Part shown: piece after piece, positions 1-43,929 of the stretch
Numbering within the stretch: the first letter of the stretch is position 1
Layout: every line of letters begins with the position of its first letter
Assembly (NCBI GenBank): GCA_029907475.1
Contig: JARYLU010000024.1
Coordinates: 1-43,929 of the forward strand
Direction of reading: 5' to 3'
Source of the DNA: Bacillota bacterium
Lineage (GTDB): Bacteria; Bacillota; DSM-12270; Thermacetogeniales; Thermacetogeniaceae
Length of the DNA stretch: 43,929 bases
Translations under genes and position numbers: made by a program
Notes under the pieces: generated by a model
Told to the model about the DNA's origin: nothing
Database searches by the model: none
Seen by the model: the letters and a program-made list of their open reading frames with translations, nothing else

Positions 1-1
1 G

Positions 2-997
2 CCGCAACTAAAAGATGGCTGCTCTCCCCGGGCCGTGCGCCGGGAGCTGGAAATGCTCCAGTTCCAAAGGCTAAAGGAAGTCGACCCCGGCGCCGGTGTG
101 GAAGACCTTTGGCATCTCGTCAACCAGGCCGAGCTTACCCTGAAGCGCGGGGGTAAAAACCAGGAAGTACTGCCTGAAAAACCCCTGGATGCCGAAACCC
201 TGAAGCCCGGGGGCCGGCAACACGTCCAGGGAGAAATCCCACTGGAGGCCTTAAAACCGGCCGTTACCACCCTGGTGGACCAGTGGGGTGTGAGGCCCGC
301 CCAGGCCGAGGGGATGGTTACCCTGGCAGCCAGGCTCTACACCTGGTGCTGCCCCAGGGTGGAGGAACTGGACCCCGGCCAACTGGTGTGGCTTGCCCAC
401 GGGACCAGGAAATCCAGGCGCACCGACCCCAGGCTCTTCCAGCCGGTGGTGCTTACCCTGCTGGCGCCGGAGGAACAACACTGGCAGCTCAACACCACCG
501 CCGACCTGAAGCGGCTCAAAATGCGGCAGATCGAAAGACTAACCGCTGAAGCCTGGCGGCAGGACGGAGTGTTAACCACCCTGGACCTGGAGTGGCTCTT
601 GGGGATCTCCCCGAGCTGCATCCGGCAGCTTCTGGAGGCCTACCACGAACGCTTCGGAGTCCTCCTGCCCACGGCAGGCACGGTGCTGGACATGGGCCGC
701 ACCCTGACCCACAAGGCCCTGGTGGTGGAGATGGCCCTGGAGGGACTAACCACCCAGGAGATCGCCCGGCGGATCTACCACACCCCGGAGGCGGTGGACA
801 ACTACCTGCGGCTGTTTGACCGGGTGCTGCTCCTGCGCTATTACCGTGTCCCCACATCAGCCATGATGCGGATCACCGGCCACAGCGCGGGATTGTTGGA
901 GGAGCACCTGGCCCTGGTGGAAAAGCACTTCCCCGATGAGGAGTCCCTGGTTAATTATATCGGCAGCAGGGGTATTAAGCTGGAAAAGAGCAGTTAG
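2..997 (+). CDS. DUF1670 family protein, 5' end cut by window edge
   Basis: The reading frame is open to the left edge of the window, and the first possible start, a GTG at 35, has no ribosome binding site, so the gene probably begins outside the window. About 330 residues are visible. The C-terminal half (about residues 190-320) matches what I know of DUF1670: a helical region, then a helix-turn-helix-like segment (LTTQEIARRIYHTPEAVDNY) resembling sigma region 4 or LuxR-type HTHs. DNA binding is therefore an inference. The family is of unknown function and is common in Desulfotomaculum/Moorella-type genomes. Codon use is rich in GGG/CCC compared with the genes that follow at 1.4 kb, which fits an accessory block. 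Confidence 0.7.
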   Translation, partial: PQLKDGCSPRAVRRELEMLQFQRLKEVDPGAGVEDLWHLVNQAELTLKRGGKNQEVLPEKPLDAETLKPGGRQHVQGEIPLEALKPAVTTLVDQWGVRPAQAEGMVTLAARLYTWCCPRVEELDPGQLVWLAHGTRKSRRTDPRLFQPVVLTLLAPEEQHWQLNTTADLKRLKMRQIERLTAEAWRQDGVLTTLDLEWLLGISPSCIRQLLEAYHERFGVLLPTAGTVLDMGRTLTHKALVVEMALEGLTTQEIARRIYHTPEAVDNYLRLFDRVLLLRYYRVPTSAMMRITGHSAGLLEEHLALVEKHFPDEESLVNYIGSRGIKLEKSS

Positions 998-1146
998 GGA
1001 TTAATGGGGTTATCTGCAACAACTTTCTCCTCGGATGATAGCCCTGGGAGTTTTTCCTGGATTAACAAAAACGGGGCGGCAAAACCTCCAGCTCCGATTA
1101 TCAGCACGAAAAGCAAAACTATTTTCCATCTGTCCATTTTCAACAT
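994..1146 (-). CDS. small single-pass membrane protein (50 aa), hypothetical
   Basis: This short minus-strand ORF begins MLKMDRWKIVLLFVLIIGAG and has one clear hydrophobic segment at about residues 7-28, followed by a short acidic, polar tail. A GGAGGT sequence lies 12 bases before the ATG, which is somewhat long but usable. It converges on the DUF1670 gene and overlaps its stop by 4 bases. I recognise no family. It could be a signal-anchor peptide, a holin-like or stress peptide, or a chance ORF; the TM segment together with an SD is the only support. Confidence 0.35.
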   Translation of the reverse strand: MLKMDRWKIVLLFVLIIGAGGFAAPFLLIQEKLPGLSSEEKVVADNPINP

Positions 1147-1289
1147 TCTAAACCTAATACCTCCAGGTTTTTTCTCCAGGTAAAGAAATTTGCCATGCAG
1201 GAACAATATACATGGAATGAAAACCGGAAATGGGCCGGATATTTGAAGGTGATTTTATCAAGCCAGGTTTTTGCGGAGGCAATAGTGGG

Positions 1290-1367
1290 ATGAGGAAGAT
1301 CTGGGCTGCGTTAATTTTGCTGGCGGTTATCCTTTCAGGCTGTGGAATGCCTGAAATTAATTTATAA
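1290..1367 (+). CDS. micro-lipoprotein or lipoprotein remnant (25 aa)
   Basis: A GGAGG lies 10 bases before an ATG that opens a 25-codon frame: MRKIWAALILLAVILSGCGM and six more residues, then TAA. It has a positively charged N-terminus, a hydrophobic core and a consensus lipobox (LSGC), so it would be a lipoprotein signal peptide with only eight residues from the modified Cys onward. Either it encodes a very short lipopeptide or it is a lipoprotein gene whose body has been lost. No continuation is visible in the other frames after the stop. Confidence 0.35.
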   Translation: MRKIWAALILLAVILSGCGMPEINL

Positions 1368-1481
1368 GGCAACGAATAATTGAGGGATTGCTGCAAATAA
1401 CCTTATTGACTTTACCTGCCCCGGTATTTACTATAAAATGGGAATTGGGAAATAACATAATCGAAAAGGGTGAGACCTACC

Positions 1482-1745
1482 TTGCTGGAAACGACCATAA
1501 ACGCCCAGACGGCCAACTATTTAAGCGAGCAGAGCCTGGCTAAACTGATCAAAGAATTGAAGTTTGATAAAGAGTACAGTGTTCAAATATTTAACCTGTA
1601 TACAGATGTTCCCTTACAGGAGATCGTCAGATTTATAACAGAACACGGTATCTCAGATGCAGATTTTTTCGCATACTACAAGCTTTTTGTTAAAAAATAT
1701 TACCCGAACCCGGAACTGGAGGAGATGTTCGACTATGTGGGTTGA
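1482..1745 (+). CDS. small protein upstream of AbiEii-like nucleotidyltransferase (possible antitoxin)
   Basis: An 87-residue, mostly helical, charged protein. I prefer the TTG at 1482 because AGGGTGAG sits 7 bases upstream; an in-frame GTG at 1470 is the alternative. The last 11 bases overlap the start of the nucleotidyltransferase gene, so the two are translationally coupled. I do not recognise the family, and it is not the winged-helix AbiEi antitoxin. Its position directly upstream of an AbiEii/DUF1814-type gene suggests a partner or antitoxin, but this rests on context only. Confidence 0.6.
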   Translation: MLETTINAQTANYLSEQSLAKLIKELKFDKEYSVQIFNLYTDVPLQEIVRFITEHGISDADFFAYYKLFVKKYYPNPELEEMFDYVG

Positions 1746-2379
1746 TCTCCTCAAGAAAGCTTTTTTTGTTTTGAAAGCATCGGAGATAAAGGATAGCGCG
1801 TGGACCTTCGGCGGAGGCACCGCCCTGGCACTCGTCTTTAGTCATAGGGAAAGCAGGGACGTTGATATATTCTTCAGTGACGCCCAGATTCTGACCCTGA
1901 TAACCCCTCGCCTGAACAGGAAGGTGGAAAGGCTGACAGACGATTACGTGGAAGGTTCGTCATTCCTGAAGCTGAGGTTCGGAGAAGGAGAGATCGATTT
2001 TATTGTCACCCCTCACCTGATCCCCGGGGACTACTTCAGAGTAATGCATGTTGCAGGGAAAGATATCCAGGTGGAAATCCCTGAGGAGATAGTGCTCAAA
2101 AAACTCTTTTACCGGGCCGAGGCTCTCAAGGTCAGGGACATCGTGGACACGGCTGTTGTCTATGACAACTGCAGAGAGTCTTTAATGAAGCACGTACTTT
2201 TGATCGCTCCGAAACTGGGATCATTGCGTTACAGGCAGAAAAGGCTTCGGAAAATCTATTATGACGAAGTCGGTAACCTAGTTGGTCTGGACCCGGCCAT
2301 GGGGAAACGGGCGCTGTCCATCTTCGAAGCGTTTCTGAATGAAGCCGAACAGGTATGCAGTACCAGACCAGGGGATTAA
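1735..2379 (+). CDS. nucleotidyltransferase, AbiEii/AbiGii toxin family (DUF1814-like)
   Basis: The protein has 214 residues from an ATG at 1735 that overlaps the upstream gene; GGAGGAG lies about 10 bases before it. The N-terminal third carries the minimal nucleotidyltransferase signature: W-T-F-G-G-G-T-A-L-A-L, then S-H-R-E-S-R-D-V-D-I-F-F, with the GG and DxD residues of the NTase active site. Family members are toxins of type IV toxin-antitoxin or abortive-infection systems; some AbiEii/MenT-type enzymes transfer nucleotides to tRNA. The size is smaller than typical AbiEii (about 300 aa), so it may be a compact variant. Toxicity is inferred, not seen. Confidence 0.75.
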   Translation: MWVDLLKKAFFVLKASEIKDSAWTFGGGTALALVFSHRESRDVDIFFSDAQILTLITPRLNRKVERLTDDYVEGSSFLKLRFGEGEIDFIVTPHLIPGDYFRVMHVAGKDIQVEIPEEIVLKKLFYRAEALKVRDIVDTAVVYDNCRESLMKHVLLIAPKLGSLRYRQKRLRKIYYDEVGNLVGLDPAMGKRALSIFEAFLNEAEQVCSTRPGD

Positions 2380-2687
2380 GCCTTTACCTCCAGCGGAGTT
2401 TTTATCTATTGTCTTTCTGATTCTTCTTTATTAAAGGGGGCAGGTTTTACTCATGAATAAACCGAAAATGGCAGGTTATCTTGCTTGGCCAGCTTAACAG
2501 GGAGTCGTTCTCGGTTGCCCAGGGCCCGGCATTGTGAATCAACAGAGGAACCCCACCCCTCCTGCGCCGATCGAATACCGTCAACGCACCTGATAAACCC
2601 GTACCCCCAGGGGGTGAGGGTAAAGACCTGACAAAGCATACCAACGATTACAGAGAGTGCTTCCCGTAATTTCTGCCTCCATTCAAT
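2380..2687. other. intergenic stretch without a supportable gene
   Basis: About 300 bases lie between the nucleotidyltransferase gene and the convergent corrinoid operon. Two overlapping minus-strand frames of about 60 codons exist at 2447-2644, but neither has a ribosome binding site, a conserved motif or protein-like composition. A T-rich stretch at 2395-2430 follows the nucleotidyltransferase stop without a convincing hairpin. It may be decayed sequence; I see nothing definite. Confidence 0.4.
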
Positions 2688-4519
2688 TCACTCCGGAAAG
2701 GACAGGGAACCGGCGAAAAGGGAGTTAAAATTGGGGTATGCGGAAAGTTCTACATATTCTACCGATTCGGAAACCAACGCCGCCCGTTGATATTCGTCAA
2801 GTGAGAGGAGCGCCGCCTTAGCTCCTGTTCCGGCTGCGTTGCCTACCCCTTTCACTTTTTCTGCCAGCGCCGGGGGAAGGAGGCCGATCGCGCAGGCGCT
2901 CCGCGGGTTGAGGTAGTTCCCGAAGGCGCCAGCCAGGAGGACCTCTGTGATCTCAGCCGTTTCGATCCCCTGCTTCTCCATCAGCACCTGAATTCCGGTG
3001 GCAATGGCGCCCTTTGCTAACTGGAGTTCCCGGATGTCGCGCTGGGTAATGAGAATCGGCCCGCCGTGGGCTGTTTGGGATTCGTCGACAAGCAAAAAGG
3101 CGTTGGCGCCGTCGTGCTGAACGATGTTATTTTTGAATTTTTCGGCTTTTGGTGAAGCAATTTCGTGGGGGGAGAGGATTTTTCCTCTTTGGTCGACAAT
3201 GCCGCACTCGAGGAGTCCTGCAACGACATCGATCAGGCCGGATCCGCAAATTCCTTCAGGCTTTCCTCCTCCGATTACCGAGAGTTCCAGATCCTCTCCG
3301 AATCGCACGTGGTCAATTGCTCCCTTTGCCCCCCTCATACCGCAGGAGATCTGAGCACCCTCAAAGGCGGGGCCCGCTGCGGCGGAGCAGGCGAGCAGTC
3401 TTTCCTGGCTGCCGAGGACGATTTCCCCGTTCGTTCCGATGTCGACTGCGAGCTTGATCTCCCTGCTCCGGTCGAGGTCTGTTGCAAGGATGACGGCAAC
3501 GGTGTCCGCGCCTACAAATCCTGCAATGTTGGGAAGCATGTAAATTCGTCCCCCGTCGTTGATTTCAATTCCCAGTTCTTTCGCGCTGAACACCAACGGC
3601 CCTTTCGTCACCGGCACGTACGGACAGAGCGCGAGATAGGTCGGATCAACCCCCAAAAGAAGGTGGTGCATACACGTATTCCCTGCAACAGTTAAGGCAT
3701 ATACGTCTTCCCGCGCCGCGCCGGCCTTTTCTACAGCTTCACCAATGAGTTCGTTCAGTGCCGTTACGATCGACCTGTGAAGTTTTTCGAGGCCGGTTTT
3801 TTCCTGGCTCGCAAAGGTGATGCGCGAGATGACGTCGGCACCGTATGATGTTTGGGGATTGAGCGTTGAGGCCACACTTAATTCCTTGCCGGTCCGGAGA
3901 TCCATGAGATAACCCACGACCGTTGTAGTGCCGACATCGAAGGCCATCCCCAGCAGTCTGTCCTTTGTATCGAATTTTTCGAGGCCGAGGACTTTTTCTC
4001 CCTCCAGCACCAGGGTTTGCGGTATTTGGTTTCGCGGGCGATCTGGGGCAGTTTGCGGAGCAGGGGAAGGGGTACGGAGAGTTCACCTAGCCCCGCACCT
4101 GCCTTTAAACGCTCCCAGTCTGGGCGCTGGTCGTTAAGGGAGGGAAGGTCTGCCTCCGTGTAGACTTTGCGAATCCGGGGTTGCAGTTTTACATCCTTTT
4201 CAGGGGCGATCTGGAGGATCTTTGCTTCCGGCCTTTTTTCGAAGGGAAGCAGGACGATCAGGTCTCCGTGGATCCGGGTCATGCAGGCGAGGCGGATTCC
4301 CCTTTCGATCTCCCTTTCCTCCAGGTGCTCCCTTTCAACGGGAGTGAGTAAACCCGCCCCCTCTAAAACCTGCACACGGCACTTGCCGCACTTCCCTCTC
4401 CCCCCGCAGGGGAAGTCGAAGTATAACCCCCCGTTTTCGACGGCCTCCTTGATCGTGGTCCCCTCAGGCACACTTATTTCCAGGTTAGCCGGTTGAAAGG
4501 TAACCTTAAAGTTTTTCAC
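2688..4519 (-). pseudogene. RACo-like corrinoid-activation ATPase (2Fe-2S + ASKHA/DUF4445), frameshifted
   Basis: This is an ATP-dependent reductive activator of corrinoid proteins. The GTG at 4519 follows AGGAGG. The first part is a plant-type [2Fe-2S] ferredoxin with Cys spacing C-x5-C-x2-C (PCGGRGKCGKC) and a later Cys (LACM). The second part is the ASKHA ATPase domain, with AFDVGTTTVVGYLMD (phosphate loop), GTNGEIVLG and GICGSGLIDVV. The two parts are in different frames: the frame must change at 4013-4018 (minus strand AAACCC), and one extra base there would restore a normal protein of about 610 aa. The downstream frame has no SD of its own. There is no canonical slippery heptamer, so a one-base deletion (or a sequence error) is more likely than programmed frameshifting. 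It is the last gene of the methyltransferase operon. Confidence 0.85.
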
Positions 4520-4564
4520 AAAAGACCTCCTCAGCAAATAAGGCCAGTCATGATATTTTTTCGT

Positions 4565-5359
4565 TTATTCTTCTAAAAATCCTGCACGGTAAGCCTTCAG
4601 GTATCCCTGGCACATAAAGTCCTTGTTTAACAACAGGTTGGTGGTGACAACCGCGGTCATGAGTTTTCGATCCAGCGGATCCAGAATTGCGGCATCCATG
4701 CCCAAACTCATGCAAATCGCCAAAAAGTACCGGTTGATCAACCTCCTTTTAGGCAGGGAATGGGAGACGTTGCTGAGGCCGGAAATCGTGCGTGCTTTCA
4801 AGCGCTGCTTGATTTCTGCAAGGCTTTCGAAAAATGTAAGTGCGTTTCTATTGTTCACGGCGAGCGGCAGGACTAAAGGATCAAAGTAAACGTCTTCCAG
4901 GTTCAGGTTCGTCTTTTCGGCAATTTCCAGGAAGCGTTCGGCCAGCGCGACTCTATCGGCAGACGAATCGGGGATCCCTTTTTCATCCATCGTCAGGGCA
5001 ACTACAGAACAGCCGTATTCGAGGACCAGGGGGAGAATCCCTTCCAACCGCGGTTTTTCCAGCGAGATCGAGTTGACCATTGCCTTTCCTCTGTGAGCCT
5101 GGAGCGCTCTCTTAATTGCCTCCGGGTTTGTGCTGTCGATGCACAAAGGCACGTCAACCGCGTCCTACACGGTGCGCACCAGCCACTCCATGTCGGCGGG
5201 CTCGTTTTCGACGCCCATTGCTGTGTTTACGTCAAGCATTTCGGCACCTGCTGCAACCTGTTGCCGGGCCAGTTCCTGAATAAACACCTTGTCTTTAGTC
5301 TTAATGGCCTCGCGTACCCGCGGAATTGTACTGTTCAGTTTTTCTCCGATAATCAGCAA
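4565..5359 (-). pseudogene. methyltetrahydrofolate:corrinoid methyltransferase (AcsE/MtgA-like) with in-frame amber codon
   Basis: This TIM-barrel pterin-binding methyltransferase moves a methyl group between a corrinoid protein and tetrahydrofolate. The TTG start at 5359 lies 9 bases after GGAGG. The protein opens MLIIGEKLNSTIPRV and contains DVNTA, CIDSTNP, MVNSIS, ALTMDEKG, YFDPLVLP and GLSNVSHSLP, all typical of AcsE. The length of 264 codons matches AcsE (about 262). Codon 65 is TAG (5165-5167), inside MEWLVRTV-stop-DAVDVPLCID. Known AcsE proteins have Gln here, so a single C-to-T change (CAG to TAG) explains it. The frame is otherwise continuous. It is probably a nonsense mutation; amber read-through or pyrrolysine insertion is the less likely alternative. 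Confidence 0.87.
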
Positions 5360-5389
5360 CGACCATCAACCTCCAGGTATTAAAGTTAA

Positions 5390-6086
5390 TTAACTTCCGG
5401 TTTTAATATTGGGTAAAAACATTTCTTTAGTAATTTCCTCACCCGGCTCCAGGATAAGATAATTCTCGTCCCAGGGCCCGTGGAAAAGTTTCTCCAACAT
5501 AAACAGAGAGCCGGGGATAATTTCGAACCTTAATTCGAATGTCTCTGCAACCTTTTTGGCGTAAGCTATGTAAGGACTCAATTCGTAAGTACCGGTGTCG
5601 ATCAGGGCAATTCTCGTATAATTTTTCATAATTTCACGTGCCACCCACTGGGCGGTCTGTTCATCATATTTTCTTGTCCATTGATGCTGGCGTGTAAAAA
5701 ATAGATAAAGGGTCCTCCCCGTGTTCTATCCAACCTTTGGTTAAGTAATAGGTTCCCGGGTCCTTAGTTAACTCCTTTTTATACGCCTCGGTGGAGCCCA
5801 GAAAGATGGCGATACAGTCATCAGTCCTGGGCATCACGATTTTGCTTTTTTCCGATTTTAAACCGACCACGCCCTCGGAACATAAACCGTATCCGAGCAG
5901 GATTAAATCCCGCTTCCCTTCGCGGTCCAGCGCGCCTAAGATATCCCGGAGTTTTTTATTTAGCTCTTTAGGAAAAAGATGAAGGCCGAACTCAATTACC
6001 TTGACTTCCACGTGAGGAGGCACCTTATCTTCGATTTCCGGAGCCAGGGTCTCACAAATAACCAGTACGGCATTCTTTTGTTCCAT
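5390..6086 (-). pseudogene. DUF1638 protein of corrinoid methyltransferase operons, frameshifted
   Basis: The start ATG at 6086 follows GGGGGT. The first 130 residues (through GTYYLTKGWIEHGEDPLSIF) are typical DUF1638, with the conserved L-G-Y-G-L-C-S-E-G segment and P-R-T-D-D-C-I-A-I-F-L-G-S. The rest (AREIMKNYTRIALIDTG, then PGSLFMLEKLFHGPWD) lies in another frame. The shift falls in the A-run at 5696-5701 (six T on the coding strand); five T would join the frames and give I-F-T-R-Q-H-Q-W-T, as expected. The joined protein would be about 232 aa, a normal DUF1638 length. The function is unknown; the family co-occurs with methyltransferase and corrinoid genes. Confidence 0.8.
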
Positions 6087-6151
6087 TTTTTACCCCCGGA
6101 AACTTTTTGAGGGGCCGGCTGCAGCCGGCCCCAAAAAAACTTTTTTATCGA

Positions 6152-6304
6152 CTAGTAACTTATCAAAAATAAGACGAACGAGAGAACAAAATCCTCCATT
6201 ATGTTCCATTTTTGGGTCATGACAGAGTTGATGAATTTTCCTTCTGTTTCTGTTTTAACTGGTTGGTAATACACTGAACTAATAGTCGTAATTTTGTTAT
6301 CCAT
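6152..6304 (-). CDS. small protein (50 aa) inside the methyltransferase operon, hypothetical
   Basis: The ATG at 6304 is preceded at good distance by GGAGGG, as good as the SDs of its neighbours. The protein starts MDNKITTISSVYYQP and ends in a short hydrophobic stretch (FVLSFVLFLISY) without a charged tail, so it could be a tail-anchored or membrane-surface peptide. It lies between the UroD-type methyltransferase and the DUF1638 gene on the same strand, with 35- and 65-base gaps, so it is probably co-transcribed. I recognise no family. A truncated remnant of a larger gene is possible. Confidence 0.5.
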   Translation of the reverse strand: MDNKITTISSVYYQPVKTETEGKFINSVMTQKWNIMEDFVLSFVLFLISY

Positions 6305-6339
6305 CTGGGTGTTTCCCTCCTTTTTTAACAGATACACTT

Positions 6340-7517
6340 TTAATAGGTACCGTATTTCACCGTCGCTTCACACCAGTACCTCATTAACCGCGGATCTACG
6401 TTTTCTCCAAAAATCTTATCTGCCGACATGATGGATCCGCCACCCTCCCCTGCTTCGTCTATCAATTTTTTAGTTGTATCTTCTAACTGTTCTTTTGTTC
6501 CATAGATGAGGAGTTTGTAAGGCAGGTTACCCATTAAGCAAACGGTATTTCCGATCAGCTTCTTCGCTTCCTTCATGTTGATTGTTTCGAACTCTGCGAT
6601 CACTTTTCCCTTCGGAAGTTCCTGTAAGTAAGCCAGGTGAGGCGTCCAGTCCGCTTCACAGTAGATGATTACTCCGTAACCCAGATCAACCAGCGCCTGT
6701 ACCAGCTTTTTGAATGTTGGCCAGTAAAATTCCTTGAAGTCGTTGGGCGAGATAAAGGGAGCGAAGTGTAAGGGTATGAAAATTGGCGGGAAAAGCGCCG
6801 GCTGAGAGCCTATCGTTGCCCATTTTATCATGTAAGGAAGGAGTGCTTCACAGGCGCGGGTGATGGTTTCTTTAGGTAACTGCCTGAAATCGAGTGCAAG
6901 TTCTTTAAAACCACGCAGGTGGTCCATCAGGAAGTCGATCGGGGTTTCTGTAAAACCGCCTGCAAGCACCGGCATTCCGTACTTCTCTTTCCATTCCGCG
7001 GTTTTTCCTGCCCAAAAAGAAAGCCAGCTCAGGAACTCCTGAAAAGCCTTTCCGAAAGCGATGGCGGAGGCAGGGTAAGGTTTGGCTATTTCCTGGCAGC
7101 GACGGGGCACGATTTTTTCAAGGAGGAATTTATACGGATCGGAAATCAGCTCGTCGTATTCATCCGCCGACATGCAGGATACCTGTTTCCACTGGTGCAT
7201 CTTTTGGGCCGCGCCGTCTTTCCCGGCGAGCGCAAACTGGTTAATCCCCGCAAATTCGAACATGGCCCCGACCACACGCAAAATGGTGCGTAAGCTGCAT
7301 CCCACTCGGGAAAGTCTTCAAAGGCTTTCTCCCAGGAAGTTGCCATGAGAGAGTAATCGTAGGTAACGTCCGCAATCGAATAGCCGGCGTAGGCAGAAAC
7401 CCAGTAACCTTCTTCCGGAGGAATCAAAGGAACCCGATCGGGTTCTTCTAACCGCATTGCCTTCAGGATCCTGTTTACCCGCTCTTGATATAATTTCGCG
7501 GCCTCATTTTGGTTCAT
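6340..7517 (-). pseudogene. uroporphyrinogen-decarboxylase-type corrinoid methyltransferase (MtaA/MtbA-like), frameshifted
   Basis: Members of this URO-D fold family transfer methyl groups between a corrinoid protein and a substrate or cofactor. The ATG at 7517 follows a GGGGGG-rich SD and lies one base after the corrinoid gene stop. The first 78 codons (MNQNEAAKLYQERVNRILKA, later EEPDRVPLIPP) are in one frame; the remaining 310 (from LRVVGAMFEFAGINQFALAG) are in another. The shift lies in the A-run 7280-7283 (TTTT on the coding strand): five T would read A-P-F-L-R-V-V-G and rejoin a protein of about 392 aa. The C-terminal half keeps the barrel motifs (YGVIIYCEADW, GNTVCLMGNLP). The substrate cannot be assigned. 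Confidence 0.85.
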
Positions 7518-7518
7518 A

Positions 7519-8160
7519 TTAGGCCCCCCTTTCAACCCGGGCATTGAGAAGTTCCTTACAAATGTTGACACCCTCGGCGGCACTCCGGGTGGCGGCATCG
7601 GCACCTGCCCATTCTTTGAGTTCACGTGAGACCGGTGCGCCCCCAATGATGATTTTAACTTCCCCTCGAACTCCTGCTTCTTTAATTTTATCAATGGTTT
7701 CCTTGATGGAATCGAACGCCGATGTCAGGAGGCAGCTTAAGCCCACAATATCCGGTTTTTCTTCTTTGATGGCGCTGATCAGAACCCCGGGTTCAACATC
7801 TACGCCGAGGTCTCTGACCTCAAAGCCGTTTGCTTCAGCGAACCCCTTGAAAACGTTTTTTCCTATGTCGTGGATATCGTTTTTAACTGTGGCCAAAACA
7901 ATTTTTCCTACCTGTGTGGTTTTTGCTTCGGCAAGTACAGGACGTAATACCTCGATAATGGAATTAAAAATCTCTCCTGCCATGATCAGTTCGGGGAGGT
8001 AATACTCGCCCTGGCTGAATTTTTCACCTACAATTTCCATGCCCTGCCGGCAGTCTTCGATGATATTTTCAACGGGAACGCCCTTTTCCAGTTTACTTTT
8101 GACCAGTTCCAGGGTTTGCTTTTGATCTAATTGGACCACCGATTTTGCGAGTTCATCCAT
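7519..8160 (-). CDS. corrinoid (cobalamin-binding) methyl-carrier protein, MtgC/MtbC type
   Basis: A 213-residue two-domain protein. Residues about 10-90 form the helical cap domain (methionine-synthase B12-binding type 1). Residues about 90-205 form the B12-binding Rossmann domain, with the base-off/His-on motif NDIHDIGKN (DxHxxG), then G-L-S-C-L-L-T-S-A-F and IIIGGAPVS. The full length is intact, with AAGGAGG before the ATG at 8160. It is the first gene of the minus-strand operon and would shuttle a methyl group from the UroD-type methyltransferase to the methyl-THF methyltransferase, with the RACo-like protein reactivating Co(II). It is the only major gene of the operon without a lesion. 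Confidence 0.93.
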   Translation of the reverse strand: MDELAKSVVQLDQKQTLELVKSKLEKGVPVENIIEDCRQGMEIVGEKFSQGEYYLPELIMAGEIFNSIIEVLRPVLAEAKTTQVGKIVLATVKNDIHDIGKNVFKGFAEANGFEVRDLGVDVEPGVLISAIKEEKPDIVGLSCLLTSAFDSIKETIDKIKEAGVRGEVKIIIGGAPVSRELKEWAGADAATRSAAEGVNICKELLNARVERGA

Positions 8161-8532
8161 CTTTTTAACCTCCTTAATAATATGAGTAATAATTTTAAGC
8201 TCATCGTTTTGCTATAAGGGGTTTTAATCCTCCTTTCAAGTCAAGCTATTCTTTGAGTTTCATGTTAAAACGGTTACTCGGGATGGGCAATTTAAAATTC
8301 TTGCGATAATATGAATTTTTTGCCGAGATGATGTATAGTTTTGCAGCGCACCTCCAGAACTCCGCGAGTAGAAATTTTTGCCCTGGGTTAAAAATAATTT
8401 AAATGAGCTGCAACCGGGATATTAACATAAGTTTCCAGGCATAGTTTTTCCGGGAGGCTCTGCATACTAAGGCTAGGAACTTTAAAGCTTCAAAAGATGA
8501 CTTTTGCAACAAGAGGGAAGGAGGTGGGAATT
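8161..8532. promoter_or_regulatory. divergent intergenic region between corrinoid and glycogen operons
   Basis: About 370 bases of AT-rich DNA separate the divergent genes and must hold promoters for both. I looked for a -24/-12 (GG-N10-GC) element on both strands and found none, unlike the acyl-CoA genes further right. Several A/T-rich -10-like words occur (for example around 8305-8312 and 8395-8402), but no convincing -35 at 17 bp. No riboswitch is evident. Confidence 0.4.
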
Positions 8533-8928
8533 ATGTTAAGGCGGCGTGGTGGACGATGCTGCCCGGACAGGGGACCCGCGGGAAAAGAAATAGGAAAGAG
8601 GGCCAGATCTGTCTCAGAACTCGCAGGCGGAGTAATGGTAGCTCCTCTCCCGATCACGCTGGGTGAAGACATCACCATAAAGTATCAGGGACTGTTAGCT
8701 CAGGCAGGCGCCGAAGCGATTTATTTACATATGGGCTACGGACCCGCCGATAAATGGCAGTATGTTACCGATTTGCCTTTAGAAAAAACCAACGGGAGTT
8801 GGGAGGTTACCTTTGAGGTTAAAGACGAAAGCCGCTTAAATTTCTGTTTTAAGGATAACGCCGATCATTGGGATAACAATGCCGGGGTCAACTGGAGTTT
8901 AGAAATTCATACAGGAAAGCAGATCTAA
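8533..8928 (+). CDS. starch-binding domain protein (CBM25/CBM53-like)
   Basis: The ATG at 8533 lies 7 bases after GGAGGTG and gives 131 residues. After a basic, flexible N-terminus (about 40 residues with RRRGG and a CC pair), the rest is one carbohydrate-binding module of the CBM25/CBM53 type: ITLGEDITIKYQG, then IYLHMGYGPADKWQY and FCFKDNADHWDNNAGVNW, with the aromatic residues that stack on glucose rings. There is no catalytic domain and no signal peptide, so it probably acts in the cytoplasm, tethering enzymes to glycogen. It begins the plus-strand glycogen operon. Confidence 0.85.
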   Translation: MLRRRGGRCCPDRGPAGKEIGKRARSVSELAGGVMVAPLPITLGEDITIKYQGLLAQAGAEAIYLHMGYGPADKWQYVTDLPLEKTNGSWEVTFEVKDESRLNFCFKDNADHWDNNAGVNWSLEIHTGKQI

Positions 8929-9032
8929 ATTCCTACTGGCTGCCTCACGCAGGAATTCTCCTTTGCCTTTCGCCGGGGGGCGTATAAAAGCAGAAGACGC
9001 TTGGGAAAATACTTCCGAAGGGGGAACATTTT

Positions 9033-9491
9033 TTGCAGGCAAAGGATTTGATGTCCCGAAAGTTCACCACGGCTACTCCTGATCAGCCCGGGGCGGCGCT
9101 CCTCACCCTTTTTTCAGAAAGGCGCCAGGGAGGAATTCCCGTTGTCGATCATGACCGCAACCTGCTGGGAATTGTCACTTCTGTTGACTTGCTGCGAACT
9201 CTATTTCCGGGTTACGTCCAGTTCCTTGATACCACCCTCTACCTGGAGCGGTGCCTTGATCCGGCGGCGGTTTTAGAGCGGGTCGACCGGATTCGAGTCG
9301 GTGACATCATGCGTCTGGATGTAATCACTGCCACCGCAGAAACCCCTTTCTGTAAACTGGTTGCTCTGTTAATGGAGAAGAAGATCAACCAGATTCCCGT
9401 CGTTGAAGCAGGTACCCTCCAGGGGATGGTGACCCGTTTTGACATCATCAAAGCTCTTGCGGAAAAAGCGAAAGAAGTACGCGCTCATTAA
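9033..9491 (+). CDS. tandem CBS-domain protein
   Basis: A 152-residue protein made only of two CBS motifs (about 1-60 and 85-150): MQAKDLMSRKFTTATPDQPG with GGIPVVDHDRNLLGIVTSVD, and VGDIMRLDVITATAETPFCK with INQIPVVEAGTLQGMVTRFD. The TTG start at 9033 follows AAGGGGG. CBS pairs bind adenosine nucleotides and act as energy sensors. Standing between a starch-binding protein and a glycogen-synthase-like enzyme, it could regulate glycogen synthesis in response to AMP/ATP; this is inference. Confidence 0.85.
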   Translation: MQAKDLMSRKFTTATPDQPGAALLTLFSERRQGGIPVVDHDRNLLGIVTSVDLLRTLFPGYVQFLDTTLYLERCLDPAAVLERVDRIRVGDIMRLDVITATAETPFCKLVALLMEKKINQIPVVEAGTLQGMVTRFDIIKALAEKAKEVRAH

Positions 9492-9525
9492 TACTGCCTA
9501 TTAATGACAGGGGAGATACAACCAG

Positions 9526-10854
9526 ATGCGGATACTCATGCTGTCCTGGGAGTTCCCCCCCCGGAGCGTGGGGGGTCTTGCCCAACATGTCTATGACCTG
9601 ACTACCGCCCTGGCCCAGGCGGGAGAAGAAATTCACTTAATTACCTGCGCGGCCCCGGAAGCTCCGGGAAAAGAGTTAGTTAACGGCGTCCATGTCTACC
9701 GCGTTAACCCCTATAACCTGCCGGCCCCGGACTTTTTAACATGGATTCTTCAACTGAATTTGGGCATGATCGAGTATGCAGTTTCTTTAATCAATTCTCT
9801 CGCTGATTTGGACCTGATTCACGCCCACGACTGGCTGGTTGCTTACGCGGGGAGGGTTCTGAAGCATGCCTATAAGCTGCCGCTGATCGCGACGGTTCAC
9901 GCCACTGAATACGGGCGGAACCAGGGGCTCCACAACGACCTCCAGCGTTATATCAGCGATGTGGAGTGGTGGCTCACCTACGAATCGTGGCGGGTTATTG
10001 TCTGCAGCCACTATATGAAAAAAGAGCTCCAGAGGATCTTTCAATTGCCGGGGGATAAAATACGGATTGTTCCAAATGGGGTTGATCTGAGCAGGTACCA
10101 GAGAACAAAAAGAGTTTTTGCGCGGGATTTTTACGCGGCTCCTGATGAAAAAATCGTTTTCTTTGTGGGCAGGCTTGTCCAGGAAAAAGGGGTCCATATT
10201 TTGCTCGATGCTGTTCCCAAAATCCTTCACTACTACCCCAAAACAAAATTTATCATCGCCGGGCGGGGGCCCGCCGAAGATTATTTAAAGAATAAGGCAA
10301 AGGATTTAGGGATCTACCAGAAAGTATATTTTACCGGCTACATAGACAATGCGATGCGCGACTTTCTTTACCGGGAGGCTGCTGTTGCTGTTTTCCCCAG
10401 TTTGTACGAACCTTTCGGTATGGTTGTCCTGGAGGCGATGGCTGCAAAGACGCCGGTGGTGGTTTCTGATGTGGGCGGCCTCTCCGAAATTGTTAAACAC
10501 GAAGGAAACGGCTTGAAGTGCTATCCCGGGAACGCCAACTCCCTGGCGGATAACGTGCTGCGCCTCCTGCACGAACCGGAACTTGCCTCCCGACTTGCCG
10601 CCCAGGCTTACCGGGACCTGCATCAATTGTATACCTGGCAGGAAATCGCGCGGCAAACCCAACAGGTTTATGCTGAAGTTAAGGATGATTACGAGGCAAG
10701 CGCCTGGAAAACTGATTCCCGGTTGGCGGGCATTGACAAGTTAAAAGATGTCAGAGAGGAAATTACCGGCACAGGAAGATACGCCGTGCCTGGCTATTTG
10801 ATCCGGGAAACTTATGAAAGCCACGTAAGTTCTGTGCCAAGGGGGAGATCCTGA
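9526..10854 (+). CDS. GT4-family glycosyltransferase, glycogen-synthase-like
   Basis: A 442-residue GT-B enzyme. The N-terminus [20 protein letters not shown] is the GT4/GT5 donor-loop start. The C-terminal half has the nucleotide-binding fold: [29 protein letters not shown], and the retaining E-x7-E motif in [19 protein letters not shown]. It resembles the short glycogen synthases of archaea and Clostridia that elongate alpha-1,4-glucan from ADP- or UDP-glucose. It sits one base before the sugar nucleotidyltransferase gene that probably supplies its donor. Other GT4 activities such as trehalose or sucrose-type transfer are possible but fit the neighbourhood less well. Confidence 0.85.
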
Positions 10855-10855
10855 A

Positions 10856-13327
10856 TTGAAAGCAGTAATTATGGCAGGGGGTGAGGGTTCCCGTCTCCGC
10901 CCGCTGACCTGCGAACGGCCGAAACCGATGGTCCCTGTCTTAAATCGCCCGTGTATGGAGCATATCGTTAACTTACTCCGCAGGTACCGGATTAACGAGA
11001 TCGGCGTCACTTTACAATACCTGCCGGAGGAAATCCAGAACTATTTCAGGGATGGAGAGGAGTTTGGTGTCAGATTTAAATACTTTATTGAGGAAACCCC
11101 CCTGGGAACCGCGGGAAGTGTAAAAAATGCCGCGTCCTTTTTGAATGAAACCTTTGTCGTAATCAGCGGAGACGCCCTCACTGATTGCAACCTGCAAGAG
11201 TGCTTCGACTTTCACAGAGAAAAAAGAGCACTTGCTACCCTTGTCCTGACAACGGTGACCTGTCCGCTGGAATACGGAGTCGTGATCGCAAATAAAGAGG
11301 GAAAAATCACGCGCTTTTTGGAAAAGCCGGGGTGGGGGGAAGTTTTCAGCGATACAGTTAATACCGGGATTTACATTTTAGAACCAGAAATTCTTGAGTT
11401 TATCGAACCTGGCAAAATGGTTGATTTTTCGAAAGACCTTTACCCCCGTTTACTGGCTGCAGGGAAACCTTTATATGGTTTTGTGACCGGGGGATACTGG
11501 TGTGATATCGGCAATGTTGATGCTTACCTCCTGGCACACTATGACCTGCTGGAAGGAAAAACACGACTGCCTTTTCCCGCTGCAGAAGTTGCACCTGGGG
11601 TTTGGGTCGGAGAGGAAACAGAAATCGATCCCAAAGCCCAGATTACCCCTCCTGTATTTATTGGGGAGCGGTGCGTAATCGGTCCCGGTGCTCAGATTGG
11701 GCCTCTCACCGTGTTGGGCCGGGAGGTTCGGGTAGGGAAGGGTGCCTCTCTGAAAAGGAGCGTGGTTTGGGATTACGCCTGGCTGGGAGAAAGATCTGAA
11801 CTGCGCGGCGCCGTAATCGGAATGGGAGCGCGAATCAAGGCAGGAGCCGTCCTGTTGGAAGGTTCGGTCACCGGCGACCGGACGGTGGTGGGAGAAAGAA
11901 GTGTTGTGAAGCCGGGAGTCAAGATTTGGCCCGAGAAATGGGTTGAAAAGGGGGCGCGGCTCCGCTCCAGTTTGGTTTGGGGGAATCATGTCCGGCCCTG
12001 TGTTTTCGGCTTGCGCGGGATCGGCGGGGATCTCAACACAGAGGTCGGCCCCGAACTCGCGGCCCGACTGGGTGCCGCCCTGGGTTCTGTAATAAGTTTG
12101 CCGGCCCGGCTTTCTTTAAGTTCAGATGGCTACCCGGGGACAAAAATGGTTAAACACGCGTTGCTTGCCGGTTTAATGTCTGCCGGAGTCAAGGTTGTTG
12201 ATTTCGGAAGCCAGATCCTTCCGGTTCACCGTTACGGAATTCGCGCCCTCCGTTTGAAGGGAGGGGTTCACATCTCTCACCAGGGAAAAGAAAAGGTGTA
12301 TCTGCGCTTTCTTAACGAACAGGGGGCGGATTTTACCCGCGGTGAACAACGAAAGGTTGAGGGGATGATGAGCCGGGAGGAGTACCGCCTGGCTGCCCCC
12401 GACCAGATTATCCTTTCCGAGTATGTGCCCGAGGTAAACCGTGCTTATCTCAATTACCTGTTAGAATTTTTGGACCAAGACACCTGCAGGCGGGCGCGGA
12501 TCAGGGCTGTTGTTGATTACGATCCTGAGCGGTTGGGTTCTTTGTTGCCAGTTCTATTTGATGCTCTGGGGTGTGAGATCGTCACCTTTGCGGTGTCCCG
12601 AAAACACCCTCAAACCTTTAATGAAATGCTCAAAACGGCCGAGCAATTTGGGGAAGTTGTCAAGGAACAGCGGGCGCATTTTGGTGCTGTCCTTGATTCC
12701 GGTGGCGAAGAAGTTATCCTGGTTGATGAAAAAGGACGGATTATCCGGGAGGATCTGCTTATCTCTCTAATGTCTTTGGTGATTTTAAGTGAAAACGAAC
12801 AGGCTACCGTGGCTTTACCTGTTACGGCGTCTGATGCCGTAGAGGAAATAGCCCGGCTCCGGGGAGGCAAGATCCGGCGCACCAAAACGGCACCCTGGGC
12901 TATAATGCAAACCTTTTTGGAAGAAGAGGTGCGCCGTTCTCAAGGGCGCTGTCCCCAGTTTCTTTTTTACGGTGATGCGCTGGCGACACTGGGTGTTGTA
13001 ACAGAGTTTTTAGCCCGCGCACGGAAACCCCTTTCGGAAATTCTCGCGGAAATTCCTTGTTTTCCAACTGCAAGGCGCGAAATTGAAGTAACCTGGGAAG
13101 ATAAAGGAAGAGTTCTGAGAACCCTTGCAGAAGAGGCAGGAGAAAGTGAGGCCGAGATGGTGGATGGAGTTAAAATGTACCATCCCAAAGGGTGGGCGCT
13201 CATTCTCCCTGATGCCGACGAACCCCTCTGCCAGGTCTACAGTGAAGCCTTTAACCAGGAAATCGCCGATTCCCTGACGGAAATGTATACACGGAAAATC
13301 CAGGAAATCTGCAAGCCGACCGAGTAG
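10856..13327 (+). CDS. sugar-phosphate nucleotidyltransferase fused to a degenerate phosphohexomutase domain
   Basis: An 823-residue fusion; TTG start after AAGGGGGAG. Residues 1-235 form a nucleotidyltransferase with the pyrophosphorylase signature [20 protein letters not shown] and the uridylyl/mannosyl motifs [18 protein letters not shown] and [10 protein letters not shown]. Residues about 250-370 are a left-handed beta-helix of hexapeptide repeats. Residues about 375-815 align with phosphomannomutase/phosphoglucomutase, but the catalytic TASHNP loop reads [12 protein letters not shown] and the metal-binding DGDGDR loop reads LDSGGEE, so the mutase is probably not catalytic. Such fusions are often annotated as mannose-1-phosphate guanylyltransferase; supply of an activated glucose for glycogen is inferred from context. 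Confidence 0.88.
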
Positions 13328-13404
13328 GAAAACAGGCCATGCAAGGGCAGCTGAGGAAGCAGCCCGGGCCGCAGGTTTCAAGAACGTATATTTCGTAAAC
13401 GAAC

Positions 13405-13439
13405 AAAAACCTCCTATCGTTTTTGGATAGGGGGTTTTT
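13405..13439 (+). terminator. Rho-independent terminator of the glycogen operon
   Basis: The stem AAAACCTCCTATC / GATAGGGGGTTTT has one T-G pair and a short T-rich loop, followed by TTTTT. The A-run on the 5' side makes it bidirectional in principle. It separates the glycogen operon from the sigma-54 operon downstream. Confidence 0.85.
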
Positions 13440-13507
13440 CTATGTACTGGAGAAACCGGCACTTATTTTAAAAGACAAACAGAGCATCCATGTCCATTTT
13501 TCGACAG

Positions 13508-13531
13508 TTTGTGTTAACATATTGACGCAAA
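13508..13531. promoter_or_regulatory. imperfect palindrome, candidate enhancer site for a sigma-54 activator
   Basis: A 24-bp inverted repeat with half-sites TTTGTGTTAACA and TTTGCGTCAATA (the second read on the minus strand) pairs at 9 of 12 positions. Its centre lies about 130 bp upstream of the start expected from the -24/-12 element at 13625, the usual distance for an enhancer-binding-protein site. The binding protein, perhaps the activator at 22.6 kb, is inferred. Confidence 0.5.
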
Positions 13532-13624
13532 TAGGACTGAAAACCCACCCGATTTGCCTGAAGCAAGGCATTGATTTTACTTTAACAGCAACCCATCGGG
13601 GGTTCGCCCGGGATCCTTTTTAAC

Positions 13625-13640
13625 TGGCATGTTAATTGCA
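13625..13640 (+). promoter_or_regulatory. sigma-54 (-24/-12) promoter of the CoA-transferase/Hdr operon
   Basis: TGGCATGTTAATTGCA matches the sigma-54 consensus TGGCAC-N5-TTGCA with the invariant GG and GC exactly 10 bases apart. The start of transcription would be near 13651, about 120 bases before the first gene. A palindrome lies at enhancer distance upstream, and sigma-54 activator genes lie in the window. Confidence 0.85.
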
Positions 13641-13772
13641 CTTAAACCTAACGTGAAAGATTGCACGAAGTTTACCCGGAAGGTAGCAGATGGGAGGGAT
13701 GTTTTGAAGAAGAATTTGTAAGGATCGTATCTTAATTTTTAAACAACTTTATCAAGAAAGGTGGGTTTGATT

Positions 13773-14486
13773 GTGAAAGTTGTTTCCGTGGAGGAAGCTG
13801 TGGCTCAACTTAAGGATGGAATGACCATAATGATCGGTGGCTTTCTTGATGTTGGAATACCTTTAAAAATTGTCGAGAAACTATGCGAGACAGATGTCAA
13901 GGATTTAACCTTGATTAATACATGCGGCTCCATGGTTGGAGGCGGTTTTGGTACGGCGTACCTTTTCGCCCAGGGTAAAATTAAGAAATACATCACAAGC
14001 CACGTAGGTGTTGCTCCCGAACACTTAAATGCTTATAAAGAAGGGAAGCTCGAAGTCGAATTCTACCCCATGGGATCGTGGATCGAGAAAATTCGCGCCG
14101 GGGGAAGCGGTTTAGGCGGCGTCCTGACACCTGTGGGAGTTGAAACGCTCGTAGAAGAAGGGAAGCAGAAGGTAACCATTGATGGCAAGGAATATCTCAT
14201 CGAATTGCCGTTAAGAGCGGATATCGCTTTTATTAAAGGGTACCAGGCAGACCGGTTTGGAAATGTAAGATGCCGTTATCTCCAAAGGAATAACAATCCC
14301 ATCATGGCCTTTGCCGCAGATTATGTTGTCTGTGAGGTCAATGAATTTGTGGATGAACTTGATCCCGATCTGGTTCACATCGTCGCCCCGCTGATCGACG
14401 CACATGTAAAAGGTTACACCTTTGAAGAAGAACAGCAGATATACCGCGACCTGTGGAAGGAAAGAAAGAGGCTCAAGGCTGGTTAA
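13773..14486 (+). CDS. class I CoA-transferase subunit A (ScoA/AtoD-like)
   Basis: The GTG at 13773 (MKVVSVEEAVAQLKDGMTIM) has AGGTGGG 7 bases upstream and fits better than the GTG at 13761; this gives 237 residues. It has the family marks GGFLDVGIPLKIVEKL, GSGLGGVLTPVGVETLVEEG and PLRADIAFIKG, then LQRNNNPIMAFAADYVV. With subunit B it moves CoA from an acyl-CoA donor to an organic acid. It is the first gene after the sigma-54 promoter. The substrate (acetoacetate, succinate, butyrate or another acid) cannot be read from the sequence. Confidence 0.92.
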   Translation: MKVVSVEEAVAQLKDGMTIMIGGFLDVGIPLKIVEKLCETDVKDLTLINTCGSMVGGGFGTAYLFAQGKIKKYITSHVGVAPEHLNAYKEGKLEVEFYPMGSWIEKIRAGGSGLGGVLTPVGVETLVEEGKQKVTIDGKEYLIELPLRADIAFIKGYQADRFGNVRCRYLQRNNNPIMAFAADYVVCEVNEFVDELDPDLVHIVAPLIDAHVKGYTFEEEQQIYRDLWKERKRLKAG

Positions 14487-14552
14487 AAGTCTTTCCCAAA
14501 TCAGGAGCCAGGATTCTCTCCCTAAGTAAAGATAAAGGAGGTTAATTTACTG

Positions 14553-15218
14553 ATGGATGAACGCGAAATAATTTGCCGGCGCGCTGCAAAGGAATTGCGC
14601 GATGGAATGATTGTAAACCTGGGCTTTGGGATGCCCCTCGGTGTTGCCGATTTTATCCCGGAGGGCGTTCACGTCTGGCTGGAGACCGAAAACGGGGGCA
14701 TGGGGTACGGCGGGACCCCTACGTACGAAGAGGCCGACTGCGGTATGGCCAATGCCGGAGCCGGACCGATCACGAAATTGCCCGGAATGTCCGTTTTTGA
14801 CCTTTCGTATTCTTTCCAGTTAATTCGGGGCGGCCACGTAGATGCTACTATTCTCGGATGCCTGGAGGTCGACGAGGAGGGGAACGCCGCCAACTGGGCT
14901 CTGCCGATTTACCCCGGTGCCAACAAGTATCAACCCGGAATGGGCGGTGGAATGGATTTGATGTTCAGGGCGAAAAAAGTCATTATTGCCATGAGCCATA
15001 CCGCAAAGGGTGCTCCCAAGCTCGTCAAGAAGTGCCAATATCCAATCACTGCTCCTAAGTGCGCTCATATGGTGATTACGGAAAAGGCGGTTTTTGAATT
15101 AACCGAAAACGGTTACGTTCTAAAAGAAATCTGGCCCGGGCTCACGGTGGAGGATATTCGCAAGATTACCGAAGCTAACTTTACTGTAGCCGAAGATCTC
15201 AAAGAATATCAAATTTAA
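14553..15218 (+). CDS. class I CoA-transferase subunit B (ScoB/AtoA-like)
   Basis: 221 residues from an ATG preceded by AAGGAGG. The motif W-L-E-T-E-N-G-G-M-G-Y-G holds the Glu at residue 46, in the position of the SENG catalytic glutamate that carries the CoA thioester; Ser is replaced by Thr here. It also has GGHVDATILGCLEVDEEGN and PGMGGGMDLMFRAKKVIIAM, typical of the AtoA/ScoB side. It is the partner of the preceding gene, with a 66-base gap. It is complete and presumably active. Confidence 0.93.
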   Translation: MDEREIICRRAAKELRDGMIVNLGFGMPLGVADFIPEGVHVWLETENGGMGYGGTPTYEEADCGMANAGAGPITKLPGMSVFDLSYSFQLIRGGHVDATILGCLEVDEEGNAANWALPIYPGANKYQPGMGGGMDLMFRAKKVIIAMSHTAKGAPKLVKKCQYPITAPKCAHMVITEKAVFELTENGYVLKEIWPGLTVEDIRKITEANFTVAEDLKEYQI

Positions 15219-15310
15219 TTAAAAATTACCAGGCAAAGGGCGGGGTCTCTAGCATCTTGGGGAGATCCCCCCTCCCCCTCTGAATCCCCTTTTTAAGGAG
15301 ACGATTTTGT

Positions 15311-15898
15311 GTGCAAAAGGAACGCAGCGAAGATTTGATTGCAGATTTCTACGCAAAACTCGAGGGAACCGGGCTTGTTCAAGGTCTGGAAAAATGTATG
15401 GCTTGCGGGAAATGCGTCGGCAACTGCCCGGCGGCCGCCCTTGCCGAAACCTATAATTCCCGAAAGATTATTCGCGACGTGCTTTTTGGGAACGCAGCCC
15501 GCCTGCTTACCAGTGAAGAGATCTGGCAGTGCCTCTGGTGCAAAACGTGTTATGTTTCTTGCCCCCATGATGTTGATTATATATTGCTTGTATTGTCTCT
15601 GCGCTTTCTTGCCCTGGCGAGCGGTTATGGGCAGAAGTATGCTTTACTCTTCAAGCGGTTTGGGGAGAGATTGTATACATACGGTTTAAGTTTTGTGCCA
15701 GGTGAGAAAAGGAGGGAGCAGATCAGGGAAGCAAGGGAAAAACTTGAATTGCCTCCCCTTGTTATTGAAGAAGGTGCTCTCAAGCAACTGCAGCAGATTT
15801 TTGACGAGACCGGGGCAACGGACTTCATCGCAAAACTGGGGACCAGAGAAGAAAAACCGCTGCAGCTCACCTACAGGAGAGGAAGATCACCTTCATGA
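15311..15898 (+). CDS. HdrC-like 4Fe-4S protein (first copy)
   Basis: 195 residues; GTG start after AAGGAG. Two [4Fe-4S] motifs are visible: C29-x2-C32-x2-C35-x3-C39-P and C74-x2-C77-x2-C80-x3-C84-P, as in heterodisulfide reductase subunit C. The remainder is helical, with one hydrophobic stretch (ILLVLSLRFLALASGY) that is too short and mixed for a sure membrane anchor. It should pass electrons between HdrA flavin and the HdrB-type subunit that overlaps its stop by 4 bases. The neighbours suggest a role in acyl-CoA oxidation, not methanogenic CoM-S-S-CoB reduction. Confidence 0.9.
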   Translation: MQKERSEDLIADFYAKLEGTGLVQGLEKCMACGKCVGNCPAAALAETYNSRKIIRDVLFGNAARLLTSEEIWQCLWCKTCYVSCPHDVDYILLVLSLRFLALASGYGQKYALLFKRFGERLYTYGLSFVPGEKRREQIREAREKLELPPLVIEEGALKQLQQIFDETGATDFIAKLGTREEKPLQLTYRRGRSPS

Positions 15899-16827
15899 TT
15901 AAAGATAGCAGGGTCAGGCTTGATGTTGTAGAGAAGATCCCGGTTCCCGAAAGAGTTTTTTTCTTTCGCAGTTGCACCGGAAGTATGGAGTACCCCGGAC
16001 TTGAGAAGTCAATCAGGGAAATCACAAAGATCCTTGGTATTAAGCTGGTAGAGTCGTGGGAACAGACATGTTGTTCCGGTTATCTCATGACGTGCCAGAC
16101 TTTTGAACCGATCACTTCTCTGGCGGTTACTGCGAGAAATTTAAGCATTGCAGAAAGAGAAGGGCTTGATGTTTATACCAACTGCAACGGCTGTTTCGGC
16201 TGGATGACAGAGTTTAAGCATTTCCTCGACCATAACGGGGAAATGCGGGAAAAGGTAGATAAAGTGCTTGCGAAGATCGGGTGCACCTACCAGGGGACGG
16301 CACAAATTCGCCATTTTCAAGAGCTGTGGTACCGTCTGCGCGATCGGATCAAGGAAAAACAAGTCCGCTCGCTGGATGGGTTGCCGGTTGGTATTCATTA
16401 CGGCTGCCATTACCTGGCAAAGAAATACGACCTTATCGACGATCCCGAGTACCCCACATTTCAGGAAGACATTGTGGAAATGCTAGGCGGAAAACCTGTT
16501 TTTTACCGGGCGCGGAGAGAGTGCTGCGGAGCCGCGGTAGGTACAATGTTCACACATATGGATGATATCGCCCTTCCCCATGCTTACAACAAGCTCAAGA
16601 ATGCAAAAGAAGAGGGTGTGGAACTTCTCCTGACTGTGTGTCCGGGGTGTAATGTCCAACTGGACCGGTCGCAGATTGCTATGAAAGAGCGGGGTATGGG
16701 CGAGATCGGAATACCTGTTATTGATTTATCTCAGTTAATTGCGTGGACCTTGGGCGTTCCCGGGGAGCTGCTCGGCTTTCATATGAATTCAATTCCCGTC
16801 GTGATTCGGAAAGAAGGGAGAAAATAG
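15895..16827 (+). CDS. HdrB-like protein with two CCG domains (first copy)
   Basis: 310 residues; the ATG overlaps the HdrC stop (ATGA). It has two cysteine-rich CCG domains: FFRSCTGS, TCCSGYL and NCNGC in the first (about 25-110), and HYGCHY, ECCGA and VCPGC in the second (about 165-255). These are the Cx31-39CCx35-36CxxC motifs that ligate noncubane [4Fe-4S] clusters in HdrB. In methanogens HdrB reduces a disulfide; here the electron acceptor or donor is unknown. Compared with the second copy it has about 20 extra residues and diverges strongly, so the pair is not a recent duplication. Confidence 0.9.
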   Translation: MIKDSRVRLDVVEKIPVPERVFFFRSCTGSMEYPGLEKSIREITKILGIKLVESWEQTCCSGYLMTCQTFEPITSLAVTARNLSIAEREGLDVYTNCNGCFGWMTEFKHFLDHNGEMREKVDKVLAKIGCTYQGTAQIRHFQELWYRLRDRIKEKQVRSLDGLPVGIHYGCHYLAKKYDLIDDPEYPTFQEDIVEMLGGKPVFYRARRECCGAAVGTMFTHMDDIALPHAYNKLKNAKEEGVELLLTVCPGCNVQLDRSQIAMKERGMGEIGIPVIDLSQLIAWTLGVPGELLGFHMNSIPVVIRKEGRK

Positions 16828-16828
16828 G

Positions 16829-17893
16829 GTGGAGGATAGGAGAAAGGTTCTGATTATCGGAGGCGGGCCCGCAGGAATGGAAGCAGCGTACTGTTTGGCT
16901 TGTTTTGGCTATCAGGTACTTCTTGTTGAAAGGGAAAAGTACCTGGGGGGGCGCCTTCTTCACCTCGACCGCCTGTATACCAGCATGGAAGAAGCTGCAG
17001 TTTTGCTTGAGGCCCTCAAGGCAAGGGTTAACGCTTCTCCGTTAATCGAAACATGCCTGGAAACCATTCCTGAAAACATCCAGAAAGTGAATGATGTTTT
17101 TGAGGTGACCCTTTCTCGGGAAAGTAAGAGCTGCGTCGAAAAGGTTGGTGCCGTTATTTTAGCGACCGGTGCTGCCTATTTTGATACGGAAAAATGTGCC
17201 GAGTATGGTTATGGTCGTTATGATGGGGTTTTGAACAGTTTAGATTTTGAGAAGCTGCTTCAAAGCGCCCGGGCCGGGAGAGGCCCCTTTTCTGCAGCGG
17301 GTAAGTTGCCTCAAAGAGTCGCATTTTTCCAGTGCGTGGGTTCCCGGAAGAGAGCAGGCGCGGGTAGCCAGGGCTGGCCGTACTGCTCAAAGATATGCTG
17401 CATGTACACCGCGAAGCAGGCAAGGCAGTTGAGGGAATTGCTCCCTGACAGCGAATGCTACGTTTTCTATATGGATGTCCGAGCGGCAGGCAGGGAGTAC
17501 GAAGAGTTTTTGCGGGAAACGATGGAAAAAAACCGCGTCCGGTACGTCCGGGGTCGGCCGGCGAAGGTCTTCCCGAATGAGGGCGGTTTGCTGATCCGCG
17601 CTGAAGATACCTTGATTGGGTGTCCCATTGAGCTGGAGGTTGATCTGGTTGTGCTCGCGGCGGCGCTTGAGCCTTCTTCTGAAACTGTGGAACTTGCAAG
17701 AATGCTCCAGTTGCCTACTGATGCGTATGGGTTTCTCAGGTCTTGCTCCGGGACAGAACTGTTAAAGGCAGGAGAAGGCGTCTTCTTTGCAGGGGCCTGT
17801 GAGTTTCCAAAAGGTATAGAAGAAAGCCGCATTCAGGGACAGGCCGCAGCAAGAAGCGCAGCAAGCTATTTAAACGCGCGGGGGAGTGTCTGA
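16829..17893 (+). CDS. minimal HdrA-like FAD oxidoreductase
   Basis: 354 residues; GTG start after AAGGGAG. The FAD-binding motif is VLIIGGGPAGMEAAYCLACF. The HdrA-specific cysteine block is FFQCVGSR and, about 13 residues later, PYCSKICCMYTAKQA. The C-terminus has the second FAD motif (EGVFFAGACEFPKGIEESRI). It is much shorter than methanogen HdrA (about 650) because it has no ferredoxin domains; electrons must therefore pass through the two HdrC proteins on either side. It may be the flavin hub of an HdrCB-A-CB assembly. Whether it bifurcates electrons cannot be decided from sequence. Confidence 0.9.
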   Translation: MEDRRKVLIIGGGPAGMEAAYCLACFGYQVLLVEREKYLGGRLLHLDRLYTSMEEAAVLLEALKARVNASPLIETCLETIPENIQKVNDVFEVTLSRESKSCVEKVGAVILATGAAYFDTEKCAEYGYGRYDGVLNSLDFEKLLQSARAGRGPFSAAGKLPQRVAFFQCVGSRKRAGAGSQGWPYCSKICCMYTAKQARQLRELLPDSECYVFYMDVRAAGREYEEFLRETMEKNRVRYVRGRPAKVFPNEGGLLIRAEDTLIGCPIELEVDLVVLAAALEPSSETVELARMLQLPTDAYGFLRSCSGTELLKAGEGVFFAGACEFPKGIEESRIQGQAAARSAASYLNARGSV

Positions 17894-17894
17894 G

Positions 17895-18470
17895 ATGCGG
17901 ATTTTCTTAAGCAACCGGACAGGCAGCATTCAGCGCGAGTTTCAGCATGAAATTGAAGAAAAAAGCAAGCAAAATCTTGATAGGTGCCTTGGCTGTGGAG
18001 CTTGTACAGGTGGCTGTCCCAACGTTGATTTTTTTGATTACAGTCCCAGGGAAATTATTGCAATGATCAAGCTTGGTGACAAAAAGAAGGTACTGGAAAG
18101 CGAAACGATCTGGTACTGTCTCGGTTGTTATCTTTGCGAAGAACGCTGCCCTGGGAGAATCAGTATTCCCCGTGTAATGGATAGCTGCCGGGAGATGTCT
18201 CTGGTTGAAGGTTACGAAGCTGCGAGAGAAAATATTGTTCTCTTTCACAAGCTATTTCTTACCCAGGTTGCCAGGTACGGCAGATCTCCGGAAACCCTTC
18301 TGGCGCTTCTGTTTAATTTCAAAACAAAGGATTACTTGCGTGATGCCGATCTGGGCCGGAGGATGTTTTTAAAGGGAAAAATGAAGTTATTTCCAGAGCG
18401 GGTTCGCAACCGCGAGGAGATCAGGTCTCTTTTTAAAGAGGCAGACTTCAGGGGGGTTTTACTTAAATGA
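17895..18470 (+). CDS. HdrC-like 4Fe-4S protein (second copy)
   Basis: 191 residues from the ATG at 17895, which has GGGGGAG 8 bases upstream; a GTG at 17886 overlapping the HdrA stop is the alternative. The two [4Fe-4S] motifs are CLGCGACTGGCP (about residues 31-42) and CLGCYLCEERCP (about 75-86). The rest is helical and basic. It is only distantly similar to the first HdrC. It overlaps the next hdrB-like gene by 4 bases, so it forms a second HdrC-HdrB pair. Confidence 0.9.
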   Translation: MRIFLSNRTGSIQREFQHEIEEKSKQNLDRCLGCGACTGGCPNVDFFDYSPREIIAMIKLGDKKKVLESETIWYCLGCYLCEERCPGRISIPRVMDSCREMSLVEGYEAARENIVLFHKLFLTQVARYGRSPETLLALLFNFKTKDYLRDADLGRRMFLKGKMKLFPERVRNREEIRSLFKEADFRGVLLK

Positions 18471-19339
18471 AGCTGGCTTATTATCCCGGGTGTTCTCTAC
18501 ATTCAACCGCGCAAGAGTATGATATCAGTTTAAAGCTTTGCCTGCAAAGCCTGGGTATCGAATTATCAGAAGTGCCTGATTGGAATTGCTGCGGGGCAAC
18601 GTCCGCCCACGCGCTCAATGAGAAGCTGGGTACCCTGCTGGCTGTACGTAATTTAAGTCTTGTTAAAAATATGTCACTTAACAAGATTTTTGCCCCCTGC
18701 GCTGCCTGTTACAACCGGTTAGTCACAACTCAGTACCGCTTGCAACATGAGCCTGCGCCTGATTCTGAAGATGCCTCCCTGACGAATTCAGGCGAACTCC
18801 AGGAAATCAAGGTTTTAAGCATCCTTGACCTCCTGTGCGATGAGGAGGTACAGGAGTTAATTAAAGCCCGCTTCAAGAAGTCGCTGAACGGCATTCGGGT
18901 TGCGTGCTATTACGGCTGTTTTTTGGTACGACCGACAGTTGCTATTGGTCGTTGCTCTTCTGAAAATCCAATGTACTTAGAAGACATTCTCGCTGCAGCA
19001 GGTGCGGAGGCTGTCTCCTGGGCTTATAAAACTGAATGTTGCGGTGCCGGTTTTGTCCTGCCGGAACCCCAAGTCGTCCTCAACCTGTCACGCGAAATCT
19101 TAAGAGATGCGAGGCGTTCGGGCGCAGATGTGATCGCGGTAGCATGTCCTTTGTGCCAGATGAACCTCGATACGCGTCAGGATGCAATTCGGAGGGAGTG
19201 GGACGAAGATCTTGAGATGCCGATCCTCTATTTTACGCAGCTGCTGGGGATAGCAATGGGTTTCTCCCCCCGCGCTTTAGGTCTAAAACGTCTCATGGTG
19301 AGCCCCTTTCCTGTTTTAATGCAGAGAGGAATCTCTTGA
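18467..19339 (+). CDS. HdrB-like protein with two CCG domains (second copy)
   Basis: 290 residues. The N-terminus MKLAYYPGCSLHSTAQEYD is classical HdrB. The first CCG domain has PGC, NCCGATSAH and CAACYNRL; the second has CYYGCFL, ECCGAGF and ACPLCQMNLD. All cysteines needed for two noncubane clusters are present. It is closer to canonical HdrB than the first copy. It is the last gene before a 200-base gap that holds a hairpin. Confidence 0.92.
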   Translation: MKLAYYPGCSLHSTAQEYDISLKLCLQSLGIELSEVPDWNCCGATSAHALNEKLGTLLAVRNLSLVKNMSLNKIFAPCAACYNRLVTTQYRLQHEPAPDSEDASLTNSGELQEIKVLSILDLLCDEEVQELIKARFKKSLNGIRVACYYGCFLVRPTVAIGRCSSENPMYLEDILAAAGAEAVSWAYKTECCGAGFVLPEPQVVLNLSREILRDARRSGADVIAVACPLCQMNLDTRQDAIRREWDEDLEMPILYFTQLLGIAMGFSPRALGLKRLMVSPFPVLMQRGIS

Positions 19340-19392
19340 AGTCCTGCAGTCCCGTTATTAGTCGAATCTGGCCTTATGATATTCAAGCCAAT

Positions 19393-19428
19393 CCAGACCA
19401 GCTTCTGCTAATGGGAAGCCGGTCCTGG
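19393..19428 (+). other. hairpin in the gap between hdrB2 and the MFS gene
   Basis: The arms CCAGACC-A-GCTTC and GGAAGC-CGGTC-CTGG pair with one bulge around an 8-base loop. There is no T-run, so it is not a clean terminator. It may stabilise the upstream mRNA or be a processing site within the operon. Confidence 0.45.
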
Positions 19429-19543
19429 ATTGAGGATATACAGATAAGGGGGTTGATCTTAAAGGGTTTAAAAAAAGCTTTAATGGGCTGTTTGTTATTA
19501 CGAACAGAACGTTAGAAAAAAGGAGAGGAGGAATTTAATTAAG

Positions 19544-20866
19544 GTGGCAGTTCATGAGCCTAAAACGGAAAAAAGGGTTTTTGACAATGTCCTTGTTCAA
19601 AAAGTGCTATCTTACCGCTATTTTATCTTTGTACTAATCGCAATCCCTTATTTTCTCGTCTACTTCCACAGAACCTCTACAGCTGTCGTTGCGAAGGCGC
19701 TTGTTGATGCGTTCAATGTAACACCTGCTGCGCTGGGACTTTTAGGGTCGATGTACTTTTATCCCTACGCAGCGGGACAGTTGCCGGCCGGTATCCTGGC
19801 GGACAACTGGGGCCCCAAAAAGACGGTTTCTCTGTTCCTCTTAATTGCGGCCATCGGTGCGATTGTTTTTGGTGCCGCGCCGAGTTTTGCAGTCACGGTT
19901 GTCGGTAGATTCCTTGTAGGTTTGGGTGTGGGTTTTGTTTATGTACCGGCCATGAGACTCCTTGCAGACTGGTTCCGAAGGCAGGAGTTTGCAACCATGT
20001 CTGGAATCATGCTTGCCATCGGAAACCTTGGCTCGTTATCTTCAGCCGGTCCCCTGGCCTTGATGATGGTTGCAATCGGTTGGCGCAACTCTTTTCACGT
20101 AATCGGAGCTGTAACCTTCTTGGCGGTGATCCTGTTCTTTCTCTTTATGGTGAACAAACCACAGGACAAGGGCTGGCCCAGCATTCAGGAAATCGAAGGA
20201 ACCGTTCCTGCGGCAGGTCAGAGTGTGAAGAAGTACGGGGTTGGCGAAAGCCTGAAGATGATCTTCTCGAACTGGGAGTTCAACAAGATCGGGATACTCT
20301 TGTTCTTCTTTTACGGCGGGATGATGGGATTCCAAGGGCTTTGGGCAGGTCCCTGGCTTCGGCACGTGTACGGAATGGAACCTACGCAGGCCGCAAATTA
20401 CCTTATGCTGATGGCGGTTGGCCTGGTCTTTGGGTGTCCTCTGTCTGGGATACTATCGGACAAGGTGCTTAAATCCAGGAAAAAGGTTCTTTTGTACGGG
20501 GGTTTCCTGTATACACTCTCGTATATCCCAATTGTTTTGAAAATTGACAGTTTAAGCCCGGTTATGATTGCTGTTTTGTTCTTCTACTGGGGCCTCACAG
20601 CCGGGAGTTTTGTTGTCTGTTTCGCCAATTCCAAAGAATGCTTCCCAGTGGAGCTGGCAGGTACGTCAACCGGGTCGGTCAACCTGTATATCTTCGTCGG
20701 CGGCGCAATCCACCAGCAGGTGATGGGCCTCATTATTCAGCGCTACCCTGCGATAGATGGGGTGTATCCGGCCGCGGCTTATCAGACGGCATTCGGGTTT
20801 TTGATTGCAGGGATGGCCCTTGCACTCCTCCTCTATTCAACATTTAAAGAGAAGCCACAATTTTAG
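19544..20866 (+). CDS. major facilitator superfamily transporter
   Basis: 440 residues; GTG start after GGAGGAATTT. There are twelve predicted membrane segments, beginning YFIFVLIAIPYFLVYFHRTS. The MFS motif between TM2 and TM3 reads GILADNWGPKKT, and LVGLGVGFVYVPAMRLLADW marks TM4. It resembles organophosphate/anion-type MFS carriers (sugar phosphate permease, hexuronate and related). Placed between Hdr genes and a CoA-transferase, it most likely imports the carboxylic acid that is then activated; this is inference. The substrate is unknown. Confidence 0.9.
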   Translation: MAVHEPKTEKRVFDNVLVQKVLSYRYFIFVLIAIPYFLVYFHRTSTAVVAKALVDAFNVTPAALGLLGSMYFYPYAAGQLPAGILADNWGPKKTVSLFLLIAAIGAIVFGAAPSFAVTVVGRFLVGLGVGFVYVPAMRLLADWFRRQEFATMSGIMLAIGNLGSLSSAGPLALMMVAIGWRNSFHVIGAVTFLAVILFFLFMVNKPQDKGWPSIQEIEGTVPAAGQSVKKYGVGESLKMIFSNWEFNKIGILLFFFYGGMMGFQGLWAGPWLRHVYGMEPTQAANYLMLMAVGLVFGCPLSGILSDKVLKSRKKVLLYGGFLYTLSYIPIVLKIDSLSPVMIAVLFFYWGLTAGSFVVCFANSKECFPVELAGTSTGSVNLYIFVGGAIHQQVMGLIIQRYPAIDGVYPAAAYQTAFGFLIAGMALALLLYSTFKEKPQF

Positions 20867-20906
20867 ATTTTTTACAAAAAATAAATTAAGTTAAGGAGGT
20901 AATTTC

Positions 20907-21695
20907 ATGTCTAAATTGGTCTCCTTGGAACAAGCAGCTAAACTCATCGGCAACGATCAAATCGTGGCTGTTGGTGGAAATGCCCTCCACCGAAATCCGG
21001 TTGCTCTTTGCCGGGCCGTTGCGAAGAACAAGCCGGTAGGCCTAACGGTGGTTGGCGCCGCCCCCGGTTTGGCTGCTGACATCCTGTGTGCTGCTGATTG
21101 TGTAAAGGAAATTTGGTTCGGTTTCTTCGGTTTCGAAAATGAGTTTGGTCTAGCCGCCGGGATGCGGAAAGGGGTCCAGAGCGGCAAGATTAAAGCGATG
21201 GAGGGCTCCTGAACGGCAATTATCGCCGCTCTCCGTGGGGGAGCATATGGTGTTCCGTTCATGCCGGTCGGCGGAATGTGGGGAAGCGACCTTCTGAAGA
21301 TTCGTCCCGAAATGTATCATGTAATGAAGAGTCCGTTCGACGGTAAAGAGGTGGTTTGTGTACCATCGATCCAGCCTGATTGGGCTTTAATCCACGTCCA
21401 TGAAGCTGATGAGATGGGCAATGCCCGTATTTTCGGGTGCACCTTCCAGGATGTCTTGATGAGTCGCGCTGCTAAAAGAACGATCATAACAGCCGAAAAA
21501 ATCGTTTCAACCGGTACTTTCCGTGAAAAACCTGAATTGACTTTAATTCCGCATATTTTTGTAGAAGCTGTAGTAGAAGCTCCGAAGGGTGCTGCCCCCG
21601 GTCCATGCTGGCCTGACTACCCGGCGCCAGACCGCGATGGGATGAAGGCTTACCTGGCTGCTGTAAAAGCTGATACTGTAAACGAGTGGCTCTAA
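20907..21695 (+). CDS. class I CoA-transferase subunit A (GctA/IpdA-like) with in-frame TGA at codon 102
   Basis: A 262-codon frame starting at an ATG after AAGGAGG. Codons 1-101 and 103-262 are both good family sequence in one frame: VGGNALHRNPVALCRAVAKN and GFENEFGLAAGMRKGVQSGK before, then TAIIAALRGGAYGVPFMPVG and DWALIHVHEADEMGNARIFG after. Codon 102 (21210-21212) is TGA, in M-E-G-S-stop-T-A-I-I, where a Cys would fit. The second half has no SD or start of its own near 21213. It is either a recent nonsense change or a selenocysteine codon: a 7-bp hairpin with a GTG loop starts 15 bases after the TGA. Its partner is the next gene. Confidence 0.8.
21228..21244 (+). promoter_or_regulatory. 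hairpin after in-frame TGA, SECIS-like candidate
   Basis: GCTCTCC and GGGGAGC pair over 7 bp (one T-G) around a 3-base GTG loop. The loop starts 22 bases after the TGA at 21210-21212, within the 16-37 base window described for bacterial SECIS elements, and G is among the first two loop bases. The bulged U of E. coli elements is not evident. It could be chance, since this is coding sequence. Confidence 0.35.
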
Positions 21696-21737
21696 TTTTT
21701 AAAGACCATTTTAATATTGAGTAAGGAGGAAAGGATT

Positions 21738-22460
21738 ATGGAATACGGCCCAGCTGAAATGTTGGTTGTAGCCCTGGCGCGGGAGGTCCAGAACGGGAAA
21801 ACATACTTTACGGGATTAGCGTCTCCCGTCCCGGTAACTGCCATGAAGCTGGCGCGTGCCCTGCACGCACCAGAGTCTATTTGGATTACCATTGCGGGGG
21901 GGATCGATCCCCAACCCGATCCGGCAGCAACACCGTCCACCCTGGATCAGGAGAGACTTCTCAAAGGGGTAGTAAGCTATTTCACGCTTGAAGAGGTTTT
22001 TGACCTTGCGTGCAGTGGAAGAATTGACCATGCTTTCTTGAGCTTTATCCAGATGAGCAAAAAGGGCGAAATCAACATGTCTTACGTCGGAGGAGAATAC
22101 GATAAACCGAAGGTCCGGCTGCCCGGGGGCGCGGGAAGCGCGACCCTGACGCCGACAGTAAAGCAGGTTTTAATCTGGCGTACCGCACACGATGCACGTT
22201 CCCTTGTTGAGGAGGTAGAGTTCTGCACGACGAAGGGCAATATATACAAGGTGTTCACTCCGTTATCCACTTTTATTATGAAAGATGGAGAGCTGCAATT
22301 AGAAAGCATCCACCCGTATACCACCCTGGACGAGGTTAAGAAGAACACCGGCTGGGAAATTACGCAAACAGATGTACCTGTAACTTCGCCTCCAACTGAA
22401 GATGAGCTGGCAGCATTACAAAAAGTAGATCCAAATAAGATATACCTGGCAGAATTTTAA
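21738..22460 (+). CDS. class I CoA-transferase subunit B (GctB/IpdB-like)
   Basis: 240 residues from the ATG at 21738, which has AAGGAGG at good distance. It begins MEYGPAEMLVVALAREVQNG and shows the IpdB/GctB pattern F-T-G-L-A-S-P-V-P-V-T-A-M-K-L-A, FLSFIQMSKKGEINMSYVGG, RLPGGAGSATLTP and FCTTKGNIYKVFTPLSTFIM. In this subfamily the classic catalytic Glu is often absent, and some members (IpdAB) open rings of CoA esters as hydrolases and do not transfer CoA; I cannot place this pair on either side. It is the last gene before the terminator. Confidence 0.9.
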   Translation: MEYGPAEMLVVALAREVQNGKTYFTGLASPVPVTAMKLARALHAPESIWITIAGGIDPQPDPAATPSTLDQERLLKGVVSYFTLEEVFDLACSGRIDHAFLSFIQMSKKGEINMSYVGGEYDKPKVRLPGGAGSATLTPTVKQVLIWRTAHDARSLVEEVEFCTTKGNIYKVFTPLSTFIMKDGELQLESIHPYTTLDEVKKNTGWEITQTDVPVTSPPTEDELAALQKVDPNKIYLAEF

Positions 22461-22481
22461 GCTTAATCCGGTTTCTAAGGG

Positions 22482-22512
22482 GAAGAGGCCGGTCTCTGGG
22501 ACCGGTCTCTTC
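22482..22512 (+). terminator. terminator-like hairpin at the end of the CoA-transferase/Hdr operon
   Basis: A 13-bp stem GAAGAGGCCGGTC / GACCGGTCTCTTC (one G-T) closes a TCTGG loop, with an A/T-rich but not pure T tail. It lies 22 bases after the last stop of the operon. Confidence 0.7.
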
Positions 22513-22552
22513 TAAATTTAAATTAAAAAGCTTACTTAAAAGGAACTTTCGG

Positions 22553-22585
22553 TTTAATTGTCGAAATATAACTTTAATTATCGAA
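22553..22585. promoter_or_regulatory. tandem 13-mer direct repeat upstream of sigma-54 activator
   Basis: TTTAATTGTCGAA and TTTAATTATCGAA are 12/13 identical and start exactly 20 bases apart, two helical turns, so a protein would meet both on the same face. They lie 50-85 bases before the start of the activator gene, which suggests an operator or autoregulatory site. The binding protein is unknown. Confidence 0.5.
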
Positions 22586-22636
22586 TAGTGGAACATCTCT
22601 TAGAACGTGAGTTTTGTGGGGAGAGGGGGGGAAAAC

Positions 22637-24412
22637 TTGAAGTGCGAGATTGACCTTACGAACCTGAAAGCAAACGAGATTATGCAAACTGAATTTTTAA
22701 CAACACTTGAAAATACACGAATAGCTGATATTTTCAACGATCTGGTTAACAGCGACAAGGAAGAATTGATTGTCCTGGATGGGGAGAAGCAACCGTGCGG
22801 CATTGTCACGAGAAAGGTGGTGCTGCGAAAACTTAAAAAAGGCGTAGACCCCGAGAGCCCTGTATGCGGGATTATGCAGCAGCCGTTAATCACCGTACAG
22901 AGCGATGACAGCGTTTACTTTGTGCGCGAGGTTATGCGCAAGCACCAAATCGGACGGGTCCCGGTTGTTAATAAGGCAGGCAAAGTAGTCGGTCTTGTCA
23001 CCGCAGTTGCGATTTGCAACGGTTTTTCTGATAAGCTTGAGGAAGTAGGCAGCCACCTTCAGGCGATAATCGATTCCATTGGTGTCGCGACCCTTGTTTT
23101 TAACAGGTTTTGCCGCCTTGTTTACTGGAATCAAATGGCCAAGCTGATTTATAAAGATAAAATCAAGCTACACGTCCGCTGTGAAGAACTTTTTGAATCG
23201 AAAGTGCTCAAGGAAATTCTTGAGACAGGAAAAACCATAAAAAATATTTACGAAGTGAACCAAGACAGGCATTTAGTAAAAAATGCAAGCCCTATCATTA
23301 AACAGGGAAAGGCCATTGGAGTTGTTTGTACCATAGAAGATGTAACGAAGGTTGTTAACTTAATGCATAAGGCAGAGGTAATCAACGAAAAAGAGGAACT
23401 GATTGAAAGGCCTGGATCGGGAAAGGGCAGCTTGCGAACCTGCCCTAAGCCTCCCTGCTTTGAGGCTTTTGAGAGCAGGAACCCAAATGCCAATAAATTA
23501 GTTAAACTGGCAAAAAAGGTAGCCAAAGTTGACGTAACTGTTTTAATTAGAGGTGAAACCGGAACCGGTAAAGAGCTTATGGCGCGTTCATTACACCTGG
23601 CAAGCTCCCGCAAAAATAACCCCTTTGTCATTGTGGACTGCAGTGCGGTGCCGGAAAAGCTTTTTGAGACCGAGCTGTTTGGTTACGAGGCCGGTGCTTT
23701 TACTGGGGCCTCTAAAAAGGGCAAAAAAGGCAAATTGGAATTAGCGGATAAAGGAACCCTATTCCTTGATGAGATCGGGGAGCTTCCTCTTGAGATGCAG
23801 TGCAAGCTTTTACGCGTTATTCAGGAAAAAGAGTTTTACAGGGTTGGGGGATTAAAGCCAATTAAAGTAGATGTCCGCTTCCTTGCTGCAACCAACAGAG
23901 ATCTCGAAGAAATGGTAAAAGAGGGGACTTTTCGTGAAGATTTATTTTACCGCCTAAATGTGATTACCTTGGAGCTACCAAGTTTGAGGGAAAGATCTGA
24001 AGATTTGGCGGATCTTATTTTCGAATTTTTTAATCATTTTAGTGATATCTACAAAATACCGATTAGTATTATTGAAAAAGGCGTTATTTCATCTCTGGCA
24101 AATTACGATTGGCCTGGAAATTACCGGGAGCTAAGGAATGTTACCGAAAGGCTTGTACTCCTTTCGGAAAATGGTTGTATTAAAATGGAACATGTTCCAG
24201 ATGTGATAAAAAATCTGACTCGCGGAGAAAAAAGTGAAAGAAAGAATAAAAGTGTTTATTGTTTAGAGGAATATATTGAGCAAAAAGAAAGGGAAGAAAT
24301 TATTAAGGCCTTAGAAAGGCATGCAAACAACAAAGCTCAAGCAGCGCGTGCTCTGAAAATTCCTCGCAGCACTTTGTATTACAAGATGAAGGCATTAAAT
24401 ATTAATATATAG
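22637..24412 (+). CDS. sigma-54-dependent transcriptional activator with CBS pair and PAS domain
   Basis: 591 residues from the TTG at 22637, which sits 5 bases after GGGGGGG; a GTG at 22607 is possible. Residues about 20-130 are a CBS pair ([33 protein letters not shown]). Residues about 135-240 are PAS-like ([20 protein letters not shown]). The AAA+ domain has Walker A GETGTGKE (about 306), GAFTGA sigma-54 contact loop (about 352) and Walker [12 protein letters not shown]. The C-terminal Fis-type HTH is [20 protein letters not shown]. It would activate sigma-54 promoters such as those at 13.6, 24.7 and 26.0 kb; the ligand of the CBS/PAS sensor is unknown, adenine nucleotides or a CoA ester being reasonable guesses. 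Confidence 0.95.
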
Positions 24413-24422
24413 TTGAGCAATT

Positions 24423-24440
24423 TTGTGCAAAGATGCACAA
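24423..24440. promoter_or_regulatory. perfect palindrome TTGTGCA-N4-TGCACAA (copy 1)
   Basis: Two perfect 7-base arms with an AAGA centre lie 11 bases after the activator stop. The same palindrome with another 4-base centre occurs at 42250-42267 between two sigma-54 promoters. Here it is about 280 bases upstream of the -24/-12 element at 24702. It is a candidate enhancer site. Confidence 0.6.
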
Positions 24441-24449
24441 GCTAAAGAT

Positions 24450-24478
24450 AAAGGCCCCAACGAGGGCTTTTATTTTTC
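24450..24478 (+). terminator. terminator of the CBS-PAS activator gene
   Basis: AAAG-G-CCC and GGGCTTTT form a stem with one bulged G, followed by a T-rich tail (TTTTATTTTT). It lies just after the palindrome and would end the activator transcript. Confidence 0.6.
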
Positions 24479-24701
24479 CTTAAGCCCCCGTTTATCTTTA
24501 GACCTGTCTTCTACTCCCAGGCGTTGGCCAGCTCCGGAGGGCGGACTCCCTTATTGGTTCTTTCGAATTCCCAGTGATGTCAAAGAGTGTACAAGATCCC
24601 GACATATTGTTTAATACTGCTGCTTCAACCTCCGCCAGGTCTTTGAGGGCAAGGATAAATCGAGGCATATTTTCAGGGCAGACCAAAGAGCTGATTCGAT
24701 T
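24479..24701. other. intergenic stretch, no supportable gene
   Basis: A minus-strand frame (24498-24707) reads in part MPRFILALKDLAEVEAAVLN and looks mildly protein-like, but it has no SD and no recognised family, and it ends in low-quality sequence. It may be a remnant. The stretch also contains half-sites reminiscent of the GTGTCA repeats at 25.84 kb (around 24575-24590), which is weak evidence. Confidence 0.3.
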
Positions 24702-24716
24702 TGGCATATTTCTTGC
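24702..24716 (+). promoter_or_regulatory. sigma-54 (-24/-12) promoter upstream of the CoaD-like gene
   Basis: TGGCATATTTCTTGC has GG and GC 10 bases apart and matches TGGCAY-N5-TTGC. Transcription would start near 24728, about 150 bases before the GTG of the CoaD-like gene. An AAGGAGGG at 24729-24736 follows without a useful ORF. Confidence 0.78.
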
Positions 24717-24876
24717 GTATAGTAAATTAAGGAGGGTTCACAGGTGGGACTTGGTGAATAAAATCACCATTTACCTCTAAAAAACTCCCCGGCTCATCCC
24801 ATGACTAAAAATTTTCCTGATGTCTGGAAGTGAAAATGAAATGGGCCGGGGGACAGTCCCCCAGGAGGAAAAGGTA

Positions 24877-25386
24877 GTGGTAGTAACAATTTTTCCGGGG
24901 CGTTTCGATCCGGTAACGTATGGGCACTTAGATATTATTATTCGGGCCAGCTCTTTGTTCAATCAAGTAATCGTGGCAGTCAGACCGGTGCCTGAACAAA
25001 AGCTGCTTTTCAGTTTAAATGAACGCATAAAAATGTTGGAACATTTGACACATGAATTGCCTAATATCCAGGTGCTGCCGTGCTGCGAGGCCATCCTTGA
25101 TTTTGCCCGGAAACACCATGCACGGATCATAATTAGAGGGTTACGCAGTTTCAACGACTTTGAAATGGAATTTGAGCGCGCAAAATTAAACAAAGAGCTG
25201 GCTCCGGAAATTGAGACAATTTTTATTACATGCCGGCCCGAACTCTTTTATACCTCAGAAATGGTTAAGGAAATTGCTGCTTTTGGAGGGGATATTGGTC
25301 ATCTTGTGCCACCATATATTGCAAGCCGCGTTTTTGAAAGATTATCTTTAGCGTCGGAGCAAAAAGCTTTAAAAGTAATGGGATAA
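24877..25386 (+). CDS. divergent CoaD-like (phosphopantetheine adenylyltransferase family) nucleotidyltransferase
   Basis: The GTG at 24877 has AGGAGG 8 bases upstream and gives 169 residues, the usual CoaD length; an upstream ATG at 24820 would add 19 odd residues. The T/HxGH fold is clear: TIFPGRFDPVTYGHLDIIIR, later IIIRGLRSFNDFEMEFERAK and YTSEMVKEIAAFGGDI. Several CoaD signature residues differ: PG[ST]FDP is PGRFDP, TNGH is TYGH, Lys42 (E. coli numbering) aligns with Gln, and ISSSxVKE is YTSEMVKE. CoaD makes dephospho-CoA from phosphopantetheine and ATP; this copy may be a specialised paralog. A sigma-54 promoter upstream is unusual for a housekeeping CoA gene. Confidence 0.82.
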   Translation: MVVTIFPGRFDPVTYGHLDIIIRASSLFNQVIVAVRPVPEQKLLFSLNERIKMLEHLTHELPNIQVLPCCEAILDFARKHHARIIIRGLRSFNDFEMEFERAKLNKELAPEIETIFITCRPELFYTSEMVKEIAAFGGDIGHLVPPYIASRVFERLSLASEQKALKVMG

Positions 25387-25397
25387 TAGTGAACTTA

Positions 25398-25464
25398 GAG
25401 GCCCCCGAAGCCGCCATATACCTCCCGACTGGTTTTTGAAACCAGCTCTTCTGGTGGCTTCTTT
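25398..25464 (+). terminator. repeated hairpin element, copy 1 (terminator of CoaD-like gene)
   Basis: The outer stem is GAAGCCGCCA / TGGTGGCTTC (one G-T), followed by TTTATT. An inner hairpin CTGGTTT-TTG-AAACCAG sits in the loop. The element starts GAGGCCCCCGAAGCCGCC, exactly as copy 3 at 26952, and shares the loop word ATACCTCCCG with it. Confidence 0.7.
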
Positions 25465-25566
25465 ATTGGTCCTCGTGTAATTTGTAAGAATCAGGCAGGA
25501 GCGTGCGTAGTAGTTCAAGCTAAAGTTCGCTTTCGGTTCTGCCTTGAAAACGGCAGAGGGGTCCGT

Positions 25567-25612
25567 AAAGCCGCCGGATCCGTGAAAACCGGTATTTTCG
25601 GCGGCTTCTTTA
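25567..25612 (+). repeat. repeated hairpin element, copy 2 (diverged)
   Basis: The stem AAGCCGCCG / CGGCGGCTT is followed by CTTTATTT. It shares the stem core with copies 1 and 3 but not the GAGGCCCCC flank or the ATACCTCCCG loop. It lies about 170 bases after copy 1 with no gene between them. Confidence 0.55.
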
Positions 25613-25690
25613 TTTGTGGTTGTTCTCTGCATGTCCGGTGGCAGCAAGTCGATGGGGGACTTCCTGCCAGAGTTTGTTAAAAATATTAAA

Positions 25691-25746
25691 GGCATAGAGC
25701 CCCGGGGGGAGAGGGCAACCCTTCAGGGGTTGCACGGGCCTATGCC
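25691..25746 (+). other. compound RNA hairpin (nested stems)
   Basis: An outer stem GGCATAG-a-GCCC / GGGC-CTATGCC encloses an inner stem GCAACCC / GGGTTGC, with a T-rich tract (TTTTCTGTTCTTT) downstream. It could be a strong terminator or the 3' part of a small RNA. No riboswitch class is recognised. Confidence 0.45.
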
Positions 25747-25839
25747 TCATTTTCTGTTCTTTAATGTTTTACTCGCAAAAAAACGTGCCATTTAAAAATC
25801 GCTTGTCAAAGCTGCCCTCAACGGGACTAGTTTTTGTAA

Positions 25840-25859
25840 TTTGTGTCAGGAGTGTCAAA
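25840..25859. promoter_or_regulatory. GTGTCA direct repeat, candidate activator site
   Basis: TTTGTGTCA followed after three bases by GTGTCAAA gives GTGTCA twice with 9-base periodicity, about 140 bases before the transcription start expected from the promoter at 25962. The half-site TTTGTGTYA also appears in the palindrome at 13508. Shared use by one sigma-54 activator is an inference. Confidence 0.4.
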
Positions 25860-25961
25860 CAGCGTTTAAATCTTGCACATTATTTTGTTGATGAACCGGC
25901 ACGGGGCCGCAGAAAGTGGAAAAACTTAACACTTAACAAAGGTGACCGATGCATGTTTGTT

Positions 25962-25976
25962 TGGCATGTTTTTTGC
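25962..25976 (+). promoter_or_regulatory. sigma-54 (-24/-12) promoter of the enoyl-CoA isomerase gene
   Basis: TGGCATGTTTTTTGC, followed by T, is a near-consensus -24/-12 element with GG-N10-GC. The start would be near 25988, giving a leader of about 135 bases. Confidence 0.87.
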
Positions 25977-26019
25977 TTGTTATAAAGTGTAAAGTGCGAG
26001 GTGCCTGAAAAAGTGCAGC

Positions 26020-26088
26020 ATGATGACTCAGCTTGCCATGCCGGTGAAATACAAACCTGTGGAAGAGTACTTTTGGGAAAGAAAATAG
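26020..26088 (+). CDS. possible leader peptide (22 aa)
   Basis: Within the leader of the sigma-54 transcript, ATGATG opens a 22-codon frame (MMTQLAMPVKYKPVEEYFWE and two more) ending at TAG, 36 bases before the isomerase start. The composition is protein-like, but the SD is weak (AAAAAGTG). It could be a leader peptide, a small protein, or chance. Confidence 0.25.
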   Translation: MMTQLAMPVKYKPVEEYFWERK

Positions 26089-26124
26089 AATTATAATTTA
26101 ATTATAAAAAAAGGAGTGGTTTTT

Positions 26125-26907
26125 GTGGCCTGGGAAACGCTATTGTTTGAAAAGGTTGACGAGATCGGGGTAATCACTCTAAACCGCCCGGATAAGATGA
26201 ACACCATGACCCCCCAGTTTCTCAAAGAATATGAGGAAGTCGTAACGGCGGTAGCAGATGACCCCGAAGTCAGGGTTGTTGTCTTAAAGGCAAACGGCAG
26301 GGCTTTCAGTGCGGGAGGAGATTTCGAACTTCTGAAGATGCTTGATACTCCTGTGAGGGCCCGGGCCGCGATCAGGTCTCTGGGGAGTACAATTGCAAAA
26401 ATATACAACATGAGCAAGCCCTGGATTGCTGCAGTTGATGGAGCCGCTGCAGGGGGCGGTGCGAACCTTGCCTTATCCTGCGATTTTGTTTTTGCTTCCG
26501 AAAAGGCGCGGTTTGGACAGGCCTTTATTAATATTGGTCTCGTGCCAGACACGGGTGGGCTCTGGACCCTTGCAAGGCTGACGGGAATCACACGCGCTAA
26601 AGAGCTTGCCATGACCGGACGTCTCATTGATGCAGAAGAGGCAGCGCGCTATGGCATGGTTTTGAAGGTGGTTCCCTCGGATCAGTTATACGACGAGGTA
26701 ATGGCTTTTGCCAGGCAGCTCGCGGAGAAGGCCCCCATTGCAATTGGTTTTATCAAGCAGCTAGCCAACAGGTTGAGCGATATTTCGCTGGAAACCTACT
26801 TCGATCTTGAAGCCGATTACATGGCGATTGCGCTGCGGACCGAAGACCATAAAGAAGGGTTAGCGGCGTTTACTGAAAAAAGGAAACCAGAATTCAAAGG
26901 TAAGTAG
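26125..26907 (+). CDS. enoyl-CoA hydratase/isomerase family protein, PaaG-like
   Basis: 260 residues from the GTG at 26125, 8 bases after AAGGAG. The crotonase fold shows NRPDKMNTMTPQFLKEYEEV, the oxyanion-hole segments GRAFSAGGDFELL and DGAAAGGGANLALSCDF, and FGQAFINIGLVPDTGG. The two glutamates of true enoyl-CoA hydratases are replaced (GGGCELA to GGGANLA, QPE to QAF), while the Asp of V-P-D-x-G-G is kept as in PaaG. So a double-bond isomerase or PaaG-type activity is more likely than hydration. It is a single gene under a sigma-54 promoter and ends at a shared terminator. Confidence 0.88.
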   Translation: MAWETLLFEKVDEIGVITLNRPDKMNTMTPQFLKEYEEVVTAVADDPEVRVVVLKANGRAFSAGGDFELLKMLDTPVRARAAIRSLGSTIAKIYNMSKPWIAAVDGAAAGGGANLALSCDFVFASEKARFGQAFINIGLVPDTGGLWTLARLTGITRAKELAMTGRLIDAEEAARYGMVLKVVPSDQLYDEVMAFARQLAEKAPIAIGFIKQLANRLSDISLETYFDLEADYMAIALRTEDHKEGLAAFTEKRKPEFKGK

Positions 26908-26951
26908 ATCAGGCTTGACGCCCTTTAATTTCTTACCTTGACAATAACATC

Positions 26952-27022
26952 GAGGCCCCCGAAGCCGCCGGATACCTCCCGGACTGATTTGAAAACCTGT
27001 TCCTCCGGCGGCTTCTTTTTTT
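26952..27022. terminator. repeated hairpin element, copy 3 (terminator between convergent genes)
   Basis: A perfect 12-bp stem GAAGCCGCCGGA / TCCGGCGGCTTC with a 31-base loop is followed by TTTTTTT. Its flank GAGGCCCCC and loop word ATACCTCCCG match copy 1. It lies between the isomerase gene and the convergent antiporter gene; the T-run serves the plus strand. Confidence 0.85.
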
Positions 27023-27064
27023 ATGCTTTTATTTGCTGCTATAAACCTTCTTTCCCGGGCGTGC

Positions 27065-28252
27065 TCAGGTCGTAGGAGCAGAAATCATTTCTTTTTTTTC
27101 ACGTAATTTATTAATCAAATAGGCAAGGACCGGGGGAGTTATCAGCGTCGTAAGTATCGACATAGCTACAACAATACTGAAAACATCCATTGAAATCACT
27201 TTTAAATTCAGTCCCAACCCGGCTACTAAAATTCCCACTTCGCCCCGGGGGACCATTCCGACCCCAATAATTATTGCTTCCCGCCGTCCCAGGGCGAGGG
27301 CACCCAGGGCAGCCCCTACAAGTTTTGTCACGATTGCCAGGATGGTAATCAGAACGATTAAAGTCAGGGTTTCAGAACGTAAAAAAACCCTTACGTCAAG
27401 TTGAAGACCGATGAAAACAAAAAAGAAAGGCGAAAAGAGGGCGTAAATAGGTGCCACCTCTTCTTCAATCCGGTAGTATTCCCGGAGTTCGGACACGGTC
27501 AAGCCCGCCAGAAAAGCTCCGATAATTGCCGCGAGCCCGATGTACGACGAGAGCGCAGAAAGGCCGAACAAGAAAGTGATCACCGGGAGGATAGGGGATT
27601 GCCTAAACTCGATCCTTTCCCTTTCTTTTAAATATTTCTTGACAAGAAGTGGAACACCAAACATAAAAAGCGCAACAAAGAGAAGGGCAATCAAGAGGGG
27701 AACCAAGATTTCGCCGGGGGAGACCCCCCCTCCTGTTTTGAATCCTAACACAACGGCCAGCAACAGCATCGCTAAAATATCATCAAGCACTGCTGCACCC
27801 AGGATTACTCCGCTGTACTTTTCCTTTAAAGCATTGAGTTCCAACAATACTTTTGATGTAATCCCGACACTTGTTGCTACCAGAGCTGTTCCAAAAAAAG
27901 CAGCCTCCGTGAGTCCTAACTCGAAACGCTGGGCAAAAAGAAATCCTCCAAAAAAAGGAAGGATAACACCCAGGGTTCCGGCCATGACGGAAGGGAGGCC
28001 TACCTTAACCATCGCGCGGATGTCGGTCTCTAATCCTACGGTAAATAAAAGAAAAATTGCGCCCAGTTCCGATAAAACCCGAAGAAATTCACTTGGGTGG
28101 ACCAGTCCTAAAACAGAAGGACCGATGATGACCCCTATTAAGATTTCCCCTATCACAAAAGGAAGACCTAACCGGAGAGAGAATACTCTACCAACTCCTG
28201 CGGCAAAGAGTACTATAAAGAGTATCAATAAAATCTCTCCAGCTTCATGCAT
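27065..28252 (-). CDS. CPA2-family Na+(K+)/H+ antiporter (KefB/GerN/NapA-like)
   Basis: 395 residues with about 12 membrane segments and no C-terminal NAD-binding (TrkA-N) domain. CPA2 marks are LGLPFVIGEILIGVIIGPSV, FLLFTVGLETD, GAAVLDDILAMLLLAVVLGF (the paired acidic residues for ion and proton binding in the core) and GMVPRGEVGILVAGLGL. It probably exports Na+ or K+ in exchange for protons. It follows the GH57 gene on the same strand after 95 bases, but no functional tie to glucan metabolism is apparent. Confidence 0.92.
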   Translation of the reverse strand: MHEAGEILLILFIVLFAAGVGRVFSLRLGLPFVIGEILIGVIIGPSVLGLVHPSEFLRVLSELGAIFLLFTVGLETDIRAMVKVGLPSVMAGTLGVILPFFGGFLFAQRFELGLTEAAFFGTALVATSVGITSKVLLELNALKEKYSGVILGAAVLDDILAMLLLAVVLGFKTGGGVSPGEILVPLLIALLFVALFMFGVPLLVKKYLKERERIEFRQSPILPVITFLFGLSALSSYIGLAAIIGAFLAGLTVSELREYYRIEEEVAPIYALFSPFFFVFIGLQLDVRVFLRSETLTLIVLITILAIVTKLVGAALGALALGRREAIIIGVGMVPRGEVGILVAGLGLNLKVISMDVFSIVVAMSILTTLITPPVLAYLINKLREKKEMISAPTT

Positions 28253-28347
28253 CGTCGTTAACCCTCTCCCTGATAAAATATTTTACTAATTCAATATATT
28301 ACCTTATTACGACGAAAATTAAAAGGGTTGATGGATTTAATTGAGAC

Positions 28348-29982
28348 TTAAGCATGGGCTGCCAGGCGGGTGAGGGGTTCTGGTAGCCGTTCGACGTGCC
28401 GGCTCTGGTAAGCCCGGTAATCTATATGGTAAAAGAGGTTATCTCTCTGTTCCAGTGCGGTGAGCCACCCCTCATCAATAGTATTTGTTTTAATATCTTC
28501 ATAGAGCCGGGAAAAATTAGTGATGTGCGTTTTGAAGCGTTGCCTGGTATAATCAACCATGGTGCCGGTTTTCATGATAAAGGGCCAGTCACTGCTTTGA
28601 GCCAGCAACAACTCGCGGGCAGCCTGGTTAAGAGCACGTTTTAAGATGCCTTCTGAGGTTTCATAAGTGTTGGCCAGTTCCACCATGCGTTCCCCGGCTT
28701 TATGGAGATGACGCCAGATCCAGTCATTTGCTCCGTTCAGCCAGACTTCGTGGTACCCTTTCCATCCCCAACTTGATTCCGAGGGTGTTGAAACCTGGTT
28801 GCAAGGATAGAGCTGTAAATAATCAGCGGGTGTAATCATCTTAATCGTTTTCTGGTCGTAGTGGATTTTCCTTATTAAATAGTCCAGCCACTGCGGACCC
28901 TCAAACCACCAGTGCCCGAAAAGTTCCGCATCGTAGGGCGCAACAACGATGGGTTTGCGGTCCAGCACGTGCGCCAGCCACTCCACCTGCTTTTCCCTGT
29001 TGAACATGAAGTTTCCGGCGTGAAGAGCGGCTTTTTCCAGGGCGTAACTTCTTACATAGGGTTCTTTATGATTAGACAGCCCGGTGATCCGGTAGTACTT
29101 GATCCCCGTGTGTGTCCGGATCCTTCCCTCTGGGAGATAGGGGCCGATGTAACCAAGATCGAGGTCGTATCCGATATCCCGGTAAAAGTCGCGATAGTCG
29201 AAGTCCCCCGGGTATCCCTCCTGAGCACTCCAAACCTGTTTGGAGGATTCCATGTCCCTTCCAAAGGCGGCTACCCCAGCGGGCGTATAGACCGGGGCAA
29301 AGTAGCCGTATTTAGGGCGAGGAGAAGCGTGAAGCAACCCGTGGCTTTCGACGAAGAAATATTTAATCCCAAATTTTTTTAAGATCCGGTCATCGCCCGG
29401 GCGGTACCCGCATTCGGGGAGCCAGAATCCCGCGGGGGGGCGACCGAAGTGGTGTTCATATAGATCAACGGCTACTGCCACCTGGGCGTGAATTACTTCC
29501 CGTTGTAATCCCAGAAGGGGAAAGTACCCGTGCGTGGCCCCGGTCGTAATCACTTCAATTTTACCTGCATCCTGGAGCTTCTTAAAAGCTTGAACGAGGT
29601 TCCAGCGATATTTTTCTGTAAAAAGGTAATGGGCACGGGAGAAAAGATCCCGGTACATCAGGGCGGTAGCGTGGAAATCGGGTTGGTGCCTGGTGCGTTC
29701 GACCTCGCGTTCTCCCAGTTCCATTAACTTTTCCAGATGCCGGACGTAACGGTTCCGGAGGAGGTCGTCTGTGAGCATAGAAATCAGCGTCGGGGAAAGG
29801 TTAAAAGTAATCCGGAAGTCGACATTGTCTTCCAGTAATTTTTCAAAAACCCACAGCAGGGGGAGGTAAGTTTCTGTGACCGCTTCGTAGAACCATTTCT
29901 CCTCCAGGAAATGTTCGTGTTCCGGGTGGCGTACGTACGGTAAATGAGCGTGCAACACGAGCGCAAGATAACCTTGGGTCAT
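28348..29982 (-). CDS. GH57 1,4-alpha-glucan branching enzyme (DUF1957 type)
   Basis: 544 residues, close to the about 520-560 of GH57 branching enzymes. It begins MTQGYLALVLHAHLPYVRHP (GH57 motif 1). The catalytic nucleophile is the Glu in GFWLPECGYRPG (about residue 190) and the acid is the Asp in VAPYDAELFGHWWFEG (about residue 350). The C-terminal DUF1957 helices contain SSWGWKGYHEVWLNGANDWI. It introduces alpha-1,6 branches into glycogen in the cytoplasm. With the GT4 synthase at 9.5 kb, the DUF4912 protein next door and the GH15 glucoamylase opposite, it completes a glycogen synthesis and breakdown set split over two places. Confidence 0.93.
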   Translation of the reverse strand: MTQGYLALVLHAHLPYVRHPEHEHFLEEKWFYEAVTETYLPLLWVFEKLLEDNVDFRITFNLSPTLISMLTDDLLRNRYVRHLEKLMELGEREVERTRHQPDFHATALMYRDLFSRAHYLFTEKYRWNLVQAFKKLQDAGKIEVITTGATHGYFPLLGLQREVIHAQVAVAVDLYEHHFGRPPAGFWLPECGYRPGDDRILKKFGIKYFFVESHGLLHASPRPKYGYFAPVYTPAGVAAFGRDMESSKQVWSAQEGYPGDFDYRDFYRDIGYDLDLGYIGPYLPEGRIRTHTGIKYYRITGLSNHKEPYVRSYALEKAALHAGNFMFNREKQVEWLAHVLDRKPIVVAPYDAELFGHWWFEGPQWLDYLIRKIHYDQKTIKMITPADYLQLYPCNQVSTPSESSWGWKGYHEVWLNGANDWIWRHLHKAGERMVELANTYETSEGILKRALNQAARELLLAQSSDWPFIMKTGTMVDYTRQRFKTHITNFSRLYEDIKTNTIDEGWLTALEQRDNLFYHIDYRAYQSRHVERLPEPLTRLAAHA

Positions 29983-30015
29983 TTTTTGGAACCTTCCTTT
30001 CGAAAACTTAAGTTT

Positions 30016-30729
30016 TTACCACTTCATGGGAGAACCGATTAACGAGGGGGAACTGGGGCCGGGGTAGACGCGGCCAATTCGTTCGTAGAGTTTTTTCTCG
30101 TATTCTGCAAGGAGAAGCCATTCTTCATCTATGATTTCCGAGACCCGATCCCGGGGTGTGCTTACGAAATTGGAACGAGCAATAAAGATGTAAGTTCCGT
30201 CAGGCCGCACGCGTCCCAACTCTACGCAAAAGGTTTTGTTCGGCTCGCCGGTGTGGATGTACCAGTTGTTGGCATAATCGTTGATGGCTATTTCCACGTA
30301 ATCGCGGCTGTCAAAAAAGTAAAGGTTGGTTGTATCGTAAACCCGCAGGACAGGCCTGGATTCCTCCCAGGCGCGGGGGCCAAACCGCTGCTCCACCTCT
30401 CTCCTCTTGGCGTCGTTAATTTCCCAGTAAACAAAGATCCAGTAAGGGTCCCGGACAAGGGCAACAATTTTACTTTCTCCGTAGGCCCAGGGAAATTCGT
30501 AGGTTTCAGGTCTGGGAGCTTCCCGTTCTTCTTTCCCGGTTAACGGTTGGGGCTGGGTTGCGGTAAATTCTTCAGCAGCCTCAATGGGAAAGGGATCCCG
30601 CCGCGTGGGGCACCGGTTTTGTTTTGAGCCCTGGGGTTTTTGTTGGGGTAGTCCTTTTTTGGACATCAAAGCCAAGCCTCCTGCAACTAAAATTGCAAAA
30701 AATAAAACCAGAAAATCAATTACGGCCAT
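30016..30729 (-). CDS. membrane-anchored DUF4912 protein
   Basis: 237 residues. An N-terminal membrane anchor (VIDFLVLFFAILVAGGLALM) is followed by a low-complexity linker rich in Pro, Gln and basic residues (about 25-80), then a DUF4912 domain (about 80-225) with IVALVRDPYWIFVYWEI, RVYDTT and WYIHTGEPNKTFCVELG. DUF4912 is a beta-sandwich resembling carbohydrate-binding modules and is regularly found beside GH57 enzymes. It may tether glucan enzymes to the membrane face. It lies 33 bases upstream of the branching enzyme on the same strand. Confidence 0.85.
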   Translation of the reverse strand: MAVIDFLVLFFAILVAGGLALMSKKGLPQQKPQGSKQNRCPTRRDPFPIEAAEEFTATQPQPLTGKEEREAPRPETYEFPWAYGESKIVALVRDPYWIFVYWEINDAKRREVEQRFGPRAWEESRPVLRVYDTTNLYFFDSRDYVEIAINDYANNWYIHTGEPNKTFCVELGRVRPDGTYIFIARSNFVSTPRDRVSEIIDEEWLLLAEYEKKLYERIGRVYPGPSSPSLIGSPMKW

Positions 30730-30892
30730 TGCAACGGCCCCCTCCTCCTTTCGAAATACCGAACCAAACGTTTGTATATATTTTCTTTTCTAGCCGGAAA
30801 GATTAATTATAACTCAAGTTCTTTTGGTATTATGTCCAAACTAAAAAGGGTTTATTTCACGCTCAAGCGTTTTTAAAACAGGAGAGTTGTGT

Positions 30893-32863
30893 ATGCCGAG
30901 GAATTTGGTATTAGGCAACGGTAATATTTTGATTAATTTCGATCACGGGATGAACATGCGTGATCTTTATTTTCCTTATGTTGGGATGGATAACCACATT
31001 GCAGGGCATCGTTGTAGTATCGGTTTTTGGGAGGCAGGGCATTTTTCCTGGATTGACGAGGGAGTTTGGGAAAAAAGATTGGGCTACCAGGAGGATACTT
31101 TGGTTACCCTGGTCAAGGCGAGAAATTTAGCCTCAGGGTTAACTGTGGTAATCAATGATACTGTTCACTACCGTTACCACATTTTTCTCCGAAAAATGAC
31201 GATTAAAAATCTAGAAAAAAGAGCCCGGAGAATCAGGATTTTTTTCAACCATGATTTTTCCCTGGGCGGGTTCGATGTCGGCGATACCGCCCTTTATGAT
31301 CCGACTTTAAAAGCTGTTTACCACTATAAGAGAAACCGCTATTTTCTGGTTAACGGGACGGCCCAGGGAAGGGGCATTTTCCAGTATGCGACGGGATTGA
31401 AGCGTTTCGGAACAGCCGAGGGCACCTGGCGTGACGCGGAGGACGGCTGGCTGGAAGGAAATCCCATCGCCCAGGGCTCTGTGGACAGCACGATCAGCTT
31501 TGAAGTGGCTCTGGACCCGGTTGCAGCGGAAACCCTCTGGTACTGGCTGGTGATGGGCGAAAACTTCCGGGAGGTCCGCGAGTTGAACTACCGCGTCTTA
31601 GATCAGGGACCGGAATTTCTCCTCGAGGACACGAAAAACTACTGGTATCACTGGGTGAATAAGCAGGACTGGGACTTCGCGGACCTCCCCCCTAAAGTGT
31701 CCGATCTGTTCAAGCGGAGCCTGCTCGTGGTCAGGACCCAGTGTGACAACCGGGGCGCAATTCTGGCCGCTAACGATACCGATATTTTAATGACCAACCG
31801 CGACCACTACAGCTACATGTGGCCGCGAGACGGCGCCTTAATCGCGCTCGGGTTTATTAAAACAGGGTATCCGGAAATTTCCTTGCGCTTTTTTCAGCTG
31901 TGTGCCCGGATTCTGGCAGAGGGGGGCTATTACCTCCATAAATACAATCCTGACGGTTCAGTCGGTTCGAGCTGGCACCCCTGGATTCATGAGGGCGAGC
32001 TTCAGCTTCCGATTCAGGAAGACGAAACCGCTTTAGTAAATTACGTGCTTTGGAAGCACTATCAGTACTTCCGGGATTACGAAACGATGGAAGCCTTGTA
32101 CCATAAAATGGTAAAAAAATCAAGTGACTTTCTGACTCGCTACAGGGACCCGGTGACGAAGTTGCCCCTTGAAAGTTATGATTTATGGGAGGAGAGGAGG
32201 GGAGTTTTCAGTTTTACCTCGGCTGCGGTTTACGCAGGTCTTGAAGGAGCCGCGAACTTTGCGGATTTGTTCGGAGACTGCCGGACCGGTGAGGTTTACC
32301 GCCAGGCGGCTTGGGAAATCCGGCAAGGGATGAAGCGTTACCTTTACAACGGTGATTTAGGCCGTTTTTTACGGGGTTTCTACCACCAGCGCGGCGATCT
32401 GGTTCCTGATTATACGCTGGATGCCAGCCTTTACGGGCTTTTTGCTTTTGGCGCTTTTGGACCCGATGATCCTCGCGTTGTCCGGACAATGGAGGCGGTC
32501 CGGGAAGGGCTCTGGGTCAAGACTCACGTGGGGGGACTGGCCCGGTATCCCGGTGACTGGTACTTCCGGAGGAGCGAGGATCTTGAAAAGGTCCCCGGCA
32601 ACCCCTGGTTCTTAACGACGATTTGGCTCGGTGAGTGGCATACTGCCAGGGCAAAGAATATGGAAGATTTACAATTTGCAAAAACAATTTTGGAGTGGGT
32701 AGCCGATCACCGCATGGAGAGCGGGGTTCTTTCCGAACAGATCCACCCTTACACGGGGAAACCCCTTTCCGTGGCCCCCCTTACTTGGTCCCACGGGGCT
32801 TATGTTTTGGCAGTTGCAAACTACCTGGAAAAATACCGCTCCCTGCAGGTAGCAGTAAAATAA
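30893..32863 (+). CDS. GH15 glucoamylase / glucodextranase-type glycoside hydrolase
   Basis: 656 residues from the ATG at 30893, 6 bases after GGAGAG. There is no signal peptide, so it is probably cytoplasmic. The N-terminal beta-sandwich (about 1-260; MPRNLVLGNGNILINFDHGM) precedes the alpha/alpha barrel. The general acid Glu is in LQLPIQEDETALVNYVLWKH and the base Glu in GVLSEQIHPYTGKPL; TWSHGAYVLAVANYL closes the barrel. It releases glucose from alpha-glucans, here probably from stored glycogen. It is divergently transcribed from the DUF4912/GH57 pair. Confidence 0.92.
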   Translation: MPRNLVLGNGNILINFDHGMNMRDLYFPYVGMDNHIAGHRCSIGFWEAGHFSWIDEGVWEKRLGYQEDTLVTLVKARNLASGLTVVINDTVHYRYHIFLRKMTIKNLEKRARRIRIFFNHDFSLGGFDVGDTALYDPTLKAVYHYKRNRYFLVNGTAQGRGIFQYATGLKRFGTAEGTWRDAEDGWLEGNPIAQGSVDSTISFEVALDPVAAETLWYWLVMGENFREVRELNYRVLDQGPEFLLEDTKNYWYHWVNKQDWDFADLPPKVSDLFKRSLLVVRTQCDNRGAILAANDTDILMTNRDHYSYMWPRDGALIALGFIKTGYPEISLRFFQLCARILAEGGYYLHKYNPDGSVGSSWHPWIHEGELQLPIQEDETALVNYVLWKHYQYFRDYETMEALYHKMVKKSSDFLTRYRDPVTKLPLESYDLWEERRGVFSFTSAAVYAGLEGAANFADLFGDCRTGEVYRQAAWEIRQGMKRYLYNGDLGRFLRGFYHQRGDLVPDYTLDASLYGLFAFGAFGPDDPRVVRTMEAVREGLWVKTHVGGLARYPGDWYFRRSEDLEKVPGNPWFLTTIWLGEWHTARAKNMEDLQFAKTILEWVADHRMESGVLSEQIHPYTGKPLSVAPLTWSHGAYVLAVANYLEKYRSLQVAVK

Positions 32864-32868
32864 AAAAT

Positions 32869-32896
32869 CGTGGGAGGCATCAACGTACCTCCCACG
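32869..32896. terminator. 9-bp hairpin after the glucoamylase gene, T-run on the minus strand
   Basis: CGTGGGAGG and CCTCCCACG pair perfectly around a 10-base loop. The sequence before it on the plus strand is AAAAAAT, so the T-run lies on the minus strand; on the plus strand there is no T tail. It may protect the glucoamylase mRNA end, or stop antisense transcription. Confidence 0.5.
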
Positions 32897-32988
32897 CGAG
32901 CAGAATTCTTCGAAATGGGGTTGGAATGAAGATCTACCGGCTTTTAATTTCCACTCCAGGTTTGATTTAGATTCCCTGAGCCCTGATA

Positions 32989-33017
32989 TTTACACCCCTG
33001 TCCCGTTATGTTAAGAT
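32989..33017 (+). promoter_or_regulatory. sigma-A type promoter of the hyp operon
   Basis: TTTACA, 17 bases, then TAAGAT makes a good housekeeping promoter about 70 bases before the HypF start. It overlaps an ACACCCC / GGGGGTGT inverted repeat, which might be an operator. Confidence 0.55.
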
Positions 33018-33088
33018 GGGGGTGTCGGATTTGCCTGTTTAATATTAGTCAGGCGCTAGGTTCGAGGGAATGCGGGGGAGAGGGCATC

Positions 33089-35383
33089 ATGGAGATTGTC
33101 GCCCGGGAAATCAAAATCGAAGGGGTTGTCCAGGGTGTAGGATTTCGCCCCTTTGTTTACCGGTTAGCTCACGAGTACGGGATCAAAGGGTGGGTACTCA
33201 ATTCCTCCGAGGGGGTAACAATCTGGGCCGAGGCCCGTGAGGAGCAGATCATGGCCTTTTACCAGGAGATCCTGGCAAACCCCCCGAAACTCGCGATCAT
33301 TGTCGACCATTATCTGACACCTCGCGAGGTCCAGGGCTTCGACCGCTTTTTCATCCAGCACAGCATGGCGAGCGACCGGAAAGACGTGATTATCTCTCCC
33401 GATGTGTGTACCTGCACAGACTGCTACCGGGAAATTACGGATCCGAGTGACAGGCGCTACCGCTATCCTTTCACAAACTGCACCAACTGCGGCCCCCGTT
33501 TTACAATTATTATGGACGTTCCTTACGACCGGATCAAAACCACAATGCGGGACTTTCCCATGTGCCCTGTTTGCGCCCACGAGTTCGAAGACCCTTTGAA
33601 CCGCCGCTTTCACGCCCAGCCCAACGCCTGCCCGGACTGCGGCCCCCAGGTAACCCTGAGAGATCAGGAGGGCAGTGTGTATCCCGGCCTCGGGCACGAA
33701 TTTTTAAAGGCCGGGAAAATTTTGGCCGTGAAAGGCTTAGGCGGTTTCCACCTTGTTTGTGATGCCTGCCAGCAAAAGGCGGTGGCTGCTTTACGCCGCC
33801 GGAAAATCAGGGAGTTCAAGCCTTTTGCGGTTATGTGCCGCGACCTGCAGGTTGTTGAAAAATACTGTTTTATTTCTCGGGAGGAGGCGGAGCTTCTCGA
33901 AAGCCCCGCTCACCCCATTGTGATCCTGGCGCGCCGCCGCCAGGACGATTTGCCCCCGGAAATTGCGCCGGGGATTAATACCCTGGGAGTAATGCTTCCC
34001 TACACTCCTCTGCACCATTTGCTTTTTGACGACGACCTGGAAATTTTAATCATGACCAGCGCCAACCTCAGCGACGATCCCTTAATTATAGACAACGACG
34101 AGGCCCTCGTGAAGTTAAAGGGAATCGCGGACTATTACCTGATGCACAACCGCCGGATCTACAACCGGTGCGATGACTCCCTCACTGCAGTGGTTGATGG
34201 GAATGTCCAGATATACCGGCGGGCGCGGGGTTATGTCCCCCTGCCTGTGGATTTGCCCGGGGAGGTACCACCGATCTTCGCCTGCGGGGGAGAGTTGAAG
34301 AACACCTTTTGTTTGACCAAAGGAAGGGGTGCTTATTTAAGCCAGCACCTGGGCGATCTCAATCATTACGGGAACTACCGGCAGTTCCTGTACTCCATTC
34401 CCCGCTTCGAAAAAATGCTGGATGTCAAACCTGAAGTGATCGCTTACGACCTTCATCCGGAGTACATGGCCACCCGCTGGGCAAAGCGCCAGGAGGGTCT
34501 GGTCAAGGTTGGGGTTCAACACCACCATGCCCACATGGCCAGTTGTCTTGCCGAAAACCAGGTGAAAGGCCCCGCACTTGGAGTTATCTGTGACGGGACC
34601 GGGTACGGGTTAGACGGTGCTATCTGGGGGTTTGAATTTTTTGCCGGGGTTCCTGCCCGGCTCGAGCGGTTGGCTCACCTGGCGTACATACCCCTGCCGG
34701 GGGAAGTGACCATTAAGCGGCCGGGCCGCATGACTTTCACGTACCTGTACGAACTTTTCGGTTCATCAGGGTTAAAATGGGCGTATAAATACCTTCCGAC
34801 CTTACCTGAGGAGGAACGGCAGGTTTTGATCCGGCAGTTGGAGAATAGATTTAATACCGTTCCTACCTCCAGTTGTGGACGGCTTTTCGATGCCGTCTCC
34901 GCCCTGCTTGGAATCTGTACGCGGGTCCAGTACGAGGCCCAGGCGGCCATGGAGATGGAGGCCGTGGCAGACCCAACGGTGCGGGACTTTTACGAATTCG
35001 AGTTTGCTACGAAAACAAGGCCGTATCAGTTGGGAGTCCGGGGGGTCTGGGAGGGGCTATTAAGGGACTTGGAAGCTGGCGCTCCGATAGCCCTCTGTGC
35101 CGGAAAATTTCACCTGACACTCGCCGTGATGATGGTCACGGTTCTCGAAAGACTCCGGGAGGAGACGGGGCTTAATCAGGTCGTGCTGAGCGGGGGGGTA
35201 TTTCAAAATAATTTGCTGTTTCGCCTGATGTGTGAAAAGCTGACTAAGGCCGGCTTTGAGGTACTTTTTCACCGGAAGGTACCTGCTAATGACGGGGGAA
35301 TTTCGCTGGGTCAAGTTTATATCGCAAGCGAGGTGATTAAGGAGAATGTGTCTTGCAATACCCGCCAAAATTACGAAAATTAA
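33089..35383 (+). CDS. hypF: carbamoyltransferase HypF
   Basis: 764 residues from the ATG at 33089, just after GGGGGAGAGGG; this is the family length. The order is acylphosphatase domain (GVVQGVGFRPFVYRLAHEYG), two zinc-finger motifs (CTCTDC ... CTNCG and CPVC ... CPDCG, about residues 105-185), YrdC-like domain (AVKGLGGFHLVCDA, KFKP-type motif as REFKPFAVMCRD), and Kae1-like domain with the metal-binding histidines (HHHAHM). HypF makes the carbamoyl-adenylate used to build cyanide ligands of NiFe-hydrogenases and loads it on HypE. It is the first gene of hypFCDE. Confidence 0.96.
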   Translation: MEIVAREIKIEGVVQGVGFRPFVYRLAHEYGIKGWVLNSSEGVTIWAEAREEQIMAFYQEILANPPKLAIIVDHYLTPREVQGFDRFFIQHSMASDRKDVIISPDVCTCTDCYREITDPSDRRYRYPFTNCTNCGPRFTIIMDVPYDRIKTTMRDFPMCPVCAHEFEDPLNRRFHAQPNACPDCGPQVTLRDQEGSVYPGLGHEFLKAGKILAVKGLGGFHLVCDACQQKAVAALRRRKIREFKPFAVMCRDLQVVEKYCFISREEAELLESPAHPIVILARRRQDDLPPEIAPGINTLGVMLPYTPLHHLLFDDDLEILIMTSANLSDDPLIIDNDEALVKLKGIADYYLMHNRRIYNRCDDSLTAVVDGNVQIYRRARGYVPLPVDLPGEVPPIFACGGELKNTFCLTKGRGAYLSQHLGDLNHYGNYRQFLYSIPRFEKMLDVKPEVIAYDLHPEYMATRWAKRQEGLVKVGVQHHHAHMASCLAENQVKGPALGVICDGTGYGLDGAIWGFEFFAGVPARLERLAHLAYIPLPGEVTIKRPGRMTFTYLYELFGSSGLKWAYKYLPTLPEEERQVLIRQLENRFNTVPTSSCGRLFDAVSALLGICTRVQYEAQAAMEMEAVADPTVRDFYEFEFATKTRPYQLGVRGVWEGLLRDLEAGAPIALCAGKFHLTLAVMMVTVLERLREETGLNQVVLSGGVFQNNLLFRLMCEKLTKAGFEVLFHRKVPANDGGISLGQVYIASEVIKENVSCNTRQNYEN

Positions 35384-35570
35384 AGGCATGGTCGCCGAAG
35401 TCGATTTAGGAGGAAACACCAAAGAGATTAACATTACTTTAACGCCGGAAGCAAAAGTGGGGGACTATGTTCTCCTCCATGCCGGTTTTGCCATTCAGGT
35501 CATTGATGAAGAAGCTGCCGAGGAAATTTTTGAAGCATGGGAGGAAGCTTATGCGGCCTTACAAGAATAA
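35346..35570 (+). CDS. hypC: hydrogenase maturation chaperone HypC
   Basis: 74 residues, starting MCLAIPAKITKIKGMVAEVD with the essential N-terminal Met-Cys. It overlaps the end of HypF by 38 bases and HypD by 20 bases, with AAGGAG very close to its ATG. HypC with HypD carries the Fe(CN)2CO unit to the hydrogenase large subunit. Confidence 0.95.
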   Translation: MCLAIPAKITKIKGMVAEVDLGGNTKEINITLTPEAKVGDYVLLHAGFAIQVIDEEAAEEIFEAWEEAYAALQE

Positions 35571-36648
35571 GAAAGAATACTCCCGCTATCTTTTAGAACG
35601 GCTTTACCAGGAAGCCGACTACCCTCTTACGGCGATGGAGGTTTGCGGGACCCATACGGTGGCCATCGCCCGGAGCGGCTTGCGCGAACTTTTGCCCGAG
35701 AAGATTCGCCTTATTTCGGGCCCCGGTTGTCCGGTCTGCGTGACCGACGATGCCGACCTGGATTATGCAATCGCCCTCGCTCGCGAAAAAAAAGTGGTAC
35801 TCGCGACTTTCGGGGATATGATGCGGGTGCCGGGGACCACCAGCAGTCTCCAGGAGGAAAAAAGCCGGGGTGCCGGGGTACGGATCGTCTATTCCCCTAC
35901 CGATGCGCTGGTACTGGCCTCGGAAAACCCCCACCTTGAGGTTGTTTTTCTGGCGGTTGGGTTTGAGACAACCGTGCCGGCGGTGGCCGTTGCGCTGGAG
36001 GAGGCAATCCAGCGAGGATTAAAAAATTTTACCGTTCTTTCTCTTCATAAACTGGTGCCGCCGGTGATGGAGGCCTTACTGGAGGATCCGGAGGTCAAAA
36101 TCGATGCCTTTATCAACCCCGGCCACGTCTGTACTATTCTTGGGAGCGAGCCCTTTCAGTTTGTGGCTGAAAGGTATGGAAAGTCCTGCGTGATTACCGG
36201 GTTTGAGGCGGTTGATATTTTAGAGGCCCTCCTCATGATCGTCCGCCAGTACCGGGAGAATCGTCCTGCTGTTGAAATCCAGTACAGGAGGGCTGTAAGG
36301 CCCGACGGCAACCCCGTGGCCCGCGCCTTCATCGAGAAATACTTTATTCCAGTTCCGGTACGCTGGCGGGGAATCGGAGAGGTTCCCGGGAGCGGGCTGG
36401 TCCTCCGGGAAGAGTACGCGGAGTGGGATGCCACGCGGCGTTTCTCCTTATCTGTGGCACCGGGAAAACGGAGAGGGAACTGTGCCTGTGGAGAAGTATT
36501 AAAAGGCCTCAAATTACCCTACGAGTGTCCCCTTTTTGGAAAGGCCTGTACCCCGGTGAAACCGGTCGGGCCCTGCATGGTATCCACCGAGGGGTCCTGT
36601 GCTGCCTACTATCGCTACGGGGAGCGGAAAGTTGGTGGAGCGATTTGA
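35551..36648 (+). CDS. hypD: hydrogenase iron-ligand assembly protein HypD
   Basis: 365 residues from the ATG at 35551 after GGAGGAAGC. The conserved motifs are all present: MEVCGTHTVAIARSG, ISGPGCPVCVT, TFGDMMRVPGT, VGFETTVPA, NPGHVCTILG and the C-terminal [4Fe-4S] cysteines (GNCACGEVLKG, CPLFGKACTP, GPCMVS). It assembles the Fe(CN)2CO core with HypC and HypE. Its stop overlaps the HypE start. Confidence 0.96.
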   Translation: MRPYKNKKEYSRYLLERLYQEADYPLTAMEVCGTHTVAIARSGLRELLPEKIRLISGPGCPVCVTDDADLDYAIALAREKKVVLATFGDMMRVPGTTSSLQEEKSRGAGVRIVYSPTDALVLASENPHLEVVFLAVGFETTVPAVAVALEEAIQRGLKNFTVLSLHKLVPPVMEALLEDPEVKIDAFINPGHVCTILGSEPFQFVAERYGKSCVITGFEAVDILEALLMIVRQYRENRPAVEIQYRRAVRPDGNPVARAFIEKYFIPVPVRWRGIGEVPGSGLVLREEYAEWDATRRFSLSVAPGKRRGNCACGEVLKGLKLPYECPLFGKACTPVKPVGPCMVSTEGSCAAYYRYGERKVGGAI

Positions 36649-37670
36649 AAAAAACGGAACAAGACGAAATCATCCTGCTCGGTCACGGTAGCGGCGGGAC
36701 CTTAACTCACCAGCTTGTAAAAACGGTTTTTCAGGATGCCTTTGAAAATTCCATTTTAGATGAAATGCTGGATGCCGCACTCTTGAATTTGCCTCACGGG
36801 CGAATCGCCTTTACCACCGATTCTTTTGTGGTGGATCCCATCTTTTTCCCGGGCGGCGACATCGGAAAACTGGCCATCTGCGGGACGGTTAACGATCTGG
36901 TGGTGAGCGGGGCGAAACCCCTGTATCTCAGCGCTGCTTTCATTATTGAAGAGGGTTTTCCTCTTTCAGATTTACGGCAGATCGTTGTTTCAATGCGTGA
37001 GGCGGCGAGTGACGCCGGGGTCAGCGTGGTTGCCGGAGATACGAAGGTTGTGGGGCGGGGGAGTGCGGATAAAATTTTTATCAACACGACCGGGATCGGT
37101 TTGATTCCCGAAGGTTGCCATCTCTCCCCGCGCCGCATCCGAAGTGGGGACGCTGTCATCGTAAGCGGTTCTTTAGGGGAACACGGGCTGGCGATCCTTG
37201 CCCAACGGGAGGGGCTGGCCTTTACGACACCTGTTGTGAGCGACTGCACTCCCTTGCACAGGTTGGTTGCAGCCGTCCTGGACGGGGGCGGTAAAGGTGT
37301 CAGGTGCATGCGCGATCCCACCCGGGGCGGATTGGCAACTACTTTGAACGAGCTTGCGGCCCAGAGCGGGCAGGGGATCCTGGTTCAGGAGGAACTTCTC
37401 CCTGTGCGGCGTGAGGTTGCCGGCGGCTGTGAGATGCTGGGGATTGACCCCCTCTACCTGGCAAATGAAGGAAAGCTTATCGTAGTTGTGGCCCCTGAAG
37501 TTGTAGCACGGGTCCTGGAGAGGATGCGGAGTTTGCCCGAGGGCCGGGGAGCAGTTCAGATCGGAAGGGTGATCGAGAACGAACCGGGGTTTGTCCTTTT
37601 GGAGACCGAATTGGGTGCAACCCGGATTTTAACGATGCTGGAAGGGGAGCCTTTACCCCGGATTTGCTGA
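36645..37670 (+). CDS. hypE: hydrogenase maturation protein HypE
   Basis: 341 residues from a TTG at 36645 that overlaps the HypD stop and has GGTGGAG upstream. It begins MKKTEQDEIILLGHGSGGTL, has FTTDSFVVDPIFFPGGDIG and GDAVIVSGSLGEHGLAIL, and ends with the diagnostic P-R-I-C whose Cys becomes the thiocyanate carrier. That C-terminus separates it from SelD, its PurM-fold relative. No hydrogenase structural genes, hypA or hypB are in the window. Confidence 0.96.
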   Translation: MKKTEQDEIILLGHGSGGTLTHQLVKTVFQDAFENSILDEMLDAALLNLPHGRIAFTTDSFVVDPIFFPGGDIGKLAICGTVNDLVVSGAKPLYLSAAFIIEEGFPLSDLRQIVVSMREAASDAGVSVVAGDTKVVGRGSADKIFINTTGIGLIPEGCHLSPRRIRSGDAVIVSGSLGEHGLAILAQREGLAFTTPVVSDCTPLHRLVAAVLDGGGKGVRCMRDPTRGGLATTLNELAAQSGQGILVQEELLPVRREVAGGCEMLGIDPLYLANEGKLIVVVAPEVVARVLERMRSLPEGRGAVQIGRVIENEPGFVLLETELGATRILTMLEGEPLPRIC

Positions 37671-37746
37671 GGCAGCATTCCTGCAGTCCATTTGAGATTT
37701 TTCGCTGTCCCGGGCAAGGTTCGATTACAAACGGTACAGGTGAACA

Positions 37747-38520
37747 ATGAGCGAAATAAAATCTCTTTACTCAAGAAAAGGTTTCCGGGAACATATCTTT
37801 CCCAACCTGCGCCCCCCCTGGGGGCTTAAGGAAATCCTGGTGATTCTTGGTGTGGTTTATTTGTACGGAATTTCTTGGAGCCTGTTTGGTGCCCGGCTGG
37901 TGGACCGGGTGCTCTTCTTTTTCCCCGGCATCCATAGCCCCAGACTGGCGTCCTTTTTGCTAGGGGGCCTGATTCAGACCGTTGTCCTTGGAGGGCTTGT
38001 CTTGGGTTTCGCCCGCGGTAAGTCCCGTGCTCCTTTTACATACCTGGGCCTGACCCGTTTCTCCTGGCGGGATCTTTTAATCACCGGTATCGTGGGGGGG
38101 TCGAGCATTTTTAGCCTGGTCATCCTGGTAATGGCCCTGATCATCTCAATCTTGCCTCATTACCCGCAACCTCAGCCCTTTGCGGAGTTGATTCTGGAGA
38201 CACGCGAGTGGCATGAAATGGTAATTCCTTTAATCCTGGGCGGAATCCTCGCCCCGTTAGGTGAAGAGCTCTACTTCCGCGGTTTCATCTACCCGGTATT
38301 TCGCTCACGGTTCGGCGTTTTTCCCGCTGTTTTAATCACTTCTATCTTTTTTGCGGCCCTTCACTTTGATTTAGTCCGCTTCTTTCCCCTCGCTCTGGGG
38401 GGTGCGGGTCTGACTCTGATTTGCGAAAAAACGGGCTCCCTTTTTCCTGCCCTGGCAGCTCACAGTACCTGGAACGTGGCGATGACCCTCCTTGTCTTCT
38501 TAGGCGGCCACGCCCTGTAA
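37747..38520 (+). CDS. CPBP-family intramembrane metalloprotease (Abi/CAAX-like)
   Basis: 257 residues with about six to seven membrane segments. The glutamate motif GEELYFRGFIYPVF (EExxxR), the histidine motif FAALHFD and the final HSTWN motif are all intact, so it should be an active glutamic-type or metallo intramembrane protease. Substrates are unknown; members act on prenylated or bacteriocin-like peptides or serve in immunity and secretion. It ends only 3 bases from the convergent acyl-CoA dehydrogenase gene, with no terminator between. Confidence 0.9.
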   Translation: MSEIKSLYSRKGFREHIFPNLRPPWGLKEILVILGVVYLYGISWSLFGARLVDRVLFFFPGIHSPRLASFLLGGLIQTVVLGGLVLGFARGKSRAPFTYLGLTRFSWRDLLITGIVGGSSIFSLVILVMALIISILPHYPQPQPFAELILETREWHEMVIPLILGGILAPLGEELYFRGFIYPVFRSRFGVFPAVLITSIFFAALHFDLVRFFPLALGGAGLTLICEKTGSLFPALAAHSTWNVAMTLLVFLGGHAL

Positions 38521-38523
38521 ATT

Positions 38524-39666
38524 TCAGCAACCCACTTGTTTTGCGATTACGATCCGCATAATCTCTGAAGTCCCCTCGGCAATTTCCATCAGTTTCGCGT
38601 CCCGCAAAAAACGCTCCGCAGGATATTCTTTCGTATATGCCGCCCCGCCGTGGATTTGAATGGCATGGTTGGCGGCCTGGGTGGCAATTTCGGAAGCGAA
38701 GAGTTTCGCCATTGCTGCTTCTTTCCGGAATGAACCATTGTTGTCGATTAGCCACGCTGCTTTGTATGTCATAAGGCGGGCCGTTTCTAAGTATGTGGCC
38801 ATATCTGCTAATTTGAACCTGATTGCCTGAAATTTAGTAAGAGGCTGGCCGAATTGATTGCGGTTTCGCGCGTAAGACAGGGAGGCCTCAAGACAGGCGC
38901 GGGCAAGACCTAAGGAAAGGGCTGCGATGGCAACCCTACCCCGGTCAATAATCTGGAGGGATTGTTCGTAGCCTTTTCCCCTTGCTCCCAGAAGATTTTC
39001 TTCTGGAATGACGCAATCATCGAAGAAGATTTCTACCGTGCTTACTCCTCTCAACCCGAGCTTATCATACCTGCTTCCAATTGTAAAACCCGGAATGTTT
39101 CCCGGGACGATAAAGAGACTTGAGCGTTCTTTCATCCTCCCGGAATCCTCTGTTTTTGCACTAACAACAACCACTTCTGAAACATCTGCATTTGTAATAA
39201 ATGCCTTTCTTCCATTAATGATCCAGTTTCTGTTATTAAGAACAGCACGAGTAGTGATTCCTGCCATATCGGAGCCTGCTCCCGGTTCCGTAACGGCAAA
39301 GGCACCTAAAAATTTTCCTTGAATTAAAGGAACGAAATATTCCTCTTGCTGACGAGAGGAACCAAAGAGCCGAATAGCTTCTGCGGCCAGGGAGGTGTGG
39401 CTGGCAATCACCAAGGCCGTAGAAGCACAAACTCGAGCAATTTCTTCGATCGCAATGACGAGGCCGAGGTAACCTAAATCTCCACCTCCGTAAGTTTTTG
39501 GGAAGGGGATGCCGAAAAGGCCCATTTCAGCTCCTTTTTGGATGATCTCGGGGGGGATCTGTCCGGCTCGATCCACTATCTGGGCTAGAGGAGCGATTTC
39601 CCGACTCGCGAAATCGGCGACTTGATGTCGTAGTTTGGTGTGTTGTTCACTCAAAGAAAAGTTCAC
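38524..39666 (-). CDS. acyl-CoA dehydrogenase
   Basis: 380 residues, the normal length for short/medium-chain acyl-CoA dehydrogenases. The flavin and substrate signatures are present: GAFAVTEPGAGSDMAGITTR, KAFITNADVSEVVVV, and the C-terminal QIHGGAAYTKEYPAERFLRD and EIAEGTSEIMR, which holds the catalytic Glu position. It oxidises an acyl-CoA to the 2,3-enoyl-CoA and needs an electron acceptor; no ETF genes are in the window. It lies back to back with the second sigma-54 activator, about 170 bases apart. Chain length or branched substrate cannot be told. Confidence 0.93.
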   Translation of the reverse strand: MNFSLSEQHTKLRHQVADFASREIAPLAQIVDRAGQIPPEIIQKGAEMGLFGIPFPKTYGGGDLGYLGLVIAIEEIARVCASTALVIASHTSLAAEAIRLFGSSRQQEEYFVPLIQGKFLGAFAVTEPGAGSDMAGITTRAVLNNRNWIINGRKAFITNADVSEVVVVSAKTEDSGRMKERSSLFIVPGNIPGFTIGSRYDKLGLRGVSTVEIFFDDCVIPEENLLGARGKGYEQSLQIIDRGRVAIAALSLGLARACLEASLSYARNRNQFGQPLTKFQAIRFKLADMATYLETARLMTYKAAWLIDNNGSFRKEAAMAKLFASEIATQAANHAIQIHGGAAYTKEYPAERFLRDAKLMEIAEGTSEIMRIVIAKQVGC

Positions 39667-39788
39667 CTGGGTCCCTTCCTTTAAAGTTTTTAATTAAAAT
39701 TCCACACAATTAGAAAGTTTCCTGCTACCTTGTGATGAAAGTCTTAGATGGTCCTGATTGGAAGCAGGATACTCAGGAAAATAGTCGA

Positions 39789-39817
39789 ATTATAGCTAGT
39801 GTAAAACTTCACAAAAA
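39789..39817 (-). promoter_or_regulatory. possible sigma-A promoter for acyl-CoA dehydrogenase
   Basis: On the minus strand TATAAT stands 17 bases after a poor -35 (TTTTTG), about 120 bases before the gene. Only the -10 is convincing. No -24/-12 element was found here. Confidence 0.3.
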
Positions 39818-39837
39818 TCTGGCAAGTTAAGACCTGG

Positions 39838-41295
39838 TTGTCTGGATTTCTGTTTACGGTGGGGGAGGGGGTTTTCATAAGTTTAAAACCGGTTAAAAGA
39901 ATTTATTATCTTCACGGTTCACATTCAGAGAAGAAGAGGTTTTCAGCTGGTACAAGCAGCCCTCTGGATTTGCTGGAGGCATCACATGATGGTTTATTTA
40001 TTTTCGACTGTCAGGGACAGGTTATCTTAGCCGTGGGCTTTACCATAGAAAATCAAACAGATTCTTTGTTCCGGGACCTGGTTCACGAGGTGGTCAAATC
40101 TGGTAAAAGAGTCAGTACTTTGTTGCAGGACTCAGGACAGACCTATTTGATTACTGCGAATCCTGTTTTTAATCTGCGCCATAACGTTTCCCACGTAGTA
40201 TGCAACATTCGCAACCTGGAAGAACTGAATTCGCTTGAAAGAGAGATTCAGCACCTCACTCTCCTGGAAAAGAGACAGTTTAACTTGAGCGAATGGATTG
40301 AAGAGAGAGAAGAGCTTAAGGAAATTGTGAGCCGGAGTGCCGCGATGCGGCGCGTTCTAATATCAGCTCTGCGAGTTGCTCAGGTTGATTCTACGGTTTT
40401 AATCTTAGGAGAATCCGGGGTTGGCAAGGATATGCTGGCGCGACTCATTCACCAAGCTGGAAAGCGCGGGGACCGTCCTTTTGTTAAGATTTCTTGCGGT
40501 GCGATCCCTGAAAATCTTTTAGAATCGGAGTTATTTGGCTACGAAAGCGGAGCCTTCACGGGGGCGCGCAAAGAGGGAAAACCTGGTCTTTTTGAACAAG
40601 CCGCCGATGGAACAGTTTTTCTTGATGAAATAGGCGAACTCCCCTTAACTCTGCAGGTTAAACTGCTTAATGTTTTGCAGGATCGTAATTTTCTAAGGGT
40701 CGGAGGAGTGAAACCGGTTCCGACAACCGCTCGGGTGGTTGCAGCAACAAACAGGGATTTAGAGCTCCAAGTAAAGGAGGGAAATTTTCGTGCCGATCTT
40801 TTTTACCGTCTCAATGTAATCCCTTTGCTGATTCCTCCCCTGCGAGAGCGCCGGGGTGATCTTTTGCCTCTTATCAATCATTTTCTTGAACTTTTTTGCG
40901 AGCGTCACGGTTTTAAGCGAAGCCTTGCACCGGCAGCCTTAAACTACCTGATCAAGTATGACTGGCCGGGTAACGTCCGGGAGCTTCAAAATGTCATGGA
41001 GTTTTTAGTTGTCATGACACCGGATGAGATTATTGATGTAGAGCATCTTCCAGAGAAGATTGTGGAGAGCATTCGGGGAGCAGAATTCACTGTCAGGTCA
41101 CTGGCCCCGGAAAATGTTCGACTTAAAGACGCTCTGGAGGAGTACGAGAGGGACTTGATCAACCGCGCCCTGGAGGGACATGAAACACTTCGGGAAGCCG
41201 CGGAAAGCTTGGGAATTGATCTCTCGACCCTTACAAGAAAAAGACAAAAATACGGCTTAATCAGGTATAAAGATCATTATGAAAGTTGCAACTAA
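39838..41295 (+). CDS. sigma-54-dependent transcriptional activator with PAS-like sensor
   Basis: Up to 485 residues. The N-terminal about 150 residues are a PAS-like sensor (LLEASHDGLFIFDCQGQVIL) and a linker coil. The AAA+ domain has Walker A GESGVGKD (about 191), the GAFTGA loop (about 238) and [11 protein letters not shown]. The C-terminal HTH is Fis-like (HETLREAAESLGIDLSTLTR). The start is unclear: TTG 39838 and GTG 39859 lack an SD, while a very strong GGGGGAGGGGG stands 5 bases before an in-frame ATA at 39877. It probably drives the sigma-54 promoters at 42.2-42.35 kb; that pairing is inferred from proximity. Confidence 0.94.
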   Translation: MSGFLFTVGEGVFISLKPVKRIYYLHGSHSEKKRFSAGTSSPLDLLEASHDGLFIFDCQGQVILAVGFTIENQTDSLFRDLVHEVVKSGKRVSTLLQDSGQTYLITANPVFNLRHNVSHVVCNIRNLEELNSLEREIQHLTLLEKRQFNLSEWIEEREELKEIVSRSAAMRRVLISALRVAQVDSTVLILGESGVGKDMLARLIHQAGKRGDRPFVKISCGAIPENLLESELFGYESGAFTGARKEGKPGLFEQAADGTVFLDEIGELPLTLQVKLLNVLQDRNFLRVGGVKPVPTTARVVAATNRDLELQVKEGNFRADLFYRLNVIPLLIPPLRERRGDLLPLINHFLELFCERHGFKRSLAPAALNYLIKYDWPGNVRELQNVMEFLVVMTPDEIIDVEHLPEKIVESIRGAEFTVRSLAPENVRLKDALEEYERDLINRALEGHETLREAAESLGIDLSTLTRKRQKYGLIRYKDHYESCN

Positions 41296-41309
41296 TTTAA
41301 AATAGAGTT

Positions 41310-41343
41310 GCCCCGCAGCTTTGGAGTTGCTGCGGGGCTTTTT
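41310..41343. terminator. Rho-independent terminator between convergent genes
   Basis: The perfect 10-bp stem GCCCCGCAGC / GCTGCGGGGC with a 9-base loop is followed by TTTTT. It ends the activator gene at 41295. Confidence 0.92.
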
Positions 41344-41370
41344 GGTTTTAGCTTTAATTTTCCAGGAGGC

Positions 41371-41973
41371 TCAACCGGCTTTTATAAGGGGTTTTCCCAG
41401 CGGGAGAATGGTTTTCTTGAAGACGGTATTCAAAACTACTCCCCCGGCCAGGTAGATGCCGATGATACCTAAGAAAAGAAGGAACCAACCGGCAACGGGG
41501 GCACCGATATGGTGGCCGATAATCCCAAGGTCCATTAGTGCCACGGCCCAGATCGCTATATCTGCAAAGATCAGACCCAGGAATAAGATCGACGATCCTA
41601 CAAGGTATGCGGGAGTAAGTAAAGTTGTAGCAATTGCTAAAACCAGCCAGGCATATCCGTCAATCTGGGCTGCAAAAGGCAGTCCTGTCACACCAAGTAG
41701 ATACTTAGTAACTGATTCCAGTCCCCCGGTAAACATGAAAAACGCTGCAAAGTAAGTGAAAACGTTCCCACCTGCAATGTTTTTATCTTTAAGTTCGATA
41801 ACCGCCGTGATGATTTGAGCTATAAAGCCTCCGAATTGCCAGCAGGCGAGAATCGGGAGGGCTTCGTGGGGGACCCTACCCGTTAGCAGCGCGAACAAGG
41901 TAAAGCATGCAATGGCCAGACCAATCAACCCTGCCGGTGTTGGATTCGCAAAACTGTGCTCGTGCTGAGACAT
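41371..41973 (-). CDS. acetate uptake transporter, GPR1/FUN34/YaaH (SatP) family
   Basis: 200 residues with six membrane helices. The family signature N-P-[AT]-P-x-G-L appears as FANPTPAGLIGLAIACFTLF near the N-terminus, and FTYFAAFFMFTGG in the middle. These proteins are hexameric channels or proton-coupled carriers for acetate, succinate or other short acids. It is transcribed from a strong sigma-54 promoter at 42187, divergent from the CaiB-like gene, so acid uptake and CoA activation share a control region. Confidence 0.93.
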   Translation of the reverse strand: MSQHEHSFANPTPAGLIGLAIACFTLFALLTGRVPHEALPILACWQFGGFIAQIITAVIELKDKNIAGGNVFTYFAAFFMFTGGLESVTKYLLGVTGLPFAAQIDGYAWLVLAIATTLLTPAYLVGSSILFLGLIFADIAIWAVALMDLGIIGHHIGAPVAGWFLLFLGIIGIYLAGGVVLNTVFKKTILPLGKPLIKAG

Positions 41974-42122
41974 TAATTTCCCTCCTAAAGCTAATAAGTT
42001 TTAAAATCCACGCAAATCTTTCAATCCCCCAAAAGAAAAACTTCGCAATCCCTTCAAAATCTTAAAACACTTCAAGCAACAGTTTTTGTGCTCCCACTCC
42101 TTTCTTTAAGTTTAAGAACCTG

Positions 42123-42142
42123 AGGTTGTTCCAGAACAACCT
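42123..42142. promoter_or_regulatory. perfect inverted repeat AGGTTGTT-N4-AACAACCT
   Basis: Two 8-base arms surround CCAG. The repeat lies about 20-40 bases downstream of the expected start of the yaaH-like transcript, so it could be a repressor operator or a hairpin in the mRNA leader. No T-run follows on the minus strand. Confidence 0.5.
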
Positions 42143-42172
42143 GCAAGTTTCTTCATGCTTATTTTTTAAGAC

Positions 42173-42187
42173 GCAAAAAGTGTGCCA
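42173..42187 (-). promoter_or_regulatory. sigma-54 (-24/-12) promoter of the yaaH-like gene
   Basis: Read on the minus strand, TGGCACACTTTTTGC matches the consensus TGGCAC-N5-TTGC with GG-N10-GC. The start would be near 42161, with a leader of about 190 bases. Confidence 0.88.
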
Positions 42188-42249
42188 CTGAATGTCTCAT
42201 CAACTCAGAAGGGTGGTAGAAAGTTAAAGTATAGATCGAATCCCTGAAT

Positions 42250-42267
42250 TTGTGCACAAATGCACAA
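42250..42267. promoter_or_regulatory. perfect palindrome TTGTGCA-N4-TGCACAA (copy 2), shared enhancer site
   Basis: The centre is about 97 bases upstream of the yaaH-like start and about 107 bases upstream of the CaiB-like start, so it is placed to serve both sigma-54 promoters. It has the same arms as the palindrome at 24423-24440. A degenerate second copy follows at 42283-42300. Confidence 0.7.
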
Positions 42268-42339
42268 TTTTCACGCAAAACAGTGTGATTATTTGCACAA
42301 GAACTTAATAAGAACTGCGAAACATCCTTCCTTGCTCAC

Positions 42340-42354
42340 TGGCACATTTTTTGC
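42340..42354 (+). promoter_or_regulatory. sigma-54 (-24/-12) promoter of the CaiB-like gene
   Basis: TGGCACATTTTTTGC is an excellent -24/-12 element (GG-N10-GC). The start would be near 42366, giving a leader of about 200 bases. Confidence 0.9.
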
Positions 42355-42573
42355 GATTAGATTAGCTTGCAAGACAGGACAAAGAGAGCGCCCAAAATTG
42401 GTACCTTTCGGAGGCAGAGATCACAAGGAGTTTCTCAAGTAAGCTGCGTATTTTGGGGAAAAACGGAGGTGATAACAGTCTAAATCTCATTTTGCTCGTC
42501 TTTTTCCTTGCTTGTCATGATTTTCGAAGTTTTTTATTGAAAAAATTGAACTCAAAAAAGTGGGGGGATATTC

Positions 42574-43854
42574 ATGAAGTGTATCGATGAAATACAAAGA
42601 GTGCCTGCTCCGGCACTGATTCCGTCGTTTGGACCTTTGGCAGGAATGAGGGTTCTATCTACGGGGAGCATTGTCGCAATGCCTCATGCCGCCAATATGC
42701 TGGCGGATTTCGGGGCTGAAGTAATCCACGTCGAGCGTCCCAAGGGGGGAGATACCTATCGTACTTTGGCGCCTTTTGTGAAGGACGGAGAAAAGGGCGT
42801 AAGCGCAAGCTGGGCACAAGACGCCCGGAACCGTTTAAGCATGACACTTGAAGTTAACCTGAAAATCCCCGAAGCCAAAGAAATCTTTTTGGGCCTGATC
42901 AAAAATGCGGACATCTGGTTTGAGAATCTTGTCTGGTTAGAAAAATTTGGGATTTCCGATGAAATGTGTCTTGCCGTCAACCCGCGGCTTGTGATTGTTC
43001 ACATCAGCGGGTTCGGGAGGCCCCAGTTCGGAGGTATCCCTGAGGTCTGCGACCGGGGCTCTTATGATATGATAGGGCAGGCGGCAAGCGGCTGGATGAG
43101 TTTAATGGGATTCCCCGAACCGAACCCTCCCTCCATGGCAAAGCCCTGGAGCAACGACTACATCTCCGCCATGTTTGCTGTTTTTGGAGCCCTGATTGCC
43201 TACGTCCACGCCCAGAAAACCGGGGAGGGGCAGGTAATTGACATTGCTCAATACGAGGCCAATGCCCGCATTCTCTGCGATACCTTCGTGTCTTATTTGG
43301 AGGCCGGTATTTTGCGCCAGCGGACGGGGAATAAATCCCCCGCCTTCCAGCCTTACGATGTTTTTCGGGCGAAGGACCGCTGGGTTGCCGTGGGTGCTTT
43401 TGGCCCTGCTGTTTACGAGCGCTTTATCAATGCCCTGGACCTTGACCCCAACTACTATACCTGGAAGGAATGCGCCTCATCGGTGGAAGCTGTCGCGTCT
43501 GAAAAAGGGCAGGAGCTGGACCGCTTAACCCGGGAATGGGTTGGTGGCCGTACAGCCAAGGAAGTAGAAGAACACATGGCAAAATACAAGGTTCCCTGTT
43601 CTATTGTCTGCGATGCCAGGGACGCAGTTGATAATCCCCACTGGCAGGCGCGGGAAAACTTTATTGAATACGAGGACCAGACTCTAGGCAGGAAAATTAA
43701 GGCACTTGGTATAATACCAAAACTTGATAAAACACCAGGGAAGGTTTGGCGAGGAGCACCCCGGGTAGGGCAGGATACTGAGTCAATTCTTTCGAAAATC
43801 CTGGGTTATAGCCAGGCAGAAATTGAGGTCTTGAAGGAAAAAAGAATTATTTAA
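42574..43854 (+). CDS. CaiB/BaiF class III CoA-transferase (CaiB-like)
   Basis: 426 residues; the ATG follows GGGGGG. The class III fold is clear: FGPLAGMRVLSTGSIVAMPH, MLADFGAEVIHVERPKGGDT, HISGFGRPQFGG and GEGQVIDIAQYE. The catalytic Asp is expected in WSNDYISAMF, aligning with TADYF in E. coli CaiB. The C-terminus (IIPKLDKTPGKVWRGAPRVG) is closest to CaiB, which transfers CoA between butyrobetainyl-CoA or crotonobetainyl-CoA and carnitine. The match to CaiB is from memory of the family; other substrates are quite possible. It stands alone under a sigma-54 promoter. Confidence 0.92.
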   Translation: MKCIDEIQRVPAPALIPSFGPLAGMRVLSTGSIVAMPHAANMLADFGAEVIHVERPKGGDTYRTLAPFVKDGEKGVSASWAQDARNRLSMTLEVNLKIPEAKEIFLGLIKNADIWFENLVWLEKFGISDEMCLAVNPRLVIVHISGFGRPQFGGIPEVCDRGSYDMIGQAASGWMSLMGFPEPNPPSMAKPWSNDYISAMFAVFGALIAYVHAQKTGEGQVIDIAQYEANARILCDTFVSYLEAGILRQRTGNKSPAFQPYDVFRAKDRWVAVGAFGPAVYERFINALDLDPNYYTWKECASSVEAVASEKGQELDRLTREWVGGRTAKEVEEHMAKYKVPCSIVCDARDAVDNPHWQARENFIEYEDQTLGRKIKALGIIPKLDKTPGKVWRGAPRVGQDTESILSKILGYSQAEIEVLKEKRII

Positions 43855-43929
43855 ATGATTCCACTGCAAAAACCCCTTAATTTTCCTTCAAAATCAGCAA
43901 TTTAAGCAGGTATTTAAAGCTTAATATCG

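Follow-up and report, generated by a model that had tools for sequence, protein, structure and literature searches.

In Clostridiales, acid and CoA operons are already known from published work to be under sigma-54 control (Nie et al., 2019; PMC6615313), and the regulon part of the present work extends that known theme. The regulons described there share a -24/-12 promoter consensus, one-component activators (EBPs) with PAS or CBS domains, and TGT/ACA boxes that mostly lie 100–250 bp upstream. Published targets in acid and CoA metabolism include crt-gntT-caiB-bcd-etfAB for YctR and hadAIBC-acdB-etfBA for LeuR, and the AhcR, CrbR, and XcgR operons contain cotX or cotY, which we read as CoA-transferases, a reading that the paper's text does not spell out. 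None of the 39 groups in Table 1 of that paper is listed with an hdr gene, coaD, or a selenocysteine (Sec) CoA-transferase-like gene. For bacterial selenoproteins, Table 1 of PMC13188914 gives 119 families with no CoA-transferase family among them, and no selenocysteine CoA-transferase is described in the titles and abstract openings of the papers listed by our literature searches.

The window analyzed here, a whole contig of 43,929 nucleotides, carries five exact copies of the word TGGCAY-N5-TTGC. They precede a CoA-transferase/Hdr operon (13625–13639, plus strand; TGGCATGTTAATTGC), a second CoaD gene (24702–24716, plus), a crotonase gene (25962–25976, plus), a gene for a YaaH-type carrier (42173–42187, minus), and a CaiB gene (42340–42354, plus). 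The motif agrees with the Clostridiales -24/-12 consensus TTGGCATNNNNNTTGCT (PMC6615313). A first-pass annotation of this DNA had reported the five elements at these positions, and our motif scan bears it out: all five are intergenic by our own gene list, with an intergenic share of only 13% of the window, while exact words averaged 0.11 per window, with a maximum of 2, over 200 dinucleotide-shuffled versions. The eight words with one mismatch in the window all lie inside genes. The looser word TGG-N10-TGC shows no excess over chance (25 vs. 22.6), which leaves the full motif as the only informative one. A GG-N11-GC word at 25775 was rejected as a promoter, and a search of the window with Rfam gave only two matches, both below their gathering scores.

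Genome-wide, the exact word occurs 18 times and the reversed control word 5 times, and this 44-kb contig, 1.5% of the genome, holds 5 of the 18 (binomial P = 5e-6, or 9e-5 if one match is spent on choosing the window). An rpoN gene, on which the promoter assignment of the first-pass annotation depends, is indeed encoded in the genome (PF04552, 203 bits). By eye, some of the 18 matches lie inside genes. Elsewhere in the genome the words precede formate dehydrogenase, hydrogenase, and chemotaxis genes, and on another contig an exact word stands before DUF4912 and a GH57/glycosyltransferase gene; the earlier statement that glycogen genes have no such site therefore holds for exact words in the window and not for that contig. 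Exact words also precede three of the same gene sets in a sister species (G001) and two in another relative (G015). The promoters of the CoA-transferase/Hdr operon and of CoaD have exact counterparts in G001 (L125:3173 and L083:8789, both minus), that of the YaaH-type carrier has one in G015 (L085:1823, minus), and that of CaiB has one in each. The site conservation asked of relatives is thus found before these genes and is incomplete at the crotonase gene, whose counterpart in the sister species has no exact word. G022, a distant genome, has an EBP and an exact sigma-54 word in one row with genes related to those for CaiB, the crotonase, an acyl-CoA dehydrogenase, and YaaH. A chance origin of the words could appeal to the five reversed words and to the intragenic matches in the genome, but the shuffle counts, the intergenic position of all five words, and the recurrence of exact words upstream of orthologs in relatives make it strongly disfavored and extremely improbable. 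As part of the best explanation given below, the five words are probably functional sigma-54 promoters.

The genes downstream of 13625 are all on the plus strand. They begin with an AtoD-like CoA-transferase alpha 1 (13761–14486; PF01144, 164.7 bits; above the cut-off of TIGR02429 and below that of NF007394) and beta 1 (14553–15218; TIGR02428, 249.5 bits, cut-off 243.55), which aligns with the transferase Glu in an ENGG motif. There follow an HdrC-like 4Fe-4S protein (15311–15898), an HdrB-like CCG protein (15895–16827), an HdrA-like FAD protein (16829–17893), a second HdrC-like protein (17886–18470), and a second HdrB-like CCG protein (18467–19339), all below the cut-offs of the Hdr models, with the HdrA-like protein covering part of its models. 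After a gap of about 200 bp comes an MFS transporter (19544–20866; PF07690, substrate models all below cut-off), and then a second CoA-transferase-like pair: alpha 2 (20907–21695), which by comparison with its homologues is predicted to be read through one in-frame UGA (Sec102), and beta 2 (21717–22460), which aligns with IAGG and without the catalytic Glu. This gap and a terminator scan that did no better than shuffles (21 vs. 18.3) count against a single transcript from 13625, and the extent of the operon is putative. An ordinary CoA-transferase pair lies near the Sec pair in this genome (G000), G001, G053, L130, L135, and L136, which indicates that several transferases per cluster are usual.

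The CoaD-like gene (24820–25386, plus) passes the cut-off for phosphopantetheine adenylyltransferase (TIGR01510, 168 bits vs. 103) and is a second copy, the other being on contig C4 (205 bits). The supposed PaaG-like isomerase (26116–26907, plus; PF00378) is instead a generic crotonase-family protein, at 210.9 bits vs. a PaaG cut-off of 345. The YaaH-type membrane carrier (41371–41973, minus) is a marginal assignment (PF01184, 26.0 bits, cut-off 25), and CaiB (42574–43854, plus) is a family III CoA-transferase (PF02515, 338 bits). The two sigma-54 activators that had been noted were both recovered with more than 220 bits for PF00158. EBP1 (22607–24412, plus) combines a CBS pair, an AAA+ sigma-54 domain, and a Fis HTH and is PrdR-like, below the cut-off of the PrdR model (NF041552, 566.7 bits vs. 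795). EBP2 (39838–41295, plus) is by profile matches an AAA+ sigma-54 activator with an HTH_50/Fis-type HTH; HTH_50 is associated with TyrR.

Two kinds of box accompany these promoters. The box TGTCA-N6-TGACA is seen near relatives of EBP1: in G053 it is repeated three times in tandem at 20-bp intervals (0, 0, and 1 mismatch) beside an EBP1 relative and before a related operon, and G001 has one exact copy before the CoA-transferase/Hdr operon. The candidates in this genome have two mismatches, as also found at two unrelated sigma-54 sites. They comprise two copies 21 bp apart (13491–13506 and 13512–13527, plus), the first of which is weak alone (shuffle p about 0.15), and a TGTCA-N6-GTACA copy (24578–24593, plus) whose deviation recurs before CoaD in G001. 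In L130 and L135 the best box of this type has no fewer than three mismatches. The EBP2-linked box TTGTGCA-N4-TGCACAA has two perfect copies genome-wide, both in the window, at 24423–24440 (plus) and, between the divergent promoters, at 42250–42267 (plus). Within 400 bp upstream it accompanies three of the five window promoters (distances 80, 90, and 279 bp), two of three promoters in G001 (0 and 1 mismatch), and both of those in G015 (2 mismatches). No such box precedes 13625, 25962, or CoaD in G001, where the best match has 5 or more mismatches; none of the 8 other sigma-54 sites of this genome that were tested, of 13, has it, and all five sites tested in G053, L130, L135, and G022 have 4 or more mismatches. 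One more site of this type (C7:44686; two mismatches) follows a sigma-54 word at about 220 bp rather than preceding it. Upstream of the two window promoters without the EBP2 box only weak EBP1-like boxes were found. In both boxes TGT and ACA are 10 bp apart, and PrdR and 14 further EBP groups are reported to have a spacing of 10–12 bp (PMC6615313).

The first-pass annotation had joined the five promoters into one regulon for uptake and CoA activation of carboxylic acids. Its sigma-54 control, its conservation, and its CoA/carboxylic-acid theme, as in the gene row of G022, stand; the single regulon is not supported in that form, with two boxes near different EBPs and neither at all five promoters. 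Because neither box covers all five, we favor, at a probability of about 0.74 for the explanation as a whole, two one-component activators with overlapping targets that would drive a sigma-54 set for carboxylate uptake and CoA-ester metabolism, including the Sec-pair operon. A single activator for all five promoters would be consistent with the range of the EBP2 box, which across the genus reaches the majority of these genes: CoaD and YaaH/CaiB in this genome and the CoA-transferase operon in G001. It would also be consistent with the G022 row behind one sigma-54 word. It is nevertheless improbable, because in both G053 and G001 the CoA-transferase operon has a second box, which in G053 adjoins the EBP1 relative; a single EBP2 box serving all promoters also failed when tested, being missing at two of the five in the window. 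Somewhat less doubtful, though still not what we expect, are two separate neighboring regulons, with the CoA-transferase operon, CoaD, and crotonase under EBP1 and YaaH and CaiB under EBP2. The two EBP genes are on different contigs of the G001 draft, and G015 retains EBP2, YaaH, and CaiB with a best EBP1 match of 38%; however, the two sets are crossed by EBP2 boxes, which occur upstream of CoaD in this genome and upstream of the CoA-transferase operon in G001.

In the two-activator explanation, a substrate signal would activate the EBPs, EBP1 acting via TGTCA-N6-TGACA and EBP2 via TTGTGCA-N4-TGCACAA, an assignment of activators to boxes that we infer. Sigma-54 RNA polymerase would then transcribe the genes for carriers, CoA-transferases, and the extra CoaD, and the acids would be imported and then activated to CoA esters. 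The 13625 operon would contribute an ordinary CoA-transferase, two HdrBC-like modules plus a flavoprotein, an MFS carrier, and the Sec-bearing pair of CoA-transferase fold. What is new in the regulon is the second, apparently inducible CoaD together with the Hdr/Sec operon; with these, the supply of CoA would be tied to the use of acids.

The predicted selenocysteine codon of alpha 2 is an in-frame TGA at 21210–21212 (plus). In 37 sequences, its own included, codon 102 is UGA in 20, Cys in 4 (L134, L150, L151, and L153, one of these rows nested in the Sec clade), and Trp in none; in a smaller set of 10 alpha 2 sequences, 9 have UGA. Shortly downstream lies a SECIS-like hairpin, GCTCTC-CGTGG-GGGAGC (21228–21244, plus), in which every cell is paired, 54 of 54 for 9 sequences and 102 of 102 for 17 UGA sequences; in the four Cys homologs 11 of 24 cells are paired, L134 retaining 5 of 6 pairs. 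Its covariation score was matched by none of 500 shuffles, with the changes at third codon positions, and the count of two pairs changed on both sides was equalled by 157 of 500. Folding of lone sequences missed the hairpin in 3 of the 17 UGA sequences (L144, L146, and L147). This genome encodes tRNA-Sec with SelA and SelB adjoining it, as well as an FdhA with a Sec motif; tRNA-Sec is present in 20 of 20 genomes with the UGA gene and also in 14 of 17 without it. Comparison across genomes supports the promoters, boxes, conserved UGA, hairpin, and Sec machinery. The frame-broken genes at 2688–7694 of the same window might suggest that the UGA is a pseudogene stop, a sequencing error, or a codon read through as tryptophan. 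This is hardly credible, as the codon distribution among homologs, the third-position covariation of the hairpin, and the use of UGA as the ordinary stop codon by four genes in the same operon all speak against it. Alpha 2 shares with bacterial selenoprotein families the in-frame UGA, the downstream hairpin, the Cys homologs, and the Sec machinery, and looks like an apparently undescribed selenoprotein family on a CoA-transferase scaffold.

The Sec pair was compared with known enzymes of this fold. The beta 2 family has IAGG, ITGG, or ITGA in 10 of 10 sequences, and four neighboring ordinary pairs have TEGG. The pair therefore falls outside class I CoA-transferases, defined by the catalytic Glu in the beta subunit, and also outside the IpdAB hydrolases, defined by a Glu in alpha where this clade has Sec or Cys. 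AlphaFold2 models of both subunits were poor (pLDDT 49 and 50.5) and were left out of the analysis, so the active-site position of Sec is taken from sequence alignment. The alignment with the alpha subunit of IpdAB, a steroid ring-cleaving hydrolase of CoA-transferase fold, spans alpha 2 residues 3–238, and the column matching Sec102 holds Glu in 6co6 and Ala in the mutated crystal entry 6coj; we take this Glu to be the catalytic Glu105. Unlike IpdAB, the present pair has Sec in place of Glu, a more distant beta (1.7e-6), and another gene neighborhood. Among solved structures, the beta subunit of the 3-methylglutaconyl-CoA decarboxylase AibA/AibB comes closest to beta 2 (about 1e-32); AibB and beta 2 both lack the glutaconate CoA-transferase Glu, with Cys56 and Ile in its place, respectively, and AibA has Gly at the Sec102 column. 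The closest solved alpha is that of glutaconate CoA-transferase GctAB (4.9e-37), with Gln at the Sec102 column; GctAB retains the catalytic Glu in beta (PMC7756340).

From these comparisons the Sec pair might carry out a non-transferase step on a CoA ester, C–C cleavage or decarboxylation as in IpdAB or AibAB, or else acyl-selenoester chemistry coupled to the Hdr proteins; reaction and substrate are both our conjecture from the alignments. We lean, with some reserve, toward a new family of selenoproteins whose catalysis has shifted from the beta Glu to an alpha Sec at the IpdA Glu position. With HdrABC-like carriers, such an enzyme would perform a previously undescribed Sec-dependent acyl-CoA step (cleavage, decarboxylation, or redox-coupled acyl transfer) under sigma-54 control via a PrdR-like activator. 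The PrdR-type regulator is linked to the selenoenzyme proline reductase. HdrABC-like electron carriers are encoded beside the Sec pair in part of the hosts only. The fold, the operon context, and the usual presence of several transferases per cluster would also suit a pair that has remained a CoA-transferase and in which an acyl-selenoester on Sec replaces the glutamyl intermediate; we consider this rather unlikely, since beta lacks the transferase Glu in all 10 sequences compared, the closest solved beta belongs to a decarboxylase, and the clusters already hold a complete transferase. A likely new selenoprotein family on this scaffold raises the question of selenium chemistry on acyl-CoA. The first-pass annotation contains neither the conserved in-frame UGA within the operon nor either activator box. 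The ORF lister had split the alpha 2 gene of the window in two, and ordinary gene calling, which reads UGA as stop, will split such genes.

When the sigma-54 word TGGCAY-N5-TTGC was searched for, we observed exact matches at all five positions claimed by the first-pass annotation: 13625, 24702, 25962 and 42340 on the plus strand, preceding the CoA-transferase/Hdr operon, CoaD, crotonase and CaiB genes, respectively, and 42173-42187 on the minus strand, preceding YaaH. Shuffling the window 200 times by dinucleotides gave a mean of 0.11 such words and never more than 2. All five are intergenic, though the listed genes span 87% of the window; the eight one-mismatch words all fall inside genes, and the looser word TGG-N10-TGC is not enriched. 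The genome scan that the same annotation had proposed, run with the exact word, returned 18 matches in 3.01 Mb versus 5 for the reversed word (34 versus 4 in the same-genus sister species, G001). Five of the 18 are on this contig (binomial P 5e-6; 9e-5 once one match is spent on the choice of window). Absence of rpoN, named beforehand as a refutation, is not the case, as the genome has one rpoN match. Of the six strong sigma-54 activators that it also encodes, the window holds two: EBP1 (22607-24412), with two CBS domains, an AAA+ domain carrying GAFTGA and a Fis-type HTH, for which the best NCBIfam model is PrdR at a score below cut-off, and EBP2 (39838-41295), with GAFTGA and an HTH_50 domain.

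Among the 13 exact words outside the window, a survey of part of the set found some ahead of a formate dehydrogenase and the small subunit of a NiFe hydrogenase, and others ahead of genes for a chemotaxis receptor and a PAS-HD protein and of a GH57/glycosyltransferase gene. The formate dehydrogenase (L094:1823-4327, minus strand; word at 4398) carries a UGA in frame, as part of a UHAP motif. The words before the chemotaxis receptor and PAS-HD genes (L095:3925 and L096:3733, both minus strand) are on different contigs, have similar upstream sequences and are directly followed by long ATCA repeats; these are possible phase-variable promoters. Within the window, the region 25680-25790 (minus strand) holds a GG-N11-GC word, TGGCACGTTTTTTTGC, which has a spacing one base over that of a normal sigma-54 site and reads leftwards into a nested inverted repeat (by eye) and then a T-rich stretch with no evident gene. 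It may be a promoter that has decayed, or a small RNA.

In G001 an exact word precedes the CoA-transferase operon (L125:3173, minus strand), CoaD (L083:8789, minus strand) and CaiB (L082:11436, plus strand). G015 belongs to a different genus of this family; there a divergent pair of exact words lies between YaaH and CaiB, with an EBP2 relative adjoining (L085). On the other side, the G001 crotonase promoter region has AG instead of GG and no exact word, YaaH was not seen at the G001 CaiB locus, and CaiB homologs lack a preceding exact word in G004, in G011 and, for one of its two homologs, in G015. In G022 (L088:1-9237, minus strand) an EBP gene and one exact word are followed by relatives of CaiB, crotonase, acyl-CoA dehydrogenase and YaaH, so that genes scattered in the window stand there in one row.

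Two candidate activator boxes bear on the earlier proposal of a single regulon. TTGTGCA-N4-TGCACAA occurs in perfect form twice in the whole genome, both times in the window: upstream of the CoaD promoter (24423-24440) and between the YaaH and CaiB promoters (42250-42267). With up to two mismatches there are seven genomic sites versus none for a control. The box is perfect ahead of the G001 CoA-transferase operon, has one mismatch ahead of G001 CaiB and two in G015, and is close to the EBP2 gene in all three genomes. It never came below four mismatches at the eight sigma-54 words tested of this genome's remaining 13, or at five sites tested in G053, L130, L135 and G022. Also in G001, the perfect box separates the CoA-transferase promoter from another exact word (L125:3399-3413, plus strand) that points the opposite way; no gene is obvious behind that word. 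The other box, TGTCA-N6-TGACA, comes in triplicate in G053, at 20-bp intervals (0, 0 and 1 mismatch), between an EBP1 relative of 43% identity, which lies directly upstream, and the CoA-transferase/Hdr operon. G001 has one exact copy and one with two mismatches. Window candidates at 13491, 13512, 24578 and 25844 have two mismatches each and are weak alone, with a shuffle p of 0.085-0.145; an equal score is reached at two unrelated sigma-54 sites, and nothing at L130 or L135 has fewer than three mismatches. In both boxes TGT and ACA are 10 bp apart. Nie et al. (PMC6615313) give this form, at 10-12 bp, for 14 Clostridiales EBP groups besides PrdR, and the window promoters fit the Clostridiales sigma-54 consensus presented there. 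On these grounds, a pair of activators sharing some of their targets is preferred to a single regulon. Sigma-54 control of acid/CoA operons is not a new theme, since Table 1 of PMC6615313 already includes such targets, for example YctR crt-gntT-caiB-bcd-etfAB.

The operon after 13625 starts with an AtoDA-like CoA-transferase with the ENGG motif and continues with HdrC-, HdrB-, HdrA-, HdrC- and HdrB-like proteins; next come an MFS carrier, about 200 bp further on, and another CoA-transferase-like pair. A terminator scan gives no transcript end, as it found 21 sites versus 18.3 in shuffles. CoaD has two copies in the genome: besides the gene at 24820 there is one on C4, with the higher score.

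One TGA, at 21210-21212, interrupts the alpha gene of the second pair (20907-21695) in frame; read as selenocysteine, it would be Sec102. UGA is also the ordinary stop codon of four genes in this operon. The same TGA is present in alpha 2 of the sister species (89% identity) and of G053 (62%), and a scan of genomes with conserved peptides added seven homologs, six with TGA and one, from Peptococcaceae BICA1-7, with TGT (Cys) at that codon. In a phylum survey of 398 genomes, 37 had a match at 1e-40 (44 rows). TGA occurs in 14 of the 44, always at the UGA column (30 rows examined there, including all 14 with TGA), and the 14 rows outside those 30 have no stop. In the tree (n = 37, including the window's own) this column is Sec in 20, Asn in 6, Cys in 4, Glu in 4, and Gln, Ser and Gly in one each. 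The BICA1-7 row is nested within the Sec clade, and therefore looks like a Sec-to-Cys change; a Desulfovibrionaceae row is also within it. Distant alpha homologs L152 (G289), L154 (G376) and L157 (G247) have UGA at the same column in an HTU-P motif, and the beta motif differs in two of the three; they are perhaps a second Sec subfamily.

A six-pair hairpin lies 15 bases 3' of the UGA. Pairing holds in 54 of 54 cells across nine sequences, and none of 500 shuffles matched the paired share, the both-side-changed cells or the covariation score. By contrast, 157 shuffles reached the observed 2 pairs with both sides changed, and 23 reached the further pair types. When the partner was slid by 1-3 columns, pairing fell to 32-65%. 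The two covarying pairs connect third codon positions and are thus not forced by the protein sequence. Among 17 UGA sequences pairing is complete (102 of 102 cells) and CGT is the loop codon throughout; in four Cys homologs 11 of 24 cells are paired, with L134 retaining five of six pairs. Folds of lone sequences lacked the hairpin in L144, L146 and L147, and the distant UGA homologs in G289, G376 and G247 have their own hairpins, displaced and different in sequence. The genome encodes tRNA-Sec with SelA and SelB adjoining, and the UHAP formate dehydrogenase. tRNA-Sec is found in 20 of 20 UGA genomes; its presence is needed but is not telling, because 14 of 17 others also have it.

Alpha 2 matches GctA, IpdA and AibA, in which the Sec102 column is Gln, Glu (6co6; the same residue is Ala in 6coj) and Gly, respectively; AibB is the closest match of beta 2. 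The beta motif is IAGG, ITGG or ITGA in all ten loci compared and, by eye, IAGA, LSDG, ITGS or IMGS in further UGA loci, versus TEGG in four ordinary pairs of neighbouring genes, in whose alpha the Sec column holds Asn. In the decarboxylase AibA/AibB, Cys56 has replaced the transferase Glu (PMC7756340), and IpdAB carries out retro-Claisen hydrolysis (PMC6678751). The Sec pair thus probably does something other than CoA transfer. Hdr-like genes adjoin it in G000 (the window's genome), G001, G053, L130, L135 and L136 and are absent from the stretches examined around L131, L132, L133 and L134, so coupling to Hdr is possible and not needed. No CoA-transferase family is among the 119 selenoprotein families tabulated in PMC13188914, no NCBIfam model reaches cut-off on alpha 2, and a literature search limited to part of the open-licence papers found none on a selenocysteine CoA-transferase, so an unseen report is possible.

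Elsewhere in the window, three genes (2688-4537, 5390-6086 and 6340-7694, minus strand) are each split into two ORFs: those for a RACo-type activator, a DUF1638 protein and, probably, a methyltransferase of the UroD type. The halves are in different reading frames; these breaks are not in-frame UGA codons but decay or assembly errors. The left end (35-2379) encodes a DUF1670 protein and an AbiEii-type nucleotidyltransferase.

Follow-up and report, generated by a model that had tools for sequence, protein, structure and literature searches.

The window, meaning the whole stretch of 43,929 nucleotides that was analysed, holds a pair of adjoining genes for a two-subunit enzyme of the CoA-transferase fold, the first of them carrying an in-frame TGA. 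The features which bear on its reading are as follows, in genomic order.

13761-14486 and 14553-15218, + strand: separate CoA-transferase pair of the AtoDA/ScoAB kind, the B subunit of which keeps the ENG Glu motif
15311..19339, + strand: block of five Hdr-like genes ordered C-B-A-C-B, conserved neighbours in the main Sec subclade
15311-15898, 15895-16827, 16829-17893, 17886-18470 and 18467-19339, + strand: the same Hdr-like genes singly, being C, B, A, C and B
19544..20866, + strand: MFS transporter, conserved neighbour
20907..21695, + strand: subunit A of a CoA-transferase-fold enzyme, predicted selenoprotein of 262 residues (from the frame, PF01144 and TGA-bearing homologs)
21210..21212, + strand: TGA at codon 102, predicted to be read as selenocysteine (from the homolog column; aligned to IpdA Glu105)
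21228..21244, + strand: SECIS-like hairpin of 7 bp with a GTG loop (from sequence, covariation and homologs)
21738..22460, + strand: subunit B, 240 residues, intact, with Ile (in TIAGG) where class I CoA-transferases have their catalytic Glu
22607..24412, + strand: CBS/sigma-54 transcriptional activator, conserved neighbour, best NCBIfam match PrdR (below cut-off)

The in-frame TGA of subunit A

The subunit A frame runs from an ATG at 20907, with AAGGAGG 7 bases 5' of it, to a TAA at 21693-21695 and contains one internal TGA. PF01144 is found as a single domain of the read-through product, at residues 7-225 and so spanning the TGA, and the open frame and this one domain bear out the initial annotation in its view that family sequence continues uninterrupted in one frame on both sides of codon 102. 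That subunit B is intact is also correct, while a further statement, that the downstream half of subunit A is devoid of start signals, does not hold, there being an in-frame ATG at 21261 with a GGAG 17 bases before it, albeit at poor spacing. Other in-frame TGAs of the window overlap another gene, lie in a frame-broken region at 2.5-7.5 kb or have short flanks, and, once a frame antisense to this gene is set aside, the codon 102 TGA is the sole one in the window outside of these classes, with long flanks on both sides.

Some 29 other loci, the most divergent at 38% identity, share a TGA at the codon 102 column, a count that approximates the number of independent genes as a few assemblies sit in two collections. 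These loci were found in a search of one genome per species together with named contigs, with whole-genome sampling from the Bacillota; they span at least seven families and include Pelotomaculum and Syntrophomonadaceae assemblies, and hosts of the Sec gene are anaerobic bacteria, mostly syntrophic. At the approximately 29 other loci the stop at this column is always TGA and never TAA or TAG, with both flanks conserved, and the close homologs without a TGA (L003, L043, L044 and L046) have Cys there in 4 of 4 cases, in keeping with the earlier suggestion that the residue would fit a Cys. The homolog alignment that had been proposed as a check finds Sec or Cys at the column throughout the clade. 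Mapped onto the tree, the Sec label requires three changes, at least two of them forced by branches that are well supported.

The presence of the TGA in many independent assemblies rules out a sequencing error, and its conservation likewise rules out a pseudogene. Put more broadly, the TGA might stem from an error or from nonsense mutation of a gene in decay, or might be a genuine stop that parts two separately translated halves, for which one could point to the frame-broken genes elsewhere in the window and to the ATG at 21261. However, the many loci that share the TGA column with conserved flanks, the Cys in the remainder and the Sec machinery of the genome leave that idea with a negligible likelihood.

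Within the window's gene, 15 bases intervene between the TGA and the start of a hairpin, GCTCTCC-GTG-GGGGAGC, the loop of which starts with G, and so the 7-bp GTG-loop hairpin described by the initial annotation is confirmed at 21228-21244. The hairpin lies 13-15 nt 3' of the TGA in all Sec genes examined. A stem of at least 6 bp exists in all 16 non-redundant Sec genes, as against 13-35% of synonymous-codon randomised versions, and the hairpin is seen again in 14 of 14 additional loci. Across the 16 non-redundant genes the stem columns 19-24/30-35 are paired in 96.9% of cells, and slid stem controls are only 28-67% paired. Two freely variable stem pairs covary (UA to CG, and CG to GC, GU and UG), with a covariation score reached by none of 500 shuffles, which leave relatedness in. 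The Arg codon 110, CGT and located in the loop, is invariant and the most conserved among 48 fourfold sites. In the distant members L045 and L095-L097 the hairpin keeps its location, with a stem of 8 bp that differs greatly in sequence, and a Cys homolog that falls within the Sec clade is without the hairpin; another Cys gene, L044, meets the loose hairpin test through a different stem. A minimum-free-energy test using synonymous codon shuffling over 42 nt is weak (mean z -0.6 for Sec genes and +0.8 for Cys genes), and for this reason reliance is placed upon hairpin presence, covariation and synonymous-site conservation.

The machinery for selenocysteine insertion, a search for which had been advised, is complete: selA, selB and tRNA-Sec (selC) lie together in a stretch of about 4 kb of contig C10, in the same genome as the window, and selD is also present. 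The selD gene (L055, G000:C10:22821-23747) has its own in-frame TGA, as in known Sec-containing SelD. Across the other Sec and Cys genomes tested selA is present in 14 of 14. Decoding of the TGA as some other amino acid, through an altered code or a suppressor tRNA, would also be compatible with the frame, which is open under any such code, but TGA serves as a stop elsewhere in the window and an altered genetic code is rejected on that ground. With the full Sec machinery, the SECIS-like hairpin and the nested Cys homolog that is without one also speaking against it, decoding as another amino acid has a vanishingly small probability.

Overall the TGA/Cys column, the hairpin and the Sec machinery together give strong support to the prediction that the codon 102 TGA is read as selenocysteine, and they uphold the proposal of a possible new selenoprotein, which is absent from the lists checked. 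Known bacterial selenoproteins (119 families) share with the Sec enzyme the UGA, a downstream SECIS-like hairpin, Cys homologs and SelA/B/C/D; most of them are regarded as redox enzymes, in many cases of thioredoxin-like fold. A CoA-transferase-fold family appears neither among the 119 prokaryotic selenoprotein families tabulated in 2026 (PMC13188914) nor among the new families of deep-Sep (PMC12013277), the Sec family has no NCBIfam model of its own, and no paper on a Sec CoA-transferase was found in a search of sources other than subscription journals, preprints and GenBank annotation. Selenoproteins as a kind are already known, and it is Sec at this position of the CoA-transferase superfamily that is new. 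Automatic annotation would split such genes in two or label them pseudogenes, and reconstructions of syntrophic metabolism have for that reason probably overlooked the enzyme. Among the hosts there appears to be one cultured type strain, making the claim directly testable.

Loss of the subunit B glutamate and a proposed role for Sec102

Class I CoA-transferases use a Glu that forms a covalent intermediate, at first an anhydride and then a glutamyl-CoA thioester, and the carboxylate is needed. At this catalytic Glu position the B subunits of all Sec and Cys members have Ile or Leu (TIAG, NITG, TLSD), while among the more distant homologs that the same search gave, the Glu is retained in the B subunits of 10 of 10. 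Loss of Glu in B therefore goes together with Sec or Cys in A, or with Glu in A in the case of L012. This last homolog (1501-2328 of G046:C61) has Glu at the Sec column and a subunit B without Glu, selA was not found in its genome G046, and by sequence the pair is arranged much as in IpdAB and offers a natural counterpart, with Glu, to the Sec enzyme. The initial annotation had called the protein a CoA-transferase subunit, which stands as regards the fold and PF01144 and fails as the name of an enzyme, since a subunit B without the catalytic Glu fits it poorly; the name is probably wrong for the Sec enzyme.

Alignment with solved structures, by single sequence and by profile, places Sec102 at Glu105 of IpdA, which we take to be the residue studied as part of the IpdAB active site. 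In IpdA 6co6 the residue aligned to Sec102 is Glu, in 6coj it is Ala, and because the title of the crystal structure PDB 6coj names the IpdAB E105A COCHEA-CoA complex the aligned IpdA residue is Glu105. An AlphaFold model, made with both subunits as one read-through chain (mean pLDDT 84.6, pTM 0.56), has a helix at 102-114 with Sec102 as its first residue. Such a helix start favours an ionised nucleophile. The best match of the A half of the model is IpdA (Z 32.2, 272 residues, 2.5 A) and that of the B half AibB (Z 26.1); whole-model Foldseek matches have an rmsd of 17 with the subunit placement wrong or uncertain, and so only the per-subunit matches are used.

Three known systems are instructive for what the Sec enzyme may do. 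IpdAB, a C-C hydrolase acting on COCHEA-CoA in the steroid catabolism of Rhodococcus and Mycobacterium, is like it a heterodimer of the CoA-transferase fold with a B subunit without the catalytic Glu, and has a catalytic-site residue at the same subunit A position, Glu105 there as against Sec or Cys in the Sec family; identity is about 25%, and aerobic steroid degraders contrast with anaerobic syntrophs. It is reported not to be a CoA-transferase and has Gly57 in IpdB (PMC5380842). AibA/AibB, the 3-methylglutaconyl-CoA decarboxylase of Myxococcus xanthus, includes in AibB the best solved match of subunit B, and its CoA-transferase Glu is replaced as it is in the Sec enzyme, although AibB has Cys56 where the window's subunit B has Ile (Ile or Leu in other members) and AibA has Gly at the column holding Sec. 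AibAB is a decarboxylase and not a transferase, and AibB Cys56 is not strictly needed for activity (PMC7756340). GctAB, a class I glutaconate CoA-transferase with the same fold and subunit order, is closest to subunit A by sequence score, yet its catalytic GctB Glu54 is absent from the Sec enzyme's B and GctA has Gln at the Sec column. On the tree IpdA and AibA sit on long branches with weak support.

A fairly probable account, built upon these sequence comparisons, is that of an acyl-CoA enzyme like IpdAB or AibAB, probably no CoA-transferase, with a Sec102 recoded through SelB and the hairpin and acting as a selenolate nucleophile. SelB and the hairpin after the UGA would recode codon 102, the selenol would by homology occupy the position of IpdA Glu105 in the active site, and acyl-CoA would be bound between the subunits as in IpdAB or AibAB. 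The selenolate, as nucleophile (general acid/base action being less likely), would then cleave a C-C or thioester bond, perhaps via an acyl-selenide. Taken by itself, the assignment of Sec102 as the nucleophile is only modestly favoured. More tentative again, though a serious possibility, is the idea that the catalytic residue has moved from a Glu in B to a Sec in A, working through a covalent acyl-selenide (selenoester) in the breakdown of an organic acid by syntrophic anaerobes. If true this would add a catalytic type to the CoA-transferase superfamily, and we know of no selenoenzyme described with an acyl-selenide cycle on CoA thioesters. With Sec at what is probably the catalytic position of an acyl-CoA enzyme, a site occupied by Glu in known relatives and by Cys in close ones, the family provides a natural Glu/Cys/Sec series at one site with which to ask what selenium adds.

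Were the enzyme instead a true CoA-transferase, Sec102 would replace the lost B Glu as covalent acceptor and CoA would be passed to a second acid. The fold, the Pfam family and an A/B pair arrangement as in class I CoA-transferases are all in line with such a role, but no Sec or Cys member has the required carboxylate in B, a Glu-type CoA-transferase pair already adjoins in several loci, and relatives without the B Glu are a hydrolase and a decarboxylase (PMC5380842, PMC7756340), and so a transferase seems very improbable.

Gene neighbourhood and redox alternatives

Upstream of subunit A are the MFS transporter, the Hdr-like genes and the Glu-type CoA-transferase, and downstream is the sigma-54 activator; much of this set recurs around the main-subclade Sec loci, including that of Pelotomaculum sp. 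Some loci have a thiolase-like gene near (confirmed for L004) and some have nearby genes that cluster with an acyl-CoA dehydrogenase-like protein. Such gene contents suggest a catabolic operon for an organic acid with uptake, CoA activation, a Sec-enzyme step and electron transfer, in which, for the main subclade, the MFS protein would serve for uptake, the Glu-type CoA-transferase for CoA activation and the Hdr-like proteins for electron transfer.

The same neighbours can be read in favour of a redox or C-S/C-Se role for Sec102, whereby attack of the selenol on carbon or sulfur of the substrate would give a selenenyl-sulfide. The C-B-A-C-B Hdr-like genes adjoin the main-subclade Sec members, the adjoining regulator resembles PrdR of proline reductase, and a redox function is assumed for the majority of bacterial selenoproteins (PMC13188914). 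However, subunit A has no CxxU/UxxC partner in its sequence, a thioredoxin-like CxxU motif being among the candidates looked for and rejected, and IpdA and L012 have at this position a Glu, a residue without redox activity. Nor are there Hdr-like genes near the Cys loci or the Sec locus L045. A redox chemistry for Sec102 seems unlikely on this evidence, and similarly doubtful is a movement of its electrons by the neighbouring Hdr-like proteins, loosely as in glycine reductase; the IpdAB-like acyl-CoA enzyme with a catalytic selenolate is preferred.

Sulfur oxidisers have an hdrC1B1A-hyp-hdrC2B2 cluster with a lipoate-binding protein (PMC6067878). The C-B-A-C-B order of the window recalls it, but hyp is absent here and no lipoate-binding protein was recognised among the genes looked at. 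The HdrA-like flavoprotein within 15311-19339 is short (354 aa), and its host is an anaerobe related to syntrophs.

Elsewhere in the window, at 2688-8160 on the minus strand, is a cluster of corrinoid-methyltransferase type (RACo, pterin-binding, DUF1638, URO-D and B12-binding) whose frames are broken or truncated: RACo is spread over two frames, as is DUF1638, and the pterin-binding and URO-D genes match their profiles only partly. Either decay or assembly indels could account for the broken frames. The most distant Cys member, L046, adjoins a corrinoid methyltransferase-like set (L077 4495-10279, G377), as judged from size and first residues only.

What the first reader, a model, noticed from the sequence alone, without database searches (positions are those of the whole stretch)
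42173..42354. One palindrome set midway between two divergent sigma-54 promoters, with a twin after the first activator gene
TTGTGCA-N4-TGCACAA at 42250-42267 lies about 100 bp from the expected starts of both the YaaH and CaiB-like genes, with a weaker copy at 42283-42300. The same arms with a different 4-base centre stand at 24423-24440. Arms conserved while centres differ is what a dimer-binding site looks like.
Basis: partly seen in the sequence, partly recalled or inferred. Interest (0 to 1): 0.72.

Follow-up and report, generated by a model that had tools for sequence, protein, structure and literature searches.

The report
Shared enhancer between two sigma-54 promoters
The palindrome is very probably the docking site of the neighbouring sigma-54 activator protein, which switches on a carboxylic-acid/acyl-CoA gene set; the same activator type, binding site and gene set recur in distant bacteria, so this is a solid new example of a known kind of genetic switch.

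Summary
TTGTGCA-N4-TGCACAA lies at 42250-42267, about 107 bp from the predicted caiB start and 97 bp from the predicted yaaH start, between two perfect divergent -24/-12 promoters. A weaker copy is at 42283-42300 and the twin at 24423-24440. In the 3.01-Mb genome there are exactly two perfect copies, both on this contig; about 0.01 would be expected by chance. The site pair is conserved upstream of caiB in two relatives, including the 'weak' copy.

The binder is most likely the second activator (EBP2, 39838-41295), not the first (EBP1). A relative without an EBP1 ortholog still has four sites. EBP1's own promoters carry a different palindrome, TGTC-N8-GACA. Activators with EBP2's recognition helix (STLTRK) in unrelated families have the same motif ahead of sigma-54 promoters (7 of 10 against 1 of 26 with other helices). 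A matrix built only from three distant genera ranks 42250 and 24423 first in the window. In the distant genomes the site precedes acyl-CoA dehydrogenase-EtfBA, so this is one conserved regulon.

It is a new member of a known kind: a TGT-N10-ACA upstream activator sequence of a Fis-type sigma-54 activator. Binding has not been tested.

The parts
42250..42267 (+). UAS 1: palindrome TTGTGCA-CAAA-TGCACAA, proposed EBP2 dimer site
   Evidence: conserved ahead of caiB in G003 and G010
42283..42300 (+). UAS 2: GTGTGAT-TATT-TGCACAA, 33 bp (about 3 turns) from UAS 1
   Evidence: ATGTGAT-N4-TGCACA(A/C) at the same place in G003 and G010
42173..42187 (-). sigma-54 promoter TGGCACACTTTTTGC reading to yaaH
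   Evidence: no mismatch
42340..42354 (+). sigma-54 promoter TGGCACATTTTTTGC reading to caiB
   Evidence: no mismatch
39838..41295 (+). EBP2: sigma-54 activator (AAA+ domain, lid, HTH_50/Fis-type HTH with helix GIDLSTLTRKRQKYG); proposed binder
   Evidence: PF00158 1.7e-66; PF18024 1.6e-9
41371..41973 (-). GPR1/FUN34/YaaH-family transporter, proposed target
   Evidence: 26 bits, cut-off 25; below the NCBIfam cut-offs for acetate uptake transporters
42574..43854 (+). CoA-transferase family III (CaiB-like), proposed target; the contig ends 75 bp later
   Evidence: PF02515 9.4e-101
24423..24440 (+). twin site TTGTGCA-AAGA-TGCACAA, 11 bp after the EBP1 stop codon, 270 bp (centre to -24) ahead of the coaD sigma-54 promoter
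24702..24716 (+). sigma-54 promoter TGGCATATTTCTTGC ahead of coaD; likely promoter served by the twin
   Evidence: 1 mismatch to TGGCAC; TGGCAT is the clostridial consensus, PMC6615313
24820..25386 (+). coaD, pantetheine-phosphate adenylyltransferase
   Evidence: TIGR01510 168 bits, over its cut-off of 103
22607..24412 (+). EBP1: CBS-CBS-AAA+-HTH_8 sigma-54 activator, PrdR-like but below the PrdR cut-off (567 of 795 bits)
13491..13506 (+). TGTC-CATTTTTC-GACA: candidate EBP1 site 134 bp ahead of the CoA-transferase sigma-54 promoter at 13625
   Evidence: conserved in G003
24578..24593 (+). TGTCAAAGAGTGTACA: weaker candidate EBP1 site 124 bp ahead of the coaD promoter
   Evidence: similar site ahead of coaD in G003
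39797..39814 (+). TAGTGTA-AAAC-TTCACAA 24 bp ahead of EBP2, inside a block conserved with G003; possible autoregulation or another operator

Best explanation
42250-42267 and 42283-42300 are tandem upstream activator sequences (UAS) for the sigma-54 activator encoded next door, EBP2 (39838-41295). Dimers bind the two TGTGCA half-sites, the two sites sit about three helical turns apart, an ATPase hexamer assembles there, and DNA looping lets it open sigma-54 polymerase at either the caiB promoter (42340) or the divergent yaaH promoter (42173). A signal read by EBP2's N-terminal part, probably a carboxylic acid or its CoA ester, would thus switch on uptake/export and CoA-activation together. The twin at 24423 belongs to the same EBP2 regulon and probably gives EBP2 control over the coaD promoter at 24702, in a cluster that also has its own activator, EBP1, using a different palindrome (TGTC-N8-GACA). 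Shown here: the sites, promoters, conservation, near-absence elsewhere in the genome, and linkage to the EBP2-type recognition helix. Inferred: binding, hexamer assembly, looping, the signal, and the target of the twin.
For: (1) Two perfect copies in 3.01 Mb, 0.011 expected, both on this contig; none elsewhere. (2) In G003 (same genus) the EBP2 ortholog (73% identical) is followed by TTATGCAGTCATGCACAA, ATGTGATCATTTGCACAA, a sigma-54 promoter and caiB with near-identical spacing (89/58 bp to -24, against 90/57 here); in G010 (another genus) two sites stand between divergent sigma-54 promoters of yaaH and caiB, next to an EBP2 fragment (71%). (3) G010 has four sites but no EBP1 ortholog at E<=1e-110; only G000 and G003 of 20 family genomes have EBP1. 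(4) STLTRK-helix activators in other families (G040, G083, G255 of f22; G328 of f115) carry 11-13/14 sites ahead of a sigma-54 promoter for acyl-CoA dehydrogenase-EtfB-EtfA, with CoA-transferase A/B following in G040 and G328. Tally at >=12/14: 7 of 10 STLTRK against 1 of 26 others, Fisher P=1e-4. (5) A matrix from G040/G083/G328 alone ranks 42250 (21.3) and 24423 (20.6) first in the window; the maximum in 20 Markov windows was 16.1. (6) The motif is TGT-N10-ACA, the largest UAS class of clostridial sigma-54 activators in PMC6615313. (7) The genome encodes sigma-54.
Against: No binding or expression data. Three STLTRK-helix activators lack a >=12/14 site near the promoter examined (G132, G301 and a G003 paralog; G132 and G301 have degenerate versions). 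The hypothesis was formed after seeing G000, G003, G010 and G040, so only G083, G328 and G255 (hits) and G132, G301 and the G003 paralog (misses) are independent trials. G003 keeps the sites without yaaH, so control of yaaH is supported by position and by G010 only. The twin lies 270 bp from the next sigma-54 promoter, just beyond the usual 100-250 bp, and its position is not conserved in G003.
Confidence: 0.83

Rival explanations
1. EBP1 (22607-24412), the PrdR-like CBS activator, binds the palindrome, and the twin after its gene is its own site.
For: The twin is 11 bp after the EBP1 gene; in G003 a pair of these sites stands ahead of the CoA-transferase operon of the EBP1 cluster. The PrdR group uses TGT/ACA sites with a 10-12 bp spacer (PMC6615313).
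Against: G010 has four sites and no EBP1 ortholog; the recognition helices of EBP1 and EBP2 differ; the EBP1 cluster promoters carry a different conserved palindrome, TGTC-N8-GACA; distant genomes link the motif to EBP2-type helices.
Confidence: 0.07
2. Rex (NADH/NAD+ sensor, a repressor) binds; the motif is a variant of the Rex operator TTGTGA-N6-TCACAA and the sites add redox control.
For: The arms resemble Rex operators (PMC7306483, PMC8457756); the genome has rex; the targets are redox genes.
Against: No site ahead of rex; no TTGTGAA-N4-TTCACAA in the genome and no scatter over usual Rex targets; the sites sit about 100 bp upstream of sigma-54 starts, an activator position; the motif follows the activator helix across families.
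Confidence: 0.05
3. EBP2 binds, but only the caiB promoter is controlled; the even spacing to yaaH is incidental.
For: G003 lacks yaaH here but keeps both sites at the same distance from the caiB promoter. The half-site on the caiB side is the more constant one (7 against 23 mismatches in 17 sites; P=0.005; sites not independent).
Against: The yaaH promoter is a perfect -24/-12 match 97 bp from the site centre, and the divergent layout recurs in G010.
Confidence: 0.15

Closest known systems
YctR regulon of Clostridioides (crt-gntT-caiB-bcd-etfAB; PMC6615313)
   Same: Sigma-54 activator predicted to control a caiB/acyl-CoA dehydrogenase/Etf operon through an upstream site
   Different: The paper lists the YctR motif as distinct from the TGT-ACA class; here a divergent YaaH transporter is a further target; orthology of the regulators was not tested
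TGT-N10-ACA UAS class (PrdR, CrbR, XcgR, AdhR, NifA, FhlA; PMC6615313)
   Same: Inverted TGT/ACA with a 10-bp spacer, often in multiple copies, usually 100-250 bp ahead of -24/-12 promoters
   Different: Here the inner bases are fixed as TGTGCA-N4-TGCACA and follow a particular helix (STLTRK); no published motif with this consensus was found in the text read
Rex operator (TTGTGA-N6-TCACAA / TTGTTAA-N4-TTAACAA)
   Same: 18-bp palindrome with a 4-bp centre and TTGTG arms
   Different: Differs at positions 6 and 13; not at rex or typical Rex targets; sits at UAS distance from sigma-54 promoters

Membership tests
Upstream activator sequence of a Fis-type sigma-54 activator | Inverted repeat with TGT and ACA 10-12 bp apart | tested here: met
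   TGT-GCANNNNTGC-ACA, spacer 10
Upstream activator sequence of a Fis-type sigma-54 activator | Located upstream of a -24/-12 promoter (mostly 100-250 bp in Clostridiales) | tested here: met
   57-110 bp from site edge to the -24/-12 element, about 97-107 bp from UAS 1 centre to predicted starts; the twin (270 bp) falls just outside the usual range
Upstream activator sequence of a Fis-type sigma-54 activator | Activator gene with sigma-54 interaction domain and HTH nearby, and sigma-54 in the genome | tested here: met
Upstream activator sequence of a Fis-type sigma-54 activator | Site conserved ahead of orthologous targets with orthologous activators | tested here: met
Upstream activator sequence of a Fis-type sigma-54 activator | Physical binding by the activator and activator-dependent transcription | not testable with these tools
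   needs gel shift, footprinting, reporters
Rex operator | Sites ahead of rex and usual Rex targets, consensus TTGTGAA-N4-TTCACAA | tested here: not met
PrdR (for EBP1) | NCBIfam TF_PrdR score at or above the cut-off of 795 bits | tested here: not met
   566.7 bits
PrdR (for EBP2) | NCBIfam TF_PrdR score at or above the cut-off of 795 bits | tested here: not met
   377.1 bits
Acetate uptake transporter (for the YaaH-like protein) | NCBIfam cut-off for AceTr_1 (50 bits) or PRK10659 (297 bits) | tested here: not met
   38.2 and 44 bits; the Pfam family PF01184 is met, 26 against 25

The most novel reading that the evidence does not exclude
This family of sigma-54 activators may follow a readable helix-to-operator code. 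Helices with STLTRK go with TGTGCA arms, VNQSTVVRK with TTGTGAA arms (L016, L204; near-matches in L169, L184), IDLSTLVRK with TATGCA arms (L044, partly L047), so a regulon could be predicted from the protein sequence alone. Here the same code would place coaD (CoA supply) and acyl-CoA/CoA-transferase genes under one sensor acting in trans, beside a second activator with its own operator.
Probability: 0.4. Interest if true: 0.55.

Novelty: new member of a known kind. Interest (0 to 1): 0.42.

Why it matters
It assigns a binding motif, a target set and a probable protein to a sigma-54 activator of little-studied bacteria that carry acyl-CoA dehydrogenase, Etf and CoA-transferase clusters. How anaerobes that oxidise such acids control their metabolism is little known (PMC4324140 says so for syntrophic consortia), and a sequence-level rule linking helix to operator would let regulons be read from genomes that nobody can grow.

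Tried and rejected
Matches with 2 mismatches and the relaxed core TGTGMW-N4-TGCACA: the extra hits in the own genome are not ahead of a plausible sigma-54 target (C1 inside a gene, C4 at the start of a radical SAM gene). Rex: rejected as above. EBP1: rejected as above. Class-wide pattern search: the class holds only this family's 20 genomes, so it added nothing. MAFFT alignment of the three caiB regions misaligned G010 because of its longer spacer; the sites were compared directly instead. Activators with other helices mostly carry other palindromes. The overlapping match at 24413-24430 is a shadow of the 24423 site. Rfam on the window: no match. The class of G040 gave only one further activator with this helix (G301), which has degenerate sites.

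Full report
WHAT IS THERE. The window is a whole 43,929-bp contig (C24) of a 3.01-Mb, 99.65% complete genome. The sequence TTGTGCACAAATGCACAA at 42250-42267 and the copy TTGTGCAAAGATGCACAA at 24423-24440 are exact; GTGTGATTATTTGCACAA at 42283-42300 departs at three arm positions. The flanking promoters, TGGCACACTTTTTGC on the minus strand (42187-42173) and TGGCACATTTTTTGC on the plus strand (42340-42354), are the only perfect TGGCAC-N5-TTGC matches in the window. With the promoter GC taken as -12, the predicted starts are about 42161 and 42366, and the palindrome centre lies 97 and 107 bp upstream of them.

CHANCE. At the window's base composition 0.011 perfect copies are expected in the genome; there are two, both on this contig, and none of the reversed control pattern. 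Of 20 genomes searched in the family, only G000 and G003 of the same genus have perfect copies. A relaxed core, TGTGMW-N4-TGCACA, gives five places in G000, of which three are the sites discussed and the other two (C1 and C4) lie inside or at the start of genes without a plausible sigma-54 promoter; in G003 and G010 all four distinct places are sites ahead of sigma-54 promoters.

CONSERVATION. In G003 the EBP2 ortholog (73% identity) is followed directly by TTATGCAGTCATGCACAA and ATGTGATCATTTGCACAA, a sigma-54 promoter and caiB; the distances to the promoter are 89 and 58 bp, against 90 and 57 bp in the window. There is no yaaH at this place in G003. In G010, of another genus, TTGCGCAATAGTGCATAA and ATGTGATATTTTGCACAC stand between a minus-strand promoter for yaaH and a plus-strand promoter for caiB, with an EBP2 fragment (71%) next door. 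The weak second site, with its left arm TGTGAT, is therefore not noise. A second group of pairs lies in the coaD/CoA-transferase neighbourhood: G003 TTGTGTATTCTTTCACAA + TTGTGCAGGAATGCACAA, 22 bp apart, ahead of the CoA-transferase operon; G010 TTATGCAATTTTGCACAA + TTGTGATAAACTGCACAA, 23 bp apart, after coaD and ahead of another sigma-54 promoter. Pair spacings of 31-33 and 22-23 bp are close to three and two helical turns.

WHICH ACTIVATOR. The window has two sigma-54 activators: EBP1 (22607-24412: two CBS domains, AAA+, HTH_8) and EBP2 (39838-41295: AAA+, HTH_50). Their recognition helices differ: [15 protein letters not shown] and IDLSTLTRKRQKYGL. Three lines favour EBP2. First, EBP1 has no ortholog in G010 (nothing at E<=1e-110), yet G010 has four sites. 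Second, promoters of the EBP1 cluster carry a different conserved palindrome, TGTC-N8-GACA, at 13491 ahead of the CoA-transferase operon (two copies in G003) with weaker forms ahead of coaD in both species. This also fits the TGT/ACA class reported for PrdR; CooA has the same consensus (PMC7306483), so assignment to EBP1 is an inference. Third, a search of 398 genomes of the phylum with the EBP2 HTH domain found activators with the same helix in unrelated families. Sites of 12/14 or better within 320 bp upstream of a TGGCA-N6-TTGC promoter were found for 6 of 7 STLTRK activators and 0 of 17 others; with 20 further loci the tally is 7 of 10 against 1 of 26 (Fisher P=1e-4). The one exception among the others is TTGTGAA-GGAA-TTCACAA beside a VNQSTVVRK helix. 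Limits: G000, G003, G010 and G040 had been seen before the test was framed; the independent hits are G083, G328 and G255, the independent misses G132, G301 and a G003 paralog. A matrix made only from G040, G083 and G328 sites puts 42250 (21.3 bits) and 24423 (20.6) first in the window, against a maximum of 16.1 in 20 Markov-simulated windows.

WHAT IT CONTROLS. In G040, G083, G255 and G328 the STLTRK activator is followed by its sites, a sigma-54 promoter and acyl-CoA dehydrogenase-EtfB-EtfA; in G040 and G328 CoA-transferase subunits A and B follow. In G003 and G010 the operon behind the sites is caiB-acyl-CoA dehydrogenase-EtfB-EtfA. Gene names in these relatives are read from sequence resemblance, not from a family search. 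In the window caiB is the last gene before the contig ends. The regulon is thus an acid-activation and acyl-CoA oxidation set. On the minus strand, a YaaH-family transporter is added in G000 and G010.

MECHANISM. EBP2 dimers bind the two half-sites (arms constant, centres variable), a hexamer forms on the paired sites, and ATP-driven remodelling opens sigma-54 polymerase at either promoter by looping. Sites, promoters, activator and sigma-54 are shown; binding, looping and the signal are inferred from what is established for this activator class. The half-site nearer the main promoter is more constant (7 against 23 mismatches in 17 sites, P=0.005, related sites not independent). The twin at 24423 is 270 bp from the coaD promoter, slightly outside the usual 100-250 bp (PMC6615313); EBP2 control of coaD is the best guess, with a candidate EBP1 site at 24578 nearer.

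KNOWN KINDS. The motif belongs to the TGT-N10-ACA class of activator sites reconstructed for Clostridiales, where most activators control neighbouring operons and often have multiple sites (PMC6615313). YctR (crt-gntT-caiB-bcd-etfAB) is the nearest regulon by content, with a motif the authors call distinct. I found no published motif with this consensus in the text read; the supplement with all motifs was not open to me. The nearest solved DNA-binding domains by sequence are NtrC-family domains (3e7l, 4fth; E about 1e-3). Rex operators resemble the motif but fail on distribution.

VERDICT. The finding is real and its interpretation holds with a refinement: EBP2 is the likely binder of all copies. 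It is a well-supported new regulon of a known kind rather than a new kind of system.

Noticed in passing
25691-25750 (also G003 L041 about 13945-14005, minus strand, and G004 L151): A single-copy hairpin GGCATAG..CCCCGGGGGGAGAGGGCAAC-loop-GTTGC..GGGCCTATGCC in three genomes of the genus; the internal-loop sequence is constant while the upper stem changes on both sides. It stands at different places in the cluster in G000 and G003. No Rfam match; folds with z = -2.1 and -2.8. Possibly a small structured RNA or a terminator.
   Followed up: partly
39780-39815: A block of about 35 bp ahead of EBP2 (GTCGAATTAyAGCTAGTGTAAAACTTCAC) is almost identical in G003 although the flanks differ; it contains TAGTGTA-AAAC-TTCACAA. 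Possible autoregulatory or other operator.
   Followed up: partly
13491-13506, 24578-24593: TGTC-N8-GACA palindromes (exact and with one mismatch) ahead of the sigma-54 promoters of the EBP1 cluster, with counterparts in G003; candidate sites for EBP1, though CooA has the same consensus.
   Followed up: partly
L016, L169, L184, L204: Activators with helix VNQSTVVRK have TTGTGAA-N4-TTCACAA or close variants ahead of sigma-54 promoters, a sequence that a motif scan would call a Rex operator.
   Followed up: partly
25962-25976: Sigma-54 promoter TGGCATGTTTTTTGC ahead of the crotonase gene (26116-26907) with no TGTC-N8-GACA match within 330 bp upstream and no TTGTGCA-type site nearby.
   Followed up: no
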